A DNA stretch of 64,000 nucleotides from Allacma fusca (Eukaryota; Arthropoda; Collembola; Symphypleona; Sminthuridae): the NCBI GenBank assembly GCA_947179485.1, contig OX359250.1, positions 47,713,450-47,777,449 on the forward strand. Direction: 5' to 3'. Each line of letters opens with the position of its first letter. The stretch's first letter is position 1. The translations under genes were made by a program, and so were the position numbers. The notes beneath the pieces were generated by a model. That model saw nothing but the letters and a program-made list of their open reading frames with translations. It was not told where the DNA came from and ran no database searches. Positions 1 to 64,000 of this stretch are shown in pieces.

Positions 1-3000
1 AAGCCAATATTTTGGTCTTGGCCCTTACAACATTTTTGCTTTTATATATTTGGATTGTTACAAATGTATTTGCATATAAATTAGCATTTTGTATATTTAA
101 GTTGCTATTTTTTATACTAATACCCAGAAACAAATTCGGGGCGCGTATAGTGAAAGTCCCATGAGGCATGAGAAATTAGAATATTTTCCTGTTATATTAA
201 ATATTTCAATTTTGATATTTAATCATATCAAAATGTTAAATGCTCATTCGAATTGCTTTTAAAAATGTTTGAAAATACTAATACTAGGAGACGTTACGTC
301 TCAAAAATCATCAGAGCTACAGATAGATACATATGTATGTATGTGTATTTGTGAACCTGAAAATATTTTATACACATTATTAGTACTCTAAAATTTTCAG
401 GTATTAAAGTATTTTAAAATATTGGAAGTACAGACGTAAGTTGTGCTTGCTCAAAATTAATTTCACTTAAATCATTATATTTATGATAGTGCACTTGGCA
501 CATATATCATTACAAAAATGAGACAGAGTTTATAGAATGTGGTTTAAGTACACGTATGTTGTTTTTAAATAAAATAAAATACTGTATTATGTATTTAAAT
601 CTTGTTACTTAATTTAATTACTATTTCGTATTTTGTTGTTTCGAATTTTTGATGAATTGTAATTTTCATTGTATTTCGTCGCAGACCAATTATTCTGCAA
701 TGTTCGAATTGGAAAATTATTCCTTATAATATGATTGTACAAATTCGCTGAATTTTGACGCTGCACAAAATATTTATATGTATATATATATATTTATTTA
801 TCTATATATATTATTATCATAATATATCTTTATCTATATATTTTATATGTACTCATTCTTCCACTCAGTACAGATTTCGTAACTACAGTAACGCCCAAAT
901 TTGAAGTAACTGTTTACAAGAGAAGTATGAAAGGTAGATTGTTTCCGCTTTGCTTAAAGCCAAATATTGACAAGCGGCACTTATTTTCTAATAATTTTGA
1001 ATTCTCAGCAAAAATTTATTTTAAAAGTTTCATTTCTTGAAAAATAACCTGGGCTTTGATTTTCCTTCATAAGTATATTTATATCAAGAATTTTGAGTCA
1101 TAACGTAATGAAACAAATTTTGAACTACAATTTCAGCTACATCTTTTAAGGGGCAAATTACAATTATTGTAGATACATATGAAGAAAATCAAGAGATACT
1201 GCCGAAAATCATATTTGTCAATTGTTAATCAAATTTTCCGTTCAATACCCATTTATTTATAAATTACTGAAATAGTAACATCCCTCGCAAACTAAAATGA
1301 TGTAAATATTATTCTGTGAAAATGGTGATGCGTACTCTCTAGACGCGGTCACTAATAGAAAATAATAAGACTAAAATAATTAATAGAGTTTTAACTACCT
1401 TTTCGGATCAACCCTGGTTTATTTAGCACAACGTTTTTTGGAATATATTTTGAAGCATCCTACATCGAGAATTGTGAGCATGAGAATTGGAACTTAGCAA
1501 GGTTGAGGAATTTTACATTCAAAGGAAACACCCGAAAACGTTTGCAACAATTATTACAGTATTCGGAATATTTTTCGAAAGCCAGGCTATCATAAATTTT
1601 CTTTGAAACTTGTCAATCCCTGAAGATAAAATTTCCTCAAAATTGCTTTCTGTTCTTACTGTTCATGAAAAAACTCTGGAAGTATGGTTCTATTGAATGA
1701 CTCTTTGGGACGCTTCTAAAATTTTATACCAATAACTCGTCACAGCAAATTAAAAAAAACTATTATAAAAAACAATGTGTATTGCAAACAAATATTTTTG
1801 AATCAATAATACAAAATTCGAAAAAAAATTGCACCAGAACCATACATTCAAGGTTTATTAGATCACTCAATTGTACATTTTAAAAGTATACTGGCAGTTG
1901 GCAGTAAACCACTGATTTTTTTGTAACCCTTCAGAACGTCTGTGCTGTACGTATGTACAAAACTTGCACTTCTTTTCCTTGCTAAAAATTCAAAAGGATG
2001 TGTCTTTAAATACCCCGAAAAAACTTACCGTACTCTAATCGCACCAGATTCCATACAATTTAGCAGTAAAGTACAAATACCTGTAAAATACGAGACATGA
2101 AAAGTATTGTTGGAGGTTTTAATTAAAATAAAATAAATTGGTAGTTATAATTGCCCCTAGATATTTTTTAAATATTATTATTAAAGCAGAATTTGTTTTG
2201 TCGGAATGAAATCAACAAAATTTAAGTCTTTCAATTCGACGCCATTGTATCTATTCTCCAGAATCTTAGAAAGTTATTATGAAGGCCGTCGTAAATTGTG
2301 CAAGATTGTAGATGACAACGATATCGAAATTGGAGGAAGAGATGATTTACCATTACATCCAGTTTTACAGATTACGGAGCAAAATATTTGCAGTTAATAG
2401 CATTTATGTCATCTTAGGTTGCCAGGGATGATACACCATTTCAATAGTTTATGAAAAAAATTAAAACCAATCAGTCATAGTTTTTGTTTTTGTAATTTTG
2501 TGAAAATCTGGAAATTCGGTTTATATATCCACAGGTACTTGCGGAAATGTAAACTTTCGATTGTGACACTTTTTGAAATATTTTTACCACGGAACTTAGC
2601 TTTTTTAGAATAGTCTCCTCAATTTAAAATATTTTTCCAATGGGGTGAAGTGAAGAGTCGAACAAAGTTGTGTAGCCCAATTACTTGATGACGAAATCAC
2701 AATCACATCGGTCAAATCAATAGGATTTTTAATTAAGAATTTTTTTAAATCCTTGGCGAATCAGAAAAACAAACCCAAAAAACAATACATAATTATTGCA
2801 CATTTCCACGCTGCACAAAATATTTTTCTGCGTGTTTCAAACTGGAAAAAAAATACACAAAATTGGCTGAGCCATTTTCCTCAAAAATTGCACCTCAGGA
2901 TTTTCTATAGAAATACAGTTATTGAAAAAAAAACCAGCTTACATAACATTTAGTATATGAAATGAACAATACACTGATGAAGAAGCGTCACATATACGCA

Positions 3001-5560
3001 ATAAATGTATTCCTTGTAATTATACTAACTAACGTGTGAACAATAATAATTTTAATTTAATTTTTACGAAAATTCCCAATGCAAGCGAAATATTATTTTT
3101 CAATAATTAGATGAACGATTTGGCGATGTTCTTTATTGGCAGGACGAGAAATATAAAAATATTGATTTGCTATTGTATTTAAAAATTCCAACGAGATCGT
3201 TTTAATTTGTTGTGAAATTATCAAAAGAAATTGCCACTTTTTGCAGAAGAACAATAAAGTGCTGTCAAATATGCGTTTGAAAAACGAAAATTTGAAACAA
3301 TTTAAGATTTTGACGCCACTCAATATAATTGTATACAGCAACGCTTAATCATTGCATTCAGTTTTCCTAGGCGTCTTACTGCTTTACTAAATTAAAATTA
3401 AAGAGTCAAAATAAGCTAATTGACCATTTTCTCTGAAAATTACATTTTAGGAAAAATCAAAGAAAATATTAAATTTGACGCCTTATTTGTGTATTGTAAC
3501 CAGGAATTAAAAACATTGTTGAAAAACTGTGTCAAAGGGGAAAAATGATTAATAGGTTTTTCATAAGTGTAAACGAAAATAATAAAGTAGCAATTCAGTT
3601 AAACGAAACTCAATCGTAAATATATCTTGGAAATCATTTTGGACCCATTTTGGCCAAAATCAGGTCATTAAAACGGACACATTTTGCACAATTAAATGCC
3701 ATGTAAGCATTCCACAAGCCAACAGTGCTATTCTATTGCAATACTAAAACAGGTATTTTAATAATTTTAAATTTATGGGGGATCTTACTCCTTTGTTAAC
3801 TTAAAAATTAATATGCACAAGTGCTTTAGTTGAAACTTGTACATGAGGATTTATAAAGTATAAAAATGGAGCGAGACTTTTCATAATTTTATACGTAGAC
3901 AAGGGTATATAAATAGTTCAAAATATTGATTTCAATGTCCGCAGGATTTCCAAAATCAGGCAAAAATATTTCTACAAAGAAAGTGCCATAATTATTTTAT
4001 AAGTTACTTCCGTAAGCATGGCGAACATGGCGATAAATTATTTCAAATCAACACGCAAGATTCCAACGATAACGTTTTAATTTGTAGTGAAAACTTTGAA
4101 AAAATATCTGCTTTTCGCACAAGAAAAATTCTCGGAGTACTATTATGTGTTTTGAAAAAAAAGTTAAAAGTTAAAATTTAATAATTTAAAGTTTTGACGC
4201 CACTCAATATATTTCTCAGTAGAATCAATGGGCCAGAGCACAGATGTGTAAACATTTCGGATTTTATAACAAATTAACATTGATGGTTCGAAATAATCCA
4301 ATTCAAAATTTTTCACGAAAATCATATTTAGGAATAACCAACGACATCATTAAATTTGATGTCTTATTTCTCCATTGAAACCTGTAGATGAAACATGTTT
4401 TTGAAAAACAAATTCAAGGGAAAAAATATGTAATCAGTTTTTCATAACGCAAACGAAAAGCTAAAGTTGTAAATCGATTAAACGAAAACCAAACAAAAAT
4501 CAATTGGTGTAATTTTTTGTTACACATTTTGCGCAATTATATGTCATTGAAGACATTGAGATACGTTTTAGTCAATGCCAAGTTCATACCCCGATATTCA
4601 AGAAGTGCAATTTCTTGAAAATGTCAAAGGAATTTAAAATGCAAGTTTTAATCTGGGATCGGGTCCCTCTCCTATAAAAAATTGTGTCATATGTAATTAA
4701 GCCATACAGTTTTCAAAGTGAGATGGGACGACAACGGCAAAAATAAAATACTTGTACAACATAAATTGCTTTCTAAATATTTACGGTTTACACCGTGCTT
4801 AATATAAATGGTCTCTGGCAAGCAAAAAAGCCAAATGACACAAAGTTTTGAGTAACGTTAATGTTTTAAAACATTTAGAAACGTTGATTCTGCGCAAATA
4901 CGAAACTCGTATTCGGATTTTTTTCAGCAATTTTCCGATAAAATTTTCTTATGTTTTGTACAAATACCCATAAAATAAATTTAACATGTCAATTCGTGGG
5001 ATAATAAGAAATAAATTCTCACAGAAGTAAGATGTAATATAGCCCCTGTATGTATGCTAGATACTCCAAAGAGTTCAGGTGCCACAGAATGTTTTTAAAA
5101 TGAGTTAAAATTAATTCCTAATTAATTTATTTTTAATTCTATTTACCAATTTCCTGATTTTAGTTTCCCAAAAATAAGTTTTGAAGCTAAATTTATTTTG
5201 TGGAATTAAAATAAAAAAATCATTAAACAGATTTACTTTGACCCCACTATAACTATAACATTTGATACTAACACCCCCAAAATTTTGTGTCCAAATCCAT
5301 TGTGACCTTTAGTGTTAAAATTGTTTGGTTTTACCGCCGTTTGAAATAATTTCATCATGCCTCAAAGTGAAGTAAAGTAATTTGTAGCACAGAAATAATT
5401 TCGTGACGGATTCACATCTGGTAAGTAAATATGATTTTGAATTAATTTTGTTTTGAAAATCCTTAGAACTCCGGAAAACTGAAAAATGAATTCTTATACA
5501 ATTTAAAATCTTGAAGATTCCCAACAGGGTTGTAAGTTTTTATCGAAGTTCTCTAAATTA
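1..5560 (+). repeat. Old diverged box-repeat array, first unit
   Basis: No gene is visible. The left edge (from about position 8) is clearly similar to 12945 onward and weakly to 38897 onward. The block at 290-500 recurs at 5600-5900 and 13240-13530, and that at 950-1700 recurs at 26920-27180, 29700-30010 and 35120-35700. GACGCC-type boxes start near 753, 2234, 2803, 3308, 3473, 4192, 4786 and 5328. The modules near 2650 and 5360 carry the GTAGCACAG or GTAGCCCAA word. Copies differ by many substitutions and indels, so the array is old. An AT-rich microsatellite lies at 777-850. Confidence 0.7.
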
Positions 5561-7839
5561 TTCTAAGGTTCAAATTGACCATCATCCCTTACATGTAAAA
5601 TACAAGTACTAAAAAAAGTTACTTCTCGAAAATCAGCACAGCTATACGTATTTTTAGGCCTCAAACTATTCAACACGTATTGTTAGTACCTTAAAATATT
5701 TCTGGTATTTGAAGTATATTAAAATATTGGAAGTACAGACGGACGTTGTGATTGTAGCATTTTATCAGACTGAAGATAAAAAAGTCTTCATTTGCTTACC
5801 TTGAATAACACATCAAATGTGCTGGGAATAAAATATTTTGCTGAAAATAATTTTCACCTAAATCATTATACCCATGATAGTGCACGTGTAATATTTTATT
5901 ACAAAATTTGGACAGAATTAAGAGAATGAGGTCTAAGAAAAAGTTTGTTGTTTTTAAATAAGATATTGTATTTTTTACTTAAATATTGTTACTTCAACTA
6001 AAATTATTTGGGTTTGTATTCTGTATTGAATTTTTTCATAAATTGTATTTTCCATATATGAAAAACATTTGCAACAAAACTATACATTCAAGGTTTAATA
6101 GGTCACTCAAGTGTAATCTGTTTAAATAATTTAATTTGGTTGTAAACCATTGAAATGATGTCTGTAACCCTTAAGAACGTCTGGGCTGCACATACAGAAC
6201 TTGGTATTGTAAATTCCCTGGTTTATATTTCTGAGGGATGTGTTGAAAAATACCCCGAAAAAGATTACCGCAATCTAATATCACCAGATTCCCTACAATT
6301 TAGCAGTAAATCGAAAAATGTCTAGAATATATGAGAAATTAAATGTAATGCTGGAGGATTTAATTATAATAAAATAAATTGCCCCCTAGATATTTTCTAA
6401 ATATTTTAACGTAAACGCCACACAGGCCATTCTACTGAGAAGATGTGATTTAATTCTTGATTAGACTGTATATCTCGTTTCAGCTTGTGACGAATGTGAA
6501 AATAAATTGTATACTTATACTTACAAATTGTCACTATTTTAATAATTTAGACATTTTTTTGGCACATCACACAACCGATTTCCGACAAAATATTTCTGTT
6601 TCTATTCCCAAAGGTTTATGCACGCTTAAAAGTGAACTGATTTAAAAAGCGGCTGTGAAATTAGACAATTATGGACACTGCGAACGTCAGTAGGTATAAA
6701 AATTCCTACACTTGAAATTTAATTGGCTACGGAATCAATCCTATTGAACCAATACCAAATATTGATGCTTATATGTCGAAATGTTGTTTCCAAATGCATT
6801 GGTGTCATTGGGAAAATTGTTTGGCTTTAACATCATTTATAATATTTTCAATGATTCGCATGAGGATTTTTTAAAAGTTAAGTCGATATTACTTTTACTT
6901 AATATTTTTTGCTTAAAATCCTTGTGAAAATTTCAAAATGAACTCTTGTAAAAACTAAAATTTACTAAATAGCCACGCTGTTGAAAATATATTTGCAATT
7001 TGCAAATAAATAAAGTGGAGATACATTTTGGAGTACAGTTTCAGGTGAAAAGGAAAATAGATATTGGAACGTAAGTTCCAGTAAACAAAAATATAATATT
7101 TTAATTATTAATTTTTATTCTGTATTGTTGGAATTTTGAGTTTTTGTTAAATCATAATTTCCATATTACCTTTATTGGCTCAGCATCCAATAATATTGCA
7201 AATCATCTTCGTCTTACTTTCAATTGGAAACGAACGTTTACTCCTGGCATCAAAATCCAGAATTTATTGAATACTGTCAAAGACCGTGAAGAACAAAACA
7301 GAGGAGGAATGTACAAGTTTAAGTGTAGGCGATGTAATTTTAATTTAATTTTTGACGAATAATTCTTAACAGTAAAGGAAATATTAATTTACAGTGATTA
7401 AATGAACACAGTAGATGTTCGATTTAGCGATGTCGTTTGTTTGCAGGACGAGAAATATCAAAATAGAGATTGCCGATAGCATTTTACGAAAACGTTTTAA
7501 TTTGTAGTCAAAACAGTGAAAAAATAACCACTTTTCACAGAAGAACAATCCTCGGAGTACTGTCATGTTTTTTAAAACTATTCGAAAATTAAAACGTACT
7601 ATGGTTTTAACACCACTCAATGTATTTCTTTTCAGCAGCTGAACTCTTTCTTATTTAAGATACTCTTTGATTCAAAATCTCCATCAAATGAACATTAACG
7701 GGTGAATGGATTCAAAGGAAAAATGATTATTAGGTTTCTCGTAACGTACACGAAAACGCTAAAGTAATAACTCGGTTGAACGAAACCGAATCCTAAATAT
7801 GCCTTGACAATCATTTTGAACCCATTTTGCCAATATCAG
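5561..7839 (+). repeat. Box-repeat array, second unit (left part)
   Basis: Collinear with 290-500 and 13240-13530 at its start. It lacks the part matching about 700-1840 of the first unit and resumes at 6060 with the text seen at 1850. Boxes lie near 6405, 6825 and 7603. Position 6717-6755 holds a block identical to 15176-15214. The stretch at 7170-7300 matches 16715-16820. No coding sequence is recognised. Confidence 0.65.
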
Positions 7840-8912
7840 GGGCCTATTTCACCAAGCACTCTTCACTCCTCAATTTTCACTTTTCATTTGGTTTTGAAAA
7901 GTTTTTGTTCCACCATTGCACTTTGCATTTGTAAATTGCAAAATGCAGTAGTAACTTTTCACACCCGATTTTGCAATTTACGTTTCACAATACTCGCCGG
8001 GAAAATGCAAAAGTGCAGAGTTTTGCAAATTTCCATGAAATGAATGCAAAGGGTCTCCACCTTTTGCACTTGGTACATGTAGCATTAAATATATGTAGTT
8101 TCTCCACTTACCCGTTTAAAAAATTGGTTTACTTATTTAAAATTCCAATCTAAACTCCAACTAAGTTGATTTTGTGCCCTGAAATTGCGTCATAACAATA
8201 AGGTACGTATCATATTACCATTTGTTATTATTGTCTATAAGTGTAAATTTATTAAGACAAAATACGCATTTCCATAATTTTTTAAATGTTTTAGAAGAAT
8301 CAAAATGAATCTGCTGTTTGATAGCAGTGACGAAGTAGATGATGACACTGCGTATACTCTCAGAGTTTACCGAACCCAAATTAACTTTACCATCGAAAAG
8401 TTCCGAATGAGATCCTCCGAAATAGAACATATCCTAGAAAGAGTAGGGACCGTTTTAAGCCCAAAATAAATATGAATAATGCAATGTCGCCGGAGGAGCA
8501 GTTACTAATAGCGTTCCACTGGCTGGGTAATGGCCGGGTGGGGACAGTATCATGGCGTTGCTGACATGCATGGTATCAGCAAATCAATTGTTTATCGTGT
8601 TGTAAAAAAAAAACTACTAAACTACAATAGTTTAAACTACTCACCAACCATGATCCAGGATAAAACGAATGGTGATAACGAGATCTTCTGGGACTTTGTG
8701 AGGCAATATGATATGAACTTAAATATTCCATTGGGTGCTCATCATTGTATGTTTGCACTTGATGTTTACCGTTCGAAAATTTGCACTCCTCATTTTAAAT
8801 GCAAAGTTGGTGATTTTGCTTTGAGATTTGCTCCGCACTTTTCACTTTGCGTTTATCACAAAGTGAAAAATGAAAATTGAAAAGTGAAGAGTTGAATTGG
8901 TGAAATAGGCCC
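7840..8912 (+). mobile_element. PIF/Harbinger DNA transposon, defective
   Basis: Terminal inverted repeats begin GGGCCTATTTCACCAA and continue imperfectly for about 50 bp (ACTCTTCACT, TCAATTTTCAC); the right end is the mirror image at 8868-8912. The element is flanked by the 3-bp repeat CAG (7837-7839 and 8913-8915), a CWG target typical of PIF/Harbinger. Removing it restores the text seen in other units (compare 3657 and 17368). It contains broken pieces of the transposase N-terminus but no catalytic domain, so it is a deletion derivative of an autonomous element. Confidence 0.85.
8305..8620 (+). pseudogene. Harbinger transposase N-terminal remnant
   Basis: Three reading-frame pieces follow the order of a Harbinger (DDE_Tnp_4 type) transposase N-terminus. 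The first, 8305-8469, includes FRMRSSEIEHILERVG. The second begins at 8472 with MSPEEQLLIAFHWLGNG at its core. The third, from about 8533, reads YHGVADMHGISKSIVYRVV, the helix-turn-helix-like segment. The frame changes between pieces two and three, and a stop (8467-8469) separates one and two. After about 8620 the open frame running to 8880 no longer resembles the family; the DDE domain has been deleted. Identification rests on remembered family consensus. Confidence 0.75.
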
Positions 8913-8915
8913 CAG

Positions 8916-9650
8916 GTCATTGAAATCTTTGTGACACATTTTGCACAATTAAATGCCATTGAAGTCATTGTGACAGATTTGAACCAATGCCAAGTTTGAA
9001 GTTCATTTCTCGATATTGTAAAGTGAGATTTCTTATGTGATTTACCATGCACGCTTTTAACTGTTACCGGCTGCCCTTTCCTATAAAAATTATGTATTAA
9101 TTATGTAATTTTAGGATTTCATTTTCTTTTCTTTTTTGTGTAAATTCTTCGAAATAAATTTCGTATGTCCTTCGTGAGACATTAAAAAATAGGTTCTCAC
9201 TTTCCCCTCTAAGATTTAATGTTGCCATGGATGTATGGCCATAATTTGCTGTGCAGACTGTGGGATATAATTTGTTGTAAATATTAACTTCAGTTAATTT
9301 CTAGGGTCAGAGGTTTTCTAAAATCAGGCAAAATGATTTCTATAAAGAAAGTACCGTAAATATTTTATAAGTTACTCCCGTATTCAGGTTACATGGCGAT
9401 AACTTATTTCGAATCAACATACACATCTAATTTTTTAAGCCTCACAATTTTAGTTCAAAATTACCCGCTTAGATTATTTTCCAAATTCGAGCGTAAATTT
9501 TGTTTTTAAACTGTATTTATCAATTTCCTGATTTGAGTTTCCCATATTATCATATGAAACACCCAGTAATAAATTTGAACACATATCGCAAGATTTTCGT
9601 TGCAGCTCGAACATATTCAGCATTACATGCGGAAGTTCCTGCAAAAAGTA
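8916..9650 (+). repeat. Box-repeat array, second unit (middle)
   Basis: Resumes directly after the Harbinger element with the text seen at 17370-17900 and 33480-33860. The segment 9540-9648 is the same module as 17955-18055, 33765-33850 and 37435-37540 (CCCGGAAATAAATTC-like core, then a GGAAGTTCCTGC-like word). No gene seen. Confidence 0.65.
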
Positions 9651-9825
9651 CAGGAAAAACTCGATATAACGGATGGCTCTACAACGGAAATTTAGTTAAA
9701 CCGGACAGATTTGTTTGTCCGGCTCCCATGTAACCCATGCTAAAATTATTGCATACAACGGAAATTTTTTATAGCGGACAAATTTTACTGGTCCCCTGGA
9801 GATTCGTTATATCGAGTTTTTCCTG
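9651..9825. mobile_element. pogo/Tigger-like MITE, 175 bp
   Basis: Begins CAGGAAAAACTCGATATAAC and ends with the exact inverted copy. It is flanked by TA on both sides (9649-9650 and 9826-9827). The uninterrupted site is present at about 18050-18065, where the same module reads AAAAAGTATAGGAAATT. TA target, CAG start and the CGATATAACG-like motif are typical of pogo-group Tc1/mariner MITEs. There is no coding capacity. Confidence 0.85.
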
Positions 9826-9827
9826 TA

Positions 9828-10438
9828 TAGGAAATTAAATATTTTTCTCGTTCATTTAATCCCATAAAAATAATATTACGCGACTCAAGATATTCTATCT
9901 AGACATCTGAGAGAGCGCTTATATATAAAGCAATCAAAGTAAGAAAAACAAACTCGTTAACAAATACTAATAAATGATCCCAGCAAAATCATGATAACAA
10001 ATTGAAATCTTGTTTAATACCCTGGGGACGTGTTTATTAGTTACGATATTATTACTAATGTGAATATTATTAATTATCAAAAATTATTGATTTATCCATT
10101 TTGTTTTATAAATTTCATAGAATCTGAGGAATATTGAAAATAAAATGTATGCCTGATTATTTTTATTTTATTTTTATAATACATACATTTATACAATTCT
10201 GATATTAAAGATAAACACGAAATAAAATATTGAATGACAAATTGTATTAAAATTATAAATACCAATCTCGGGCTGGATTTTCAAATTTTGATCTACTAAT
10301 ATCCCCAAATTTTGTTCGGAAATCAATTCATGCTTTTGGTGTTAAAATCATTTGGTTTCAACGCCGTTTCAATTATTATTGTCACCCTTCCAGAACGTAA
10401 TATGGGGGAAAGGTGAGTAATTATTGTGTTTTGTGTAG
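9828..10438 (+). repeat. Box-repeat array, second unit (right part)
   Basis: Continues the module interrupted at 9649. The region 10280-10380 matches 5230-5350, 18900-19015 and 34640-34750, ending in a box near 10354. No gene seen. Confidence 0.6.
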
Positions 10439-10446
10439 TTTAAAAC

Positions 10447-11638
10447 CAGAGCTGCGTTCAAGTCAAGTTATTTTAGACAACTTGACTTGAACTTGACTTG
10501 AACTTGAAAAAATTGTGTAAGCGAGGTATCCGCACTTGTACTTGATGAATCAAGTTTCTCAAGCAACTTGAGCATTCAAGTACTCGATTTTCAAGTTCAT
10601 TTTATTGAACTTGAACTTGATCATAATTTGACGTTCAAGTTGGGCACATAACTTGACTTGAATGTGAACTTGAACTTGTACTTGAACTTGATTATTCAAG
10701 TAATTTTTTCGTAAATTAATAATTAATACTACAAATTTCGTCCATAACTATTATAGCTAATAATGGCTAGGACGTGATTAGAATTAACTAAACAGGATGC
10801 ATTCTTTACTTTAAAATTGCCAAAAAATTTAAAATACTTGATCAAATAACTGTAAACATCGTAGTCCAATCTAATTTACTAATTTGCACTATTAAGAGTT
10901 TAGAAATCACATTACTGGCCTGCTCACATTAGTGTTGCACTCATCTGGTGAGTGTTATATTCATGAATATTTGTCGTCGTTAACTTTGCTGTTGATTTAT
11001 AAGGTTGTTCGTCTGCGCCATCATGTTTAATATCAGCAAAAATTATTTTTACATGAAATAATAAATTATTCTTAAACTTCTTCGTAGCTTCAGAACAGGT
11101 GAAGTGAACAATTAATTCATTTTTATAATGGAACAAGAACCCCGAGTATCAAAAAACATTTTTATAAAACAACAAGACGGAAATTTAAATTATTCAAAAT
11201 TCAAAGTATGGAAACAGGACACAAGAGATATTCTCGACCACTGGGCATCGTGGAGGCAACTTTAATGCCGATGGAATGAAAACAAATACAAAGATAACAT
11301 TTTTATGATGATTGACGCCCAATATTATTTTTAGTGGGAAGCAATGATGCCACTAATTAGGCATTGCTTACATTGCTTTTCAGGGAAAAAAACTCAAGTT
11401 ATACTCAAGTTTTATTCAAGTACTTCCATTCATTGTACTTGAACTTGACTTGATTTTACAATCAAGTAATAAATTATTAACTTGAACTTGATCGAACTTG
11501 AACTTGAAAATTCAAGTTAAAATTATAATTTCACTTGAACTTGATTTTCAAGTTCCAAAATTTTCTGCACTTGACTTGACTTGAACTTGATACGCACTTG
11601 AACTATTCAAGTTTTACTTAAACTTGAGCGCAGCTCTG
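10447..11638 (-). mobile_element. hAT transposon, ACTTGA-word family, copy 1
   Basis: Inverted ends CAGAGCTGCGTTCAAGT and its mirror with one change; perfect 8-bp duplication TTTAAAAC at 10439-10446 and 11639-11646, the hAT hallmark. About 250 bp inside each end is almost entirely ACTTGA/TCAAGT words in varying order. The middle holds a degraded BED-finger reading frame on the minus strand. At 1192 bp it is far shorter than an autonomous hAT and has no recognisable catalytic domain. Confidence 0.9.
10924..11136 (-). pseudogene. hAT transposase BED zinc-finger remnant
   Basis: A 70-residue open frame contains VHFTCSEATKKF near residues 10-21 and, near residues 44-64, YKSTAKLTTTNIHEYNTHQ. The latter resembles the end of a BED finger (aromatic, T-T-N-x5 spacing, final histidine). 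The cysteine pair expected just before it is lost (ADIKHDG). The related element at 19161-20041 shares the HFTxSEATK segment. Inferred to be exon 1 of the element's transposase, now decayed. Confidence 0.5.
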
Positions 11639-11646
11639 TTTAAAAC

Positions 11647-12715
11647 ATCCGTCGTTTCGTTTCAAAGGAACAATTGAACATAGTTTTGTAGCACAGTAAT
11701 AATTTGTGACGGATTCACAAGGTCATCTGACAAGTCAATACAATTTTGAATTAATTATTTTTGAAAATGCTTAGAGAATCGGGAACATTTAAAAATGAAT
11801 TCTTATCAGTCATTTATGAACCGAAGCAATTCTGGAACTCTCTGAAGTAAATTAACGTCGATTATAACTACACTAATCGAAGTTGCATTTGATTACAAAC
11901 TTAAGATTTAACTCCATTGTAATAATAAATCCGAGCCCAAGTTACAGTAGAACTAAATTCAAATTTAAATCTGACTTTGAGATTAAGTATCTATAGTTGG
12001 TCCTTCAAATCGAATATCATTGATTCCACTGTCATATAGAGTCTAATGTTTACAAACTCCATTTATTAGGTATATTATTTTTAATTATATATATTTTTAT
12101 TTATCCATTTCCTTTTCTATATTTCACAAGATCTGAAAAATATAGAAAATAAAGTGTATTCCTGGTTATATTGCTTGTATCTTCATATTATGTACATATA
12201 TTATAATTATTCTGGTATCCATTAGGTGTAATTTTATATTATGCAAAATTTAAAATATTCTCCAATTGGACTCACTCGAACAATTATTGAACATGGTTTT
12301 GTAAAACAGTACATCTGACAAGTCAGTATGATATTGAATAAATTTGTTTTGAAAATCCTTAGAGAATTGGAAATTGTTTTAAATGAATTCTTATACAATT
12401 TAAAATTGTCTGAATATTCACGCTGCTGAAAATATTTTTCTAGTAACATACTAAAGATATTTCGAACTTCAATTCCAGCCAAAAAGGAAAATCAAAAGAG
12501 GTCTTGAGGATACGGAAAATTGGGTACGGAGATGAAACCCATAGAGGGAAGAGTCCAGGAAAAAATTCCTTGTCCATATTTGTAATTAGATTCTCTTTAG
12601 AGTTCAGTCCCATTAAGCACTACATCCATGAAGATTTATAAATACAATAAATTACTCCATTATGAATTTATATTTGTGTTCCGTATTTTGATTTTTTCCT
12701 AAGTTGTAATGTAAC
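11647..12715 (+). repeat. Box-repeat array between two hAT insertions
   Basis: GTAGCACAG modules lie near 11660 and, in a poorer copy, 12285. A box lies near 12413. The part at 12480-12620 resembles the segment near 7030-7100. No gene recognised. Confidence 0.55.
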
Positions 12716-12915
12716 CAGACCTGCATTCGAACCAAACATTTTCATATTTCGTATTTGGTTTGTATTTGAATGTCAAATACAACTTTATTTGATATGTGAA
12801 CTAGTATTCGTTTTGTTATTGAAATTAATTTTATAGGACTATTCGAATACTTCAATCGAATAAGACAAACAATTCGAATTTGAATTGTGCTTGATATTCG
12901 AATAAAATTCCAGAT
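12716..12915. mobile_element. Single end of a hAT-like element (ATTCGAAT words)
   Basis: Starts CAGACCTGCATTCGAACC, a hAT-style end, and is followed for about 190 bp by TTCGAA, ATTCGAAT and TATTTG words. No mirrored end was found nearby, and the old repeat resumes at about 12940. It is probably a truncated insertion. Confidence 0.45.
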
Positions 12916-15492
12916 TAAATTAATGAAGTTTTTATTCAGGTCGATATTTTGGTCTTGGCCCTTACAACATTTTTATGTTTCCATATATTTAGATCGTTAC
13001 ATACGTATTTACATATAAATTAGAATTTTGTTTACTTAAGTTGCTCTTTTGCATACTAATACCCAGAAACAATTTCCGGACACGTATCGTAAGTTCATCT
13101 CCATGATGCACTATGTGAGGAAGTTGAAGCAAAAGAAATAGGAATTAAAATATTTTCCTGTTACATTTAATCATATTAAAATGTTAAATGCTTATTTGAA
13201 TTGCATTTCGCTATTTTTAAAATCTTTGAGAATACTGTAACCACTAGATATTGTGTCCCGAAAATCAGCAGATCTATACGTATTTTTAGACCTAATGTTC
13301 TATACATTTTGTTAGTACCTTAAAATATTTCAGGTAATAAAGTGTTTTAAAATATTAGAAATACAGGCGCAAGCTGTGCTTGTAGCATTTAATCCGACTG
13401 AAAGTAGAAAACAGATTTTATATTTGCTAACCTTGATGGACATATTAAATGCATTGGGAATAAAATATTTTTCTAAAAATTAATTTCACTTAAATCATTA
13501 TATCTATGATAGTGCACTTGCCATAAAGAATTTACATAAATGGCACAGATTTCATTGAATGGGGTTTAAGCAAATGTATGTGGTTTTTAAATAAAATAAA
13601 ATATTGCGTTTTGTACTTAAATAGTGTTACTTAATTAATAACTTGTAATCTGTATTTTGTTATTTTGATTTTTTTTAAATTTATATTTTTCATGGTTACA
13701 GATCAAATATTCTGCATTGCTCGAATTGGAATAATATTTCTTGTAAAAATGTAACACACATTTGATGAAATTCGACGCTGCACAAAATATTTTTCGGACT
13801 CATGAACATACTCCCTCAAAGTTTTTTGGTTTGTTTTTAATACGTAAGTATTTTAGATTAATCAATACAATATTTTTAAAATTTTCCAATATAAACAACG
13901 CTGAACTTAAAATACGTGAATTAGCAGCAGCGCCGAGATTTAAATTACCTGCTGACAACTGTTTAAGACTATAACAGATGTATTGTTTTCTCCATGCTTA
14001 AAACCAACTATTGACAAGCGAGACTTATTTTTAATTTATTTATTTTGAATTCGTAGTATTAGTAGTAATTTTAATTGTAAGTATTTATTATTTACTGTGA
14101 AGATATGTTGTATGTTGTACTAACTGTATTTGTTACTAAAGAAAAATAATGAGGCTTAAAAAAATTGCTATATACATATAATTGCCCCCTATACTTATAT
14201 ATTTTTTAAATATTTTAACATTAACGCCACACAATACATTCTACTGGGACGTCTCAACTGGATAAATTAGCTGTAAGCTGCATCGGTTTTTAGCTTGTAA
14301 TGAATACTACAAAAATATATAAAGTGTATACATACAAATTGAGCATCATGTCTTCTCCTTTTGACTGGCCAGCAGCAATTTCAGCTTTATTTACTATAAA
14401 GTGAAATTTAAAATATGCACCCTTTTCTTGACGAAAATGCAATGTGTGACATAAAATCTAAACAATTACAACAACATTCGATTTATATTTTTGATCTTGT
14501 GGACTAAGTCCATTGACACTTATACATCTATAATGTTAAGTCTTATCAATTACATTTTTTATTTTTTGTGCACAACCTCATATTTAGTATTTGGCATTTT
14601 GATGTTTTTAAAATATATTTTCCATGGTATCTTGTATTTTGACTTGGAAGATGTGTATTTTGGAGACACAGCTAAAGTATTTGGCGTAACTCTGAAAATC
14701 AGTAATTAGTTTTGGAGCAAAATTTGTTTTGTCGAAATGAAATAAAAAAAAATTGAAAATACTTTTGAATCGACGATGTCGTATTTATTTCCCACTAAAA
14801 TATTACACGCTAGCAAAATGGATATTAGTTAACATATTAAATGACGAGTATATCAAAATCAGAGGAAAGTATGTTTGAATCAGTAAATTCAACATCCAGA
14901 GATTACGTATCAACACACCTTTACAGTTAATAACACTTTTGTCATTTCAGTTTGCGAGGGATGTCACTATTTAAATACTTTATAAATTTGTTTAGCCTAT
15001 CACACGACAGATTTCTGGCAAAATCTTTTCTGTTTCTATTTCCAAAGGTACGTATATGCGCCTTTAAAAGCAAATGCTGATTTAAATATCGGCTATGAAA
15101 TTTATATTAATCGAGCCATTTAGTCAATTATGGACTCTACAAACGCCAGTATGTATGCAAATTCCTGCACTTGACATTTAATTGGCTACGGAATCAATCC
15201 TATTGAACCAATACAACAAATACGTATGAATAATTATTAGAGCCATTTTGTAAATTAATTTAAGAATTTTGTGCTGGCGCAGTATGTAGTTTGATTTTAT
15301 TTTAAAATTGCATTTTGTAATTCAAAGTGTGCTTCAACCTGGAGAAACAAATACACAAAATTTCCTGAGCTATTTGTCTTTATAAATTATACCGCAGGAT
15401 TTCTGTAGGAATACATTTTTTAAAAGAAATTTTCTGTAGTTAATTTACTTACAAAGCGAACAATACATTCATGAAAAATTGTCGCATATACG
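12916..15492 (+). repeat. Box-repeat array, third unit (left part)
   Basis: The best preserved parallel to the start of the window: 12945-13140 matches 8-180, and 13240-13530 matches 290-500 and 5600-5890. Boxes lie near 13769, 14219 and 14766. The region 15000-15215 matches 6580-6755. No gene recognised. Confidence 0.7.
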
Positions 15493-15500
15493 CAAAGATG

Positions 15501-16474
15501 TAGAGCTTCCTTCGGGTTTCCGGAATCCCGAAGTTCCGTGTTCGGAAACGGAACGGAACAATTTCGGAACATTATCTTCTTTTCCGTCATAGAATCGGGA
15601 CAAAACCGGAACATGAGCACTTGTACCGATAATATTGGGACCGGGACGGTTCAGAGCATCGGTACGAAAAATGTCCCATATAATTTATGCCATCGGAAAG
15701 CGGAATAGTTCTGTTCCGTTCCGAACCGATCCCGGTACAATTTCTGAAGTGTCGCGCCATCGTTCAACTAGAATGAAAACACATTTCTTATCGCACTGGC
15801 TTGTAACCAGTTTTTTGCCAAAATAACGAAATTGGATGAACACAGATTTAATTTACGCAAATGCTTATATGTAATGCGAGTATCGTTTTCCATGAAAATC
15901 AACAGAACTAATTTTATTTAATAAACATGGGCATTAGCGATTTTTCTCGAAATGAAAATTCTGAAATCGAAATTATTAGCAGTAATGAAGCAAGCTTGCA
16001 GGAAATTAACACTGTTAGGCCATTGAAATCCACACGCTACAAATATTTATTGCTAAAAAATAATTAATAATAATTATATAATACTGCACAGTGGTTCTTT
16101 TTATATGGCGTAATTATTATTAAATATTATTTTATATAATTAAATAATAGCATTCCCTAGCATCCAATCTATTAAAAGTATATCCTGTATATTAAGTTGC
16201 CAGTAATTTGTACACGCATTTCACGTATATGTTGTGAACAATTCCGGGATATTTCGGAACGGAACGGGTTCGGAACGGAAAAACTAGCAGAATACGGAAC
16301 GGAACATAACCTGTAACGGAAAAAATACCTTACTCCTGTGTTCCGAACGGTGTCAGTTCACATGTTCCGATGTCCCGACAGCCGGAACGGAACCGGGACC
16401 AATATTATTTGTAGGTTTCGGAACGGAGCGGAATTTCCTACGGAACAAAAATGTTGAACACATTGGAAGCTCTA
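15501..16474 (+). mobile_element. hAT transposon, CGGAAC-word family
   Basis: Inverted ends TAGAGCTTCC and GGAAGCTCTA, with a perfect 8-bp duplication CAAAGATG at 15493-15500 and 16475-16482. Both ends are crowded with CGGAACGGAAC / GTTCCGTTCCG words for 200-270 bp. The unique AT-rich core carries a short coding remnant. It is nonautonomous. Confidence 0.88.
15927..16067 (+). pseudogene. Possible hAT transposase N-terminal remnant
   Basis: A 46-codon frame starting MGISDFSRNENSEIEIISS, acidic and serine-rich, then basic at its end (RPLKSTRYKY). It lies in the middle of the hAT element, where the other family (19656) has its first exon. A polar leader followed by a basic stretch is usual just before a BED finger, but no finger follows. 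This is inference from position and composition only. Confidence 0.35.
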
Positions 16475-16482
16475 CAAAGATG

Positions 16483-19076
16483 AGAAAATGAGAAATGGTT
16501 GCCCACAAAACTTTATTGAAAGAAGGTTTAGAACATGCAAAAAAAATTCTATGGAGCCAATTATTTCTATTCTAAAGATTCAAACCACATTTCTACAAAT
16601 CATATTCCAGATACAGAAATTACCGACGAGGCAAAATTGAACAAGCAGTCAATACAGTATAATGTGACGATGAAGATTTCCAAATTGAAAGACAAAGATG
16701 GGCACCTGTTCTCTTCATTGGCTCAGCTTCTAATAAAATTGGAAATCTTCTTCGTCGTATTTTCAATTGGAAACAAAACTTTAATCACGACATCAGGATC
16801 CAGAATTTATTAAATACTGTCAAAGACAGTGAAAAACAGAAAATAGGGGATACTAGTTTAAGTTTTGGGCGTGTAATTTTAATTGAACTTTTAAGAATAA
16901 TTCTCAACGTAAATGAAATATTATTTGCAATAATAAGATGAACACAGTTAATGTTCGATTTATGGATATTGTTTGTCGGCTGGAAGAGAAATATCAAAAT
17001 AGAGTTTTGCGATTGTATTTAAAGATTTCAATTCGTTTGTCAAAACTTTGAAACAAATAGAGATTTTTCACAGAAGAATAATCCTCGGAGCACTGGCAAT
17101 TATGAGGTTTAAAAATAAACGAAAAAAAACAACTAATGTTTTGACGCCATTTAATATATTTCTAATCAACAGGCGGAGATATTGTGAGCCAAGATATTCC
17201 TGTGATTCAAATTATCTGCCAAATTAGCATTCAAGGTTCAATGGTTTCAAAGGAAAAATGATTATTACATTTGCGTAACGTAAGCGAAAATATTAGAGTA
17301 GTAACTCGCTTAAACGAAGCCCAATCGTAAATATGTCTTGGTAATCATTTTTGACTCATTGTGGCCAATATCAGGGTATTGAAGTCTTTGTGACGCATTT
17401 TGCGCAATTAAATGTCTTTGAAGTCATTGTCACAGATTTTAACCAATGCCAAGTTTGAAGTTCATATCTCGATATTCGAAATGTGAGATTTCTAATCGGG
17501 TTTGACATGCAAATTTTTAACTGGAACCGCCCCCCCCCTCTTCCCATAAAAATTATGTTTCATGTAATTTGTAAATGGGTAAAACTGCTTCAGCTGAATC
17601 TTGTACATGAGGATGTATTGAAAATATTAAATATAAAAATGGAGCGAGACTTGTCATAATTTTCTATGTAGACTGGATATATAAATAGTTCTAAATATTG
17701 ACTTAAGTCAATTTCTAAAATCAGGCAAAAAGGTTTCTACAAAGAAAGAAATATAAATAATTTATGTTACTCCTTTAAGCTGTTTGCATGGCAAAAACTT
17801 ATTTCGAATCAGCATACACATCATTTTTTTAAATTTTTTTATCAAATTGAGCGTCACAGTTTTAATGCAAAATGACCGACTTAGTTTTTTTCCGAATTCC
17901 AGCGTAATTTTTGTTGTTTTGTATTTATCAATTTCCTGATTTTAGTTTCCCGTGTTACACAAAGTAATACCCGGAAATAAATTCGGATACAGATCGTAAG
18001 ACCTACGTTGTAGCTCGTCCCCATTCAGCATTACATGCGTGTGTTCCTGCAAAAAGTATAGGAAATTGAATACTTTGGTCGTTAAATGAATCCAATTGAA
18101 ATAACAATAAGTGCTCATTAAAATTGCGTCTTGATATTGAAGTGTTTGAACTTTCAAACCCAATAGAAATTACGTCTTGAATTCCAATAATTTTGAAGCC
18201 AAATTTATTTTTAAAAAAGGAATAATTTTTTTTTGATTCTTGAGCTTCGACACCTTGGAATGAATTTTCCAAGGTCTTCCAGATGGCAGTTCGAAGAGAT
18301 AACTTGTAAAACACATTCATAGTTTTAATAACGTAGGCATTACGTACGGAAAAACAGCTGATTAAGATTTAGGTGTGATTTTGAAAATTTTAGAAATTAC
18401 TCCCTGAAAGTCAGCAATTTTGAAGCCAAATTTAATTTGTTGAAATAAAATCAAATACTTCGAAAATAATGTTGCTTCGACGCCAATATAAGGTTTCTAG
18501 GAGGTAAGAAGTATACAAATTTTAATTTTTGCAATTATTGCAAAAAATGCACAAATAAAGACTGGGTCTTGGAATTCTGAAGAAAATACGATGTAACAAC
18601 TGTGAATCCAACGACAACAACAAAAAATGTACACATCAACATCTTCGCAGTTAACAACACTTGAATCATTTTAGTAGGGGGTGTTGATCAAAATTGAATG
18701 TGCTAGTAATTTTTTTGTTAGGAAAAACAAACTGATTACCACATACTAAGTGATAGAGACGAAATCATAATAACAAAATGAATTCTCATATCCGGTATTG
18801 TTGAATAAACTGGGGAAATGTAATCGTTATTTTTTATCCATAAAAATCAAATGATAAAAATTTATTGTATAAAAAATATTCTTTATTACATAAATACCAT
18901 TCTCCGAATGGATTTTCAAATTTTAAAACTGTTATCCCGAAATAGTTTCTCCAAATCCATTTGTGCCTTTGGTGGTAAAATGGTTTGGTTTTACGCCGTT
19001 TGAAATATTTTCACCACTAAGAATTGCGTCAAGACAGAAGATACATTTTTCTATGTAATTTAAAATATATAGGTAT
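16483..19076 (+). repeat. Box-repeat array, third unit (right part)
   Basis: The region 16715-16830 matches 7170-7290. Boxes lie near 17138, 18474 and 18986. The region 17340-17560 matches 8920-9080, and 17955-18060 carries the uninterrupted version of the 9649 insertion site. A C9 run lies at 17530-17538. Open frames here are shadows in repeat DNA. Confidence 0.65.
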
Positions 19077-19160
19077 TACAGTCGACTCTCTTTATAACGA
19101 CATCGACAAATCTCCCAAAAAGTGACGTTATAAGGAAACAACGTTATTGAGGGACATAAT

Positions 19161-20041
19161 CAGAGCTGCGTTCAAGTTCAAGTACAACTTGAATAGTTCA
19201 AGTGCGTATCAAGTTCAAGTCAAGTCAAGTACTGGCAATTTATTAACTTGAAACGTGAACATCAAGTTCAAGTACATTCAGAATTTTAACCTGAATTTTC
19301 AAGTTCAAGTACCATCAAGTTCAAGTAAACAATGCACTACTTGATGGCAATATCAAGTCAAGTTCAAGTACATGCAACCGATGTACTTGAATATAACTTG
19401 GGTATAACTTGAATATTTTCAAAAATTTTCTTTAAATTTCACTGCATATTTTGTAACAGTCCTATAATTTCTGCTCCAAATGAAATCCGGCGTAAATCGT
19501 TTAACCGCTTCATCATAACGTTTTTAGCAACATTTCATTCCCTATTTCAAATTGGTTAGATTCTTCTCGTAATAATTTACATACGCTGCCATACTTTGAA
19601 TAAAAACTTTATAGCTCGTTGTTCTATAAAGTGAGTTAAAGTGAACGTGTATACCATGGATTCCCACAATTTAATTAGTTTGGAAAATGAAAATACAGAC
19701 ATTCCAATCACTAATTCCTGTAAAAAACGTTCGCAAGTGTATGCACATTTCACATATTCTGAAGCTACCAAGAACTGAGCTATTTGAAATATCAAGTTCA
19801 CGTTCAAGTTCACGTTCAAGTTCACGTTCAAGTCACGTTTTGCGTCGAACTTGAAAGTCAAGTTGTTATCAAGTTCAAGTTGTACAAAATTAACTTGAAA
19901 ATCATGTACTTGAATACCCAAGTAATTCAAAGAACTTGATTCATCAAGTTCAAGTGCGGATATTTTTTTCTAGCAATTTTTCAAGTTCAAGTCAAGTTCA
20001 AGTCAAGTTATCTTAAAAAACTTGACTTGAACGCAGCTCTG
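19161..20041 (+). mobile_element. hAT transposon, ACTTGA-word family, copy 2
   Basis: Ends CAGAGCTGCGTTCAAGT and the mirrored ACTTGAACGCAGCTCTG, with a perfect 8-bp duplication GACATAAT at 19153-19160 and 20042-20049. It is inserted inside the pogo-like MITE. The outer 240 bp on each side consist of ACTTGA words. Same family as 10447-11638, opposite orientation judged by the coding remnant. Confidence 0.92.
19656..19778 (+). pseudogene. hAT transposase first-exon remnant
   Basis: A 40-codon frame: acidic leader, then CKKRSQVYAHFTYSEATKN before a stop. The KRSxVxxHF pattern is the usual opening of a BED finger in hAT transposases. It shares HFTxSEATK with the minus-strand frame at 10924-11136, confirming that both elements descend from one coding parent. 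The finger cysteines and everything after them have been deleted. Confidence 0.5.
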
Positions 20042-20774
20042 GACATAATATAAATAACAGTTTAATTGAAAATGTTTCATTTTTAGCTAAATTGGAGTCA
20101 TGTCGCGTTTCATTTAAGTAGTACATACTATGTATCTATGCGGAATAAGAATAAAAATAATTAATTTTAATAAATAAATAATAACATTTTTCCAAGTTTC
20201 CCACGCCACAAACACCGCTAACAAGAAAGGACAGGGTTGAATTAAGTATTTTCTGATTCTCAATAAGACACTTCTCAGATCATTTACAAAAGTTTTCAAA
20301 CTGTGAAGAATATAATGCCGTTAAAACTCTGAACGTCAGTTCTTTACTGAATGCGAAAATACATCTAAAAGGTTGGAAATGTGGATTTTCCTGGATGGTG
20401 TTTCATAAATGCCTGTAACCACGCTTGCACATATATTTATAATAATGCATTTCTTCCAGTCTTTTATAACGTCCGTGCAGAATTAAACAATGCAATTGTA
20501 GTGAAACTAAAGAGTAAAAATAACTTTTAAATGACATCACCAGTAGGTAAGTTATTTAGCTAGGTTTGACGCTTGGTAACGTTAACCTGACGTTATAAGG
20601 TTAGGCTTTTCACACTACGGCTGCAAAAAAAGCCACTATAAAGGAACTGACGTTATAACGAGTGACGCTTTAAAGATAGAAATGTTCATATAATGTAGCT
20701 TGGGAGGAACCCAGGATGACTTTATAGGGAGAGTGACTCTATAGGGAGAGACGCTATAAGGAGAGTCGACTGTA

Positions 20775-21200
20775 TGTGACATTTGACGCTCAGGATTAGT
20801 AAATTTTAGGAGCATAGAAATCCCAGCGACAAAAGATCCCGGCCATGAATTGTTTAGACACGGGCAAGCAAGAAAGTGAAAAAAGGTTTAGAAGTAGGAA
20901 ATTATATTTCATAAATGATACATTTTACTGAAGATGAATTGGCTACAGATTTATGTCGATCACAAAAGTAACATGTCCACATTTTAATCTGCAAATACTA
21001 ACGTAGTTACAGTTTCCTATTCTTAAAAAGTTTAACCATCGTAACGAATAACCTCATGCGTCCGGTAAAATACTAACTTTATGATAATTTCATTTTTATG
21101 AAGAGAAATTAATCTTACCTGTACTTCGTTAAGAGAGATAAGAATAATATGTTTTGACTGGTATATTTATGTATTTTGTGTACATAATTTGAGAATTGCA
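20775..21200 (+). other. Repeat flank between MITE and LINE
   Basis: Contains a box-like word (TTTGACGC) near 20780, followed by about 400 bp that I cannot match to other units. No gene seen. Confidence 0.4.
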
Positions 21201-21214
21201 AAAATGTTGCTACA

Positions 21215-23269
21215 ATGCAATTTGCTTGGAAAATCGTGTTTTATTTAATTTTTATAACCTCAGTGACCACTACAGTGGAAAAGGTACTTGATTCTAGAAT
21301 GAGATTCTATGTTCCATTTTGTGATCAACAGCGTGGTTTTACTAACAAACATGGTACTCTTATAAATACGACTTTATTACAAGAATGTCTTCAAAAGGCT
21401 AAAATTGAAAAATTGGACTACACTAATACATTCTTTGATGTTACTCAAGCTTTTGATAAGATAGGACACTTACATGCTTCAAATAGGATTCAAGCTAGAA
21501 GAGCACCAACAGCACTCAAAAACCTTACCATTAATTTCATGATTGAGAACTACACAAGGATCAATACAATTAAAGGAAAATCTCAAAAAATATTTTTCAA
21601 ATGTGGAGTAATGCAGGGGGCACCACAATCTCCATGGATTTATAACAACGCAGTTGATTATGAGATTATGGAATTAAATGAACCATCTGTAAAAAGTATG
21701 TATGGCTTCCAGCTTCACCCTGACTTCCCAAATGAAACTCTCCAAAATTTCGCTGATGATTCAGACATTTCTGCGAACTCTCGTACATCTTCCATCATTC
21801 TCAACCAAACATTTATTGGACTTTATAATGAATTAGGACTTCAAATTAATTCCAGAAAATCCCAACGTATTAGTCTGGTAAAAGGAGAATTATGTACAGA
21901 TGATCTGATTCTCAATGAAAATACTCGGATCAAGTGCATTGGAACTAATGAAATGGTGAAGTATCTTGGTATGAATTTTAATGATGAAATAGTATGTCAT
22001 GAAGAAAAATTACTCCATAAATTTCGAGGCCAAATTGAAAGAATAGTTGCAACTCCATTCCTTAATCCAGACCAAAAATTGAATATCATTAATGAATTTA
22101 TCTGGCCGATTTTAATTTTCCCCCTACAACATATTCCCTTAAATAAAATTTCGCCTTCATTCTTTGATAAAGTGGATAAAATCCTTAAAAGTGCAGTTAA
22201 AGAAATTTTGCAAATACCAACATCAACCCCTGACGCTATGATTTATTCTAGTAGAAAGGTAAAAGGATTGGGAATTATTAAAACATCATGGGAAGCAAAC
22301 ATTCAAAATTATAATGCATGTGACAATCTACAAAATAGTGGTATTGAAGTTCTGAATATAATAAGAAATTTTGACAATGAAAAAAATAAATGCTTGGATA
22401 ATCTAAACATGACTGAAGAATTCAAATCATCCCTTGTAGACATATTTCAAGATGAAGATACTTCAGAAAGTAATAGAGAAGAATCAATGAATAACACTGA
22501 CAAACAACAACCAAAAAATAAGTTAAAGAAATGTAAACTTATTAGGAATGAATTGCAAAAGATAGAATATGAAAAATGGAGTAAACTTCCAAGTAAAGGA
22601 CAAGGTGTCGCACAATTTTCCGAATGTCCCACTGCTAACAAATGGATAACTAATAAATTTGGGTTATCAACATCTGAATGGATAAATGCAATCAAAATGA
22701 ACGGAAACGTATTGCCTAATAAGTCAAATCCGGGTTACAGCCAAGGTAATAGCCATTGTAGATATTGCAATGAGTTTGAAACCTTAGGACATATCTTTGG
22801 TAAATGCCCCAGAGGTGAATTATTACGCAATAATCGTCATCACAGCATTCGCTCATTGTTAGCTACAAAATTTAAAGAAAATAAATATATAGTCCAAGAA
22901 GAAGTATATTGTGAAGATAAAAATGGGACAAGTAGAAGAGTTGACATTCTTGCTATTGAACCAAACTCTAAAAAAGGATACATTTTAGATCCAACAATAA
23001 GAATGGAACAAGATATTCACCAGCCTGAAAAAGTGAACCAAGAAAAGAAATCAATTTATGATCCATGCATTCCCTACTTTCAATCAAAATTCAATCTCAA
23101 AGAAGTGGAAACAATTGGACTATACATTGGGGCACGAGGAACAATTTCAAATTTTTTTGTAACATTCCTAAAACGATTTAGGATACCAATGAAAGTTATT
23201 GAAGAAATAGTATCTTTAGTTCTTAAGAACAGTGCATTAATTTGTAATAATCATCTTTATAAGTCATAA
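21215..23269 (+). CDS. RLE-LINE reverse transcriptase-endonuclease (N-truncated)
   Basis: 684 codons without a break. Reverse transcriptase: QRGF at 39-42; motif A FFDVTQAFD at 73-81; motif B GVMQGAPQSPWIYN at 131-144; motif C FADD at 179-182; motif D LGLQINSRKS at 207-216; YLGMNF at 250-255; thumb GLGI at 351-354. A charged linker spans 385-455. Zinc knuckle C515-x2-C518-x7-H526-x4-C531, as in R2. Restriction-like endonuclease: RRVDILAI at 574-581 and LDPT at 591-594 (acidic pair D577 and D592), then KKSIYD at 611-616 and GARGTI at 639-644. The family function is nicking target DNA and copying the RNA from the nick. Motif B has QGA where QGD is usual. The frame begins just before the RT, so this is not a full-length protein. 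The ATG spans the insertion junction and its first residues make a fortuitous signal-peptide-like stretch. Confidence 0.88.
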   Translation: MQFAWKIVFYLIFITSVTTTVEKVLDSRMRFYVPFCDQQRGFTNKHGTLINTTLLQECLQKAKIEKLDYTNTFFDVTQAFDKIGHLHASNRIQARRAPTALKNLTINFMIENYTRINTIKGKSQKIFFKCGVMQGAPQSPWIYNNAVDYEIMELNEPSVKSMYGFQLHPDFPNETLQNFADDSDISANSRTSSIILNQTFIGLYNELGLQINSRKSQRISLVKGELCTDDLILNENTRIKCIGTNEMVKYLGMNFNDEIVCHEEKLLHKFRGQIERIVATPFLNPDQKLNIINEFIWPILIFPLQHIPLNKISPSFFDKVDKILKSAVKEILQIPTSTPDAMIYSSRKVKGLGIIKTSWEANIQNYNACDNLQNSGIEVLNIIRNFDNEKNKCLDNLNMTEEFKSSLVDIFQDEDTSESNREESMNNTDKQQPKNKLKKCKLIRNELQKIEYEKWSKLPSKGQGVAQFSECPTANKWITNKFGLSTSEWINAIKMNGNVLPNKSNPGYSQGNSHCRYCNEFETLGHIFGKCPRGELLRNNRHHSIRSLLATKFKENKYIVQEEVYCEDKNGTSRRVDILAIEPNSKKGYILDPTIRMEQDIHQPEKVNQEKKSIYDPCIPYFQSKFNLKEVETIGLYIGARGTISNFFVTFLKRFRIPMKVIEEIVSLVLKNSALICNNHLYKS

Positions 23270-23376
23270 ATTATACTAATTAGTTACTTAATTGAAAATT
23301 GTTAATAGTATACTGAGTCCGTAAGGGCTACTTCTATTGAGAAGCAGTGTCAATAAAGTCTTTCTCTCTAGCATAT
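21216..23376 (+). mobile_element. 5'-truncated RLE-type LINE (R2/NeSL-like)
   Basis: A non-LTR retrotransposon copy bounded by an imperfect 15-bp target duplication: AAAATGTTGCTACAA (21201-21215) and AAAATGTTGTTGCAA (23377-23391), 13 of 15 identical. The body starts within the reverse transcriptase region, so the DNA-binding N-terminus and 5' UTR are missing, as expected of incomplete target-primed reverse transcription. The 3' UTR is about 107 bp, contains AATAAAG near 23352 and has no poly(A) tail. Zinc knuckle and restriction-like endonuclease after the RT place it among RLE LINEs. Confidence 0.85.
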
Positions 23377-23391
23377 AAAATGTTGTTGCAA

Positions 23392-23895
23392 CTAACCAAT
23401 TTTTAGATACATACTGTCGAATTAAAATATTTTAAGATTTATTACCCCTGTGTGACACATTGTATTTGTTTAAGTTACGACAGTCGATTGCCGCCACCAT
23501 GACCTACATACAGAATTGACTAATAAATATTTTGATTCTCCGTTTGTGCTAAATTTATTTTCACGTTTTCTAGAAAATATTTCATAATTTGGCCCAATAT
23601 TTTAGGTCACAAGTGCAGCGTCAAACAATGTGGTTTTTTTCCAAATGTTAATTTCCTAATTTGTTGGCTCTACAAAAAAATTTGTTAGAGCGTTATACAG
23701 TTGTGACTGTTGTTTTGAGGACATTTTAAGAGCATTGCAGGGAGATATTTGATAGGTTTAGGAAGTTAGAACGGTGTACGTGGCCAGAGTGGTTAGAGAT
23801 TAGGAGCTTCAAGAGCAACAAGGAAGAAAACTGTGAAAAACAACTCCGAAAACATAAACAAAGTCGTGACATTTGTGGGGGAAATACAATTTCTT
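23392..23895. other. Unassigned AT-rich spacer
   Basis: No gene recognised. A weak box-like word (GCAGCGTCAAAC) lies near 23612. The segment 23779-23796 resembles a tRNA A box, but no B box follows. Confidence 0.4.
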
Positions 23896-23903
23896 GTTCA
23901 CAT

Positions 23904-24708
23904 CAAGCATGGGAATCGGAATTTTATATTCGAAAATTTGAGGATTTTAACTCATTGGAATCCTAAATAATTCGTAGGAAGTATTTTAATTCAAAATTCC
24001 ATTCAAAAAGATTTTTGGAATCGGAATTATTATTCAATTTTTTTTACTGAATTCCGATTAAAATAAAGTATTGTTTTCAATGGCACATTCTTATTTTCAG
24101 TGTACATACTTAAACATCAATTTAAAATTGTCGCAATTTTGAATTACAAGGTAAAGCTAATAAAAGAGCATTGGCGAACGTTTTCTTCATCCGAAAAGAA
24201 CATGCTTCTATTTAAAATAGAGGCGAATTATTTTAGGCGGTTTTTTAAAACGGTTGTGCTCAAAACTATTGTTTGTCCTACAAATTAATTACTCAAGTAC
24301 TTTAAATCGTTGATACTAAAGATATTTTTAGGTACCTAAAGATATCTTTAAGAGAAGAAAACTTGTAATTTTGGAGCTCAAGTATTAGTTGAACATATGT
24401 TTTAACACTTAAATTGATACATACTTAATGACCTGTGCGGGAAACTAGCTTCCCAAAACATTGATGATATCATGTTTCGAATGTTGAATGTTTTCCGTAA
24501 TTAGTCTCTGTATTTTCAGTATGCTAGCAGTATTAAAATAAATATTCAAATCGGAATTCATAATGAACGAATACTCGAGGATATTTAAATCCGTATTAGA
24601 ATTCATATTTTTCAGTATTGCTAATTATAGGTATTTTACATCGGAATTCTTCGCCTTGAATATTTTAATTCGAATTAAAATTCATATTTTTTCGATTTCC
24701 CATCCTTG
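23904..24708. mobile_element. hAT MITE, GAATTC-word family
   Basis: Perfect 8-bp duplication GTTCACAT at 23896-23903 and 24709-24716. The ends CAAGCATGGGAATCGGAA and the mirror of CAAGGATGGGAAATCGAA form an imperfect inverted repeat. The outer parts are full of GGAATTC, ATTCGAATT and TTAATTC words. No transposase frame is seen. Confidence 0.8.
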
Positions 24709-24716
24709 GTTCACAT

Positions 24717-25710
24717 ACAAAAATGTTTCTGCGTTTTCTATGGCTGAGTTCTACTTTCCTGGCCACAAAATTACCTTCCACTCACCCATATATTAACACT
24801 GTAGTACATAAGTAATTTCCACCAGACTTCCACCTCTCACCAAACTTATACTTGACCTTCCACCAGACTTTCCATCTAACCTTCCACCTTCCTCTTAATA
24901 TAATAATAATAATGTGTTTAACCTTCCTCTTAATCTTTCCACCTGACCTTTTACGTGACTACCCACATTACCCATACAGACTCTGTAGTCTGGCTTGGAA
25001 ATTATTTACAAAGAGCTACCTAAAAAATACTGTATACTGTATTGCAATTTTTTTCAATGAGAGTTGTTATTATAATAAAATAATTATGTAATTATGTATT
25101 ATAAAAATAAATTCCCATGAAATGCGCTGTAAACAAAGCTTTCCAAGTAGTTCTCTGCACTCCGGAATTTCCATGAAAATGGCAAATTCCGAAATGCCAT
25201 CACTTCTGAAGCTTAATCAACATCGCTCTTAAAGCTAAATTTTCCACTCTTTCTCCGTGCCTTTCAGGTTCAAACATTGCCAACAAAATCATCCAAATAG
25301 GGGTTAACCAATTTGTGTGAGAATCGAAGAATTCAGAATTTGACAACCCTGTGGCCTTAAATGTTTAGCTGGGTCAATGAAGTAAATTTTAAAACAATTG
25401 GAGACGAATTTCTTACAGTTTGAATAAAATATTATGTCAGTTATTTCTTCATGCGGGCTAAGCAGGGGCAAATAATTATGGTGTTTTTCCCTTATGAACG
25501 AGCACAGATCCCCTCCAACAGATCTATACTTTGAAATCTGTGTGTACAGATGTGTTGATCTGAAGTACAGCAATTCAGAGCGCATTGTATTGAAATAGTA
25601 TTTCAATATTGTCCCCATTTTTTAGTCCTCGGGCTTTAGCCACATTGGAAGATGAATTCAAGTTGAATAAAATATATGGTGCCATAAAATATTTTGTGCA
25701 CTCGACGTCA
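24717..25710. other. Unassigned spacer with pyrimidine-rich imperfect repeats
   Basis: The part 24770-24980 holds imperfect repeats of words such as CACCAGACTTCCACC and ACCTTCCACC. The rest shows no recognisable gene or element. The segment just before 25713 ends in a box-like word (CTCGACGTCATC). Confidence 0.4.
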
Positions 25711-25712
25711 TC

Positions 25713-26504
25713 CAGTCGACTCTCTTTATAACGACATCGACAAATCTCATAAAAAGTGACGTTATAAAGGAACGACGTTATAGAGGCACATAAAATAAAT
25801 AACGGTTTAATTTGAAATTTTTAAATGTTTTTAGGCAAATTGGAGTCATGTTCATTTGTAGCACATACTGGGCATCTATACGGAATAAGAATAAAAATAG
25901 CTAATTTTAATTAATAAATAATAACATTTTTCCAAATTTTAAAAGCCAAACACCGCCAACAACAAAGGACAGGATTGAATAAAGTATTTTCTAAATCTCA
26001 ATAAGACACTTCTCATATCATTTATAAAAGTTTTCAAACAGTGAAAAATGTAATTCCGTTAAAATTCTAAACATCAGTTCTTTACTGGATGCAAAAATAA
26101 ATCTAAAAGGTTGAAAATGTGGATTTTCCTGGATGGGGTTTAATCAATGTCGTTAACCACGCTTCCACATATATTTATAATACTACATTTTTTCCATTTT
26201 TTTATAACGTCGGTGCATAATAAACAAATTAGTGAAACTAAAGAGTAAAAATAACTTTTAAATGACATCACCAGCAGGTAAGTTATTTAGCTAGGTTTGA
26301 CGCTTTGTAACGTTAAAATAACGTTATACGGGCACGCTTTTCACCCTACGGCTGCAAAAAAGCGACCTTATAAAGGAACTGACGTTAAAACGAGTGACGC
26401 TATAAAGGTCGAAATTATCATATAATGTATCCTGGGAGGATTCCAGGATGACTTTATAGGGAGAATGACTCTATAGGGAGAGACGCTATAAGGAGAGTCG
26501 ACTG
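25713..26504. mobile_element. pogo/Tigger-like MITE, uninterrupted copy
   Basis: Same family as 19079-20772: CAGTCGACTCTC start, GAGAGTCGACTG end, internal sequence collinear throughout. TA follows on the right (26505-26506), but the left flank reads TC, so the target duplication has decayed. 792 bp, no transposase frame. Internal TATAGGGAGAG words cluster near the right end. Confidence 0.85.
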
Positions 26505-26506
26505 TA

Positions 26507-27213
26507 TTCCTATGGGTTCAAACGAACAATTGAACATAGTTTTGTAGCACAGTAATAATTTTGTGACGGGTTCACAAGCACATCTGGCAAGTCAATATGA
26601 TTTAAAATATTTTTGTTGAAAATCCTTTGAGAATCAGGAAAATTTTAAAATAAATTCTTATACAATTTAAAAAAAATAATTTTTTTCCAGTAGCATTTCG
26701 AAGTTAAATTCCAGGCGAAAAAAGAAATAGATATTGAAACTTAGGGGAAATCAGGGGAAAGAGAGAAAGTGAGAGAGAGGGAAAGAATTAAGAAAGAAGA
26801 AAAGAAAAGACTATTCCAATATTTGCAAAGCTGTGCTTAAAGTTTTTCAAATCACAGCAATGCCACAATTTGAAGATCCTGTTTAAAATAAAGCCATAAA
26901 AGCTAGATTTTCTTCTTTGTGCTTAATACCAACTATTCGCACGTGGCACATATTTTCTAAATTTTGAATTCTCAGGAAAAGCTGATTTTTTAAAAGTTTC
27001 ACAACTATAAAAATAACCCGGGCTTTGCTCTCCTTTCCTGAGATGTAGTTATATCCAGAGTTTTGTGTTAAAACGGAACCAGGCGAATTTTGAACTAAAA
27101 TTTTCACCTTCATCTTTTGAGGGGAAACGCACAATTGTATGTATGAAGAGATATTGCCGAAAATCCTTCTCTTCATTTGTTAAAAAAATGTCTGTTCAAT
27201 TCTCTTGTATTTA
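26507..27213 (+). repeat. Box-repeat array, fourth unit (left part)
   Basis: Starts with the GTAGCACAG module (26520-26650, as at 11660), then a purine-rich GAAAGAGAG tract (26755-26815), then 26920-27180, which matches 950-1215 and 35120-35420. Confidence 0.65.
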
Positions 27214-27609
27214 TTAACCCTGAGGTTCCCAACCTATTACCAGCGTGTCCAAAAAATCAATTTTTTGTAAATAATTCCGAACTTCGACAGGAAAAGTTTT
27301 GAACATTTAAGCGAAATTTTTTGTACTTGTTCACTGATTTGTTAGCTTGCACCTGACCGAATTTCAGGTCATTAGGTTGCATACATCAAGAGCAAAAAAT
27401 TCCGAAAGAGGTCAACTTTGACATTTTTCCGCCATTTACAATGCTAAGTAAATAGCCGTATACTCTCCACAGGGGCCTCGAACATATTTTGTTTTCAAAT
27501 TTGTAAATATTTTACTAAAAATAACTACACCAACAGGTCCATATCCTTACTGAAGTTACTAACTTCATTTACATGTCATTCTAACCTTGCTGACCTGTTG
27601 ATACAGTAC

Positions 27610-28077
27610 CGTGACCCAACAGTGACCTAGTATATCAATATCAAACACACACCGGTTCTCCTGCCCAAACCATATTGGATTCGGTCCCGAATAGACTAGA
27701 TCGTCTCCAAAATGTATGAACTAGTCGCCTGCCAAGTTTGGTTCCACTTGGTGACCTCATGACCCTGCAGTGACCTCATGAGTTATAATCAAACCCATAC
27801 CGGATTTCCCATCCCAAAAATATGGAAACCGGTTCGGAATAGACTAGATCGTCTCCAAAATGTATGAACTAGTCCCCTGCCAAGTTTGGTTCCACTTGGT
27901 GACCTCACGACCCTGCAGTGACCTCATGAGTTATAATCAAACCCATACCGGATTTCCCATCCCAAAAATATGGAAATCGGTTCGGAATAGGCTAGATCGT
28001 CTCCAAAATGTATGAACTAGTCGCCTGCCAAGTTTGGTTCCACTTGGTGACCTCATGACCCTGCAGTGACCTCACTG
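27610..28077. repeat. 148-bp tandem repeat, about 3 copies
   Basis: The word AGACTAGATCG (AGGCTAGATCG in the third copy) recurs at 27693, 27841 and 27989, exactly 148 bp apart. The second and third copies are nearly identical; the first is more diverged. Lies inside the piggyBac-like element. Confidence 0.85.
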
Positions 28078-28312
28078 GTCAACATAGAACATTAGTTAGC
28101 TGCCAGTTCTGGAGGATTACGACGTAGAAGAAAACGTGGCAGGAGACTATATTACACGAATTTAGACAGTTGTAGTCAATTATGTACCGATTATAATACG
28201 TTTTTGCTAGGAAACCCGGTACGTGTACAATGCTGACCCATGATGTCATTGATGGACCATGAGCTCACGGAAGCAATTTTATCATCGTTTAGGTTGAAAC
28301 ATCGGTATTCAC

Positions 28313-28435
28313 CAGTGCTCGTCATGGGTATGAGTACTACTGGGGTAAACGGGTACGGATATGGGTATTACCCTGGTATCGATTTAGTGTACCCAAAGAA
28401 TGTACGGTACTTCACAGGACTTTGGTCGGCTTAAA
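28313..28435. mobile_element. End fragment of the GTACCC-word hAT
   Basis: CAGTGCTCG followed by GGGTA words. Matches the reverse complement of the right end of the element at 45445-48000 over about 70 bp (shared GGGGTAAANGGGTACGG). Only one end is present. Confidence 0.55.
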
Positions 28436-28720
28436 ATTTCATGTAAGGATACTGTTATGGGTACAACGATTAGACAATTTATATATAATAAATATATATG
28501 TATATATATATATAAATTTTCATGTAAGGATACTGTTATGGGTACAACGATTAGACAATTTAAATATAATAAATATATATGTATGTATGTATATATATAT
28601 ATATTATTAGATTATTATGTTTATTATATATACATTTATTACATTTATTTTTATTACATTTTATACATTATATACATTTTTTTATCAATATTATATATAT
28701 TATTTCCCTGCCGAAGAAAA
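28435..28720. repeat. 81-bp duplication and AT microsatellite
   Basis: ATGTAAGGATACTGTTATGG occurs at 28441 and 28522. Each copy is followed by a TA-rich run that extends to about 28720 with TATATA and TTATTACATT words. Confidence 0.8.
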
Positions 28721-29690
28721 GGTCAACGATTTTCAAAATCCCAGTCGGCAAAAATAATTTCCCTACAATGCGTCAAATCCCTCCTAAATAAGGTCAACCA
28801 ATCTTAAAATCCCTATTCACATAACAGATTTCAGTAAACACACCGAAATATTTGAAGATCCCTGTCTAAAAGAATTTCAAAAAATTCTAAAATCCCTGTT
28901 CTCAAAAAAACTCCCCATAGTGATTATTCGTAACAGAAATATTTTTTCCCTGAGATAAATCTTCTCGTCTTCCCACAAACATCCCTTGAACAAATCCTTT
29001 GAACAAAGCACTTGAACAACAAAGTTCGCTGACCGCGTTGTACCACTTAGCTATGCCGGGTATTACGTTACCCGGTATGTGTCGTCCATCAGAATGGCAG
29101 CTAAACCCATCTAGCAACGCGAGAATTCCCTTTTGTCATTGGTTGGAGATTTTGGATGTTTTTTTCAAGACCCGGGTATTGTGCTACCCGGGTACAGCCA
29201 TATTGGCGCATCGATAATAACAGATGTATTTGGAAACCATACTTCAAAATAAAAAATGTATTGATTTGGTATACATTTGAAACGCTTGGCCATTCCGGGC
29301 ATCATGGTACCCGCTTCTGATACCGGGGTAAACCCAAAAACCCCGAATTTCTGAATTTTTCCGTACAAATCTCTCAAAAACTATTTTAGGAATCTGAATA
29401 TTTAGTCTGCTAATATTCTGATCATAGATACTGGATATATACGAAAGCTTACCCTTTAATTTTGGTACCCCTCATTCAGGGGTGTGCCACATGAATTTCA
29501 GTAACCCTTTCAGTAGCCCTTACAAAAAATTCATTGATTTTTACGATAATTCAGATTTTTTATATAAGTATCAGTGTATTTCATTTTTTCAAAACCTAAT
29601 GCAATATGCTTGTGGCCCCTGTTCATGGAAAATTCCATGGACACGCTGGTAATACGTTGGGAGACTACGGACCATAAAAAGCATGGGAGG
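28721..29690. other. Right interior of the piggyBac-like element
   Basis: No gene. Scattered TACCCGGG/CCGGGTA words occur at 29055-29085, 29170-29195 and 29295-29330, resembling hAT-end words without clear ends. Confidence 0.4.
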
Positions 29691-29701
29691 TTAAGGGTTA
29701 A

Positions 29702-31922
29702 ATAACATCCCCCGCAAAACAAAATATTGGAAGTGCTTTTAACTCTAAAGATGTTGATTCCTATTGTCTACAGTAGACGCAGTCACTAAGGAAAAATAAT
29801 GAGACTAAAATACTTGAGTTTTTGCAACATTTTCAATTCAACACTGGTTTAATTTAGCACACATTGTTTTAGGAATATGTTTTGAAGCTTCTTACGGCGA
29901 AAGTTGTGGACATGACTTATTGGAACTCAGCAAAGTTGAGAAAATTTGCATTCAAAAGAATCGCCAGAAATGTTGCTTCAGCTACGGTGTTCTGAATATT
30001 TTTTGAACTCCAGGTTGTCACAATTTTTTTTAGTGCTGTTTCTGAATATAAAATTCCAATAAATTTGTTCTCTGTTTTTACAGATCATGCTCATAACTCT
30101 CGAAGTATGGATCCACCGGATTACTAAGATTTATATCAAGCTATAGCTTTTATACAAATAAGGTACTAAGCAAATATGCGTATTATCAAAAAAATATTTT
30201 GGATCAATAATACAAAATTTAAAAAACACTTTCAACAAAACCAATTTTTTAAAGTATAATTTCAGTTGGTAGTAAATCACTGAAATGATATGTTTGCAAC
30301 GAGTAATTACGTTTGGGCTGTATTTACAAACCTTGGATTTGTAAATTTCCTGGTTTAAATTTCTGGAGAATGCGTTGACAAATACCCCGAAACTACTCTA
30401 ATTTCACCAGATTCCCTACAATTTAGTAGTAAATAACAAATGCCTGGAAAATGCAAGATTTGAAATGTAGTGCTGTAGAATTTAATTATAATAAAAAAAT
30501 TGTAATTAATTGTCAATAGATATTTTTTTAACATTTTAACAATAACACCACAAACGAAATTCTACCGAGAAGTCATGGAATCAAGTTTAGGTTCGGAAAG
30601 TGATATGGAATTGTAACGAAAATTTAAAAAAATTCTATTGTAACAAATTAAAGCTGAAATTAAGATTAGACACTTCGTTTAAAAAATACGCAACAAAACT
30701 GGAAACGCTTTGTTTCCTATTTTAGAGACGCAAAAAAAAAGTTACTTTAAAGTATAAAATCTGAGAAAAAATTGGGGTTATGGTTGTTAAACTTTTATCT
30801 CAATACACGTACAGTAAGTTCTTTAGTAAGACAGAGTTCAACCCCATTAGTACTACGTGAGGAAGTTCCAGCAAAAGATATAGGAATTTAAATATTTTCC
30901 CCACAATACATACTCATCATCTAAATCACTACAACTTTGATATAGCACGTGTCATGTTGTCATGTATCATTACAAAAATGTGACAGGATTCAATGAAATG
31001 TGCTTGAAGCAAAAGTGTATTGTTTTTAAATAATAATAATTATTATAGTTTTTACTTAAATTTTGCTACTTAATCATTAGTTTACATGTGTATTCTGTAT
31101 TTTAATTTTTTTCTCAATTGTATTTTTCATGGTACATTGTATTTTGACCTTTTCCGGTTTGTATTTAGGTGACACAAGTATTTTGCATTGCTAGAATTGG
31201 AGAAGTAATTCGTATAAAAAATAATTTGAATTTACTGAATTTTCACCCATAATAATAAAAATAATAATAATAATAATAAAAATTTCAAAATAATTTACCA
31301 CCTCAGTAATGGAAGATCGAAAGTTTACTTGTGTGTTGCAATAAAAAAGATTTTAGTTTCAAGAATACAACAGTTTCGAACTATTCCGCTATATACAGGG
31401 CAGTGCTTAAAATATATCTCGATGCTTAAAGCCAACTATTGAAGGCAGCACTATTTTGCAATAATTTTGAATTCTCACAATCAGTAAAAATTGTGTAATA
31501 ATTTTGAATTCTCACAATCAGCAAAAATTCTGTAATAATTTTTAATTCTTAGTAAAAATGGATTTTGAGTGTTTCACTTCTTCAAAATAAATTCTGGTTT
31601 TGCTCTGCTTTCCTGAGGTGTAATTATATCCAGAGTTTTGATTTGACGCTAGCGTGTGTTTTGAAACTTTATGTAAAACAAACTAAAGCAAATTAATTTT
31701 CCGATTTTAGTCAAAAACTTTAAACTCTGTTGTCTGATGTTGTTTGTTGGTAGGAAGAGAAATATCTAAAAAGGAATTTACGATTGTATTTAAACATTCC
31801 ATCGATAACATTTTAATTTGTATTCAAAACTTTGAAAAAAATAGCCACTTTTCACAGAAAAAAAATTAAAATTAAAAACAAACGAAAATTAAAACCAACT
31901 TTTGTTTTAACGCCACTCAATA
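29702..31922 (+). repeat. Box-repeat array, fourth unit (middle)
   Basis: The region 29700-30010 matches 1300-1570. The region 30790-30900 is the module of 13085-13150. Boxes lie near 30538 and 31903, the second interrupted by the next element. An AAT microsatellite lies at 31247-31282 and a 37-bp tandem repeat (about 2.7 copies) at 31455-31560. Confidence 0.65.
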
Positions 31923-32690
31923 TCGTCGGTGAAGAGGCAAAATGATCTAGGTGCATGATCGATTAGAATCAAAATGATCTACTTGCAGTTTCACTAAAGG
32001 CAAAATGATCTACTTGCATTGAATTTTAAAAGCAAAATGATCTAGATGCAGCTTTTCCTAAAAGCAAAATGATCTAGATACAAATTATAATAAAAACAAC
32101 ATAAGTAAACACATTCTAATGCCGGTGTACAAATATGCGAGGCATTAAAAATCTTTTATATATGCATTCAATTCCCCAATGCCCCGATTTCTTTTTTTCA
32201 GTAACATTGAAAAAATATGTTGTCAATTATGATTTAACATTTGAAAATATTTCCGAATGTTATGATAATGGTGATGATCGTAAAATACGATTTGAAGAAA
32301 CTCCAGGTTGAGAATTATAAGGGAAAACCAATTCAATGTGCACATTAACACATGAGCACAAGACCTGTAAACTCTGATTTTGAATCGTCTTTTAATTCGG
32401 CAATTTTAAAATAAATAAATATTGCAGTTATCATAACTAAAAATATATTAGATGCAATAAGTCAAATTACCATTAGTTGCCGGAATGATCCTTAGTAATA
32501 GCAAACCCTTCAGACAATATTAACTCAACCCTAGGTCAATCACAGTTATAAGCCACGTGTAGATGATATTTTTCTCACACAAAAAATTAGACTGGTACTT
32601 AGATCATTTTGCTTTTATGGAAAATTGCATGTAGATCATTTTGATTCTAATCGATTATGTACCTAGATCATTTTGCCTCTTCACCGACGA
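31923..32690. mobile_element. TA-target element with 65-bp inverted repeats
   Basis: Ends TCGTCGGTGAAGAGGCAAAA and mirror, about 62 of 65 positions matching, flanked by TA on each side (31921-31922 and 32691-32692). Closing the gap gives CTCAATATAGTAC, close to the box at 3320. GCAAAATGATCTA-type words recur about five times at the left end and three times, inverted, at the right. High end similarity suggests a fairly recent insertion. The superfamily is uncertain; TA target would fit Tc1/mariner. Confidence 0.8.
32204..32311 (+). CDS. Possible exon in the TA element
   Basis: Pyrimidine tract plus AG (32188-32201) precedes an open frame of 35 codons containing YDLTFENISECYDNGDDR and ending ETPG before a stop. 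It has coding-like composition within very AT-rich DNA, but I do not recognise the protein and no other exon was identified. Could be the tail of a lost transposase or chance. Confidence 0.25.
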   Translation, partial: TLKKYVVNYDLTFENISECYDNGDDRKIRFEETPG

Positions 32691-32692
32691 TA

Positions 32693-33090
32693 TAGTACGG
32701 TACTTTACGTATTATGATTAGCATGACCAGTGCCGCCCGTATAGCACTTGGTCCATGCGTTGGATATTAATTTCCGTTTTCTTATTGTTTTGCGTAATGT
32801 TTATTTACCTTTGTTACCCTATCTCTCACTTTGCATTTTTTGTGAGGCTCGGAGTAAGTATGTACTCGCATGTGTTGTGCGAGTTAGTTGGCTTTGTTCC
32901 TACTAATCTAAATTTATTGGGTTAATTTTAGGAATACTTTTTATTATGTATTCCCTTATGTTTAAATGGGGTTAGGAGCCCCTTGGACCACTATTTGCAA
33001 TAGTGGCTATAGCTACTAAAAGTATACTTTTAGGGAATCACTGCAATTTCCAGGGTATAAATACCCTGGAAAACACATTTTTCTGTGACA
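32693..33090. other. Unassigned insert with hairpin
   Basis: This stretch is absent from the matching place in the other units. It contains a near-perfect palindrome TCCAGGGTATAAATACCCTG (33051-33070, extending one or two bases on each side) and shorter inverted words just before it (33010-33035). No gene is recognised and no ends could be proved. Confidence 0.4.
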
Positions 33091-36000
33091 TTTAAAATTA
33101 AATTTTAATTATAACCAATGCCGAGTTTTTAACTTCGACGGGCCCCCATCTCCTAAAAATATTTTGTATTATCTAATTTTTAAATGTCTGTTTCTTATTG
33201 CAAAATACATTTCGTTTGCCCTTTAGTGAGACATTAAGAAAATCTCTGGAATCATCTGGAAAAATCAGCTGTGCTATTCCAATGCGATACTAAAACAGTT
33301 ATTATAATAATTGTAAATCTAATCTATGGGGGGTATTACTATTTTGATAACTTAGAAATACATGGGCAAGAGTGCTCTAGCTGAGTCTTGTACATCATTT
33401 ATTGAAAATGCTAATTGTAAGTATAAAAATGGAACAATTTTCCAAGTAGACTGGGGGATATAAATTGTTCCAAATGTTGTCTTGGGTCAATTTCTAGGGT
33501 TGGAGGTTTTATAAAATCAGTTTTTTAAAAATGGTTTCCACAAAGAAAGTATCATAAATATTTTATAAGTTACTCCCTTATCCAGGCTACATGGCGATAA
33601 CTTATTTTGAATCAATATGCACATCAAATTTCTTAAATCGCTTATCAAATTGAGCGTCACACTTTTAATTCAAATTTGCCGGCCTAGTTTTTTTCCGAAT
33701 TCGAGCGTCAATTCTGTTTTTAGTTTGTAATTATCAATTTCCGGATTTTAATTTTCCATTTTATAACAAGAAATACCCGGAAATAAATTCAGACATATCG
33801 TAAGATTTTTGCTGCAGTTCGTCCCCATTCAGCATTACATGCGGAAGTTCCGTGGATGTAGAAAATTAAATACTTTGCCCGTTAATTTATTCCCATTAAA
33901 ATAATAATAAGTGCTTGTTAAAATTGTGTCTTGATATTTTCAAAGTGTTTGAACATTCAAACACAGTACATGTTACTTTATGAATTCCAATAGTTTTGAC
34001 GCCAAATTCATTTTTTTAAAGCAAATCAAAAAATGGAAAATTCATTTGCTTCGATACCACTAGATCTATTTTCAAGGATCTTCTGCAACTTTAGTTGAAC
34101 AGGTATAGTGGGGAATATAATTACAATTTCGACAACGAGTGAAATACAATGTAAAATCCAACTCTTCACAGTTAATAACAGTTCCGTCATTTTAGTTTGC
34201 GAAGGGAACGTTGATCAAAATTGAATGTGCTAATATTTTCCTTGGACCAATAGTACATCAGGATTTTCTAGGGAGTAAGCTCTACAGAAAACGCAGAGTT
34301 TAAACTAAATTCAAAAAATCTGACTTTGAGATCGAGAATCCAGTAAGTCCTTCAAGTCGAATTTCAAATTGGCTCAATTGAGTCAAATTATTACAAACTC
34401 CAATTATTAATTAGGTTAATATTATTGATAATTACATTACTAATTATAAAATGTGTTTTGATTTTTCCATTTCCTTTTATACATTTCATTGGATCTGAAA
34501 AATATAGAAAATAAATGTATTCTTGGTTACTTTGATTCTATTTTTATAATATATACGTATATTACAATTCTGGTATTAATGGTAAACACGAACTAAAAGA
34601 TGAAGTGCTAAAAATGTATGAAAATTATAAATACCAATCTCGGACTGGATTTTCAAATTTAATACCAATTTCCCGAAATTGTGCTTCCAAATCCAATGGT
34701 GCCTTTGGTGGTGAATTTGTTTGATTTTATAGCCGTTTGAAATATTTTCGTGTACGCTTAGCATAAATAACGAAAGTTTAAACGTATGTATTTGTGGTAT
34801 ACAAGATATACTCCTTTTGGGTTCACGCGAACAGTCGAAAATAATTTTGTAGCATAATATATTTGCATTGCTCGAATCGGGGAAATAATTATTTTAAAAA
34901 ATTATATAAATTTGCTGAATGTCCAAGCTACACAAAATAGTTTTCCTACCTCACCTTCGCTTGAAAAACAATTCGTTCATATTGTACCACAGTAGGAAAA
35001 TATTTTGAATTAAGCAATAAAAGATTTCGAAGCTATTTCAATATATAGAACGCAGTTTAAAATATTTCAAATGGCAGATACGGCAAAATTTGAAAATTTT
35101 TGTTACAACGAGATTGCAAAAACTTAATTATTTTCTCTAAACCTACAGCAAACTATTGACCAACTGAGATTACAGATATTTTTTAACAAATTTTAATTCT
35201 CATTCAAAACAAAATGATTTTAAAAGCTTTACTTCTTCAAAATTAATCCAGGCTTTGCTCTGCTTTCCTGACGTATAATTATATCCACAATTCTGAATTA
35301 TAACGGAATAAGACAAATTTTTAACTAAAATTTTCAACCCCATGCTTAAAGGGGCAAAGTATGTACAGTTGTAAGAAGATTAGGAGATATTGCCAAAAAT
35401 CCTATTCGTCATTTGTTAACCAGATTTTCCATTCAATGCTCATTTATTTATAAATTACTGAAATTGTAATCCATCGCAAACTAAAATTATGGAAATATTA
35501 TTAACTATATGAAGATGCTGATGCATATATCTTGACGCGGTCACTCAGGGAAAATAGTGGTACTAAAATAATTATTAAAGTTATTACTAATTTTTCATTT
35601 CAACACTGGTTTATTTTAGCAGAAATGTTTTCAAAAATATGTTTTGAAGCTTCCTACGTTCCTACGTCAAGAATTGTGGGCTTGACTCGTTGGATCATAG
35701 CAAGATACAATTAATACCACTTTATTCATCTCACAATCAGTTATGCTACTATTGCAAAACAATATGAAAAAAATTATCTACAATAAAAACAACCAAGCAG
35801 ACCCTATTTGTGTCAAAATCTTGAAATTCTGTTGCCATCATTTTGATTTTGATGCCATTTGAAATTTATTTTCCCCACGAAAATGTTTGAATTATTTTAA
35901 TCTGAAAGTTTGGTGACACTCAATTGCAATTATTTTCCCCTTGGGGTAAAGTGAACAGTCGAACAAAATTTTGTAGCCCAATTACTTTATGACAAATTCC

Positions 36001-38270
36001 CACTCCCACCTGACAAATCAATAGGTGTTTTAATTCAGAATTTTTTTAAAAGCCTTGGCAAATCGGAGAAATAAATCTAAAAAACAGTACATAATCGGAA
36101 GAGAAATATCAAAATAGGGATTCCAACGATAACATTTTTATTTGTAGTCGAAACTTTGGAAAAAAACACTTTTTACAGAAGAACACTTCGGAGTACTGTC
36201 AATCATCTGTTTTAAAAATAAACAAAAATTAAAAACAACTGTAGTTTCGACGCCACTCAATATATTTCTTATGAGCCAGTTTGGTTTAAAGATTTATAGA
36301 TACTTTTCTCACTGTGCTTCTCTGACAATCCAACCTTGAAAGGCCAAAGTAATTGATAATTTTATATGAAAATTATATTTTAGGAGAAACCAATTAGAAT
36401 ATTAAGTTTGACGCCTTCTGTTTTGAAACCAAAGATGGAAAACGTTTTTGAAAAATTATTTCAACGGGGAAAATGTGTAATGAGTTTTTCATAACGGCAA
36501 CGAAAATGCTAATGTTGTAATTCGATTAAACGAAAACCAAACGTAAATCAGTTTTTGCAATCTTTTTGTGACACATTTTGTTAATTAAATGTCATTGAAG
36601 CCATTGAGATACATTTTAGTCAATTTCAAGTTCATATCTCGATATTCGAGAAGTGAAATTTCTTTAAAATTGAAAAGGGATTTAAAATGCAAGCATTAAA
36701 CTGGGAACGGCCCCATATCCTATAAAAAATTTTAAATTATAATTAAGCCACACAGTTTTAAAAAAGACATGGGACATTGGTAAAAATAAAACACCTGTAC
36801 GACATAAATTGCTTTCTAAATATTTACGGCTTTCACGCCATGCCCAATATATTTATAGTCTGCTGCAGATTCATTATAACAAGTAATACAAAAAAGTGAG
36901 ATTTGAGTGACGTCAATGTTTTACAACATTCAGAAACGTTGATCCTGCGCAAATACGAAACTCGTATTGTAATTCCTCTGAGCAATTCTCGGATTTAATT
37001 TTCTTATTTTTTGTAGAAATACGCGGAAAAAAATTCCGTATCCCCAATCTTGGGATATTAAGAAATACATTCTCACTTTCCCCGGTGTAAGTTTAATGTA
37101 ACCCCTGTTGTGTTTAGGTGCCACAGTATGTTTTTACAATGATTTCAAAAATAATTAATATAGTATTTACGAGTTTACGAGTGACCGTACTACTTTGTTA
37201 ACTTCAAAATAAATTGACAAGAGTACATCCAACTTAGACTAAAGTTATTCCCTTATGCAGATCAAATAGCGAAAATTCTTTTCTAATCAGCATGCACTTA
37301 AACCTTTTTAAAACTATTCGCCAAACTGAATTGAATGCCATAGTTTTAATTCAAAATAACCGGATTAATGTTTTTTATTTCGAGCGTATTTTTAAAATTT
37401 TATTTAACAGTTTCCTAATTTTAATTCCTCATTTTATAAAAATAAATCTCCGGAAATAAATTCGGACACATATCCTAAGATATTCGCTACAATTCTTTCC
37501 CATTTAACATTACATGTGGACGTTCCTGCAAAAGGTGTAGGAAATTAAATATTTTGCTCGTTAATTGAATCCCATTGAAATAATAGATACTGAATAATTA
37601 TTACTTAAAAGTATCTTTTCATGAAATTCTAATTTTGACAGGGATCCCACTATTTCTGATAAATGGTGTAAAAATATTATCAAATGTAATTCAATAATGT
37701 ATCGATACTTGACGGCACAGCATTTATTCTCCAAGACCTGTCCAAGTTTAACTTAAATAGTTTGTACTAATGGGTGCCAATTTCAAAATCTTGTTGTATA
37801 AAATGGATAAGTCGTTCCATACCCGAGGAAGTGAGATATCCAAAAACATTCACACTTCCCATTTTCTTACACAATCTCTTTCAATTATTTCAAAATTTGT
37901 CTCGTTATGTTAACTGAAAACCTCTTGATATAACTCAAAGAAGTGGACCAAAGCCTGGATTTGTTTTGAAGAAGTAAAACTTTGCAAACACAAATTATGC
38001 TCAGAATTTAAAATTTTTATAACAAATGTGTTGCTTGTCTAAATTTTAAGGTTCAGCAAAAACAAACCATTCGCTTTTGAAGTTTCAAGGTGACTAATTA
38101 GTAAACACAATGAGCAAAGTTTTGTAGCACAATTTTGTGACGAATTCACAATCACGTCTTCCAAATCAATAACATTTTTAATTAACATTTTTTTATAATA
38201 CTTACCATTTAAGCCCATATTACACACAAATTTTGTGCTACAGTAAACAAAACACATAAAAGTTAAGGAA
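33091..38270 (+). repeat. Box-repeat array, long well-preserved stretch
   Basis: The region 33480-33860 matches 9300-9640 and 17700-18050. The region 35120-35700 matches 950-1500. The region 36110-36900 matches 4050-4870 in order. Boxes lie near 33993, 34047, 34722, 34919, 35844, 36243, 36403 and 36824. GTAGCCCAA or GTAGCACAA modules lie near 35970 and 38125. No gene recognised. Confidence 0.7.
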
Positions 38271-39299
38271 TCCAGGATTAGGTGACGTAGGAGCGTTATG
38301 CGGTTTGAGAAAATAAATTAAGCCAATGACCTCTTACAATTCCCGGGGATAGTCCCTTAACAATATTGCAAGTTTTTAAATTGGTTAAAATTTTTGTTTT
38401 TGGTCCCCACTCAATTTCTATCGTTATCACGAGAAAAATGTGGCTTTTTACGGAATTCAAAAATTATTCTTGATGTTAACGAAGAATTTTTCAAGAGCAT
38501 GTTTGGACACTTTTTTAGGCAATATTGAGGTCTGTCATGATTTTTGTGGCGACATTGGTGTGAAAATTTTAAAAATTGAGTTGTCCAATAAGGCATTCAA
38601 ATTTTTGCTGCATATTGTGGCAATTTCGTTCAAATTTGAGTTTTAATTAGTTTTATCTCAAAATATATTGAATTTTAAAGAAGAGATTTGTGACTTTCCG
38701 AAAATTCTACATTTCTAGGGCAGGCATTACTTTTGAAATATTTTAAGATTTCACGCCGCTTAAAATATTTCAAGGTCATACCCAAAATTAATAATTGAGA
38801 TATGAGGAGTGGAAGAGGTAATTAATTGATTTAAAGGTCTTTGCTGTTAAGGTACAAATTGGATATTAAAATATTAATTATTTAATTCTTTAATTAGGTC
38901 GATAATTTCGTCCGAGCTCTTAATACCTTGTTGTTATAATATATTGGGATTTTTACATATGTCTTTAAATAGATATAAATGATCATTCTGCTCATTTGAG
39001 CTCCGCATTTTGTTACACCATAATACCCAGAAACAAATTCCAGACACTTATAGTAAGTCCACAATAAATTATACAGGGAAATCTGTAATGGGCCCTCTGA
39101 TTGGCCTGAGCAGTTTTCTCTCATACTTTGAGATGAGAGCGAATCCCTAAAATACATACATATATTAAGACCTTTGCTAGAGTTCATCCCAATTAAGTAC
39201 TACGTTAGGAAGTTCCAGCAACAGATGTAGGAATTTACATATTTTCTTACAATACTGTTCACCTAAATCACTATATCTATGATACTCCTCGCATCATAT
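38271..39299 (+). repeat. Box-repeat array, next unit start
   Basis: A box lies near 38744. The region 38895-39060 matches 1-150 and 12940-13090 at low identity (AATACCCAGAAACAAATTCC at 39023). The DNA at 38280-38650 is not matched to other units and shows no gene. Confidence 0.5.
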
Positions 39300-39960
39300 T
39301 GTAACGGGATTCCTGAATGTCGTTTACTCGTCCCCTAGGTTCGTGCCTGAGTAGAAGTTATTATATTGAATTTTGGCTGGAGTAAAATAATACGGAATAA
39401 AAATAGATTGAATGCTGTATAACAATCTTCGAATTATTCATTCTGAATGAAATGAAACGAAAGTAATTGAAGTCAAACTCAAAGATAAATCTTAATAACT
39501 AGTTCTCAATTGAAATCGTCTCATATGGAATCTTCTAATTTCACAATCTCACTTGAATAATTGAAGATTCTTGCTAACCCATTTTCTTACATTGTATTTA
39601 CATACTTACAAATTAATACAATCATCATTCTTTTTATTTGTTTATTCTTCATCCTGTTGTTGCATCCGGCATATAATAAGATTCTGCTGGCTGGACATGC
39701 TGTTTAGGCAGAACTACGATTCTCAATTCTCGAATCTGCAGATGTGCTTGTAATCTCAACGTGCTAATAACGCGATCTGTAGTCACGTAGCATTATCCCT
39801 TGTCACGTTTCTGTACAGGTGTAGGTGGTGATGGCATCTTGGAGGTAACAATATTAATAAGATACAATTATCCCACAGAACAGATTGGGAAAATACGAAA
39901 TGCATCCCAAGAGTATCTGGAAGAAAACAATGGATTTTATATCATGAATATATTGAACTA
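39300..39960. other. Unassigned insert in the array
   Basis: The old repeat breaks off near 39300 in a part matching 13510 and resumes near 39965 in a part matching 17100. The intervening sequence is foreign and begins TGTAACGGGATTCC. I could not find a matching end or target duplication, so no element class is assigned. Confidence 0.35.
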
Positions 39961-42364
39961 TTAATGAACGTTTAAAAATAACCGAAAGATAAAAACAATT
40001 ACTGTCTTGACGCCACTTAGCATATTTCTTGCCTGCAACTAATGTTTACTCTCTGCAGTTTAATTATCACAAGAGAACGAAATGCAAGATAAGAAAAAAA
40101 TTCATTCGTCTCGTACTGCCGAAGATCCATTACTACATTAGATCCGTAAGTTGTGGAAAATCAAATTGACCAATACTACATAACGGTATGGAAGCATTTG
40201 TTGGAACACCTGTACCTTAATTAGCCGTTGAAAGGAAAATGAGAAATGCAGACGTTCAGATTGGGTTATAAATATGAAAGGTGATGGAAGGAGTGATAAT
40301 TGGGAGATTAACCTATAGGAAACGGTTAAGGAAGATCTGAATTCCAGATATATATAATTATAGTATGCTCTTCAGCTCTTCAATGCAATTCAAAAGCACC
40401 AGAGGAAATTTCCTCAAAATTCCTTGAAAAGGGTACTCAAAGCTAAAATGTCTTAAAGTGGGAATTTTCTGAAAACAATAACAATTTTGTAACCCCAAAT
40501 ATTTCGGATTTAAGTTCGGAGAACTCAGTTTAAATTGATTCAGTTTTAATTTTTTTAGTTGAGCATCGTGTAAGGCAAGTTTTAATCTTATCTATCTTTT
40601 CTTTTATAATTTTATTTTGGCCTAATATTTGTAAAACATTTTCAAAACAAGTGTAGTTTTAAGTCACTGGCTTAGTTTCGAATTATGTGAACTAGATTTG
40701 TTAGCCAAGATTCATTTCTTGGGTGCACTATTATAAAAAATACAATAAGGGAGAACGAGTTTTGACAAAAAATTCCAATGCTAAATAACTAAAGTTCAAG
40801 TTTTAAACTCCAGAGGTCTCAATTGTTTCGTTGGAAATATAAGTCAAATAATGCTGTTTTTGAGGATTTTCGCCATTACTATTCACTTCACAGCGAAAAT
40901 AGTTTCTACAGCTTCGCTTGTCAAATATCACAATCGCATAACAAATATTCCATTGTAATTGCTGCCTAGATATTTTAATATGTGTTAGCAGGGATTACTA
41001 AATTGAAAAGAAAGACAAGTTTTGGATTTATGCCTGCTTGATTGTAGCGAAGTATCAGCTTTATATTGTAACTTCGTTTGGTTCGAACAACGTCTAGTCA
41101 TGACGCCCAGCTGAATACAATTTGTCCACTTTGGCAAGGACAATATACATTTTTGCTCATTCCAATTGACTTTTTATAATTTAGAAAGCATAAACATTCA
41201 TGTCACCTTACGTATTACGTCCTGCAAATTAGGACTGAATAAAATTTGGTTCTGTCGAAATAAAATACGTATCAAAATTTGAAAATACGTTGTCTTCAAC
41301 GCCACTGTATCTATTTTCCATCCTCAAAAGTTCCCGTAAGTCAGATTGGAATGCTACTACAGTATAACATTACGACGAAATCGAAATCCGAGGAAAACAT
41401 GTTTCGTCAGTAAATCCAGGTATTCCTGGATTACATAATTATGTATCAACATCTTTACTGTTAATAACACAACATCATCTCACTTTGCAAGTGATGCCAC
41501 TTTTTAATACTTTATAAAAACGTTTAAACAAATCACATTCGATTTTCGCATAATCTTGAAATTCTGATTCTATATCCAAAGGTAAATGTCCCTTAGTCAA
41601 GTATCCAGCCAAGAAACAATAAATTTCCTCATTTTATGCGCATAATATGTTCCAAATATTTCTAAATTTGTATTTTAATTGATTTTTTACTGTATTTGAA
41701 ACGATAGCGTTTGTCCAAACTTTATTACAAGTAGCTAATTTTCACAATACAACAATCCTGTGAGTCCTGCCAATATTGTATTTTAAAAATAAAAATATAT
41801 TAAAAATAATGTTTATAAATTACACTTTCGGGGTGTAAGCAAAAATCAGAAAACATATTTTAGCATTTTGTTAATTTAAGTTACATGTTTTATACTAATA
41901 ATCAGAAATGAATTCCGGTAAGTTCGTACTCATTCAGTCGGAAGTGAGCTTGTTCTAGCAATAGATAAAGGAAATTATTTAATTTGTTGGTATATTTAAT
42001 CCTCTTGAAATGATAAATGCTCATTCGAATTGTTTTTTGATATTTTTAAAATGTTTAAAAATTCTAAACACATTACGTATTACGTCCTCAAAAACACTAG
42101 CCTTGGAGTAAAATTTATTTTATCGAAATACAGTAAAATGAAAAAATATGAAAATACTTTCGCTTCGACGCCACTGTATATATTATCCAAAATGTGTTGC
42201 GTAATTTGCTAAAGATCAATTTGTAGTTTTCCTATAGGTTTAAAAAATTTATGCATATTTGCGTATACCATGTTCTAACATTTTTTACTTAAATATTACT
42301 ACTTAATCATTAATTTGCATTTGCATTCCGTATTTTGGTTTATTGCTAAATTGTATTTTCCATT
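39961..42364 (+). repeat. Box-repeat array, last units
   Basis: Boxes lie near 40003, 41291 and 42162. The region 41860-42200 is a compact version of the module from 60 to 300 joined to the part seen at 2190-2260. The middle (40080-41150) has no clear match and no gene. Confidence 0.55.
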
Positions 42365-42372
42365 GTACAGAT

Positions 42373-43507
42373 CAGACCTGGGTAACCGAAAAATAAGGTT
42401 TCCGTTAGTTCGTCATAAGTTATTGTCAATTTTTTTCCGTTTTTGTTTTCGTTATTTGAAAATACCGTTATCGGTTAAAACGGGTTTTAATCAAAATGAA
42501 TTCGGTTAAACGGTTAATAACGGTATTCAACAATTTTTATCGATCTATTTTTAAATTGGTTTGATTAGACTTATAACACAAGTATTATGCATACGTAAGG
42601 CTTCCATCCGACCGGATAAATCGAATATCCGATCCGAATCCGATCCGAACCGAAATTTTCGAATAAATTTTCTTATTATCCGATCCGACCGTCCGCGGAT
42701 CATCCGATCGGATGGAATGCATACCTTTCAAATCCACGGAACTTCATAACGTCATTCACCATCATTCGTCTTACAGATAGGATAAATGCTAAGGCCGAAA
42801 ACAGGCGTTCAATTCGACCCACCATTCGAATTAATCACACTTTACGACTTTTTTATTTCGTTCTTAATTATTTGTTTTCTCATGTTAGGTTAAACCTTCC
42901 AACAATGCTGTTCTACTGGAAACAAGCCGTATATGCAGATTCTTTGTTTATGCATTTATTCCACAGAAATACTTCAACCGGGTATTCCTCGTCATCAGAA
43001 ACATTAGCTTCAGGCTGGTCGACAGCTTGTTAATAAAGTGGAACTGACAATTAGCACTATTAGCAGAAAGAAATATGCTGAAATTGAAAAATAATTAGCA
43101 AAAGCAGCTATGTTTGTATGAAAATAACAATACACAGGTCGAAATACGCTTAAATTTAATAAATCTAGTAATTTATGTGTACTAGGTAAGTAATCAACGT
43201 ACCGACATGTACTTACATACACATATAAAGTACGTTTAGAATTAGGAACGTATTCAAACGACATTAGTTCACGTTGAGTTCAATCGACAATTGGAAATTG
43301 GAGTACTGGTCTCCTTTACAGTTTAAAAAAACTAAAATAACCTTCTTTTTCCGTTTCCATTTTTACTTAAACACATTTATCGTTTGTTTTCGTTTATCGT
43401 AAATATTTGTTTTTTTGGTTTTCGGTTGGATTTCAAAAACCGTTATTGCCATTTTTCCGGTAATAACGTTATTCCATAACGCTATACCATAACGTTATCC
43501 AGGTCTG
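42373..43507. mobile_element. hAT-like element, ACCGTTAT-word family
   Basis: Ends CAGACCTGGGTAACCG and mirrored CAGACCTGGATAACGT. Flanking 8-mers GTACAGAT (42365-42372) and GGGCAGAT (43508-43515) agree at 6 of 8. Both ends are filled with CCGTTAT, CGGTTAAAACGG and AATAACGG words. No transposase is recognised. A smaller foldback lies inside at 42595-42716. Confidence 0.7.
42595..42716. mobile_element. Short CCGATCCGA-word foldback element
   Basis: 122 bp bounded by the direct repeat ATGCATAC (42587-42594 and 42717-42724). TCCATCCGACCGGAT near the left and mirrored TCCATCCGATCGGAT at the right form the inverted repeat, with CCGATCCGA words between. On the left the inverted repeat starts 8 bp inside the direct repeat, so the exact ends are uncertain. 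Confidence 0.55.
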
Positions 43508-43515
43508 GGGCAGAT

Positions 43516-43900
43516 ACAACGTATTTTGATTTTTTACCGTTATACAATTTTCATATATTCGCTGTTTTTCATTACTCGTATTGGTGAAATAATTTTTCCA
43601 AAATACTGTAAAAATCTGCTGAATTCCCACTATGCAGAAGATATTTACCGACTTTATAACTTCATGTAAAGGCATTATTATTTCCTAGTAACAAAAATTT
43701 CAGAGTAAATGATGCAAGATTTTAAACTATCAGAATATATAGTGTTGTGCTTAGAATATTTCAAATGGCAGCAACCACAATATTTCACCTGCTTACTATT
43801 TAAAACTACTAAAGTTTCGTCCTTGCAGCTTGAATGGGTTTGTAACACGAACATATATATATATGCCTATCTGTACTATGTAAATCAAATTTAAAAAATA
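43516..43900 (+). repeat. Last recognisable piece of the box-repeat array
   Basis: The region 43515-43650 matches 670-780, and 43735-43790 matches 35040-35100. After about 43.9 kb no further array text is recognised. Confidence 0.55.
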
Positions 43901-44454
43901 TTAAAATGTAATAATTATTTTTGAGATGGGATTATAATTTTGAGACTCTCTGTAAAAAGTGTAAGTACTTGTACGTACAGTCAGTTGCGCAAGGGTTAAT
44001 GGAAAAAAATGAGGGTTATAGGGAATTCGGGGAGTTGGAGGTGCTCAAAATGAAAAGAGAAGACCAAAGTTTCCTTGCTTTTGTTTTTAACCAAATACAT
44101 ATTTCCAGGGAACAACATTTTTCTTCATAACCTCCAGCTCTTCTTACTTTCTTCCCATTTCTCCCTTTCCTTACTTTCTCCGCTTCCCCATAATCTTCAC
44201 ACACTCAACTCCTCACTTCAGCTTCCTTGTCTCCCTCTTCAACTCAATTATTGATCCTGCCAATAATCTCAACAAAATAACTTATGGCAAACTTCTCTTC
44301 AGTACCGCACGCGTGTCAAGGATAAAAAATCCAACTTACGTACAATTTTCAAACTTGACTTCAAATTCTAACCTAAAAGTTTAACTTCAGCCCCTAACAT
44401 AATTCACTTGAAACTTCAATCTGAATTTTAAAACTTGAATTTTTAAACCGACTT
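43901..44454. other. Spacer into minisatellite region
   Basis: Pyrimidine-rich tracts (44120-44260), then the first loose ACTTGA-type words from about 44340. No gene. Confidence 0.4.
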
Positions 44455-44790
44455 TGAGAATTGAAACTCACATTTGAAACTTGACCTTAAAATTTGTAGC
44501 TAAATTTGAAACTCGATCTTAAAAATCAAAGCTTACACTTGAAACGTGACCCGAAAATCAAAGCTCATTTTTGAAACTTGACCTTGAAAATCAAAGCTCA
44601 CACTTGAACCTTGACCCTAAAAATCAAAGCTCACACTTGAACCTTGATCCTAAAAATCAAAGCTCACACTTGAACCTTGACCCTAAAAATCAAAGCTCAC
44701 ACTTGAACCTTGACCCTAAAAATCAAAGCTCATACTTGAAACTTGACCTTAAAAATCAAAGCTCATTCTTGAAACTTGACGTTTGTAGAA
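44455..44790. repeat. 33-bp minisatellite (ACTTGAACC word)
   Basis: CAAAGCTCACACTTGAACC recurs every 33 bp in the best part (about 44570-44760), grading into diverged copies on both sides. Open frames across it are read-through of a period divisible by three. Confidence 0.85.
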
Positions 44791-45013
44791 ACTTGAACTT
44801 GAATTTTAAATCTGACCTTGAATCTGTGCTGAATAAACCAAAACTTGACATACTTAAATGAAATTTGGCTGTGAAACCTGAACTAGAATTTTAAACTTGA
44901 CCTTAAAACTGACCTTCGTTCTAGAATGTTTTAGACTTGACTTGCAACATTGACTTTCCATTTCAAACTCAAACTTGAAACTAGAATAATTCGAAAAAGT
45001 AACATTCCTTAAA

Positions 45014-45112
45014 TAAATTTCATATTTGACCCTGAAATTCATACTTGACCCTGAAATTCATACTTGACCCTGAAATTCATACTTGACCCTGAAATTCATA
45101 CTTGACCTTGAA
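45014..45112. repeat. 19-bp tandem repeat
   Basis: CATACTTGACCCTGAAATT repeated about five times with few changes. Confidence 0.85.
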
Positions 45113-45436
45113 ATTAAACTTGAAATTGGGATTTCAAGTGAAAAATTGAAACTTGTCCTAGAATGTAGTATTATTTGACTTGAAAATGCTTACACTTGAG
45201 AAGTTGGAAATTGCTGAAAATATTGGCACTGACGAATAGTTTGGGGGGAATGGGAGGATTAGAAAAACTAAAGGAGAGGGTGCAGGTGAGGATTTTGGGG
45301 ATAAATTATATTCCGGGAGCATATGTCGTGTGCTGAGGAATTCTCCAAGGAATTGACCAAGGACGTGATGCGAGGACCATTATTGTAAGTATAATGGAGA
45401 CTAAGGGTAGAATTTCGCAAGCTACAAGTGGAGACA
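45113..45436. other. Spacer before the GTACCC hAT
   Basis: A few residual ACTTGA words to about 45190, then unique DNA. No gene seen. Confidence 0.4.
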
Positions 45437-45444
45437 GAAATGGA

Positions 45445-48000
45445 CAGTGCTCGGACTGGGTACAAAAACCGTGCACCCGTACCCATACCCGATTACCCGG
45501 GTAAACTATTTCAGTACCCGTACCCGTACCTGAAACTACAATGTAGTACTTGTACCCACAATTTACCCGTACCCGTAATGTACCCAAAATCTGTACCCGT
45601 ACCCGAGTACTTATTGTTTGTACCCGGGTATTACTCGGGTACTGGAAGTTTGGCGGATTTAAAATCCCCGACGACATTTGCCTGCCCAGCTGAAAAATTT
45701 TAATATGTCAATTTTTTGACCTCCATTAAAAATATCCGGGATTTTGGGAATTTTCCCTAGGCGTTAAAAGCATCCTATTTGAATTTAAAAAAATCGTTTA
45801 AGGCCTTTTGCGATTTATTTTTAATAAACACTGACGAAATTGAAATGCTACTACGCCAAAATAATAACTTGCTGAATGAAATTAAATGTGTTCTCGCGAA
45901 TTGGTTATTAAACAATTCTTGTATGGTGTAAGCATAAACAATTGGGACGAATTCTTTAATACTAAACTCATCTATCTTGCTTTTCAACTTGAAACAATTG
46001 TGTTCCCGGCTAATCGTTTTCTCAAAAATCTTTTAACACAAGTCCGGTGTTAAGAACTGTTGGCATTACCTTACAAATAGGACGCAAGGTTAGTAAAGTA
46101 AAGGAGGAAAGTAGAATTTCCTGATCATGCCAGTTTTCCATCAACGATATAACGTAATTACAAAACAATATATTTGAACAATGTGTACAGAAAATGTTAT
46201 ACGGGAAAATTTGAGTTGATCATAATTTTTTCAAGTCAAATATTGTATCAAATAAATGTATATTTATTCCGAACTTATCTCGTAATACGTATTTAAATAA
46301 TTGTAATGTTACGCTCCCAATGAAGCTAATTAAATTGAATCTCAAGAACCTGCCCGTTGAAACTCTTCCTTGATGAGCTTCACTGCTTAAGTCGGTAAAC
46401 AGGCGATTTGACTAACTCTATTTCTTTATTAGATTCCTGGGAAGAATAATAAATTATAGAAGCATTAGATTGCAACTACCACGTAATCATAAATGAGACG
46501 AAGCTACTTGGATCTGTCACTAACGCAAGTATCTGTATACAAAGAAATAAGCAACTCCGTGGCTGGTAGGTCTTATTGTTAGCCATAGTAGTCCATCCCA
46601 GCAGAAATCCTTGAAGTACCCAAAAATACTCGGGTACAGGTATTTTACATAGTGATACCCGTATCTATTGGGTACTACCCGATTGTCACTGAGTGAGTAC
46701 CCATACCTGTACCCGTACCTGTACCTAGGGTATGTCGATTTGAAAATTCCCGGCATTTTGGCATTTTCATTTCAGGGCGAGGGCGGCATAATAGGGCATT
46801 TTGGGCATTTTCATCGAGGAAAAATTGGGCATTTTGGGCAGAATCGTGGAATATAATAGAACAATCTATACAATTTGACAATGAATTTGAAAATTTCTTT
46901 GTAATTTTGGAGAAAAAGCGTTCGAAATTATCTTGAAAATTTTATTCTGTATGTCATTATTTTGACGAAGTTAATTCAACCGGTGACGAAATACGTTTGC
47001 ATACCATAAGTCATATTGAACATTACGATTTGCGAAACACCTGTACAGTACACGATACGGCTATAAATAAAAATATTCTAGGAACTATTTTTCCAAACTG
47101 CAGATGATGTAAAATGAACTTCCACCATACTAGGAATATTCACATACCCATATGAATGTATTACTGTTATCAGAAATGTCTTTTCGGTTAAAATTTGAAC
47201 CCATACGGTAATTTTTGTATACACCATAAAACTACAAACAACAATATTTGGGGGACCCGTATGGAGGATGTATATTGGTTTCTACTCGAGCAATTTTTGG
47301 CTAATCGTTGCAAACTGTAGACAATAGTGATGTAGAATAAAATGAGTATAAAATTCAGCTACATCACGCATTAAAATTTTGACTGATCCCTTACCATCAG
47401 ATTTTTACGTTAGGAGTTCGTATTTCAAAAGAAAATAGTATTTCTGCCCGCCCGTCAGTGACGCATATGCAAATTCATTTCATATATTTGTTTACATAGA
47501 AATTTATTTTTGTAGGAGTGATAAATGATATCACCTCATGTCAATGAAATTTAATTGATTTGACTGTTTTCGCCATTATAATATATAAACGAACAAGCCA
47601 ATAACCAGACATCCATATTTGTAACTTTTCCTTAGCTGCGCTTCCATGCATTTGGATGGATATTCTGAATATATGCTAGTAATCCAATTTTGGTGCCATG
47701 AAAATGCCCAAAATGCCCAACTTGCCCTGCCCAAAATGCCCAACATCATGGCATTTTCAAAAGCTGCCCACATGCCCAAAAACTGGGCAAAAACAGGCAT
47801 TTTGGGCATTTTCAGCTGGGCGGGCAAATACTGCAGGGCATTTTCAATCGACATACCCTACCTGTACCCACTTTATTGTCTTAAATCCAGAGTACCCGAG
47901 TAGTGCCCACGTACTTGCGAGTACGCAGCTTCTGTACCCGGGTAGTTCCCATAACCGTACCCATTTACCCCAGTATTACCCGTACCCAGTCCGAGCACTG
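45445..48000. mobile_element. hAT transposon, GTACCC-word family, with nested hAT
   Basis: Ends CAGTGCTCGGACTGGGTAC and its mirror; perfect 8-bp duplication GAAATGGA at 45437-45444 and 48001-48008. The left 250 bp and the right 150 bp are dense in TACCCGTACCC and ACCCGGGTA words. A second hAT sits at 46726-47860, so the element proper is about 1.4 kb. No catalytic domain is recognised. Confidence 0.9.
46726..47860. mobile_element. hAT transposon, GGGCATTTT-word family, nested
   Basis: Ends TAGGGTATGTCGATT and exact mirror AATCGACATACCCTA; perfect 8-bp duplication CCTGTACC at 46718-46725 and 47861-47868. About 110 bp at the left end and 150 bp at the right are packed with GGGCATTTTGGGCATTTT or its complement. 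Inserted in the GTACCC element after that element was in place. The core shows no recognisable transposase. Confidence 0.92.
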
Positions 48001-48008
48001 GAAATGGA

Positions 48009-48439
48009 TATAGGAATGAAGGGGAGAAAGTTGAAGGGAAGGTATGCGTGGAAAATTTGGAGAGAGAAAGGCGGAAAATTTGGAAGGAACGTGTTCGTCT
48101 CGGGATGAAGTGAAGGCTTAATTGAGGGACAGGAGCAAGAACGTGGGTAAGTGCATTATGTGACTCAGGCCCTGACAGAACATTAACACCGATTTCCCAT
48201 TAATCTAGTTCCAAACACTTGGACATCCACCAACACTTCCTCAGCCCCAAAAAACTTTCCGAACTCAAGTCCTGTATTTAGAGAGTGACCTTCATTTGTA
48301 ATGATTGAGTCTTAGTCTTTAAATGGATCTCCCCACAATTATTTTAATTACCTACGTAAACGAACCATTTCATTATATTTCCACTACCAATACTCCAATA
48401 CAAGTGCCAATTCCTTCTAAATTACCCTTGAACTTGAAC
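48009..48439. other. Spacer
   Basis: Purine-rich GGAAGG/GGAGAAAG text to about 48110, then unique DNA. No gene seen. Confidence 0.4.
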
Positions 48440-48920
48440 TATAGAGCTTCTCATACGAATATGAACTTGACCTTGAACTCTATTTGAATTTGACCTGACC
48501 TTGAACTCAACTTGTACTTGACCTCGTCTTAAACAATACTTAAAATTGATTTGGTCTTTACGCTTAAACTTAACCTTCAACTTTCCTTCCCTTGACCTTA
48601 CATTTCACTTGAACTTGACCTTAAATTTCACTTGAACTTGACCTTAAATTTTACTTGACCTTAAGTTTTACTTGAACTTGACCTTAAATTTTACTTGAAC
48701 TTGACATTAAAATTCACCTGACCTTGACCTTAAATTTTACTTGAACTTGACATTAAATTTACATGAACTTGACCTTAAACTTCACCTGACCTTGGCCTCA
48801 AACTTCATCTGAACTTGGCCTCAAACTTCATCTGACATTGACCGTAAAATTCACCTGACCTTGACCTTAAATTTCACTTGACCTTAAATTTACATGAACT
48901 TGACCTTAAACTTCACGATT
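48440..48920. repeat. Degenerate ACTTGACCTTAAA minisatellite
   Basis: CACTTGAACTTGACCTTAAA-type units of about 23 bp, with shorter and longer variants (ACCTGACCTTGACC, CATCTGAACTTGGCC). About 20 units. Confidence 0.8.
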
Positions 48921-49545
48921 GCGTGGAAATTTGCATGTAGACCTTGAACTGGTACGTAACTCTGTTGCCACGTGTAACGGCAATAGATAAAGCATTTTGG
49001 ATTTTTAAATTCACGTTTTTGCAGATTCCTGGTAAAAAATCAAGTGACTTTTGTTGGGCTTTGGATAGGAATAATTTGGTGTGCTTGAATTGACTTTTAT
49101 GAAGTAGACTGTCTCGAAGGAACGTTTTGGAAAGAAAATAGACGTAACCAAAGGCAGACGTTGAAAATTACTTGTGACGCTCCACACTACTGCTTTTTGA
49201 TCCCATCTCGGGATTGTCGGGATTCCTCCCTCTCCCCAATGTCTTCACAAAATCCATTTCAATGTCTACATTTTTATTATACCTCTCTTATTTTCTTTAC
49301 AATTTCACTTCCATCAAATTTTCTATTGACGAGTCATGAGTGAAATCCTCTTGCATCGAAATAAACTCGGATATCAAAGCATGCATTGCGTTCAAATTAT
49401 TGTTTCCCAACCAGAGACATATACACTACGGTTCCATGTCATTAATTGGGAGTCCATCCAAATCCCAGTAAGGACTTTTCATCTCCAAACGTGCTTCAAT
49501 TTAATATCTTCCAGAGCTCCTCAACGGCCAATTCCTTCCTCTAAT
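48921..49545. other. Spacer
   Basis: Unique-looking DNA without a recognisable gene or repeat. Confidence 0.4.
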
Positions 49546-50250
49546 GTTCAGTTCTCATGGATGCGGATTCGCATGCGATTTGACGTTTCGTACGACAAGA
49601 TCGTACGACAAGGTATGTGTTCATGAGAACCGATGTACGACATCTTCGTACGATGCGGTCGTACGACCAATAGTTCATGCGAAAATCGCACGATCGCATG
49701 AGTTGAATTCTTTCAACTTTTGCGAAGGCGCGAGTACATGGGTTTTGCGACAAATTGTACATGGCACGTCGGAACGTCTCAAAATTTCAGTGTTTTGATT
49801 AGAATTTATATTATTTGCATACATTTTCAAAACCTTTACAATATGGCATCATTTGAAGAACAATTGATTCAAGAAGTATACCTTCGTCCATGTCTTTACG
49901 ATAAAAATAATCCCGAAAAAAAGCAACGAAAGTTTGTGGCAGGGATGTGGAAGGAAGTTGCAACGAAACTCAAGTCTGATGGTAAGTTTTTCATTCGAAA
50001 TAATTTATTTTTCTTGAATAATTATATTATAATTATATAATTTCTAAATAATTACTTGTTATTTATTATGATTCAATATGCTGTCGTAGGATCCGTAATT
50101 GGTTGTCAGTACATTGACTACATTGACATTGGACATTCAGTTACTATAATAAATCAATTTTAAATTGTATTGCTACTACGGTTAAAAAGAAATGGCGAAA
50201 TCTGCGGGATACTTTCTACCGTGAACTCCCATCTCAACTCAAAATCCAGC
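49546..50250 (+). mobile_element. Probable DNA-transposon end with MADF gene fragment
   Basis: The region 49585-49690 contains five close copies of the palindrome TCGTACGA or near variants, then CATGCGAAAATCGCACGATC. This is followed by a MADF-domain exon, a splice donor and a piece of the next exon, after which all similarity stops. The word cluster at an end resembles the hAT ends in this window; MADF proteins accompany several DNA transposons, notably PIF/Harbinger. No right end or target duplication was found. Confidence 0.45.
49843..50240 (+). pseudogene. MADF-domain protein, broken two-exon remnant
   Basis: Exon 1 (49843-49981) starts MASFEEQLIQEVYLRPCLYD and continues to FVAGMWKEVATKLKSDG: the N-terminal half of a MADF (SANT-like DNA-binding) domain with its LRPCLYD and W-x-E-V-A signatures. 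It ends at a good donor, G|GTAAGT. The second half, VKKKWRNLRDTFYREL (about 50181-50230), lies after 200 bp, but I see no clean acceptor right before it. The frame then runs into unrelated ACTTGA-type repeat DNA. Likely a DNA-binding accessory gene of a transposon rather than a host gene. Confidence 0.65.
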
Positions 50251-50289
50251 TCCTAATCATTTCAAACCTAGGTATACACTTTCATTATA

Positions 50290-50600
50290 GGCACGATTAA
50301 AATCCAAGTTGCACTTGAAATTCAAGTCGCACTTGAAATCCAACTTGGACTTTAAGTGCAATCTAAAATGCACCTGAAATTTAACTTCCAACTTGCACTA
50401 GAAATTTAAAATTAAAAATGCACTTGAAACTCAAAATTCACTTGAAACCCAAAATTCACTTGAAACCCAAAATTCACTTGAAACCCAAAATTCACTTGAA
50501 ACCCAAAATTCACTTGAAATCCAAAATTCACTTGAAATTCAAAATGTACTTGAAACTCAAAATGCTAATGAAATCTAATCCGCACTTGAATTCAAACTCA
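50290..50600. repeat. 18-bp minisatellite (ACTTGAAACCC word)
   Basis: CACTTGAAACCCAAAATT units, exact for about five copies at 50430-50530, diverged on both sides (CACTTGAAATTCAAGTCG to the left). Confidence 0.85.
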
Positions 50601-51597
50601 AAATAGCTCCCCCCAAATCTATTAATTTTTTACTTGAACTGGGTCTTGAAAAATTAAGGTCACAATTGAACCCAACTTTATATTTGCACTCGATCTTGAC
50701 AACCAACTTTGCCTTTCAACTGTAACTAGCACAAGAATTTAGCTGCACTTGAATTCATATTCAAGGCCATACTTGAACCCACTCATAATTAACACCCATT
50801 ACACTCCAACTCAGATTTGACAACCTGACCTCCAAAACAACCTCAAATTTAGAACTAACTTTCTCAAGTGCAAAACTGGAATTCACCCCTTAACTCTCAT
50901 ACTTGTCCTCACACACGACTTGAACTTCACCTAAAATCTAAACTCCACTCAAACTCCAATTCACGGGTCCTTACCATTGGATGCATTAGTCCATTGACAT
51001 TTGACAATACTGAAAGTCCCTCACCTTTTCACACGGAAAGAAACACAGTTTCTCAAACACAAGCCTTAAAACTACCAATATATTTCTAAAGCTTGTCTCC
51101 GGCCAGGCGGAGAAAGGTGCTATATTTCACAATTGTACATACACAAACAGACCTATAGAAATTCAACTTTTTCCTCTACATACGCAACATCCTTTCACTT
51201 TTAACTCACTCTATCTATCCTATAGGAACAAAGAGACCATTTTATTCATTTCCACCCAACTGTGTCTCAATGCTGTAAAGAGTTCCTCGCATTTTAAAAG
51301 ACCCCACTGAAAGCATCACTTCTACGAAGAATTCCACAAGAAAATGCTCAAAATTCCAATGCAATTCCATTTCAACCCCTGAATTTTTACAGGACCCTGC
51401 CCAATTTTGCCACCCCAATAGATAACCCTGCGTACAATCAAATCCAAAATGGACTAAATATCTATTCAAAAGTTTTTTTAATAAATATTTACTCCTCCTA
51501 ACTCTTGGCCCATTTATAATGTAGAGCTTGAAAAATACGCGAAGTCTATTGAGACTCGGAAAGTGGTTTACTGACTGAGGATAAAATTCTTGAGATC
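50601..51597. other. Spacer with scattered ACTTGA words
   Basis: Loose ACTTGAA and TTGAACCC words to about 50970, then unique DNA. No gene recognised. Confidence 0.4.
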
Positions 51598-52001
51598 TTG
51601 GGAAAACTGGCATGATAAGGAAATTCTACTTTATTAAAAATAAATCCCAAAAAGCCTAAAATGATTTTTTTTAAATTGAAATAGGATACCCTTAACGCCT
51701 AGGAAAAATTCCCAAAATCCCAGGCATTTTTAATGGATGTTAAATTCAAAATTTTCAGGTGAGCAGGCAGATGTCGTTGTGGATTTTAAATCGGTCGAAC
51801 TTACAGTACCCGAGTAATACCCGGGTACAAACAACAGGTACTCGGGTACGGGTATAGGTTTTGGGTATATCACGGGTACGGGTAAATTGTGGGTACAGGT
51901 ACTACATTGTAGTTTCAAATATGGGTACGGGTACTGAAATAATTTACCCGGGTACGGGTTTGGGTACGGGTACACGGTTTCTGTACCTAGTCCGAGCACT
52001 G
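51598..52001. mobile_element. Deleted, inverted copy of the GTACCC-word hAT
   Basis: Reverse-complement relative of 45445 to about 46130. The outer end CAGTGCTCGGACTAGGTAC lies at 51983-52001. The region 51634-51830 matches the complement of 45620-45830, then the match jumps by about 270 bp to the complement of 46095-46125. Only one terminal repeat is present. Confidence 0.75.
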
Positions 52002-52464
52002 ATACATATGCAAATACATAAGTGTCTGAAATGATTTCCATGTGGAAAATCTCTTATCAACTCCGACGATCCCTGAAGTTGGGGAGAATTATATGGGATC
52101 GGATGTATGTAATATGGGATGTAAACCCATGTTATTATTTTTGCTTGAGCTACGAATCCCTTCGCATATTTCCTCCTTCCTTTTCCTCTAACTCCCTTTC
52201 TTGTAATTTAGAAATTTACTCAAATAGCTGAGGAAAAATAAACTGCATGTTCATCAAAAAGCTCCGCATTTACTTTCATTTTACATTTATTTCCCACACT
52301 TTCCCTCAAATAGACTTTCACTTCCTTTTCACATTCCCTACAATCTGGAATATTATGGGAATTTCCCTGTGGAGTTAGTCGGAGGTTATATTTTCCTACG
52401 AACCTGACCTGCTTCTTAATCTACACGAACACTAACTTTCCATTTGACACTTAAAATTTAGTTG
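52002..52464. other. Spacer
   Basis: No gene or repeat recognised. Confidence 0.4.
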
Positions 52465-52790
52465 ATCCGAATATTGACCCTTGAATACTTGATCCTAAAA
52501 TTGAAATTGACCATTAAATTTTAGTTGATCCTAAAATTGAAATTGACCATTAAATTTTAGTTGATCCTAAAATTGAAATTCACCATTAAATTTTAGTTGA
52601 TCCTAAAATTGAAATTCACCATTAAATTTTAGTTGATCCTAAAATTGAAATTCACCATTAAATTTTAGTTGATCCTAAAATTGAAATTCGCCATTAAATT
52701 TTAGTTGATCCTAAAATTTCAATTCACCATTAAATTTTAGTTGATCCTAAAATTTCAATTGATCCTAATATTACAATTGACCCTTCAATT
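52465..52790. repeat. 36-bp minisatellite
   Basis: CCATTAAATTTTAGTTGATC begins at 52511 and 52547 and recurs every 36 bp, about eight copies. The other half reads CTAAAATTGAAATTCA. Confidence 0.9.
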
Positions 52791-53215
52791 TTAGTTGATG
52801 GTAAAATTCAATGTAACCCTAAAATTCCATGTGACCCTAAAATTCCATGTGACCCTAAAATTCCATGTGACCCTGAAATTCCATGTGACCCTAAAATTTC
52901 ATATGACCCTAAAATTCCTTATAATCCTAAAATTTCATATGACTATAAAATTTCATGTAACCCTAAAATCCTAGTGGCCCTAAAATTCCTTGTGGCCCTA
53001 AAAGTTTATGTGATCCTAAAAGACCTTTGACCCTAAAAATCCTATTGGCCCTAAAATTCCTTGTGGCTCTAAAATTCCTTTGACCCTAAAGTTCCTTGTG
53101 GCCTTAAAATTCTCTGTTTGCTTGACCTTGACATTCATGTTGGCCTTAAATTGTCAGTTAACGGTAAAATTTCAGTTGATTATAAAATTTGTCTGACCTT
53201 AAAATAAATAATATT
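52791..53215. repeat. 18-bp minisatellite (CCCTAAAATTCC word)
   Basis: CCATGTGACCCTAAAATT units, regular at 52805-52900, then increasingly diverged (TTGTGGCCCTAAAATTCC) to about 53215. Confidence 0.85.
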
Positions 53216-53945
53216 CTAATTGGAATTTAAAAACGAAGCGAACTTGAACTTTGTTAGGAGAGCTTGAAATGGACTTGAAAGTGAAGTGATACTTGAAGAG
53301 TTGTTTTGGTTTGTGATTACGGGGATTTTGGTTGTTTGGAAGGAAGTTGGAATGTGTGGGAGATGAGAGAGGGCTGAAATGGGAAAGTAATTAGAGGACG
53401 GTAATCCTTAGGGTTTATTCATAAAGCTTAAATGAGGACGGGAAGAGAAACTGGAGTTAGACTCTATAACTCATTAAACACAATGTTTAATTTCCTAGCT
53501 TAGGATTTATATTGCGAGGAAGTTGGTGGGAGTTAAACTCAAGCAGGGGTTTGAAATGTGCATGTTTTGTGTATTTTCACACGTTATTTCTGTAGAAAGT
53601 CCTATTCCGAAACATTACAGTAGTCCTGCTCCCAGAAATAAGCACTCTCTGAATGCAAAAGTCCTTGAGATTTTTTGGCTACGAAAATGCTTTTTTCCCC
53701 GAGGTTTTTTAAAACACTTGCTCCGTATAAATATAGCCCGCATCTGAGGATCCATACGTTCAAATGGGGGCTATAGAGAAGCGTAAGATTTCCCTGATTT
53801 TACCTCTGGTATAATTAGCGTACGTGTGTATGGGACTTGGGACGACTGTAAGAAAGATCGTATGAAAAGCACTTGGAACATGCACAGTTCTAGAAAAAAG
53901 GACAGAAATCCCAAAGATTTTATTACAACGCGTGAGTGAGAGAAT
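53216..53945. other. Spacer
   Basis: Unique-looking DNA. Purine-rich stretch 53300-53460. No gene supported. Confidence 0.4.
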
Positions 53946-53953
53946 GTTATTAC

Positions 53954-54351
53954 CAGGGTTGGCAAGTGGCAAGAATTGGCCTGGTCATTATTGGTTAAAA
54001 TCCGGTTCTAACCGGTTTGGACATGTTGCATAGGTTGGTATAAAATAGTCATAATTAATATTATCCAAATAAATCCACTGTCCAATAAAAACCGGTTTTA
54101 ACCAAAACGTACCACCGGATTGGCTAATATTACGCATGCATGAACACGGGGTTGCCAAGGGGCAAGAAATGCCCTGGTCGTTATTGGTTAAAATCCTGTT
54201 CTAACCGGCCTGGACCAATTGTATAGGTTGGTATAAAATGGTCATAATTAATACTATCCAAATAAATCCACTGTCCAATAAAAACCGATTGTTGCCATTT
54301 CTTGCCACTGGCTTGGCCTTTATTGATAAAATCCGGTTTTTTCCAACCCTG
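53954..54351. mobile_element. hAT MITE, GGTTAAAACCGG-word family
   Basis: Ends CAGGGTTGG and mirrored CCAACCCTG; perfect 8-bp duplication GTTATTAC at 53946-53953 and 54352-54359. Internally a direct duplication with an offset of about 191 bp (GGTTAAAATCC, TAACCGG and CCAAATAAATCCACTGTCC occur twice). No coding capacity. Confidence 0.9.
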
Positions 54352-54359
54352 GTTATTAC

Positions 54360-56000
54360 CATTGAATACACAAGCCCTTCAGCCAGTGCTTTGCTCAAGA
54401 TCAACTTTCGTTTATTCACCTTAACCTAACCTATACTTGACCCAAACTTGACCTTTGACTTGTAAATTATCCACCACTTCACTTTGAACTTTACTCGCAC
54501 TCGACTTCACTTTGTTTACCATCACAGATGCTAACCCTCAGAATGCCTTAAAACAGCCCATTTTTTTGCCCCTAAACTTGAAATCGACCCTACACTTGAA
54601 CTTGAGCCTAAACTTGACCCTGAACTTAACTCTAAAATTGATCCTTCCCTTGTAGCTTACTTGATTTCAAAAATCCTACTTGACTCCACAACTCACACTT
54701 CATTATTGAATCAACCAATACTTGACTTGAAACTTGATATTCAAGATCCCACCGGTTCCTTAGCCAGAAACTTTCCTTCAAATCAATTGGAATTGGACCT
54801 AAACTTGACCCAATTTTAGTAAATACTGGAAACCCAATTGGTTACCTCATCGATCTAAACTTGACCGAACTTGACCTGAAATCTTTAGATTTAGTTCGAC
54901 TCTATGTTAACCTCCAATTAAATTTGAGGTTGGTCCAATGTTAGGCTCCGTTTAAAAAGTAGGAAAAACCAGACCGAGAGGAGCAGTGGGAGTAAGAATT
55001 GTAATAGTTGACTTGTCTGTATGAAAAGTCATATACAAAATGTACACTGAGCGTACATATTGAGAGTGGTACTTTCCCAGCTCCTTGTGACTAATGTAAA
55101 CCGCGCACACACGTTCCATTTAGGGTAATAATGTTCGGAGGATATTTTGTGTTAGGTTTTCCCCCTATACGAATTCAAGTGACTTTTCTCTTCCTCTTCT
55201 CTTTCAATGTATCAACATTTCCTTGTGCATTGTGTAATTTGAATTGGATGAGATGAGTCTTTGTAGAATTTACAATGCGGGATTGTTTGAAAAAGGAAGA
55301 GGTTGGGTCATTACATGGAAAATAGATGTTGGGCAGGTTCACATTTTCTCTCTTTTATATTCCCTCATTCTCCTCTCTCACACATTTTTCTCCCCATCCA
55401 TTTCCAAAGAGAGAGAAAGCAAACATGGCTTTCACAAACTTAGATAATTTCTAATTGCTATTACCGGCACTTTTACGCCGGAGAATTTTCCCGATTCAAA
55501 ATGTCGCAAGGCATTCTGTCCAGGTTTATGAGTCCCATAAATTACTTTTTTTCTCCTTCATGATCACAAATGGGGAAGCGAGATTTTTATTTTTTGTCTT
55601 ATATATATCCCATGGTCAAATTTTTTTACACAGCAAAGTTCCGCACACAAAAAACCAAAGAGAGAGAAAGAGCTTCGGATGAAAGCAATCAAGAAAAGAA
55701 AATCAAAATCAGCTTTCTCCCCAATCCTCTTCTTCCCTCAATTCTCAAACAACTACTTTCTTCACACATAAATTCCAGTTATGGAATATGTACAACTCAT
55801 GTTAAAGTCTAACTGATAGTTGACTCACTTTTTCCTTTAGCTTCCTATTTCTACGTATCTATTCCTAATTACAAAGTCCTTTCGATTCTTAAGATTTTCA
55901 AGGTGAAAGTTAACTTTCTCCTTCAATTTTCAAAATGACTCTTTCGGAAGCAACGATCTTTTAGAGAATTTCAAGCTCTTTCGAATGAGCTATTACTTGA
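54360..56000. other. Spacer with loose ACTTGACC words
   Basis: The region 54430-54900 has scattered ACTTGACC/CTTGAACTTGA words. The region 55380-55720 has two copies of CAAAGAGAGAGAAAG. Open frames are short and show no recognisable domain. Confidence 0.4.
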
Positions 56001-56009
56001 TTTATGCAA

Positions 56010-56085
56010 GTTCTGGTTCAGTGGGTAAAATCTTGCATTTGGGTTCCATGGCAAGGGATCGATTCCAGGTAGTCTTGGGTTAATT
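56010..56085 (+). repeat. tRNA-like sequence (decayed tRNA or SINE head)
   Basis: A-box-like TGGTTCAGTGG (56014-56024) and B-box-like GGATCGATTCC (56056-56066) with normal tRNA spacing. CTTGC and GCAAG between them could form an anticodon stem, but the loop is too long. No closed acceptor stem was found. Polymerase III promoter activity is possible, a functional tRNA unlikely. Confidence 0.4.
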
Positions 56086-57104
56086 TCCCAATAATTATCG
56101 AATTTTGGGCTTTATTTTCTCTAGTTTTGTGGGATTTTCAAGAGGTTTATAAATTTTGTGAATTTGATGGTTTTACGTTTTGAAAATTCTTTGGATTTGG
56201 ATCGTTTAACTTGTGCCCAGGGGTGTTTGAGTTTATTGTCAAGGAATGAATGTATGAGTTACAGCTCGATATATATCTCAGATTTGCCAAGTGCTCTTCT
56301 CCCCAACTCCACATAGAATAAAGTGCACTGGAGAACTTCCCCGCCTAATTCCACAGTCCTACTTCATGCACAGCATCATTTCCATCCCAAAAATTCCTCT
56401 CTGTTACAGTCCCGAGACATGGAAATCAACTTGATTTTTCCCCCTCACTTCCTCCCCAATCAACTCTTCCAGTTAGTCATTCTCTCCAGTTACCAACAAG
56501 TCCACACGATTTACGCAAAAAAAACTCAGCAGCATATTACTAAACTTTTGGACCGTTTTTGGTCACTGTCCCACTACTCTCCAGGAATTTATAATCACAA
56601 ATTCCAAGTCAATTAATTTCTACCTTACTTTATTACCGCCCTAAATTCATTCATTTAGGAGAATAATTCCGGTGGTGAAAATCCAACTTTTCCATCCAAA
56701 TGTAACTTTTCTGAGGAGGAACGCCCAGGGTAACAGGTGCCACTGGTAGCAGCTCCAATGGGTGGTAAATCTTACAAATATATGGCAAATTTTATATGGC
56801 AAATTTTTATAGATTTTACGCCCGATTAGTAATTTAAACAGTGGATGGTAGACGTCACTAGAAAATTCATATGATTATGTATTTTATCGAGCATCATGGA
56901 TTTTACTAGGGAGTGGTAAATTTCAATAGAGAACGGTTTATTATACGGCAAGAATGTAATTTTGCCAGAGAATTGGAAATTTTACAACAGCATGGATTTT
57001 TACAAGAGATGGTAACTACATTAAAATGGTAATTTTAACAGCAAACGATAATTTTCTCAGAGAATTGCAATTTTACACTAGAATTGTGCATTCTACATTA
57101 AAAT
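56086..57104. other. Spacer grading into repeats
   Basis: No gene. From about 56760, degenerate words such as TGGTAAATTTTAC and AGAGAATTG announce the array that follows. Confidence 0.4.
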
Positions 57105-57279
57105 GGCAAATTAACCTCAAAAGGCAAAATCTAACCTCAAAAGGCAAATTCTAACCTCAAAAGGCAAATTCTAACCTCAAAAGGCAAATTCTAACCTCAA
57201 AAGGCAAATTCTAACCTTAAAAGCCAAAATTTAATCTAAAATACTTAATTTTAACCTTAAATGGCAGATTTTACCCTGA
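57105..57279. repeat. 20-bp minisatellite
   Basis: CTAACCTCAAAAGGCAAATT repeated about six times at 57112-57230, then diverged copies. Confidence 0.9.
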
Positions 57280-57835
57280 AATGGCAAAATCCCCAAAAAT
57301 GGCAAAATTATTCAAAAATGACAAAATTACTCAAAAATGGCAAAATTACTCAAAAATGGCAAAATTACCCAAAAATGACAAATTTTACCCCAAAATGACA
57401 AAATTACTCAAAAATGACAAAATTACCCAAAAATGGCAAATTTTACCCCAAAATGACAAAATTACCCAAAAATGGCAAATTTTACCCCAAAATGACAAAA
57501 TTACCCAAAAATGGCAAATTTTACCCCAAAATGACAAAATTACCCAAAAATGGCAAATTTTACCCCAAAATGACAAAATTGCCCAAAAATGGCAAATTAT
57601 ACCCCAAAATGACAAAATTACCCAAAAATGGCAAATTTTACCCCAAAATGACAAAATTACCCAAAAATGGCAAATTTTACCCCAAAATGACAAAATTACC
57701 CAAAAATGGCAAATTTTACCCCAAAATGACAAAATTACCCAAAAATGGCAAATTTTACCCCAAAATGACAAAATTGCCCAAAAATGGCAAATTATACCCC
57801 AAAATGACAAAATTACCCAAAAATGGCAAATTTTA
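57280..57835. repeat. 39-bp minisatellite with 195-bp higher-order period
   Basis: Unit ACAAAATTACCCAAAAATGG plus CAAATTTTACCCCAAAATG, about 12 regular copies preceded by shorter units. A variant with TTGCCC and AATTATACC recurs at 57581 and 57776, exactly 195 bp (5 units) apart. Long frames on both strands are read-through. Confidence 0.95.
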
Positions 57836-58380
57836 CCCTAAAATGGTAAAATTTTATGCTGAAAAGGCAAATTTTACCCTAAAATGGTAAAATTTTATGC
57901 TGAAAAGGCAAAATTTACCCTAAAATGGTAAAATTTTATGCTGAAAAGGCAAATTTTACCCTAAAATGGTAAAATTTTATGCTAAAAAGGCAAATTTTAC
58001 CCTAAAATGGTAAAATTTTATGCTAAAAAGGCAAATTTTACCCTAAAATGGTAAAATTTTATGCTGAAAAGGCAAATTTTACCCTAAAATGGTAAAATTT
58101 TGCTAAAAAGGCAAATTTTACCCTAAAATGGTTAAATTTTATGCTAAAAAGGCAAACTTTACCCTAAAATGGTAAAATTTTATGCTAAAAAGGCAAATTT
58201 TTCCCTAAAATGGTAAAATTTTATGCTAAAAAGGCAAATTTTACCCTAAAATGGTTAAATTTTATGCTAAAAAGGCAAACTTTACCCTAAAATGGTAAAA
58301 TTTTATGCTAAAAAGGCAAATTTTTCCCTAAAATGGTAAAATTTTATGCTAAAAAGGCAAATTTTACCCTAAAATGGTCT
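57836..58380. repeat. 41-bp minisatellite with 123-bp higher-order period
   Basis: Unit ACCCTAAAATGGTAAAATTT plus TATGCTGAAAAGGCAAATTTT, about 13 copies. The GGTTAAATTTT variant followed by CAAACTTTACC recurs at 58131 and 58254, 123 bp (3 units) apart. Early units have GCTGAAAAGG, later ones GCTAAAAAGG. Confidence 0.95.
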
Positions 58381-59450
58381 TTGATAGCATAATGTCAATT
58401 TTACCAGACGACTGTGAATGTTCTCAGAGAATGATAATTTTCACGAGTGAGCAGCATGATAAAAAAAACTTTAAAATACGCTGTAACTAATTGTAAGAAA
58501 GACGAATTTGTGCATAGAGCAAGTTTCCTAATGAAAATACAAAGGAGCACCTTCAAAATATTCGAATAGTTTCCAGGGTATTCTTACACACTTGGAAATA
58601 GTAACGTAAAGAAAACAAATGATGTTGCAAGTTTTGGAATTCCCTCACCAGCTATACCACTATATATATCCAGGAGGCCAGCACACTACTCATAGCCAAT
58701 TGGATTTCCATTCAATTTTATGAGAGCTGAAAAGGTCGCCTTTTCCAATACCGCCTCAATGACGGCTCCAGGAGTTGACACATGGTTTAAATACCATCTT
58801 TTTCCTATACAAGGTTCCCAAAACATTGTTCCTATTCTTCCAGCTCATTCATAAGCCAAAAAGTATGGCAGTTTTTAAAAGCGTTTAAAACGTCTGTACA
58901 TATGCACGCCAAATATTTGAAGACATTCTCATTTATCACAATGTTAATTTTCGTGCTCACAGCTCGGAAGGGGAAAGTTGGGAGGCGCCCTGTAGAAAAA
59001 CATGCGGGTGACTTGGACTTGAAACTCTGTTTTCTTCTAGAAGCTCTGGAACTATAAGGAAAGGGAGAAGTTAATTGAATGGGACAGAGTAAATTTGGTA
59101 CATTAAGAACCCCAGGTTGTTTGCGACCACTGAGCATGATTATCAACTCCACTTGGACATGAAATCAATAATAATCGTTTCAAATATCTCTCTCAATCTG
59201 AATCTTTTCACTTGCCCTTATCAATTCAACCTCCTTTTCCATCCTTGCAAATGGGAACTCTTCGGTGATCAAGACCGCCAAGTGGAAATGCCACGTTGCA
59301 GACATCCCCTGTTTCCTTGTCTCTGAAACTTCACCTTCCTTTGAACAACTTCCATTCAAATAATGAAACACTTTGTGTGTCACTTTTCCACCCTTAGGGC
59401 ATCCTTTCCTTACAGATTACGAGCTCAAAGAGAGCATCAAGTTTGTACAA
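58381..59450. other. Spacer
   Basis: Unique-looking DNA of higher GC. A 106-codon minus-strand frame (58832-59152) shows no recognisable domain and is not called. Confidence 0.4.
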
Positions 59451-60070
59451 TTCTATTAAAATTTTATTCAAGGTCAAGTTGATACTATACTCTGAGAATC
59501 CAGGGTCATTTCAAAGTCAAATTTTGACCATGCTGGTAAAACTCAGTTTCATATCAAGGTCAAGTTTAAACAATGCTCCAAAAATTTCAGGTCAAGTTTA
59601 TACGTGCTGTTAAAATTCAGGGTCATTTCAAGGTCAAGTTTGTAACATGCTGTTAAAAATCAGGGTCATTTTAAGGTCAAGTTTAGACCATACTTCAAAA
59701 ATTCAGGGTTATTTCGAGGTCGTTGATAGCCTGATGTTAAAATTCAGGGTCAAGTTAAAACCATGCTACGTAAAATTGAAGTCAAGTGTGCTCCAATTTC
59801 ACAAATTCAGGGTATAATTTTATTATTCAAGGTCAAGCTTCAAGATTAGGTTCTAAATAACTTGTCTAAATTATGAGGTCAACAAGTTTACAAGATCAAG
59901 GTCAAGTTTCAGAAAGGCATCTTTAATTTCAAGTCCAGCTTCGAAAATAATTTTGAACAATTTAATATGATTGCTCAATTAAGTTGAAGTTCAGGCTTGG
60001 AAAAGATACTTTTGAAAATCCGAGGTCAAGTTTAGAAAAGTGACTTGAAAATGCGAGTTCAAGTTTGGAA
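59451..60070. repeat. Degenerate AGGTCAAGTTT repeat
   Basis: TCAAGGTCAAGTTT, CATGCTGTTAAAATTCAGGG and GGTCAAGTT words recur irregularly at about 50-60 bp spacing, strongly diverged. Confidence 0.7.
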
Positions 60071-60669
60071 AGGTTGGGTCAATTCTCGAGAAGAATACAC
60101 TGAGGAAGTTTATTTCTAGTAATGACAGCTCAAATGGGAGGTGAGGTTGAGTGGAGGTACCTTAAAGGAGGAAATTTTGAATGTGAAAGGGTTGGTTAAA
60201 TAGCAAATGAATTTTCCAATGTCTCAGGCTCCGACTTGTTTTTGGGCTTGTGAGTGGGATTTTTAAGAATTGACTGATTGGTGAAATTGGTTTTGACACG
60301 AATCAATTCCCACTTTGGTCCAAACAGTACTCATAATGGACTCCAATGGAGCTGTAACTTCCGCTTAATTAATGGGCCTTCGTAGTCAATTACTCCATGT
60401 TCCCCTCTCCCCACTCTTTTATTTCGCGGCAGGGGAATCTCTCCAAGGTGCAAAACGCTCTCAAGTGCTCTCAACTTTGTCCTTCACAATTCCACACCCG
60501 AACAATGCAGTCAAAAGGAGCTTGTTTGTGATCCTCAAAACTCGCCAGCATTTCCAAACTGTGAAAGACTATTCCGAGGGAGTCAAGTTACTATAGAATT
60601 TACTTTTTTAAATTTTTCCTTCCTCAAATATACATATCTTATTAAAAATGACTCGAACTTGACCTTACA
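60071..60669. other. Spacer
   Basis: No gene or repeat recognised. Confidence 0.4.
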
Positions 60670-60955
60670 ATCTTTACACTTCAATTTGTAACTTAATTTG
60701 AAGTTGAAGTTCAGGTTGAAGTTAAGTTGAAGTTCGAGTTCAGGTTGAAGTTAAGGTTGAAGTTCAGGTTGAAGTTGAAGTTCAAGTTGAAGTTCAGGTT
60801 GAAGTTCAAGTTTAAGTTCAAGTTCTGGTTGAAGTTCAAGCTTAAGTTCAGGTTGAAGTTCAAGTTCTGGTTGAAGTTCAAGCTTAAGTTCAGGTTGAAG
60901 TTCAAGTTCTGGTTGAAGTTCAAGTTCTGGTTGAAGTTCAAGCTGAAGTATATTT
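60670..60955. repeat. Hexamer-based minisatellite, 42-bp period
   Basis: Built of TTGAAG, TTCAAG and TTCAGG hexamers. A 42-bp unit containing AAGCTTAAGTTCAGG and AAGTTCTGG repeats at 60795-60945. Frames are open on both strands because the unit is a multiple of three. Confidence 0.9.
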
Positions 60956-61794
60956 TAGTGAAAATGTCCTGAGCGGGAAGATGAAGCATGCCTCAAGTTC
61001 AAGTGTTGATCAAATTAAAGTTCGAGTACACTTGAGTTAGTATACATTGAAGTCCGCCACTAGGTCTACTTGACTTGGTTGGGAGGAGTAAATAGTGTTT
61101 TAGGTTAGGTTACGTAGCGTACAGAGGACTGGTAATGGATGGGGAGTGGGAAATAAGGTAAGAATAGTGTGGAATGGGGAAAGTTGTTAAAAATGAGTTA
61201 GGGATTAGTTTTGGGGACATTTGTGCGGGTGTAGGACATTGCCTGGACCTTTGCCTGCTAGGAGACATTTAGTGTTGGGTTTTGGTGTGGAGTGAGGCGG
61301 AAGGATGAGTTGCCATTAAGTGATAATATATTTATTCATTCGACGTGTGGTGACTTTGTCATCAAACAGACAACTATTATTTCAATAACAGTCATAATCA
61401 ATTTAATGTACGTAGCCGGAGTTGTGGTTGCCTTTGAGACCATAATGAGGAAAAAGTTGTGAAAGGAAATTAAATGTTTTCCCTTTATTCATATTGAGAA
61501 GCGTCACCCATAGCGCCTATTATTCCCCTTTAATCTGCCGTTTATCAAACCGACCCGGGCACGGACTCTCCTTTCATTATATTTCTTTCATGTCTTTTAT
61601 TTTCCTTTCTCCTTCTTCCCAACACTACACTAATAATAACACACACTTACTTTTTATAGACCTTATCCTCTATTGATCTCTTCCGCACCAAACCCTTTCA
61701 CTCACCCACACACACAACCAACTCAATCCACCAGCCACTGTCAAAATCTAGGGCAAAGTATAACATTTCCCGACAAATGGGGTCAAATTCTAGT
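60956..61794. other. Spacer
   Basis: Purine-rich 61080-61320, pyrimidine-rich 61560-61730. No gene supported. Confidence 0.4.
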
Positions 61795-61979
61795 CCAGTT
61801 TTACCAGTCAAGTGTGAATCAAGTTAGAGTCAAGTATGGGCCAAGTTAGAGTCAAGTTGGAGTGAAGTTAGAGTCAAGTTGGAGTGAAGTTAGAGTCAAG
61901 TTGGAGTGAAGTTAGAGTCAAGTTGGAGTGAAGTTAGAGTCAAGTTGGAGTCAAGTGTGGGTCAAGTTTGAGTCAAGTA
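61795..61979. repeat. 22-bp minisatellite
   Basis: GAGTCAAGTTGGAGTGAAGT units, about six regular copies at 61850-61950. Confidence 0.9.
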
Positions 61980-62085
61980 AGTTCCAAGTTGGTCAAGTAA
62001 GTTCCAAGTTGGTCAAGTAAGTTCCAAGTTGGTCAAGTAAGTTCCAAGTTGGTCAAGTAAGTTCCAAGTTGGTCAAGTAAGTTCC
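61980..62085. repeat. 20-bp minisatellite
   Basis: GTTCCAAGTTGGTCAAGTAA, five copies almost without change. Confidence 0.92.
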
Positions 62086-62500
62086 AAGTTAGAGTCAAGT
62101 TTGAGTCAAGTAAGTTCCAAGTTTGAGTCAAGTAAGTTCCAAGTTTGAGTCAAGTAAGTTCCAAGTTTGAGTCAAGTAAGTTCCAAGTTTGAGTCAAGTT
62201 TGAGTCAAGTAAGTTCCAAGTTTGAGTCAAGTTTGAGTCAAGTAAGTTCCAAGTTTGAGTCAAGTTTGAGTCAAGTAAGTTCCAAGTTTGAGTCAAGTTT
62301 GAGTCAAGTAAGTTCCAAGTTGGAGTCAAGTTTGAGTCAAGTAAGTTCCAAGTTGGAGTCAAGTTTGAGTCAAGTAAGTTCCAAGTTGGAGTCAAGTTTG
62401 AGTCAAGTAAGTTCCAAGTTGGAGTCAAGTTTGAGTCAAGTAAGTTCCAAGTTGGAGTCAAGTTTGAGTCAAGTAAGTTCCAAGTTGGAGTCAAGTCTGA
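62086..62500. repeat. 33-bp minisatellite (GAGTCAAGTAAGTTCC)
   Basis: Shorter units without the extra TTTGAGTCAAG at the left (62090-62180), then about ten copies of the 33-bp unit. TTTGAGTC variants give way to TTGGAGTC variants from about 62320, showing block-wise amplification. Confidence 0.93.
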
Positions 62501-63180
62501 CTGAAGAGTTGGTGAATTTGAAGTGGAACAACCGCAGACTCGGCTTTATTTATTTTTGCTGTACAAGGAAATGCGGCGGTGAAAGTGAGAAATCCAGAAA
62601 GATATGAGAGCCTCAGTTCGGACTGTTACGAGAAGGTGTGAACGTGAGGATGGACAAAGGTGCAGTATTAATTCCAAATTAATCATCAGTCGCTCCCAAT
62701 AAGCCCCACTTGAGCATCCAGACGCACAAAAGAGTCCCTGTCTATCTCAAAACCTTCAACTCTCTCACTCGCCTTTTCCCCAGCTCCACAAATCCACGGA
62801 AGGTGAAAGGTACTAGACGCCTTATTTATCCCTCCTTTCATTCAATTCAACTCATTTCTCATTTCCTCCCAAACTACAGTATTACCTCCAACACTACCGT
62901 CCTTTTCAAGCCCACTCAATATTTTTAATTTTTCTATTCACACATATTTCTCAACGAAAATTTCTTTCAACGTTTAATGCCCAAGCTTATGTCGTACTGC
63001 TGGGTCAATCTAAAAAGTTCAAATATTTGGATTTACGTAGTAAATTTTTTCAAACATTGAAGATAATTGGATCTACATGTTGTCAAAAACGGATATATGT
63101 AATTATATATATGCTCAAAATTTGGTAAAATTCGATCTAAAGTAAGAAATGATCAATCTCGGTCATTTCATTTTCTTAAA
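62501..63180. other. Spacer
   Basis: No gene or repeat recognised. Confidence 0.4.
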
Positions 63181-63545
63181 TTAAATAAATTGTGTGCAAA
63201 TTTTGGGTAAATTTTGGGAACATTTCGGGTAACTTTTGGGAACATTTTGGGTAACTTTTGGGTAAACTTTGGGTAACTTTTGGGAACATTTCGGGTAACT
63301 TTTGGGTAAACTTTGGGTAAACTTTGGGTAAACTTTGGGTAAACTTTGGGTAAACTTTGGGTAAACTTTGGGTAAACTTTGGGTAAACTTTGGGTAAACC
63401 TTGGGTAAACTTTGGGTAAACTTTGAGGAAATATTTAGTCAATTTTGAGTACATCTTGGGTAAATTTTGGGAAAATTTGTAGTAAATTTTGGGCAAATTT
63501 GAAGTAAATTTTGGGCAAATTTTTAGTACATTTTGATCAAATTTA
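63181..63545. repeat. 11-bp minisatellite (GGGTAAACTTT)
   Basis: GGGTAAACTTT in about twelve exact head-to-tail copies at 63300-63420. Variants on both sides (GGGTAACTTTT, GGGAACATTT, GGGCAAATTTT). Confidence 0.93.
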
Positions 63546-63768
63546 AGGCAGATTTCGAATTAGGGTCGAAATTAGGTCAAATATGAATTCACACGTAGTC
63601 AATTTCGGGTCAAGTTAAAGTCAATTGCTTACATTGTTCATATATTGTCATCTATGAAATTCATATGGTAAAAATATAAGCCCTGAAAGTGTAAGCTTAA
63701 ATAAATAGCCTTAAAAGGCTTGCGCTAATTTCCTGTATATTGTAAAGGAGTAGATTTGAGTAGATATT
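63546..63768. other. Spacer
   Basis: No gene or repeat recognised beyond a few residual GTCAAATTT-like words. Confidence 0.4.
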
Positions 63769-64000
63769 GTTACGTGTATGTACATACATATAGCAGAGAG
63801 AGCATGTGATGACTCTCTCCCCATTATGTCAGTTATAAGGAATGCGATACATAAGTAATAAGAATCAATTGTTATTATTATGGTAATGAATAATGTAAAC
63901 ATGAGTGTACATATAAGGATTGAACCTCCGTTCAATCCTCAGTTCTGATTTATCTCTTAACTCACAATTAGTAAACTCTCTCTTCTCTCTAAATTATACT
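63769..64000. mobile_element. Possible LTR start at window edge
   Basis: Starts TGTTACGTGTATGTAC, resembling the opening of many Ty3/gypsy-type LTRs, and contains a small inverted word GGATTGAAC / GTTCAATCC (63918-63938). The window ends before any internal region, so the family and even the element class are unproven. Confidence 0.25.

What the first reader, a model, noticed from the sequence alone, without database searches (positions are those of the whole stretch)
10447..54351. Each hAT family has ends packed with its own short iterated word
Six insertions with exact 8-bp duplications (10447, 15501, 19161, 23904, 45445 and 46726), plus 42373 and 53954, carry dense family-specific words in their outer 100-270 bp: ACTTGA, CGGAAC, GAATTC, GTACCC, GGGCATTTT, ACCGTTAT and GGTTAAAACC. 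hAT transposases are known to bind short subterminal repeats, but filling the ends almost solid with a word that differs by family is striking. It suggests co-evolution of a BED-finger specificity with expanding binding-site arrays. Sequence facts are seen; the mechanism is inference.
Basis: partly seen in the sequence, partly recalled or inferred. Interest (0 to 1): 0.75.

Follow-up and report, generated by a model that had tools for sequence, protein, structure and literature searches.

The report
Transposon ends packed with family-specific words
Many jumping genes of the hAT type in this genome carry at both ends a dense block of one short DNA word that differs between families, and the words change in step with the enzyme that moves each family, which suggests that they are its docking sites.

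Summary
Observation: right in outline, uneven in detail. Seven insertions have exact 8-bp duplications and hAT-like tips (A-G below); H (42373) matches at 6 of 8. Words are very dense in A, C, B, E and F, weak in D and H, absent in G. A and C are one word family. In 30 fetched copies of A the words fill both ends and stop at the duplication.

Best explanation: arrays of binding sites for each family's own transposase (binding is inferred). Shown here: complete transposase-bearing elements carry such words at both ends, and two of them encode a BED finger. H derives from one transposase-bearing type. In A, word bases diverge about 2.5 times less than neighbouring non-word bases. Across 25-28 transposase families word similarity follows transposase similarity (p = 0.0002), whereas the adjacent DNA does not.

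Not shown: that BED residues set the word, or any binding. Not every family has an array: 4 of 29 located ends and 11 of 20 other loci failed the test.

hAT subterminal repeats that differ between elements are known; what looks new is the density and the parallel diversification within one genome.

The parts
10447..11638 (.). A: non-autonomous hAT-type element, 1192 bp, duplication TTTAAAAC; ACTTGA arrays in both outer 250 bp
   Evidence: duplication, 11 of 12 tip match; 16 and 20 words; 30 copies
10447..10716 (.). A 5' tip and ACTTGA array
   Evidence: aligns to the 3' end of transposase element L097 (62 bp, 79%)
11389..11638 (.). A 3' ACTTGA array and tip
   Evidence: aligns to the 5' end of L097 (217-column alignment, 70%)
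15501..16474 (.). B: element of 974 bp, duplication CAAAGATG, CGGAAC words (5 and 8)
   Evidence: the 40 scored genomic matches are near full length at 96-100%
19161..20041 (.). C: element of 881 bp, duplication GACATAAT, ACTTGA words (18 and 17); shares ends with A but not the interior
23904..24708 (.). D: element of 805 bp, duplication GTTCACAT; weak GAATTC-like words, not significant in unbiased tests
42373..43507 (.). H: element of 1135 bp, imperfect duplication (6 of 8); internally deleted derivative of the L088-type hAT transposon; degenerate AACGG/AACCGTT words
42595..42716 (.). 122-bp insertion nested in H, duplication ATGCATAC, CGGATC words; nearest word profile is that of L029/L079
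   Evidence: alignments of other H copies commonly break at H position 222
45445..48000 (.). E: element with duplication GAAATGGA, interrupted by F; GTACCC words (11 and 11)
46726..47860 (.). F: 1135-bp element nested in E, duplication CCTGTACC, GGGCATTTT words (3 and 5)
53954..54351 (.). G: 398-bp element, duplication GTTATTAC, hAT-like tips, no word array found

Best explanation
The window holds several non-autonomous hAT-type elements that are moved in trans by transposases encoded elsewhere in the genome. Each end consists of a short, widely shared tip (roughly yARnGnTnnn, where cutting is expected) followed by an array of many irregularly spaced copies, in both orientations, of a word proper to the family. 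The array is most likely a cluster of binding sites for the N-terminal DNA-binding region (a BED finger in the cases seen) of that family's oligomeric transposase. Many weak sites raise local occupancy and tell the enzyme which ends are its own. When a transposase lineage splits, its specificity and its word drift together, so the genome holds many recognition systems side by side. Arrays can grow by slippage, as in copy L061. Shown: anatomy, copies, shared words in transposase-bearing elements, lower divergence within words, parallel diversification. Inferred: binding, the role of the BED finger, and separateness of the systems.
For: A: 26 of 30 copies with exact duplications, 13-21 words per end, 11 words in 58 flanks. 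Lower divergence in words over 29 aligned copies of A: mismatch per site 0.0011 in the tips, 0.0079 in words, 0.0202 in non-word end bases, 0.0319 in the interior; 1 of 507 circular shifts is as low; with the word mask taken from each of five single copies, 0-4 of 507. Transposase loci: 25 of 29 located 3' ends have a 6-mer in excess of dinucleotide shuffles at p <= 0.035. Complete elements: L029 (C9:21627328-21630666, exact duplication ATTGTACT, CGGAT words seen at both ends, BED 45.3 bits), L015 (C1:53999515-54003088, duplication GTCTAATG, AAGGCA words seen at both ends), L097 (ACTTGA 13 and 13, BED 30.5 bits). H matches L088's 3' end (87.4% over a 231-column alignment) and L109, upstream in the same locus (85% over 106). 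Word similarity follows transposase similarity: 0.100 vs 0.021 and 0.133 vs 0.031 for pairs at or above vs below 50% identity, p = 0.0002 each; adjacent inward DNA p = 0.66 and 0.25.
Against: No binding data. The rank correlation over all pairs is weak (rho 0.099, p = 0.057; 0.147, p = 0.012). Only 9 of 28 families have the same nearest neighbour by word and by protein. D, G and H lack significant arrays. 4 of 29 located ends (L007, L021, L081, L088) miss p = 0.05, among them H's own relative L088, and 11 of 20 loci without a located tip show no array. L109 has no Pfam BED hit, only a sub-threshold Hermes DNA-binding hit (15.9 bits, cut-off 20.5); the L015 exon has no Pfam hit. Tips were located by eye, partly helped by the arrays, so the 25 of 29 is not blind.
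Confidence: 0.75

Rival explanations
1. The arrays are neutral simple repeats that arise by slippage near the tips and are carried along by descent.
For: Copy L061 has a 5' end grown to 42 words in 557 bp, largely as a run of 11-bp units. The window holds many unrelated tandem repeats with the same word. Most families are young enough that similarity by descent explains why copies share words (for example B at 96-100%).
Against: Word bases diverge less than non-word bases in the same ends, a test that descent does not explain. Words occur at both ends, in both orientations, and stop at the duplications. Related transposases keep related words although the adjacent DNA has lost similarity.
Confidence: 0.12
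2. Competition for transposase drives the density: non-autonomous elements gain extra sites and out-compete the parent for the enzyme.
For: A has 33-41 ACTTGA per copy in its two 270-bp ends, while the related transposase-bearing L097 has 13 and 13 in 250-260 bp. A single copy with a grown array exists.
Against: L097 is a diverged relative and not the direct parent (70-79% in the ends); lengths compared differ slightly; one comparison only. L029 and L078, at transposase loci, are themselves dense.
Confidence: 0.3
3. The words serve host factors, silencing or transposase expression and not the transposase itself.
For: No binding data exclude it; short repeats can attract host factors (general knowledge).
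Against: The words sit at both ends, also in elements without a long open frame (no open frame of 130 aa or more lies wholly within A, B, C, D, F, G or H; the only one overlapping, at 47698-48108, runs over the word-rich ends of F and E), and follow the transposase tree.
Confidence: 0.1

Closest known systems
Maize Ac/Ds (PMC3260210, passages read)
   Same: 8-bp duplication, short tips, and multiple copies of AAACGG within the terminal 200 bp that bind the transposase cooperatively; non-autonomous partners share tips and repeats
   Different: One family with one word; here many families in one genome each have their own, with up to 20 exact 6-mers in 250 bp
Hermes (PMC10368747, passages read)
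   Same: BED domains bind subterminal repeats (AAG(T/C); 17 in the left and 14 in the right end)
   Different: A 4-bp degenerate motif that needs specific positions; here longer exact words, packed
Herves (PMC3143072, abstract and passages read)
   Same: Transposase binds a repeated subterminal motif CG/AATTCAT, sufficient as a tetramer; the paper states that binding regions differ between hAT transposases
   Different: Few copies per end; one family
CGG-binding proteins derived from hAT transposons (PMC8097297, section 3 and passages read)
   Same: BED plus Hermes-type domains show diverse word preferences on arrays; motifs of the four hAT proteins that worked match subterminal regions of their own elements; related proteins have similar motifs in several cases
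   Different: Protein-side evidence across species; here DNA-side evidence within one genome, from the element ends alone

Membership tests
hAT superfamily (window elements) | 8-bp target-site duplication | tested here: met
   Exact for 7 of 8 elements, 6 of 8 bases for H; 26 of 30 copies of A exact
hAT superfamily (window elements) | short terminal inverted repeats with a yA-G-like tip (motif recalled) | tested here: met
   10-12 of 12 bases match between the tips of A-G; tips listed
hAT superfamily (window elements) | encoded hAT transposase, or a demonstrated hAT parent | tested here: inconclusive
   Met for H (parent L088/L109); a diverged relative for A and C (L097); only word-profile resemblance for B and E; none found for D, F, G
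hAT superfamily (transposase loci) | hAT dimerisation domain | tested here: met
   PF05699: all 150 scored of 860 candidates over the cut-off
BED-finger hAT elements | N-terminal zf-BED | tested here: inconclusive
   L097 30.5 and L029 45.3 bits (cut-off 20.6); no hit for L109 or the L015 exon; other word-bearing families not tested
hAT elements with subterminal binding repeats (Ac, Hermes, Herves type) | transposase binds the repeated word | not testable with these tools
   No binding assay possible
hAT elements with subterminal binding repeats (Ac, Hermes, Herves type) | repeats clustered in both ends | tested here: met
   A, B, C, E, F; not met for G, weak for D and H

The most novel reading that the evidence does not exclude
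A single genome holds dozens of hAT families that have split into parallel, mutually separate recognition systems. The transposase's DNA-binding finger and a packed array of its word change step by step together (for example ACTTGA against ATTTGA, or CGGATA against AACCGA/ATCCGA, between transposases about 70% identical over about 60 aligned residues of the dimerisation domain). The ends alone would then give a natural table of BED-finger recognition, and arrays grow because crowded sites win the competition for enzyme.
Probability: 0.4. Interest if true: 0.7.

Novelty: new variant of a known kind. Interest (0 to 1): 0.55.

Why it matters
If the word is the binding site, then each family's binding specificity can be read from its own ends without an experiment. 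A genome with many such families would offer a ready training set for how BED fingers recognise DNA, a question that binding arrays have answered for only about 22 proteins (PMC8097297, section 3). It would also show how new transposon families become separate from their parents, and supply orthogonal transposase and end pairs for laboratory use.

Tried and rejected
Species: a search of the genome for the bantam microRNA family gave nothing, but the answer itself says that this does not show absence; the organism remains unidentified. Six large contigs between about 48 and 82 Mb were seen, nothing more.

BED search: PF02892 gave 35 matches from 150 scored of 327 candidates, few near the word-bearing loci, so a residue-by-word comparison could not be made.

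Helical spacing: over 23 families, same-word sites 10-11 bp apart are in excess (27 against 12.7 by random placement), but 20-22 bp are not (17 against 17.9); not pressed, since 11-bp slippage units could give this.

Neighbouring arrays: L015 and L018 first seemed to carry ACTTGA and GTACCC ends; reading the sequence showed that these arrays begin with tips of neighbouring elements. L076 was dropped for the same reason, and L089, L093 and L027 because their arrays lay far downstream with no tip located; the earlier run that included L076, L089 and L093 (31 families, one domain mis-cut) gave rho 0.123, p = 0.018.

In one search the 3' end and middle of E included the nested F, so those E values are not used; one search is.

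One search failed with an error and was rerun corrected.

Literature: seven paper searches listed nothing whose title or shown abstract reports within-genome diversification of such words; only four papers were opened, in the parts named.

Full report
What is there. A scan of the window for exact 8-bp duplications that flank inverted tips finds, among many chance hits in low-complexity DNA, seven clear hAT-type insertions: A 10447-11638, B 15501-16474, C 19161-20041, D 23904-24708, E 45445-48000, F 46726-47860 (nested in E) and G 53954-54351. H (42373-43507) has the same kind of tips and a 6-of-8 duplication. No open frame of 130 aa or more lies wholly within A, B, C, D, F, G or H; the one at 47698-48108 runs over the word-rich ends of F and E. 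They look non-autonomous.

Are the words real? In A's column-majority sequence 259 of 508 end bases lie in ACTTGA words. The same word is common elsewhere in the window in ordinary tandem repeats, but those are almost one-sided in orientation, whereas the element ends mix both.

Copies. The genome search scored the best 40 candidates per element, so all counts are lower bounds. For A, 30 copies were cut out: 26 have exact duplications, each different end holds 13-21 words, and the flanks are almost free of them. B's 40 matches are near full length at 96-100%, D's at 82-85% apart from itself, F's at 89-94% apart from itself, G's at 91-96% apart from itself. C's ends match those of A copies L048 and L063 at 84-87% while the interiors differ, so A and C most likely use the same transposase.

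Constraint. Over 29 aligned copies of A (L061 left out), mismatch per site to the column majority is 0.0011 in the 16-bp tips, 0.0079 in word bases, 0.0202 in non-word end bases and 0.0319 in the interior. Sliding the word mask round the ends gives a difference as large in 1 of 507 shifts. With the mask taken from five single copies and divergence measured in the others, 0-4 of 507. The deficit holds for each of the four bases. This is expected if elements with intact words are the ones that transpose.

Transposase-bearing relatives. The hAT dimerisation domain was found at 150 scored of 860 candidate places, all over the cut-off. Seventy of these were fetched (30, 20, 20). Of the 70, 29 with a tip located by eye and 20 without were tested; 21 were left out, being close copies of tested loci or, in L077, partly withheld. 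Of the 29, 25 have a 6-mer in excess of dinucleotide shuffles (p <= 0.035; floor 0.005), with words such as CGGATA (13 in 244 bp), ACTTGA (13), CGAGTA (11), TAAGTA (9), GAAGGC (8) or GGACCA (7); L007, L021, L081 and L088 fail at 0.05. Of the 20 others, 9 exceed the largest of 40 shuffles, but some of those arrays may belong to neighbours; 11 do not. Some of these 11 may have ends beyond the fetched stretch, or be host genes; this was not settled.

Complete elements. L029 (C9:21627328-21630666, 3339 bp) has an exact duplication ATTGTACT, CGGAT words at both ends and a BED finger of 45.3 bits. L015 (C1:53999515-54003088, 3574 bp) has the duplication GTCTAATG and AAGGCA words at both ends, but its first exon has no Pfam hit. 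L097 has tips CAGAGCAGCG, 13 ACTTGA in each end, a BED finger of 30.5 bits and no duplication. L088 with L109 is the source type of H: H's 5' end equals L088's 3' end at 87.4% over a 231-column alignment, and a 106-column stretch of H's interior equals L109 at 85%; Pfam finds no BED in the L109 stretch, only a sub-threshold Hermes-type domain. A's ends align to L097's in crossed order (A 3' to L097 5', 70%; A 5' to L097 3', 79%).

Co-diversification. Word profiles (5-mers, both strands, corrected by dinucleotide shuffles, 16-bp tips removed) were compared with identity of the dimerisation domain in families under 75% identical. With 25 families, pairs at or above 50% identity have mean similarity 0.100 against 0.021, permutation p = 0.0002; the 244 bp just inside the array give 0.016 against 0.021, p = 0.66. 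Adding three arrays without a located tip gives 0.083 against 0.022, p = 0.0004. Allowing one mismatch in 6-mers gives 0.133 against 0.031, p = 0.0002, control p = 0.25. The rank correlation over all pairs is weak (rho 0.099, p = 0.057, and 0.147, p = 0.012), because the signal lies among close relatives. Nine of 28 families have the same nearest neighbour by word and by protein. So words persist longer than ordinary non-coding DNA but do change, as in ACTTGA (L097) against ATTTGA (L106) at 73% domain identity.

Assignment of the window families by word profile: A and C to L104 and L097 (0.62-0.72), H to L088 (0.55), the 122-bp insertion in H to L029 and L079 (0.49), E to L078, L105 and L102 (0.33-0.40), B to L094 and L105 (0.38). 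D (0.26), F (0.16) and G (0.20) have no convincing partner; for F and G the interior scores as high as the ends.

How it most likely works. The transposase recognises the tip for cutting and the array for identity and occupancy. Structures and binding work on Hermes, Herves and Ac support such a division in other hAT elements (PMC10368747, PMC3143072, PMC3260210; passages read). That BED-type fingers of different hAT proteins prefer different words, matching their own ends, has been shown on binding arrays (PMC8097297, section 3 read). The present data agree from the DNA side, but the binding itself is inferred. Array growth by slippage is seen in L061: 42 words in 557 bp at the 5' end, largely in 11-bp units, duplication 7 of 8.

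Verdict. A real and general feature of many, not all, hAT families here. The kind is known; the density and the parallel set of words within one genome are the new part.

Noticed in passing
42595-42716: A 122-bp insertion nested in H with an 8-bp duplication ATGCATAC and CGGATC-type words; its word profile is closest to the complete BED-bearing element L029.
   Followed up: partly
L061: A copy of A whose 5' array has grown to 42 words in 557 bp, largely as 11-bp tandem units; it raises the thought that hAT ends can seed satellite arrays such as the 11-bp-based one at 61806-62500.
   Followed up: partly
31920-32693: Inverted arms of 72 nt (94%) with CAAAATGATCTA-type repeated words on both sides; may be another word-ended element.
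   Followed up: no
27227-29662: Inverted 25-nt arms (96%) 2.4 kb apart, around a 148-bp tandem repeat at 27682-28074.
   Followed up: no
51630-51945: A second, inverted, GTACCC-rich stretch similar to the 5' part of E.
   Followed up: no
21215-23269: Open frame of 684 aa that looks like a non-LTR retrotransposon reverse transcriptase with a C-terminal endonuclease (by eye, not searched).
   Followed up: no
44353-45194, 48432-49040, 50313-50918, 61808-62491: One-orientation tandem repeats that contain ACTTGA at many sites, around and beyond E, not bounded by hAT tips.
   Followed up: partly
20717-20775 and 26448-26496: Two short tandem arrays of the same 17-bp unit TGACTCTATAGGGAGA(G), about 5.7 kb apart.
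   Followed up: no
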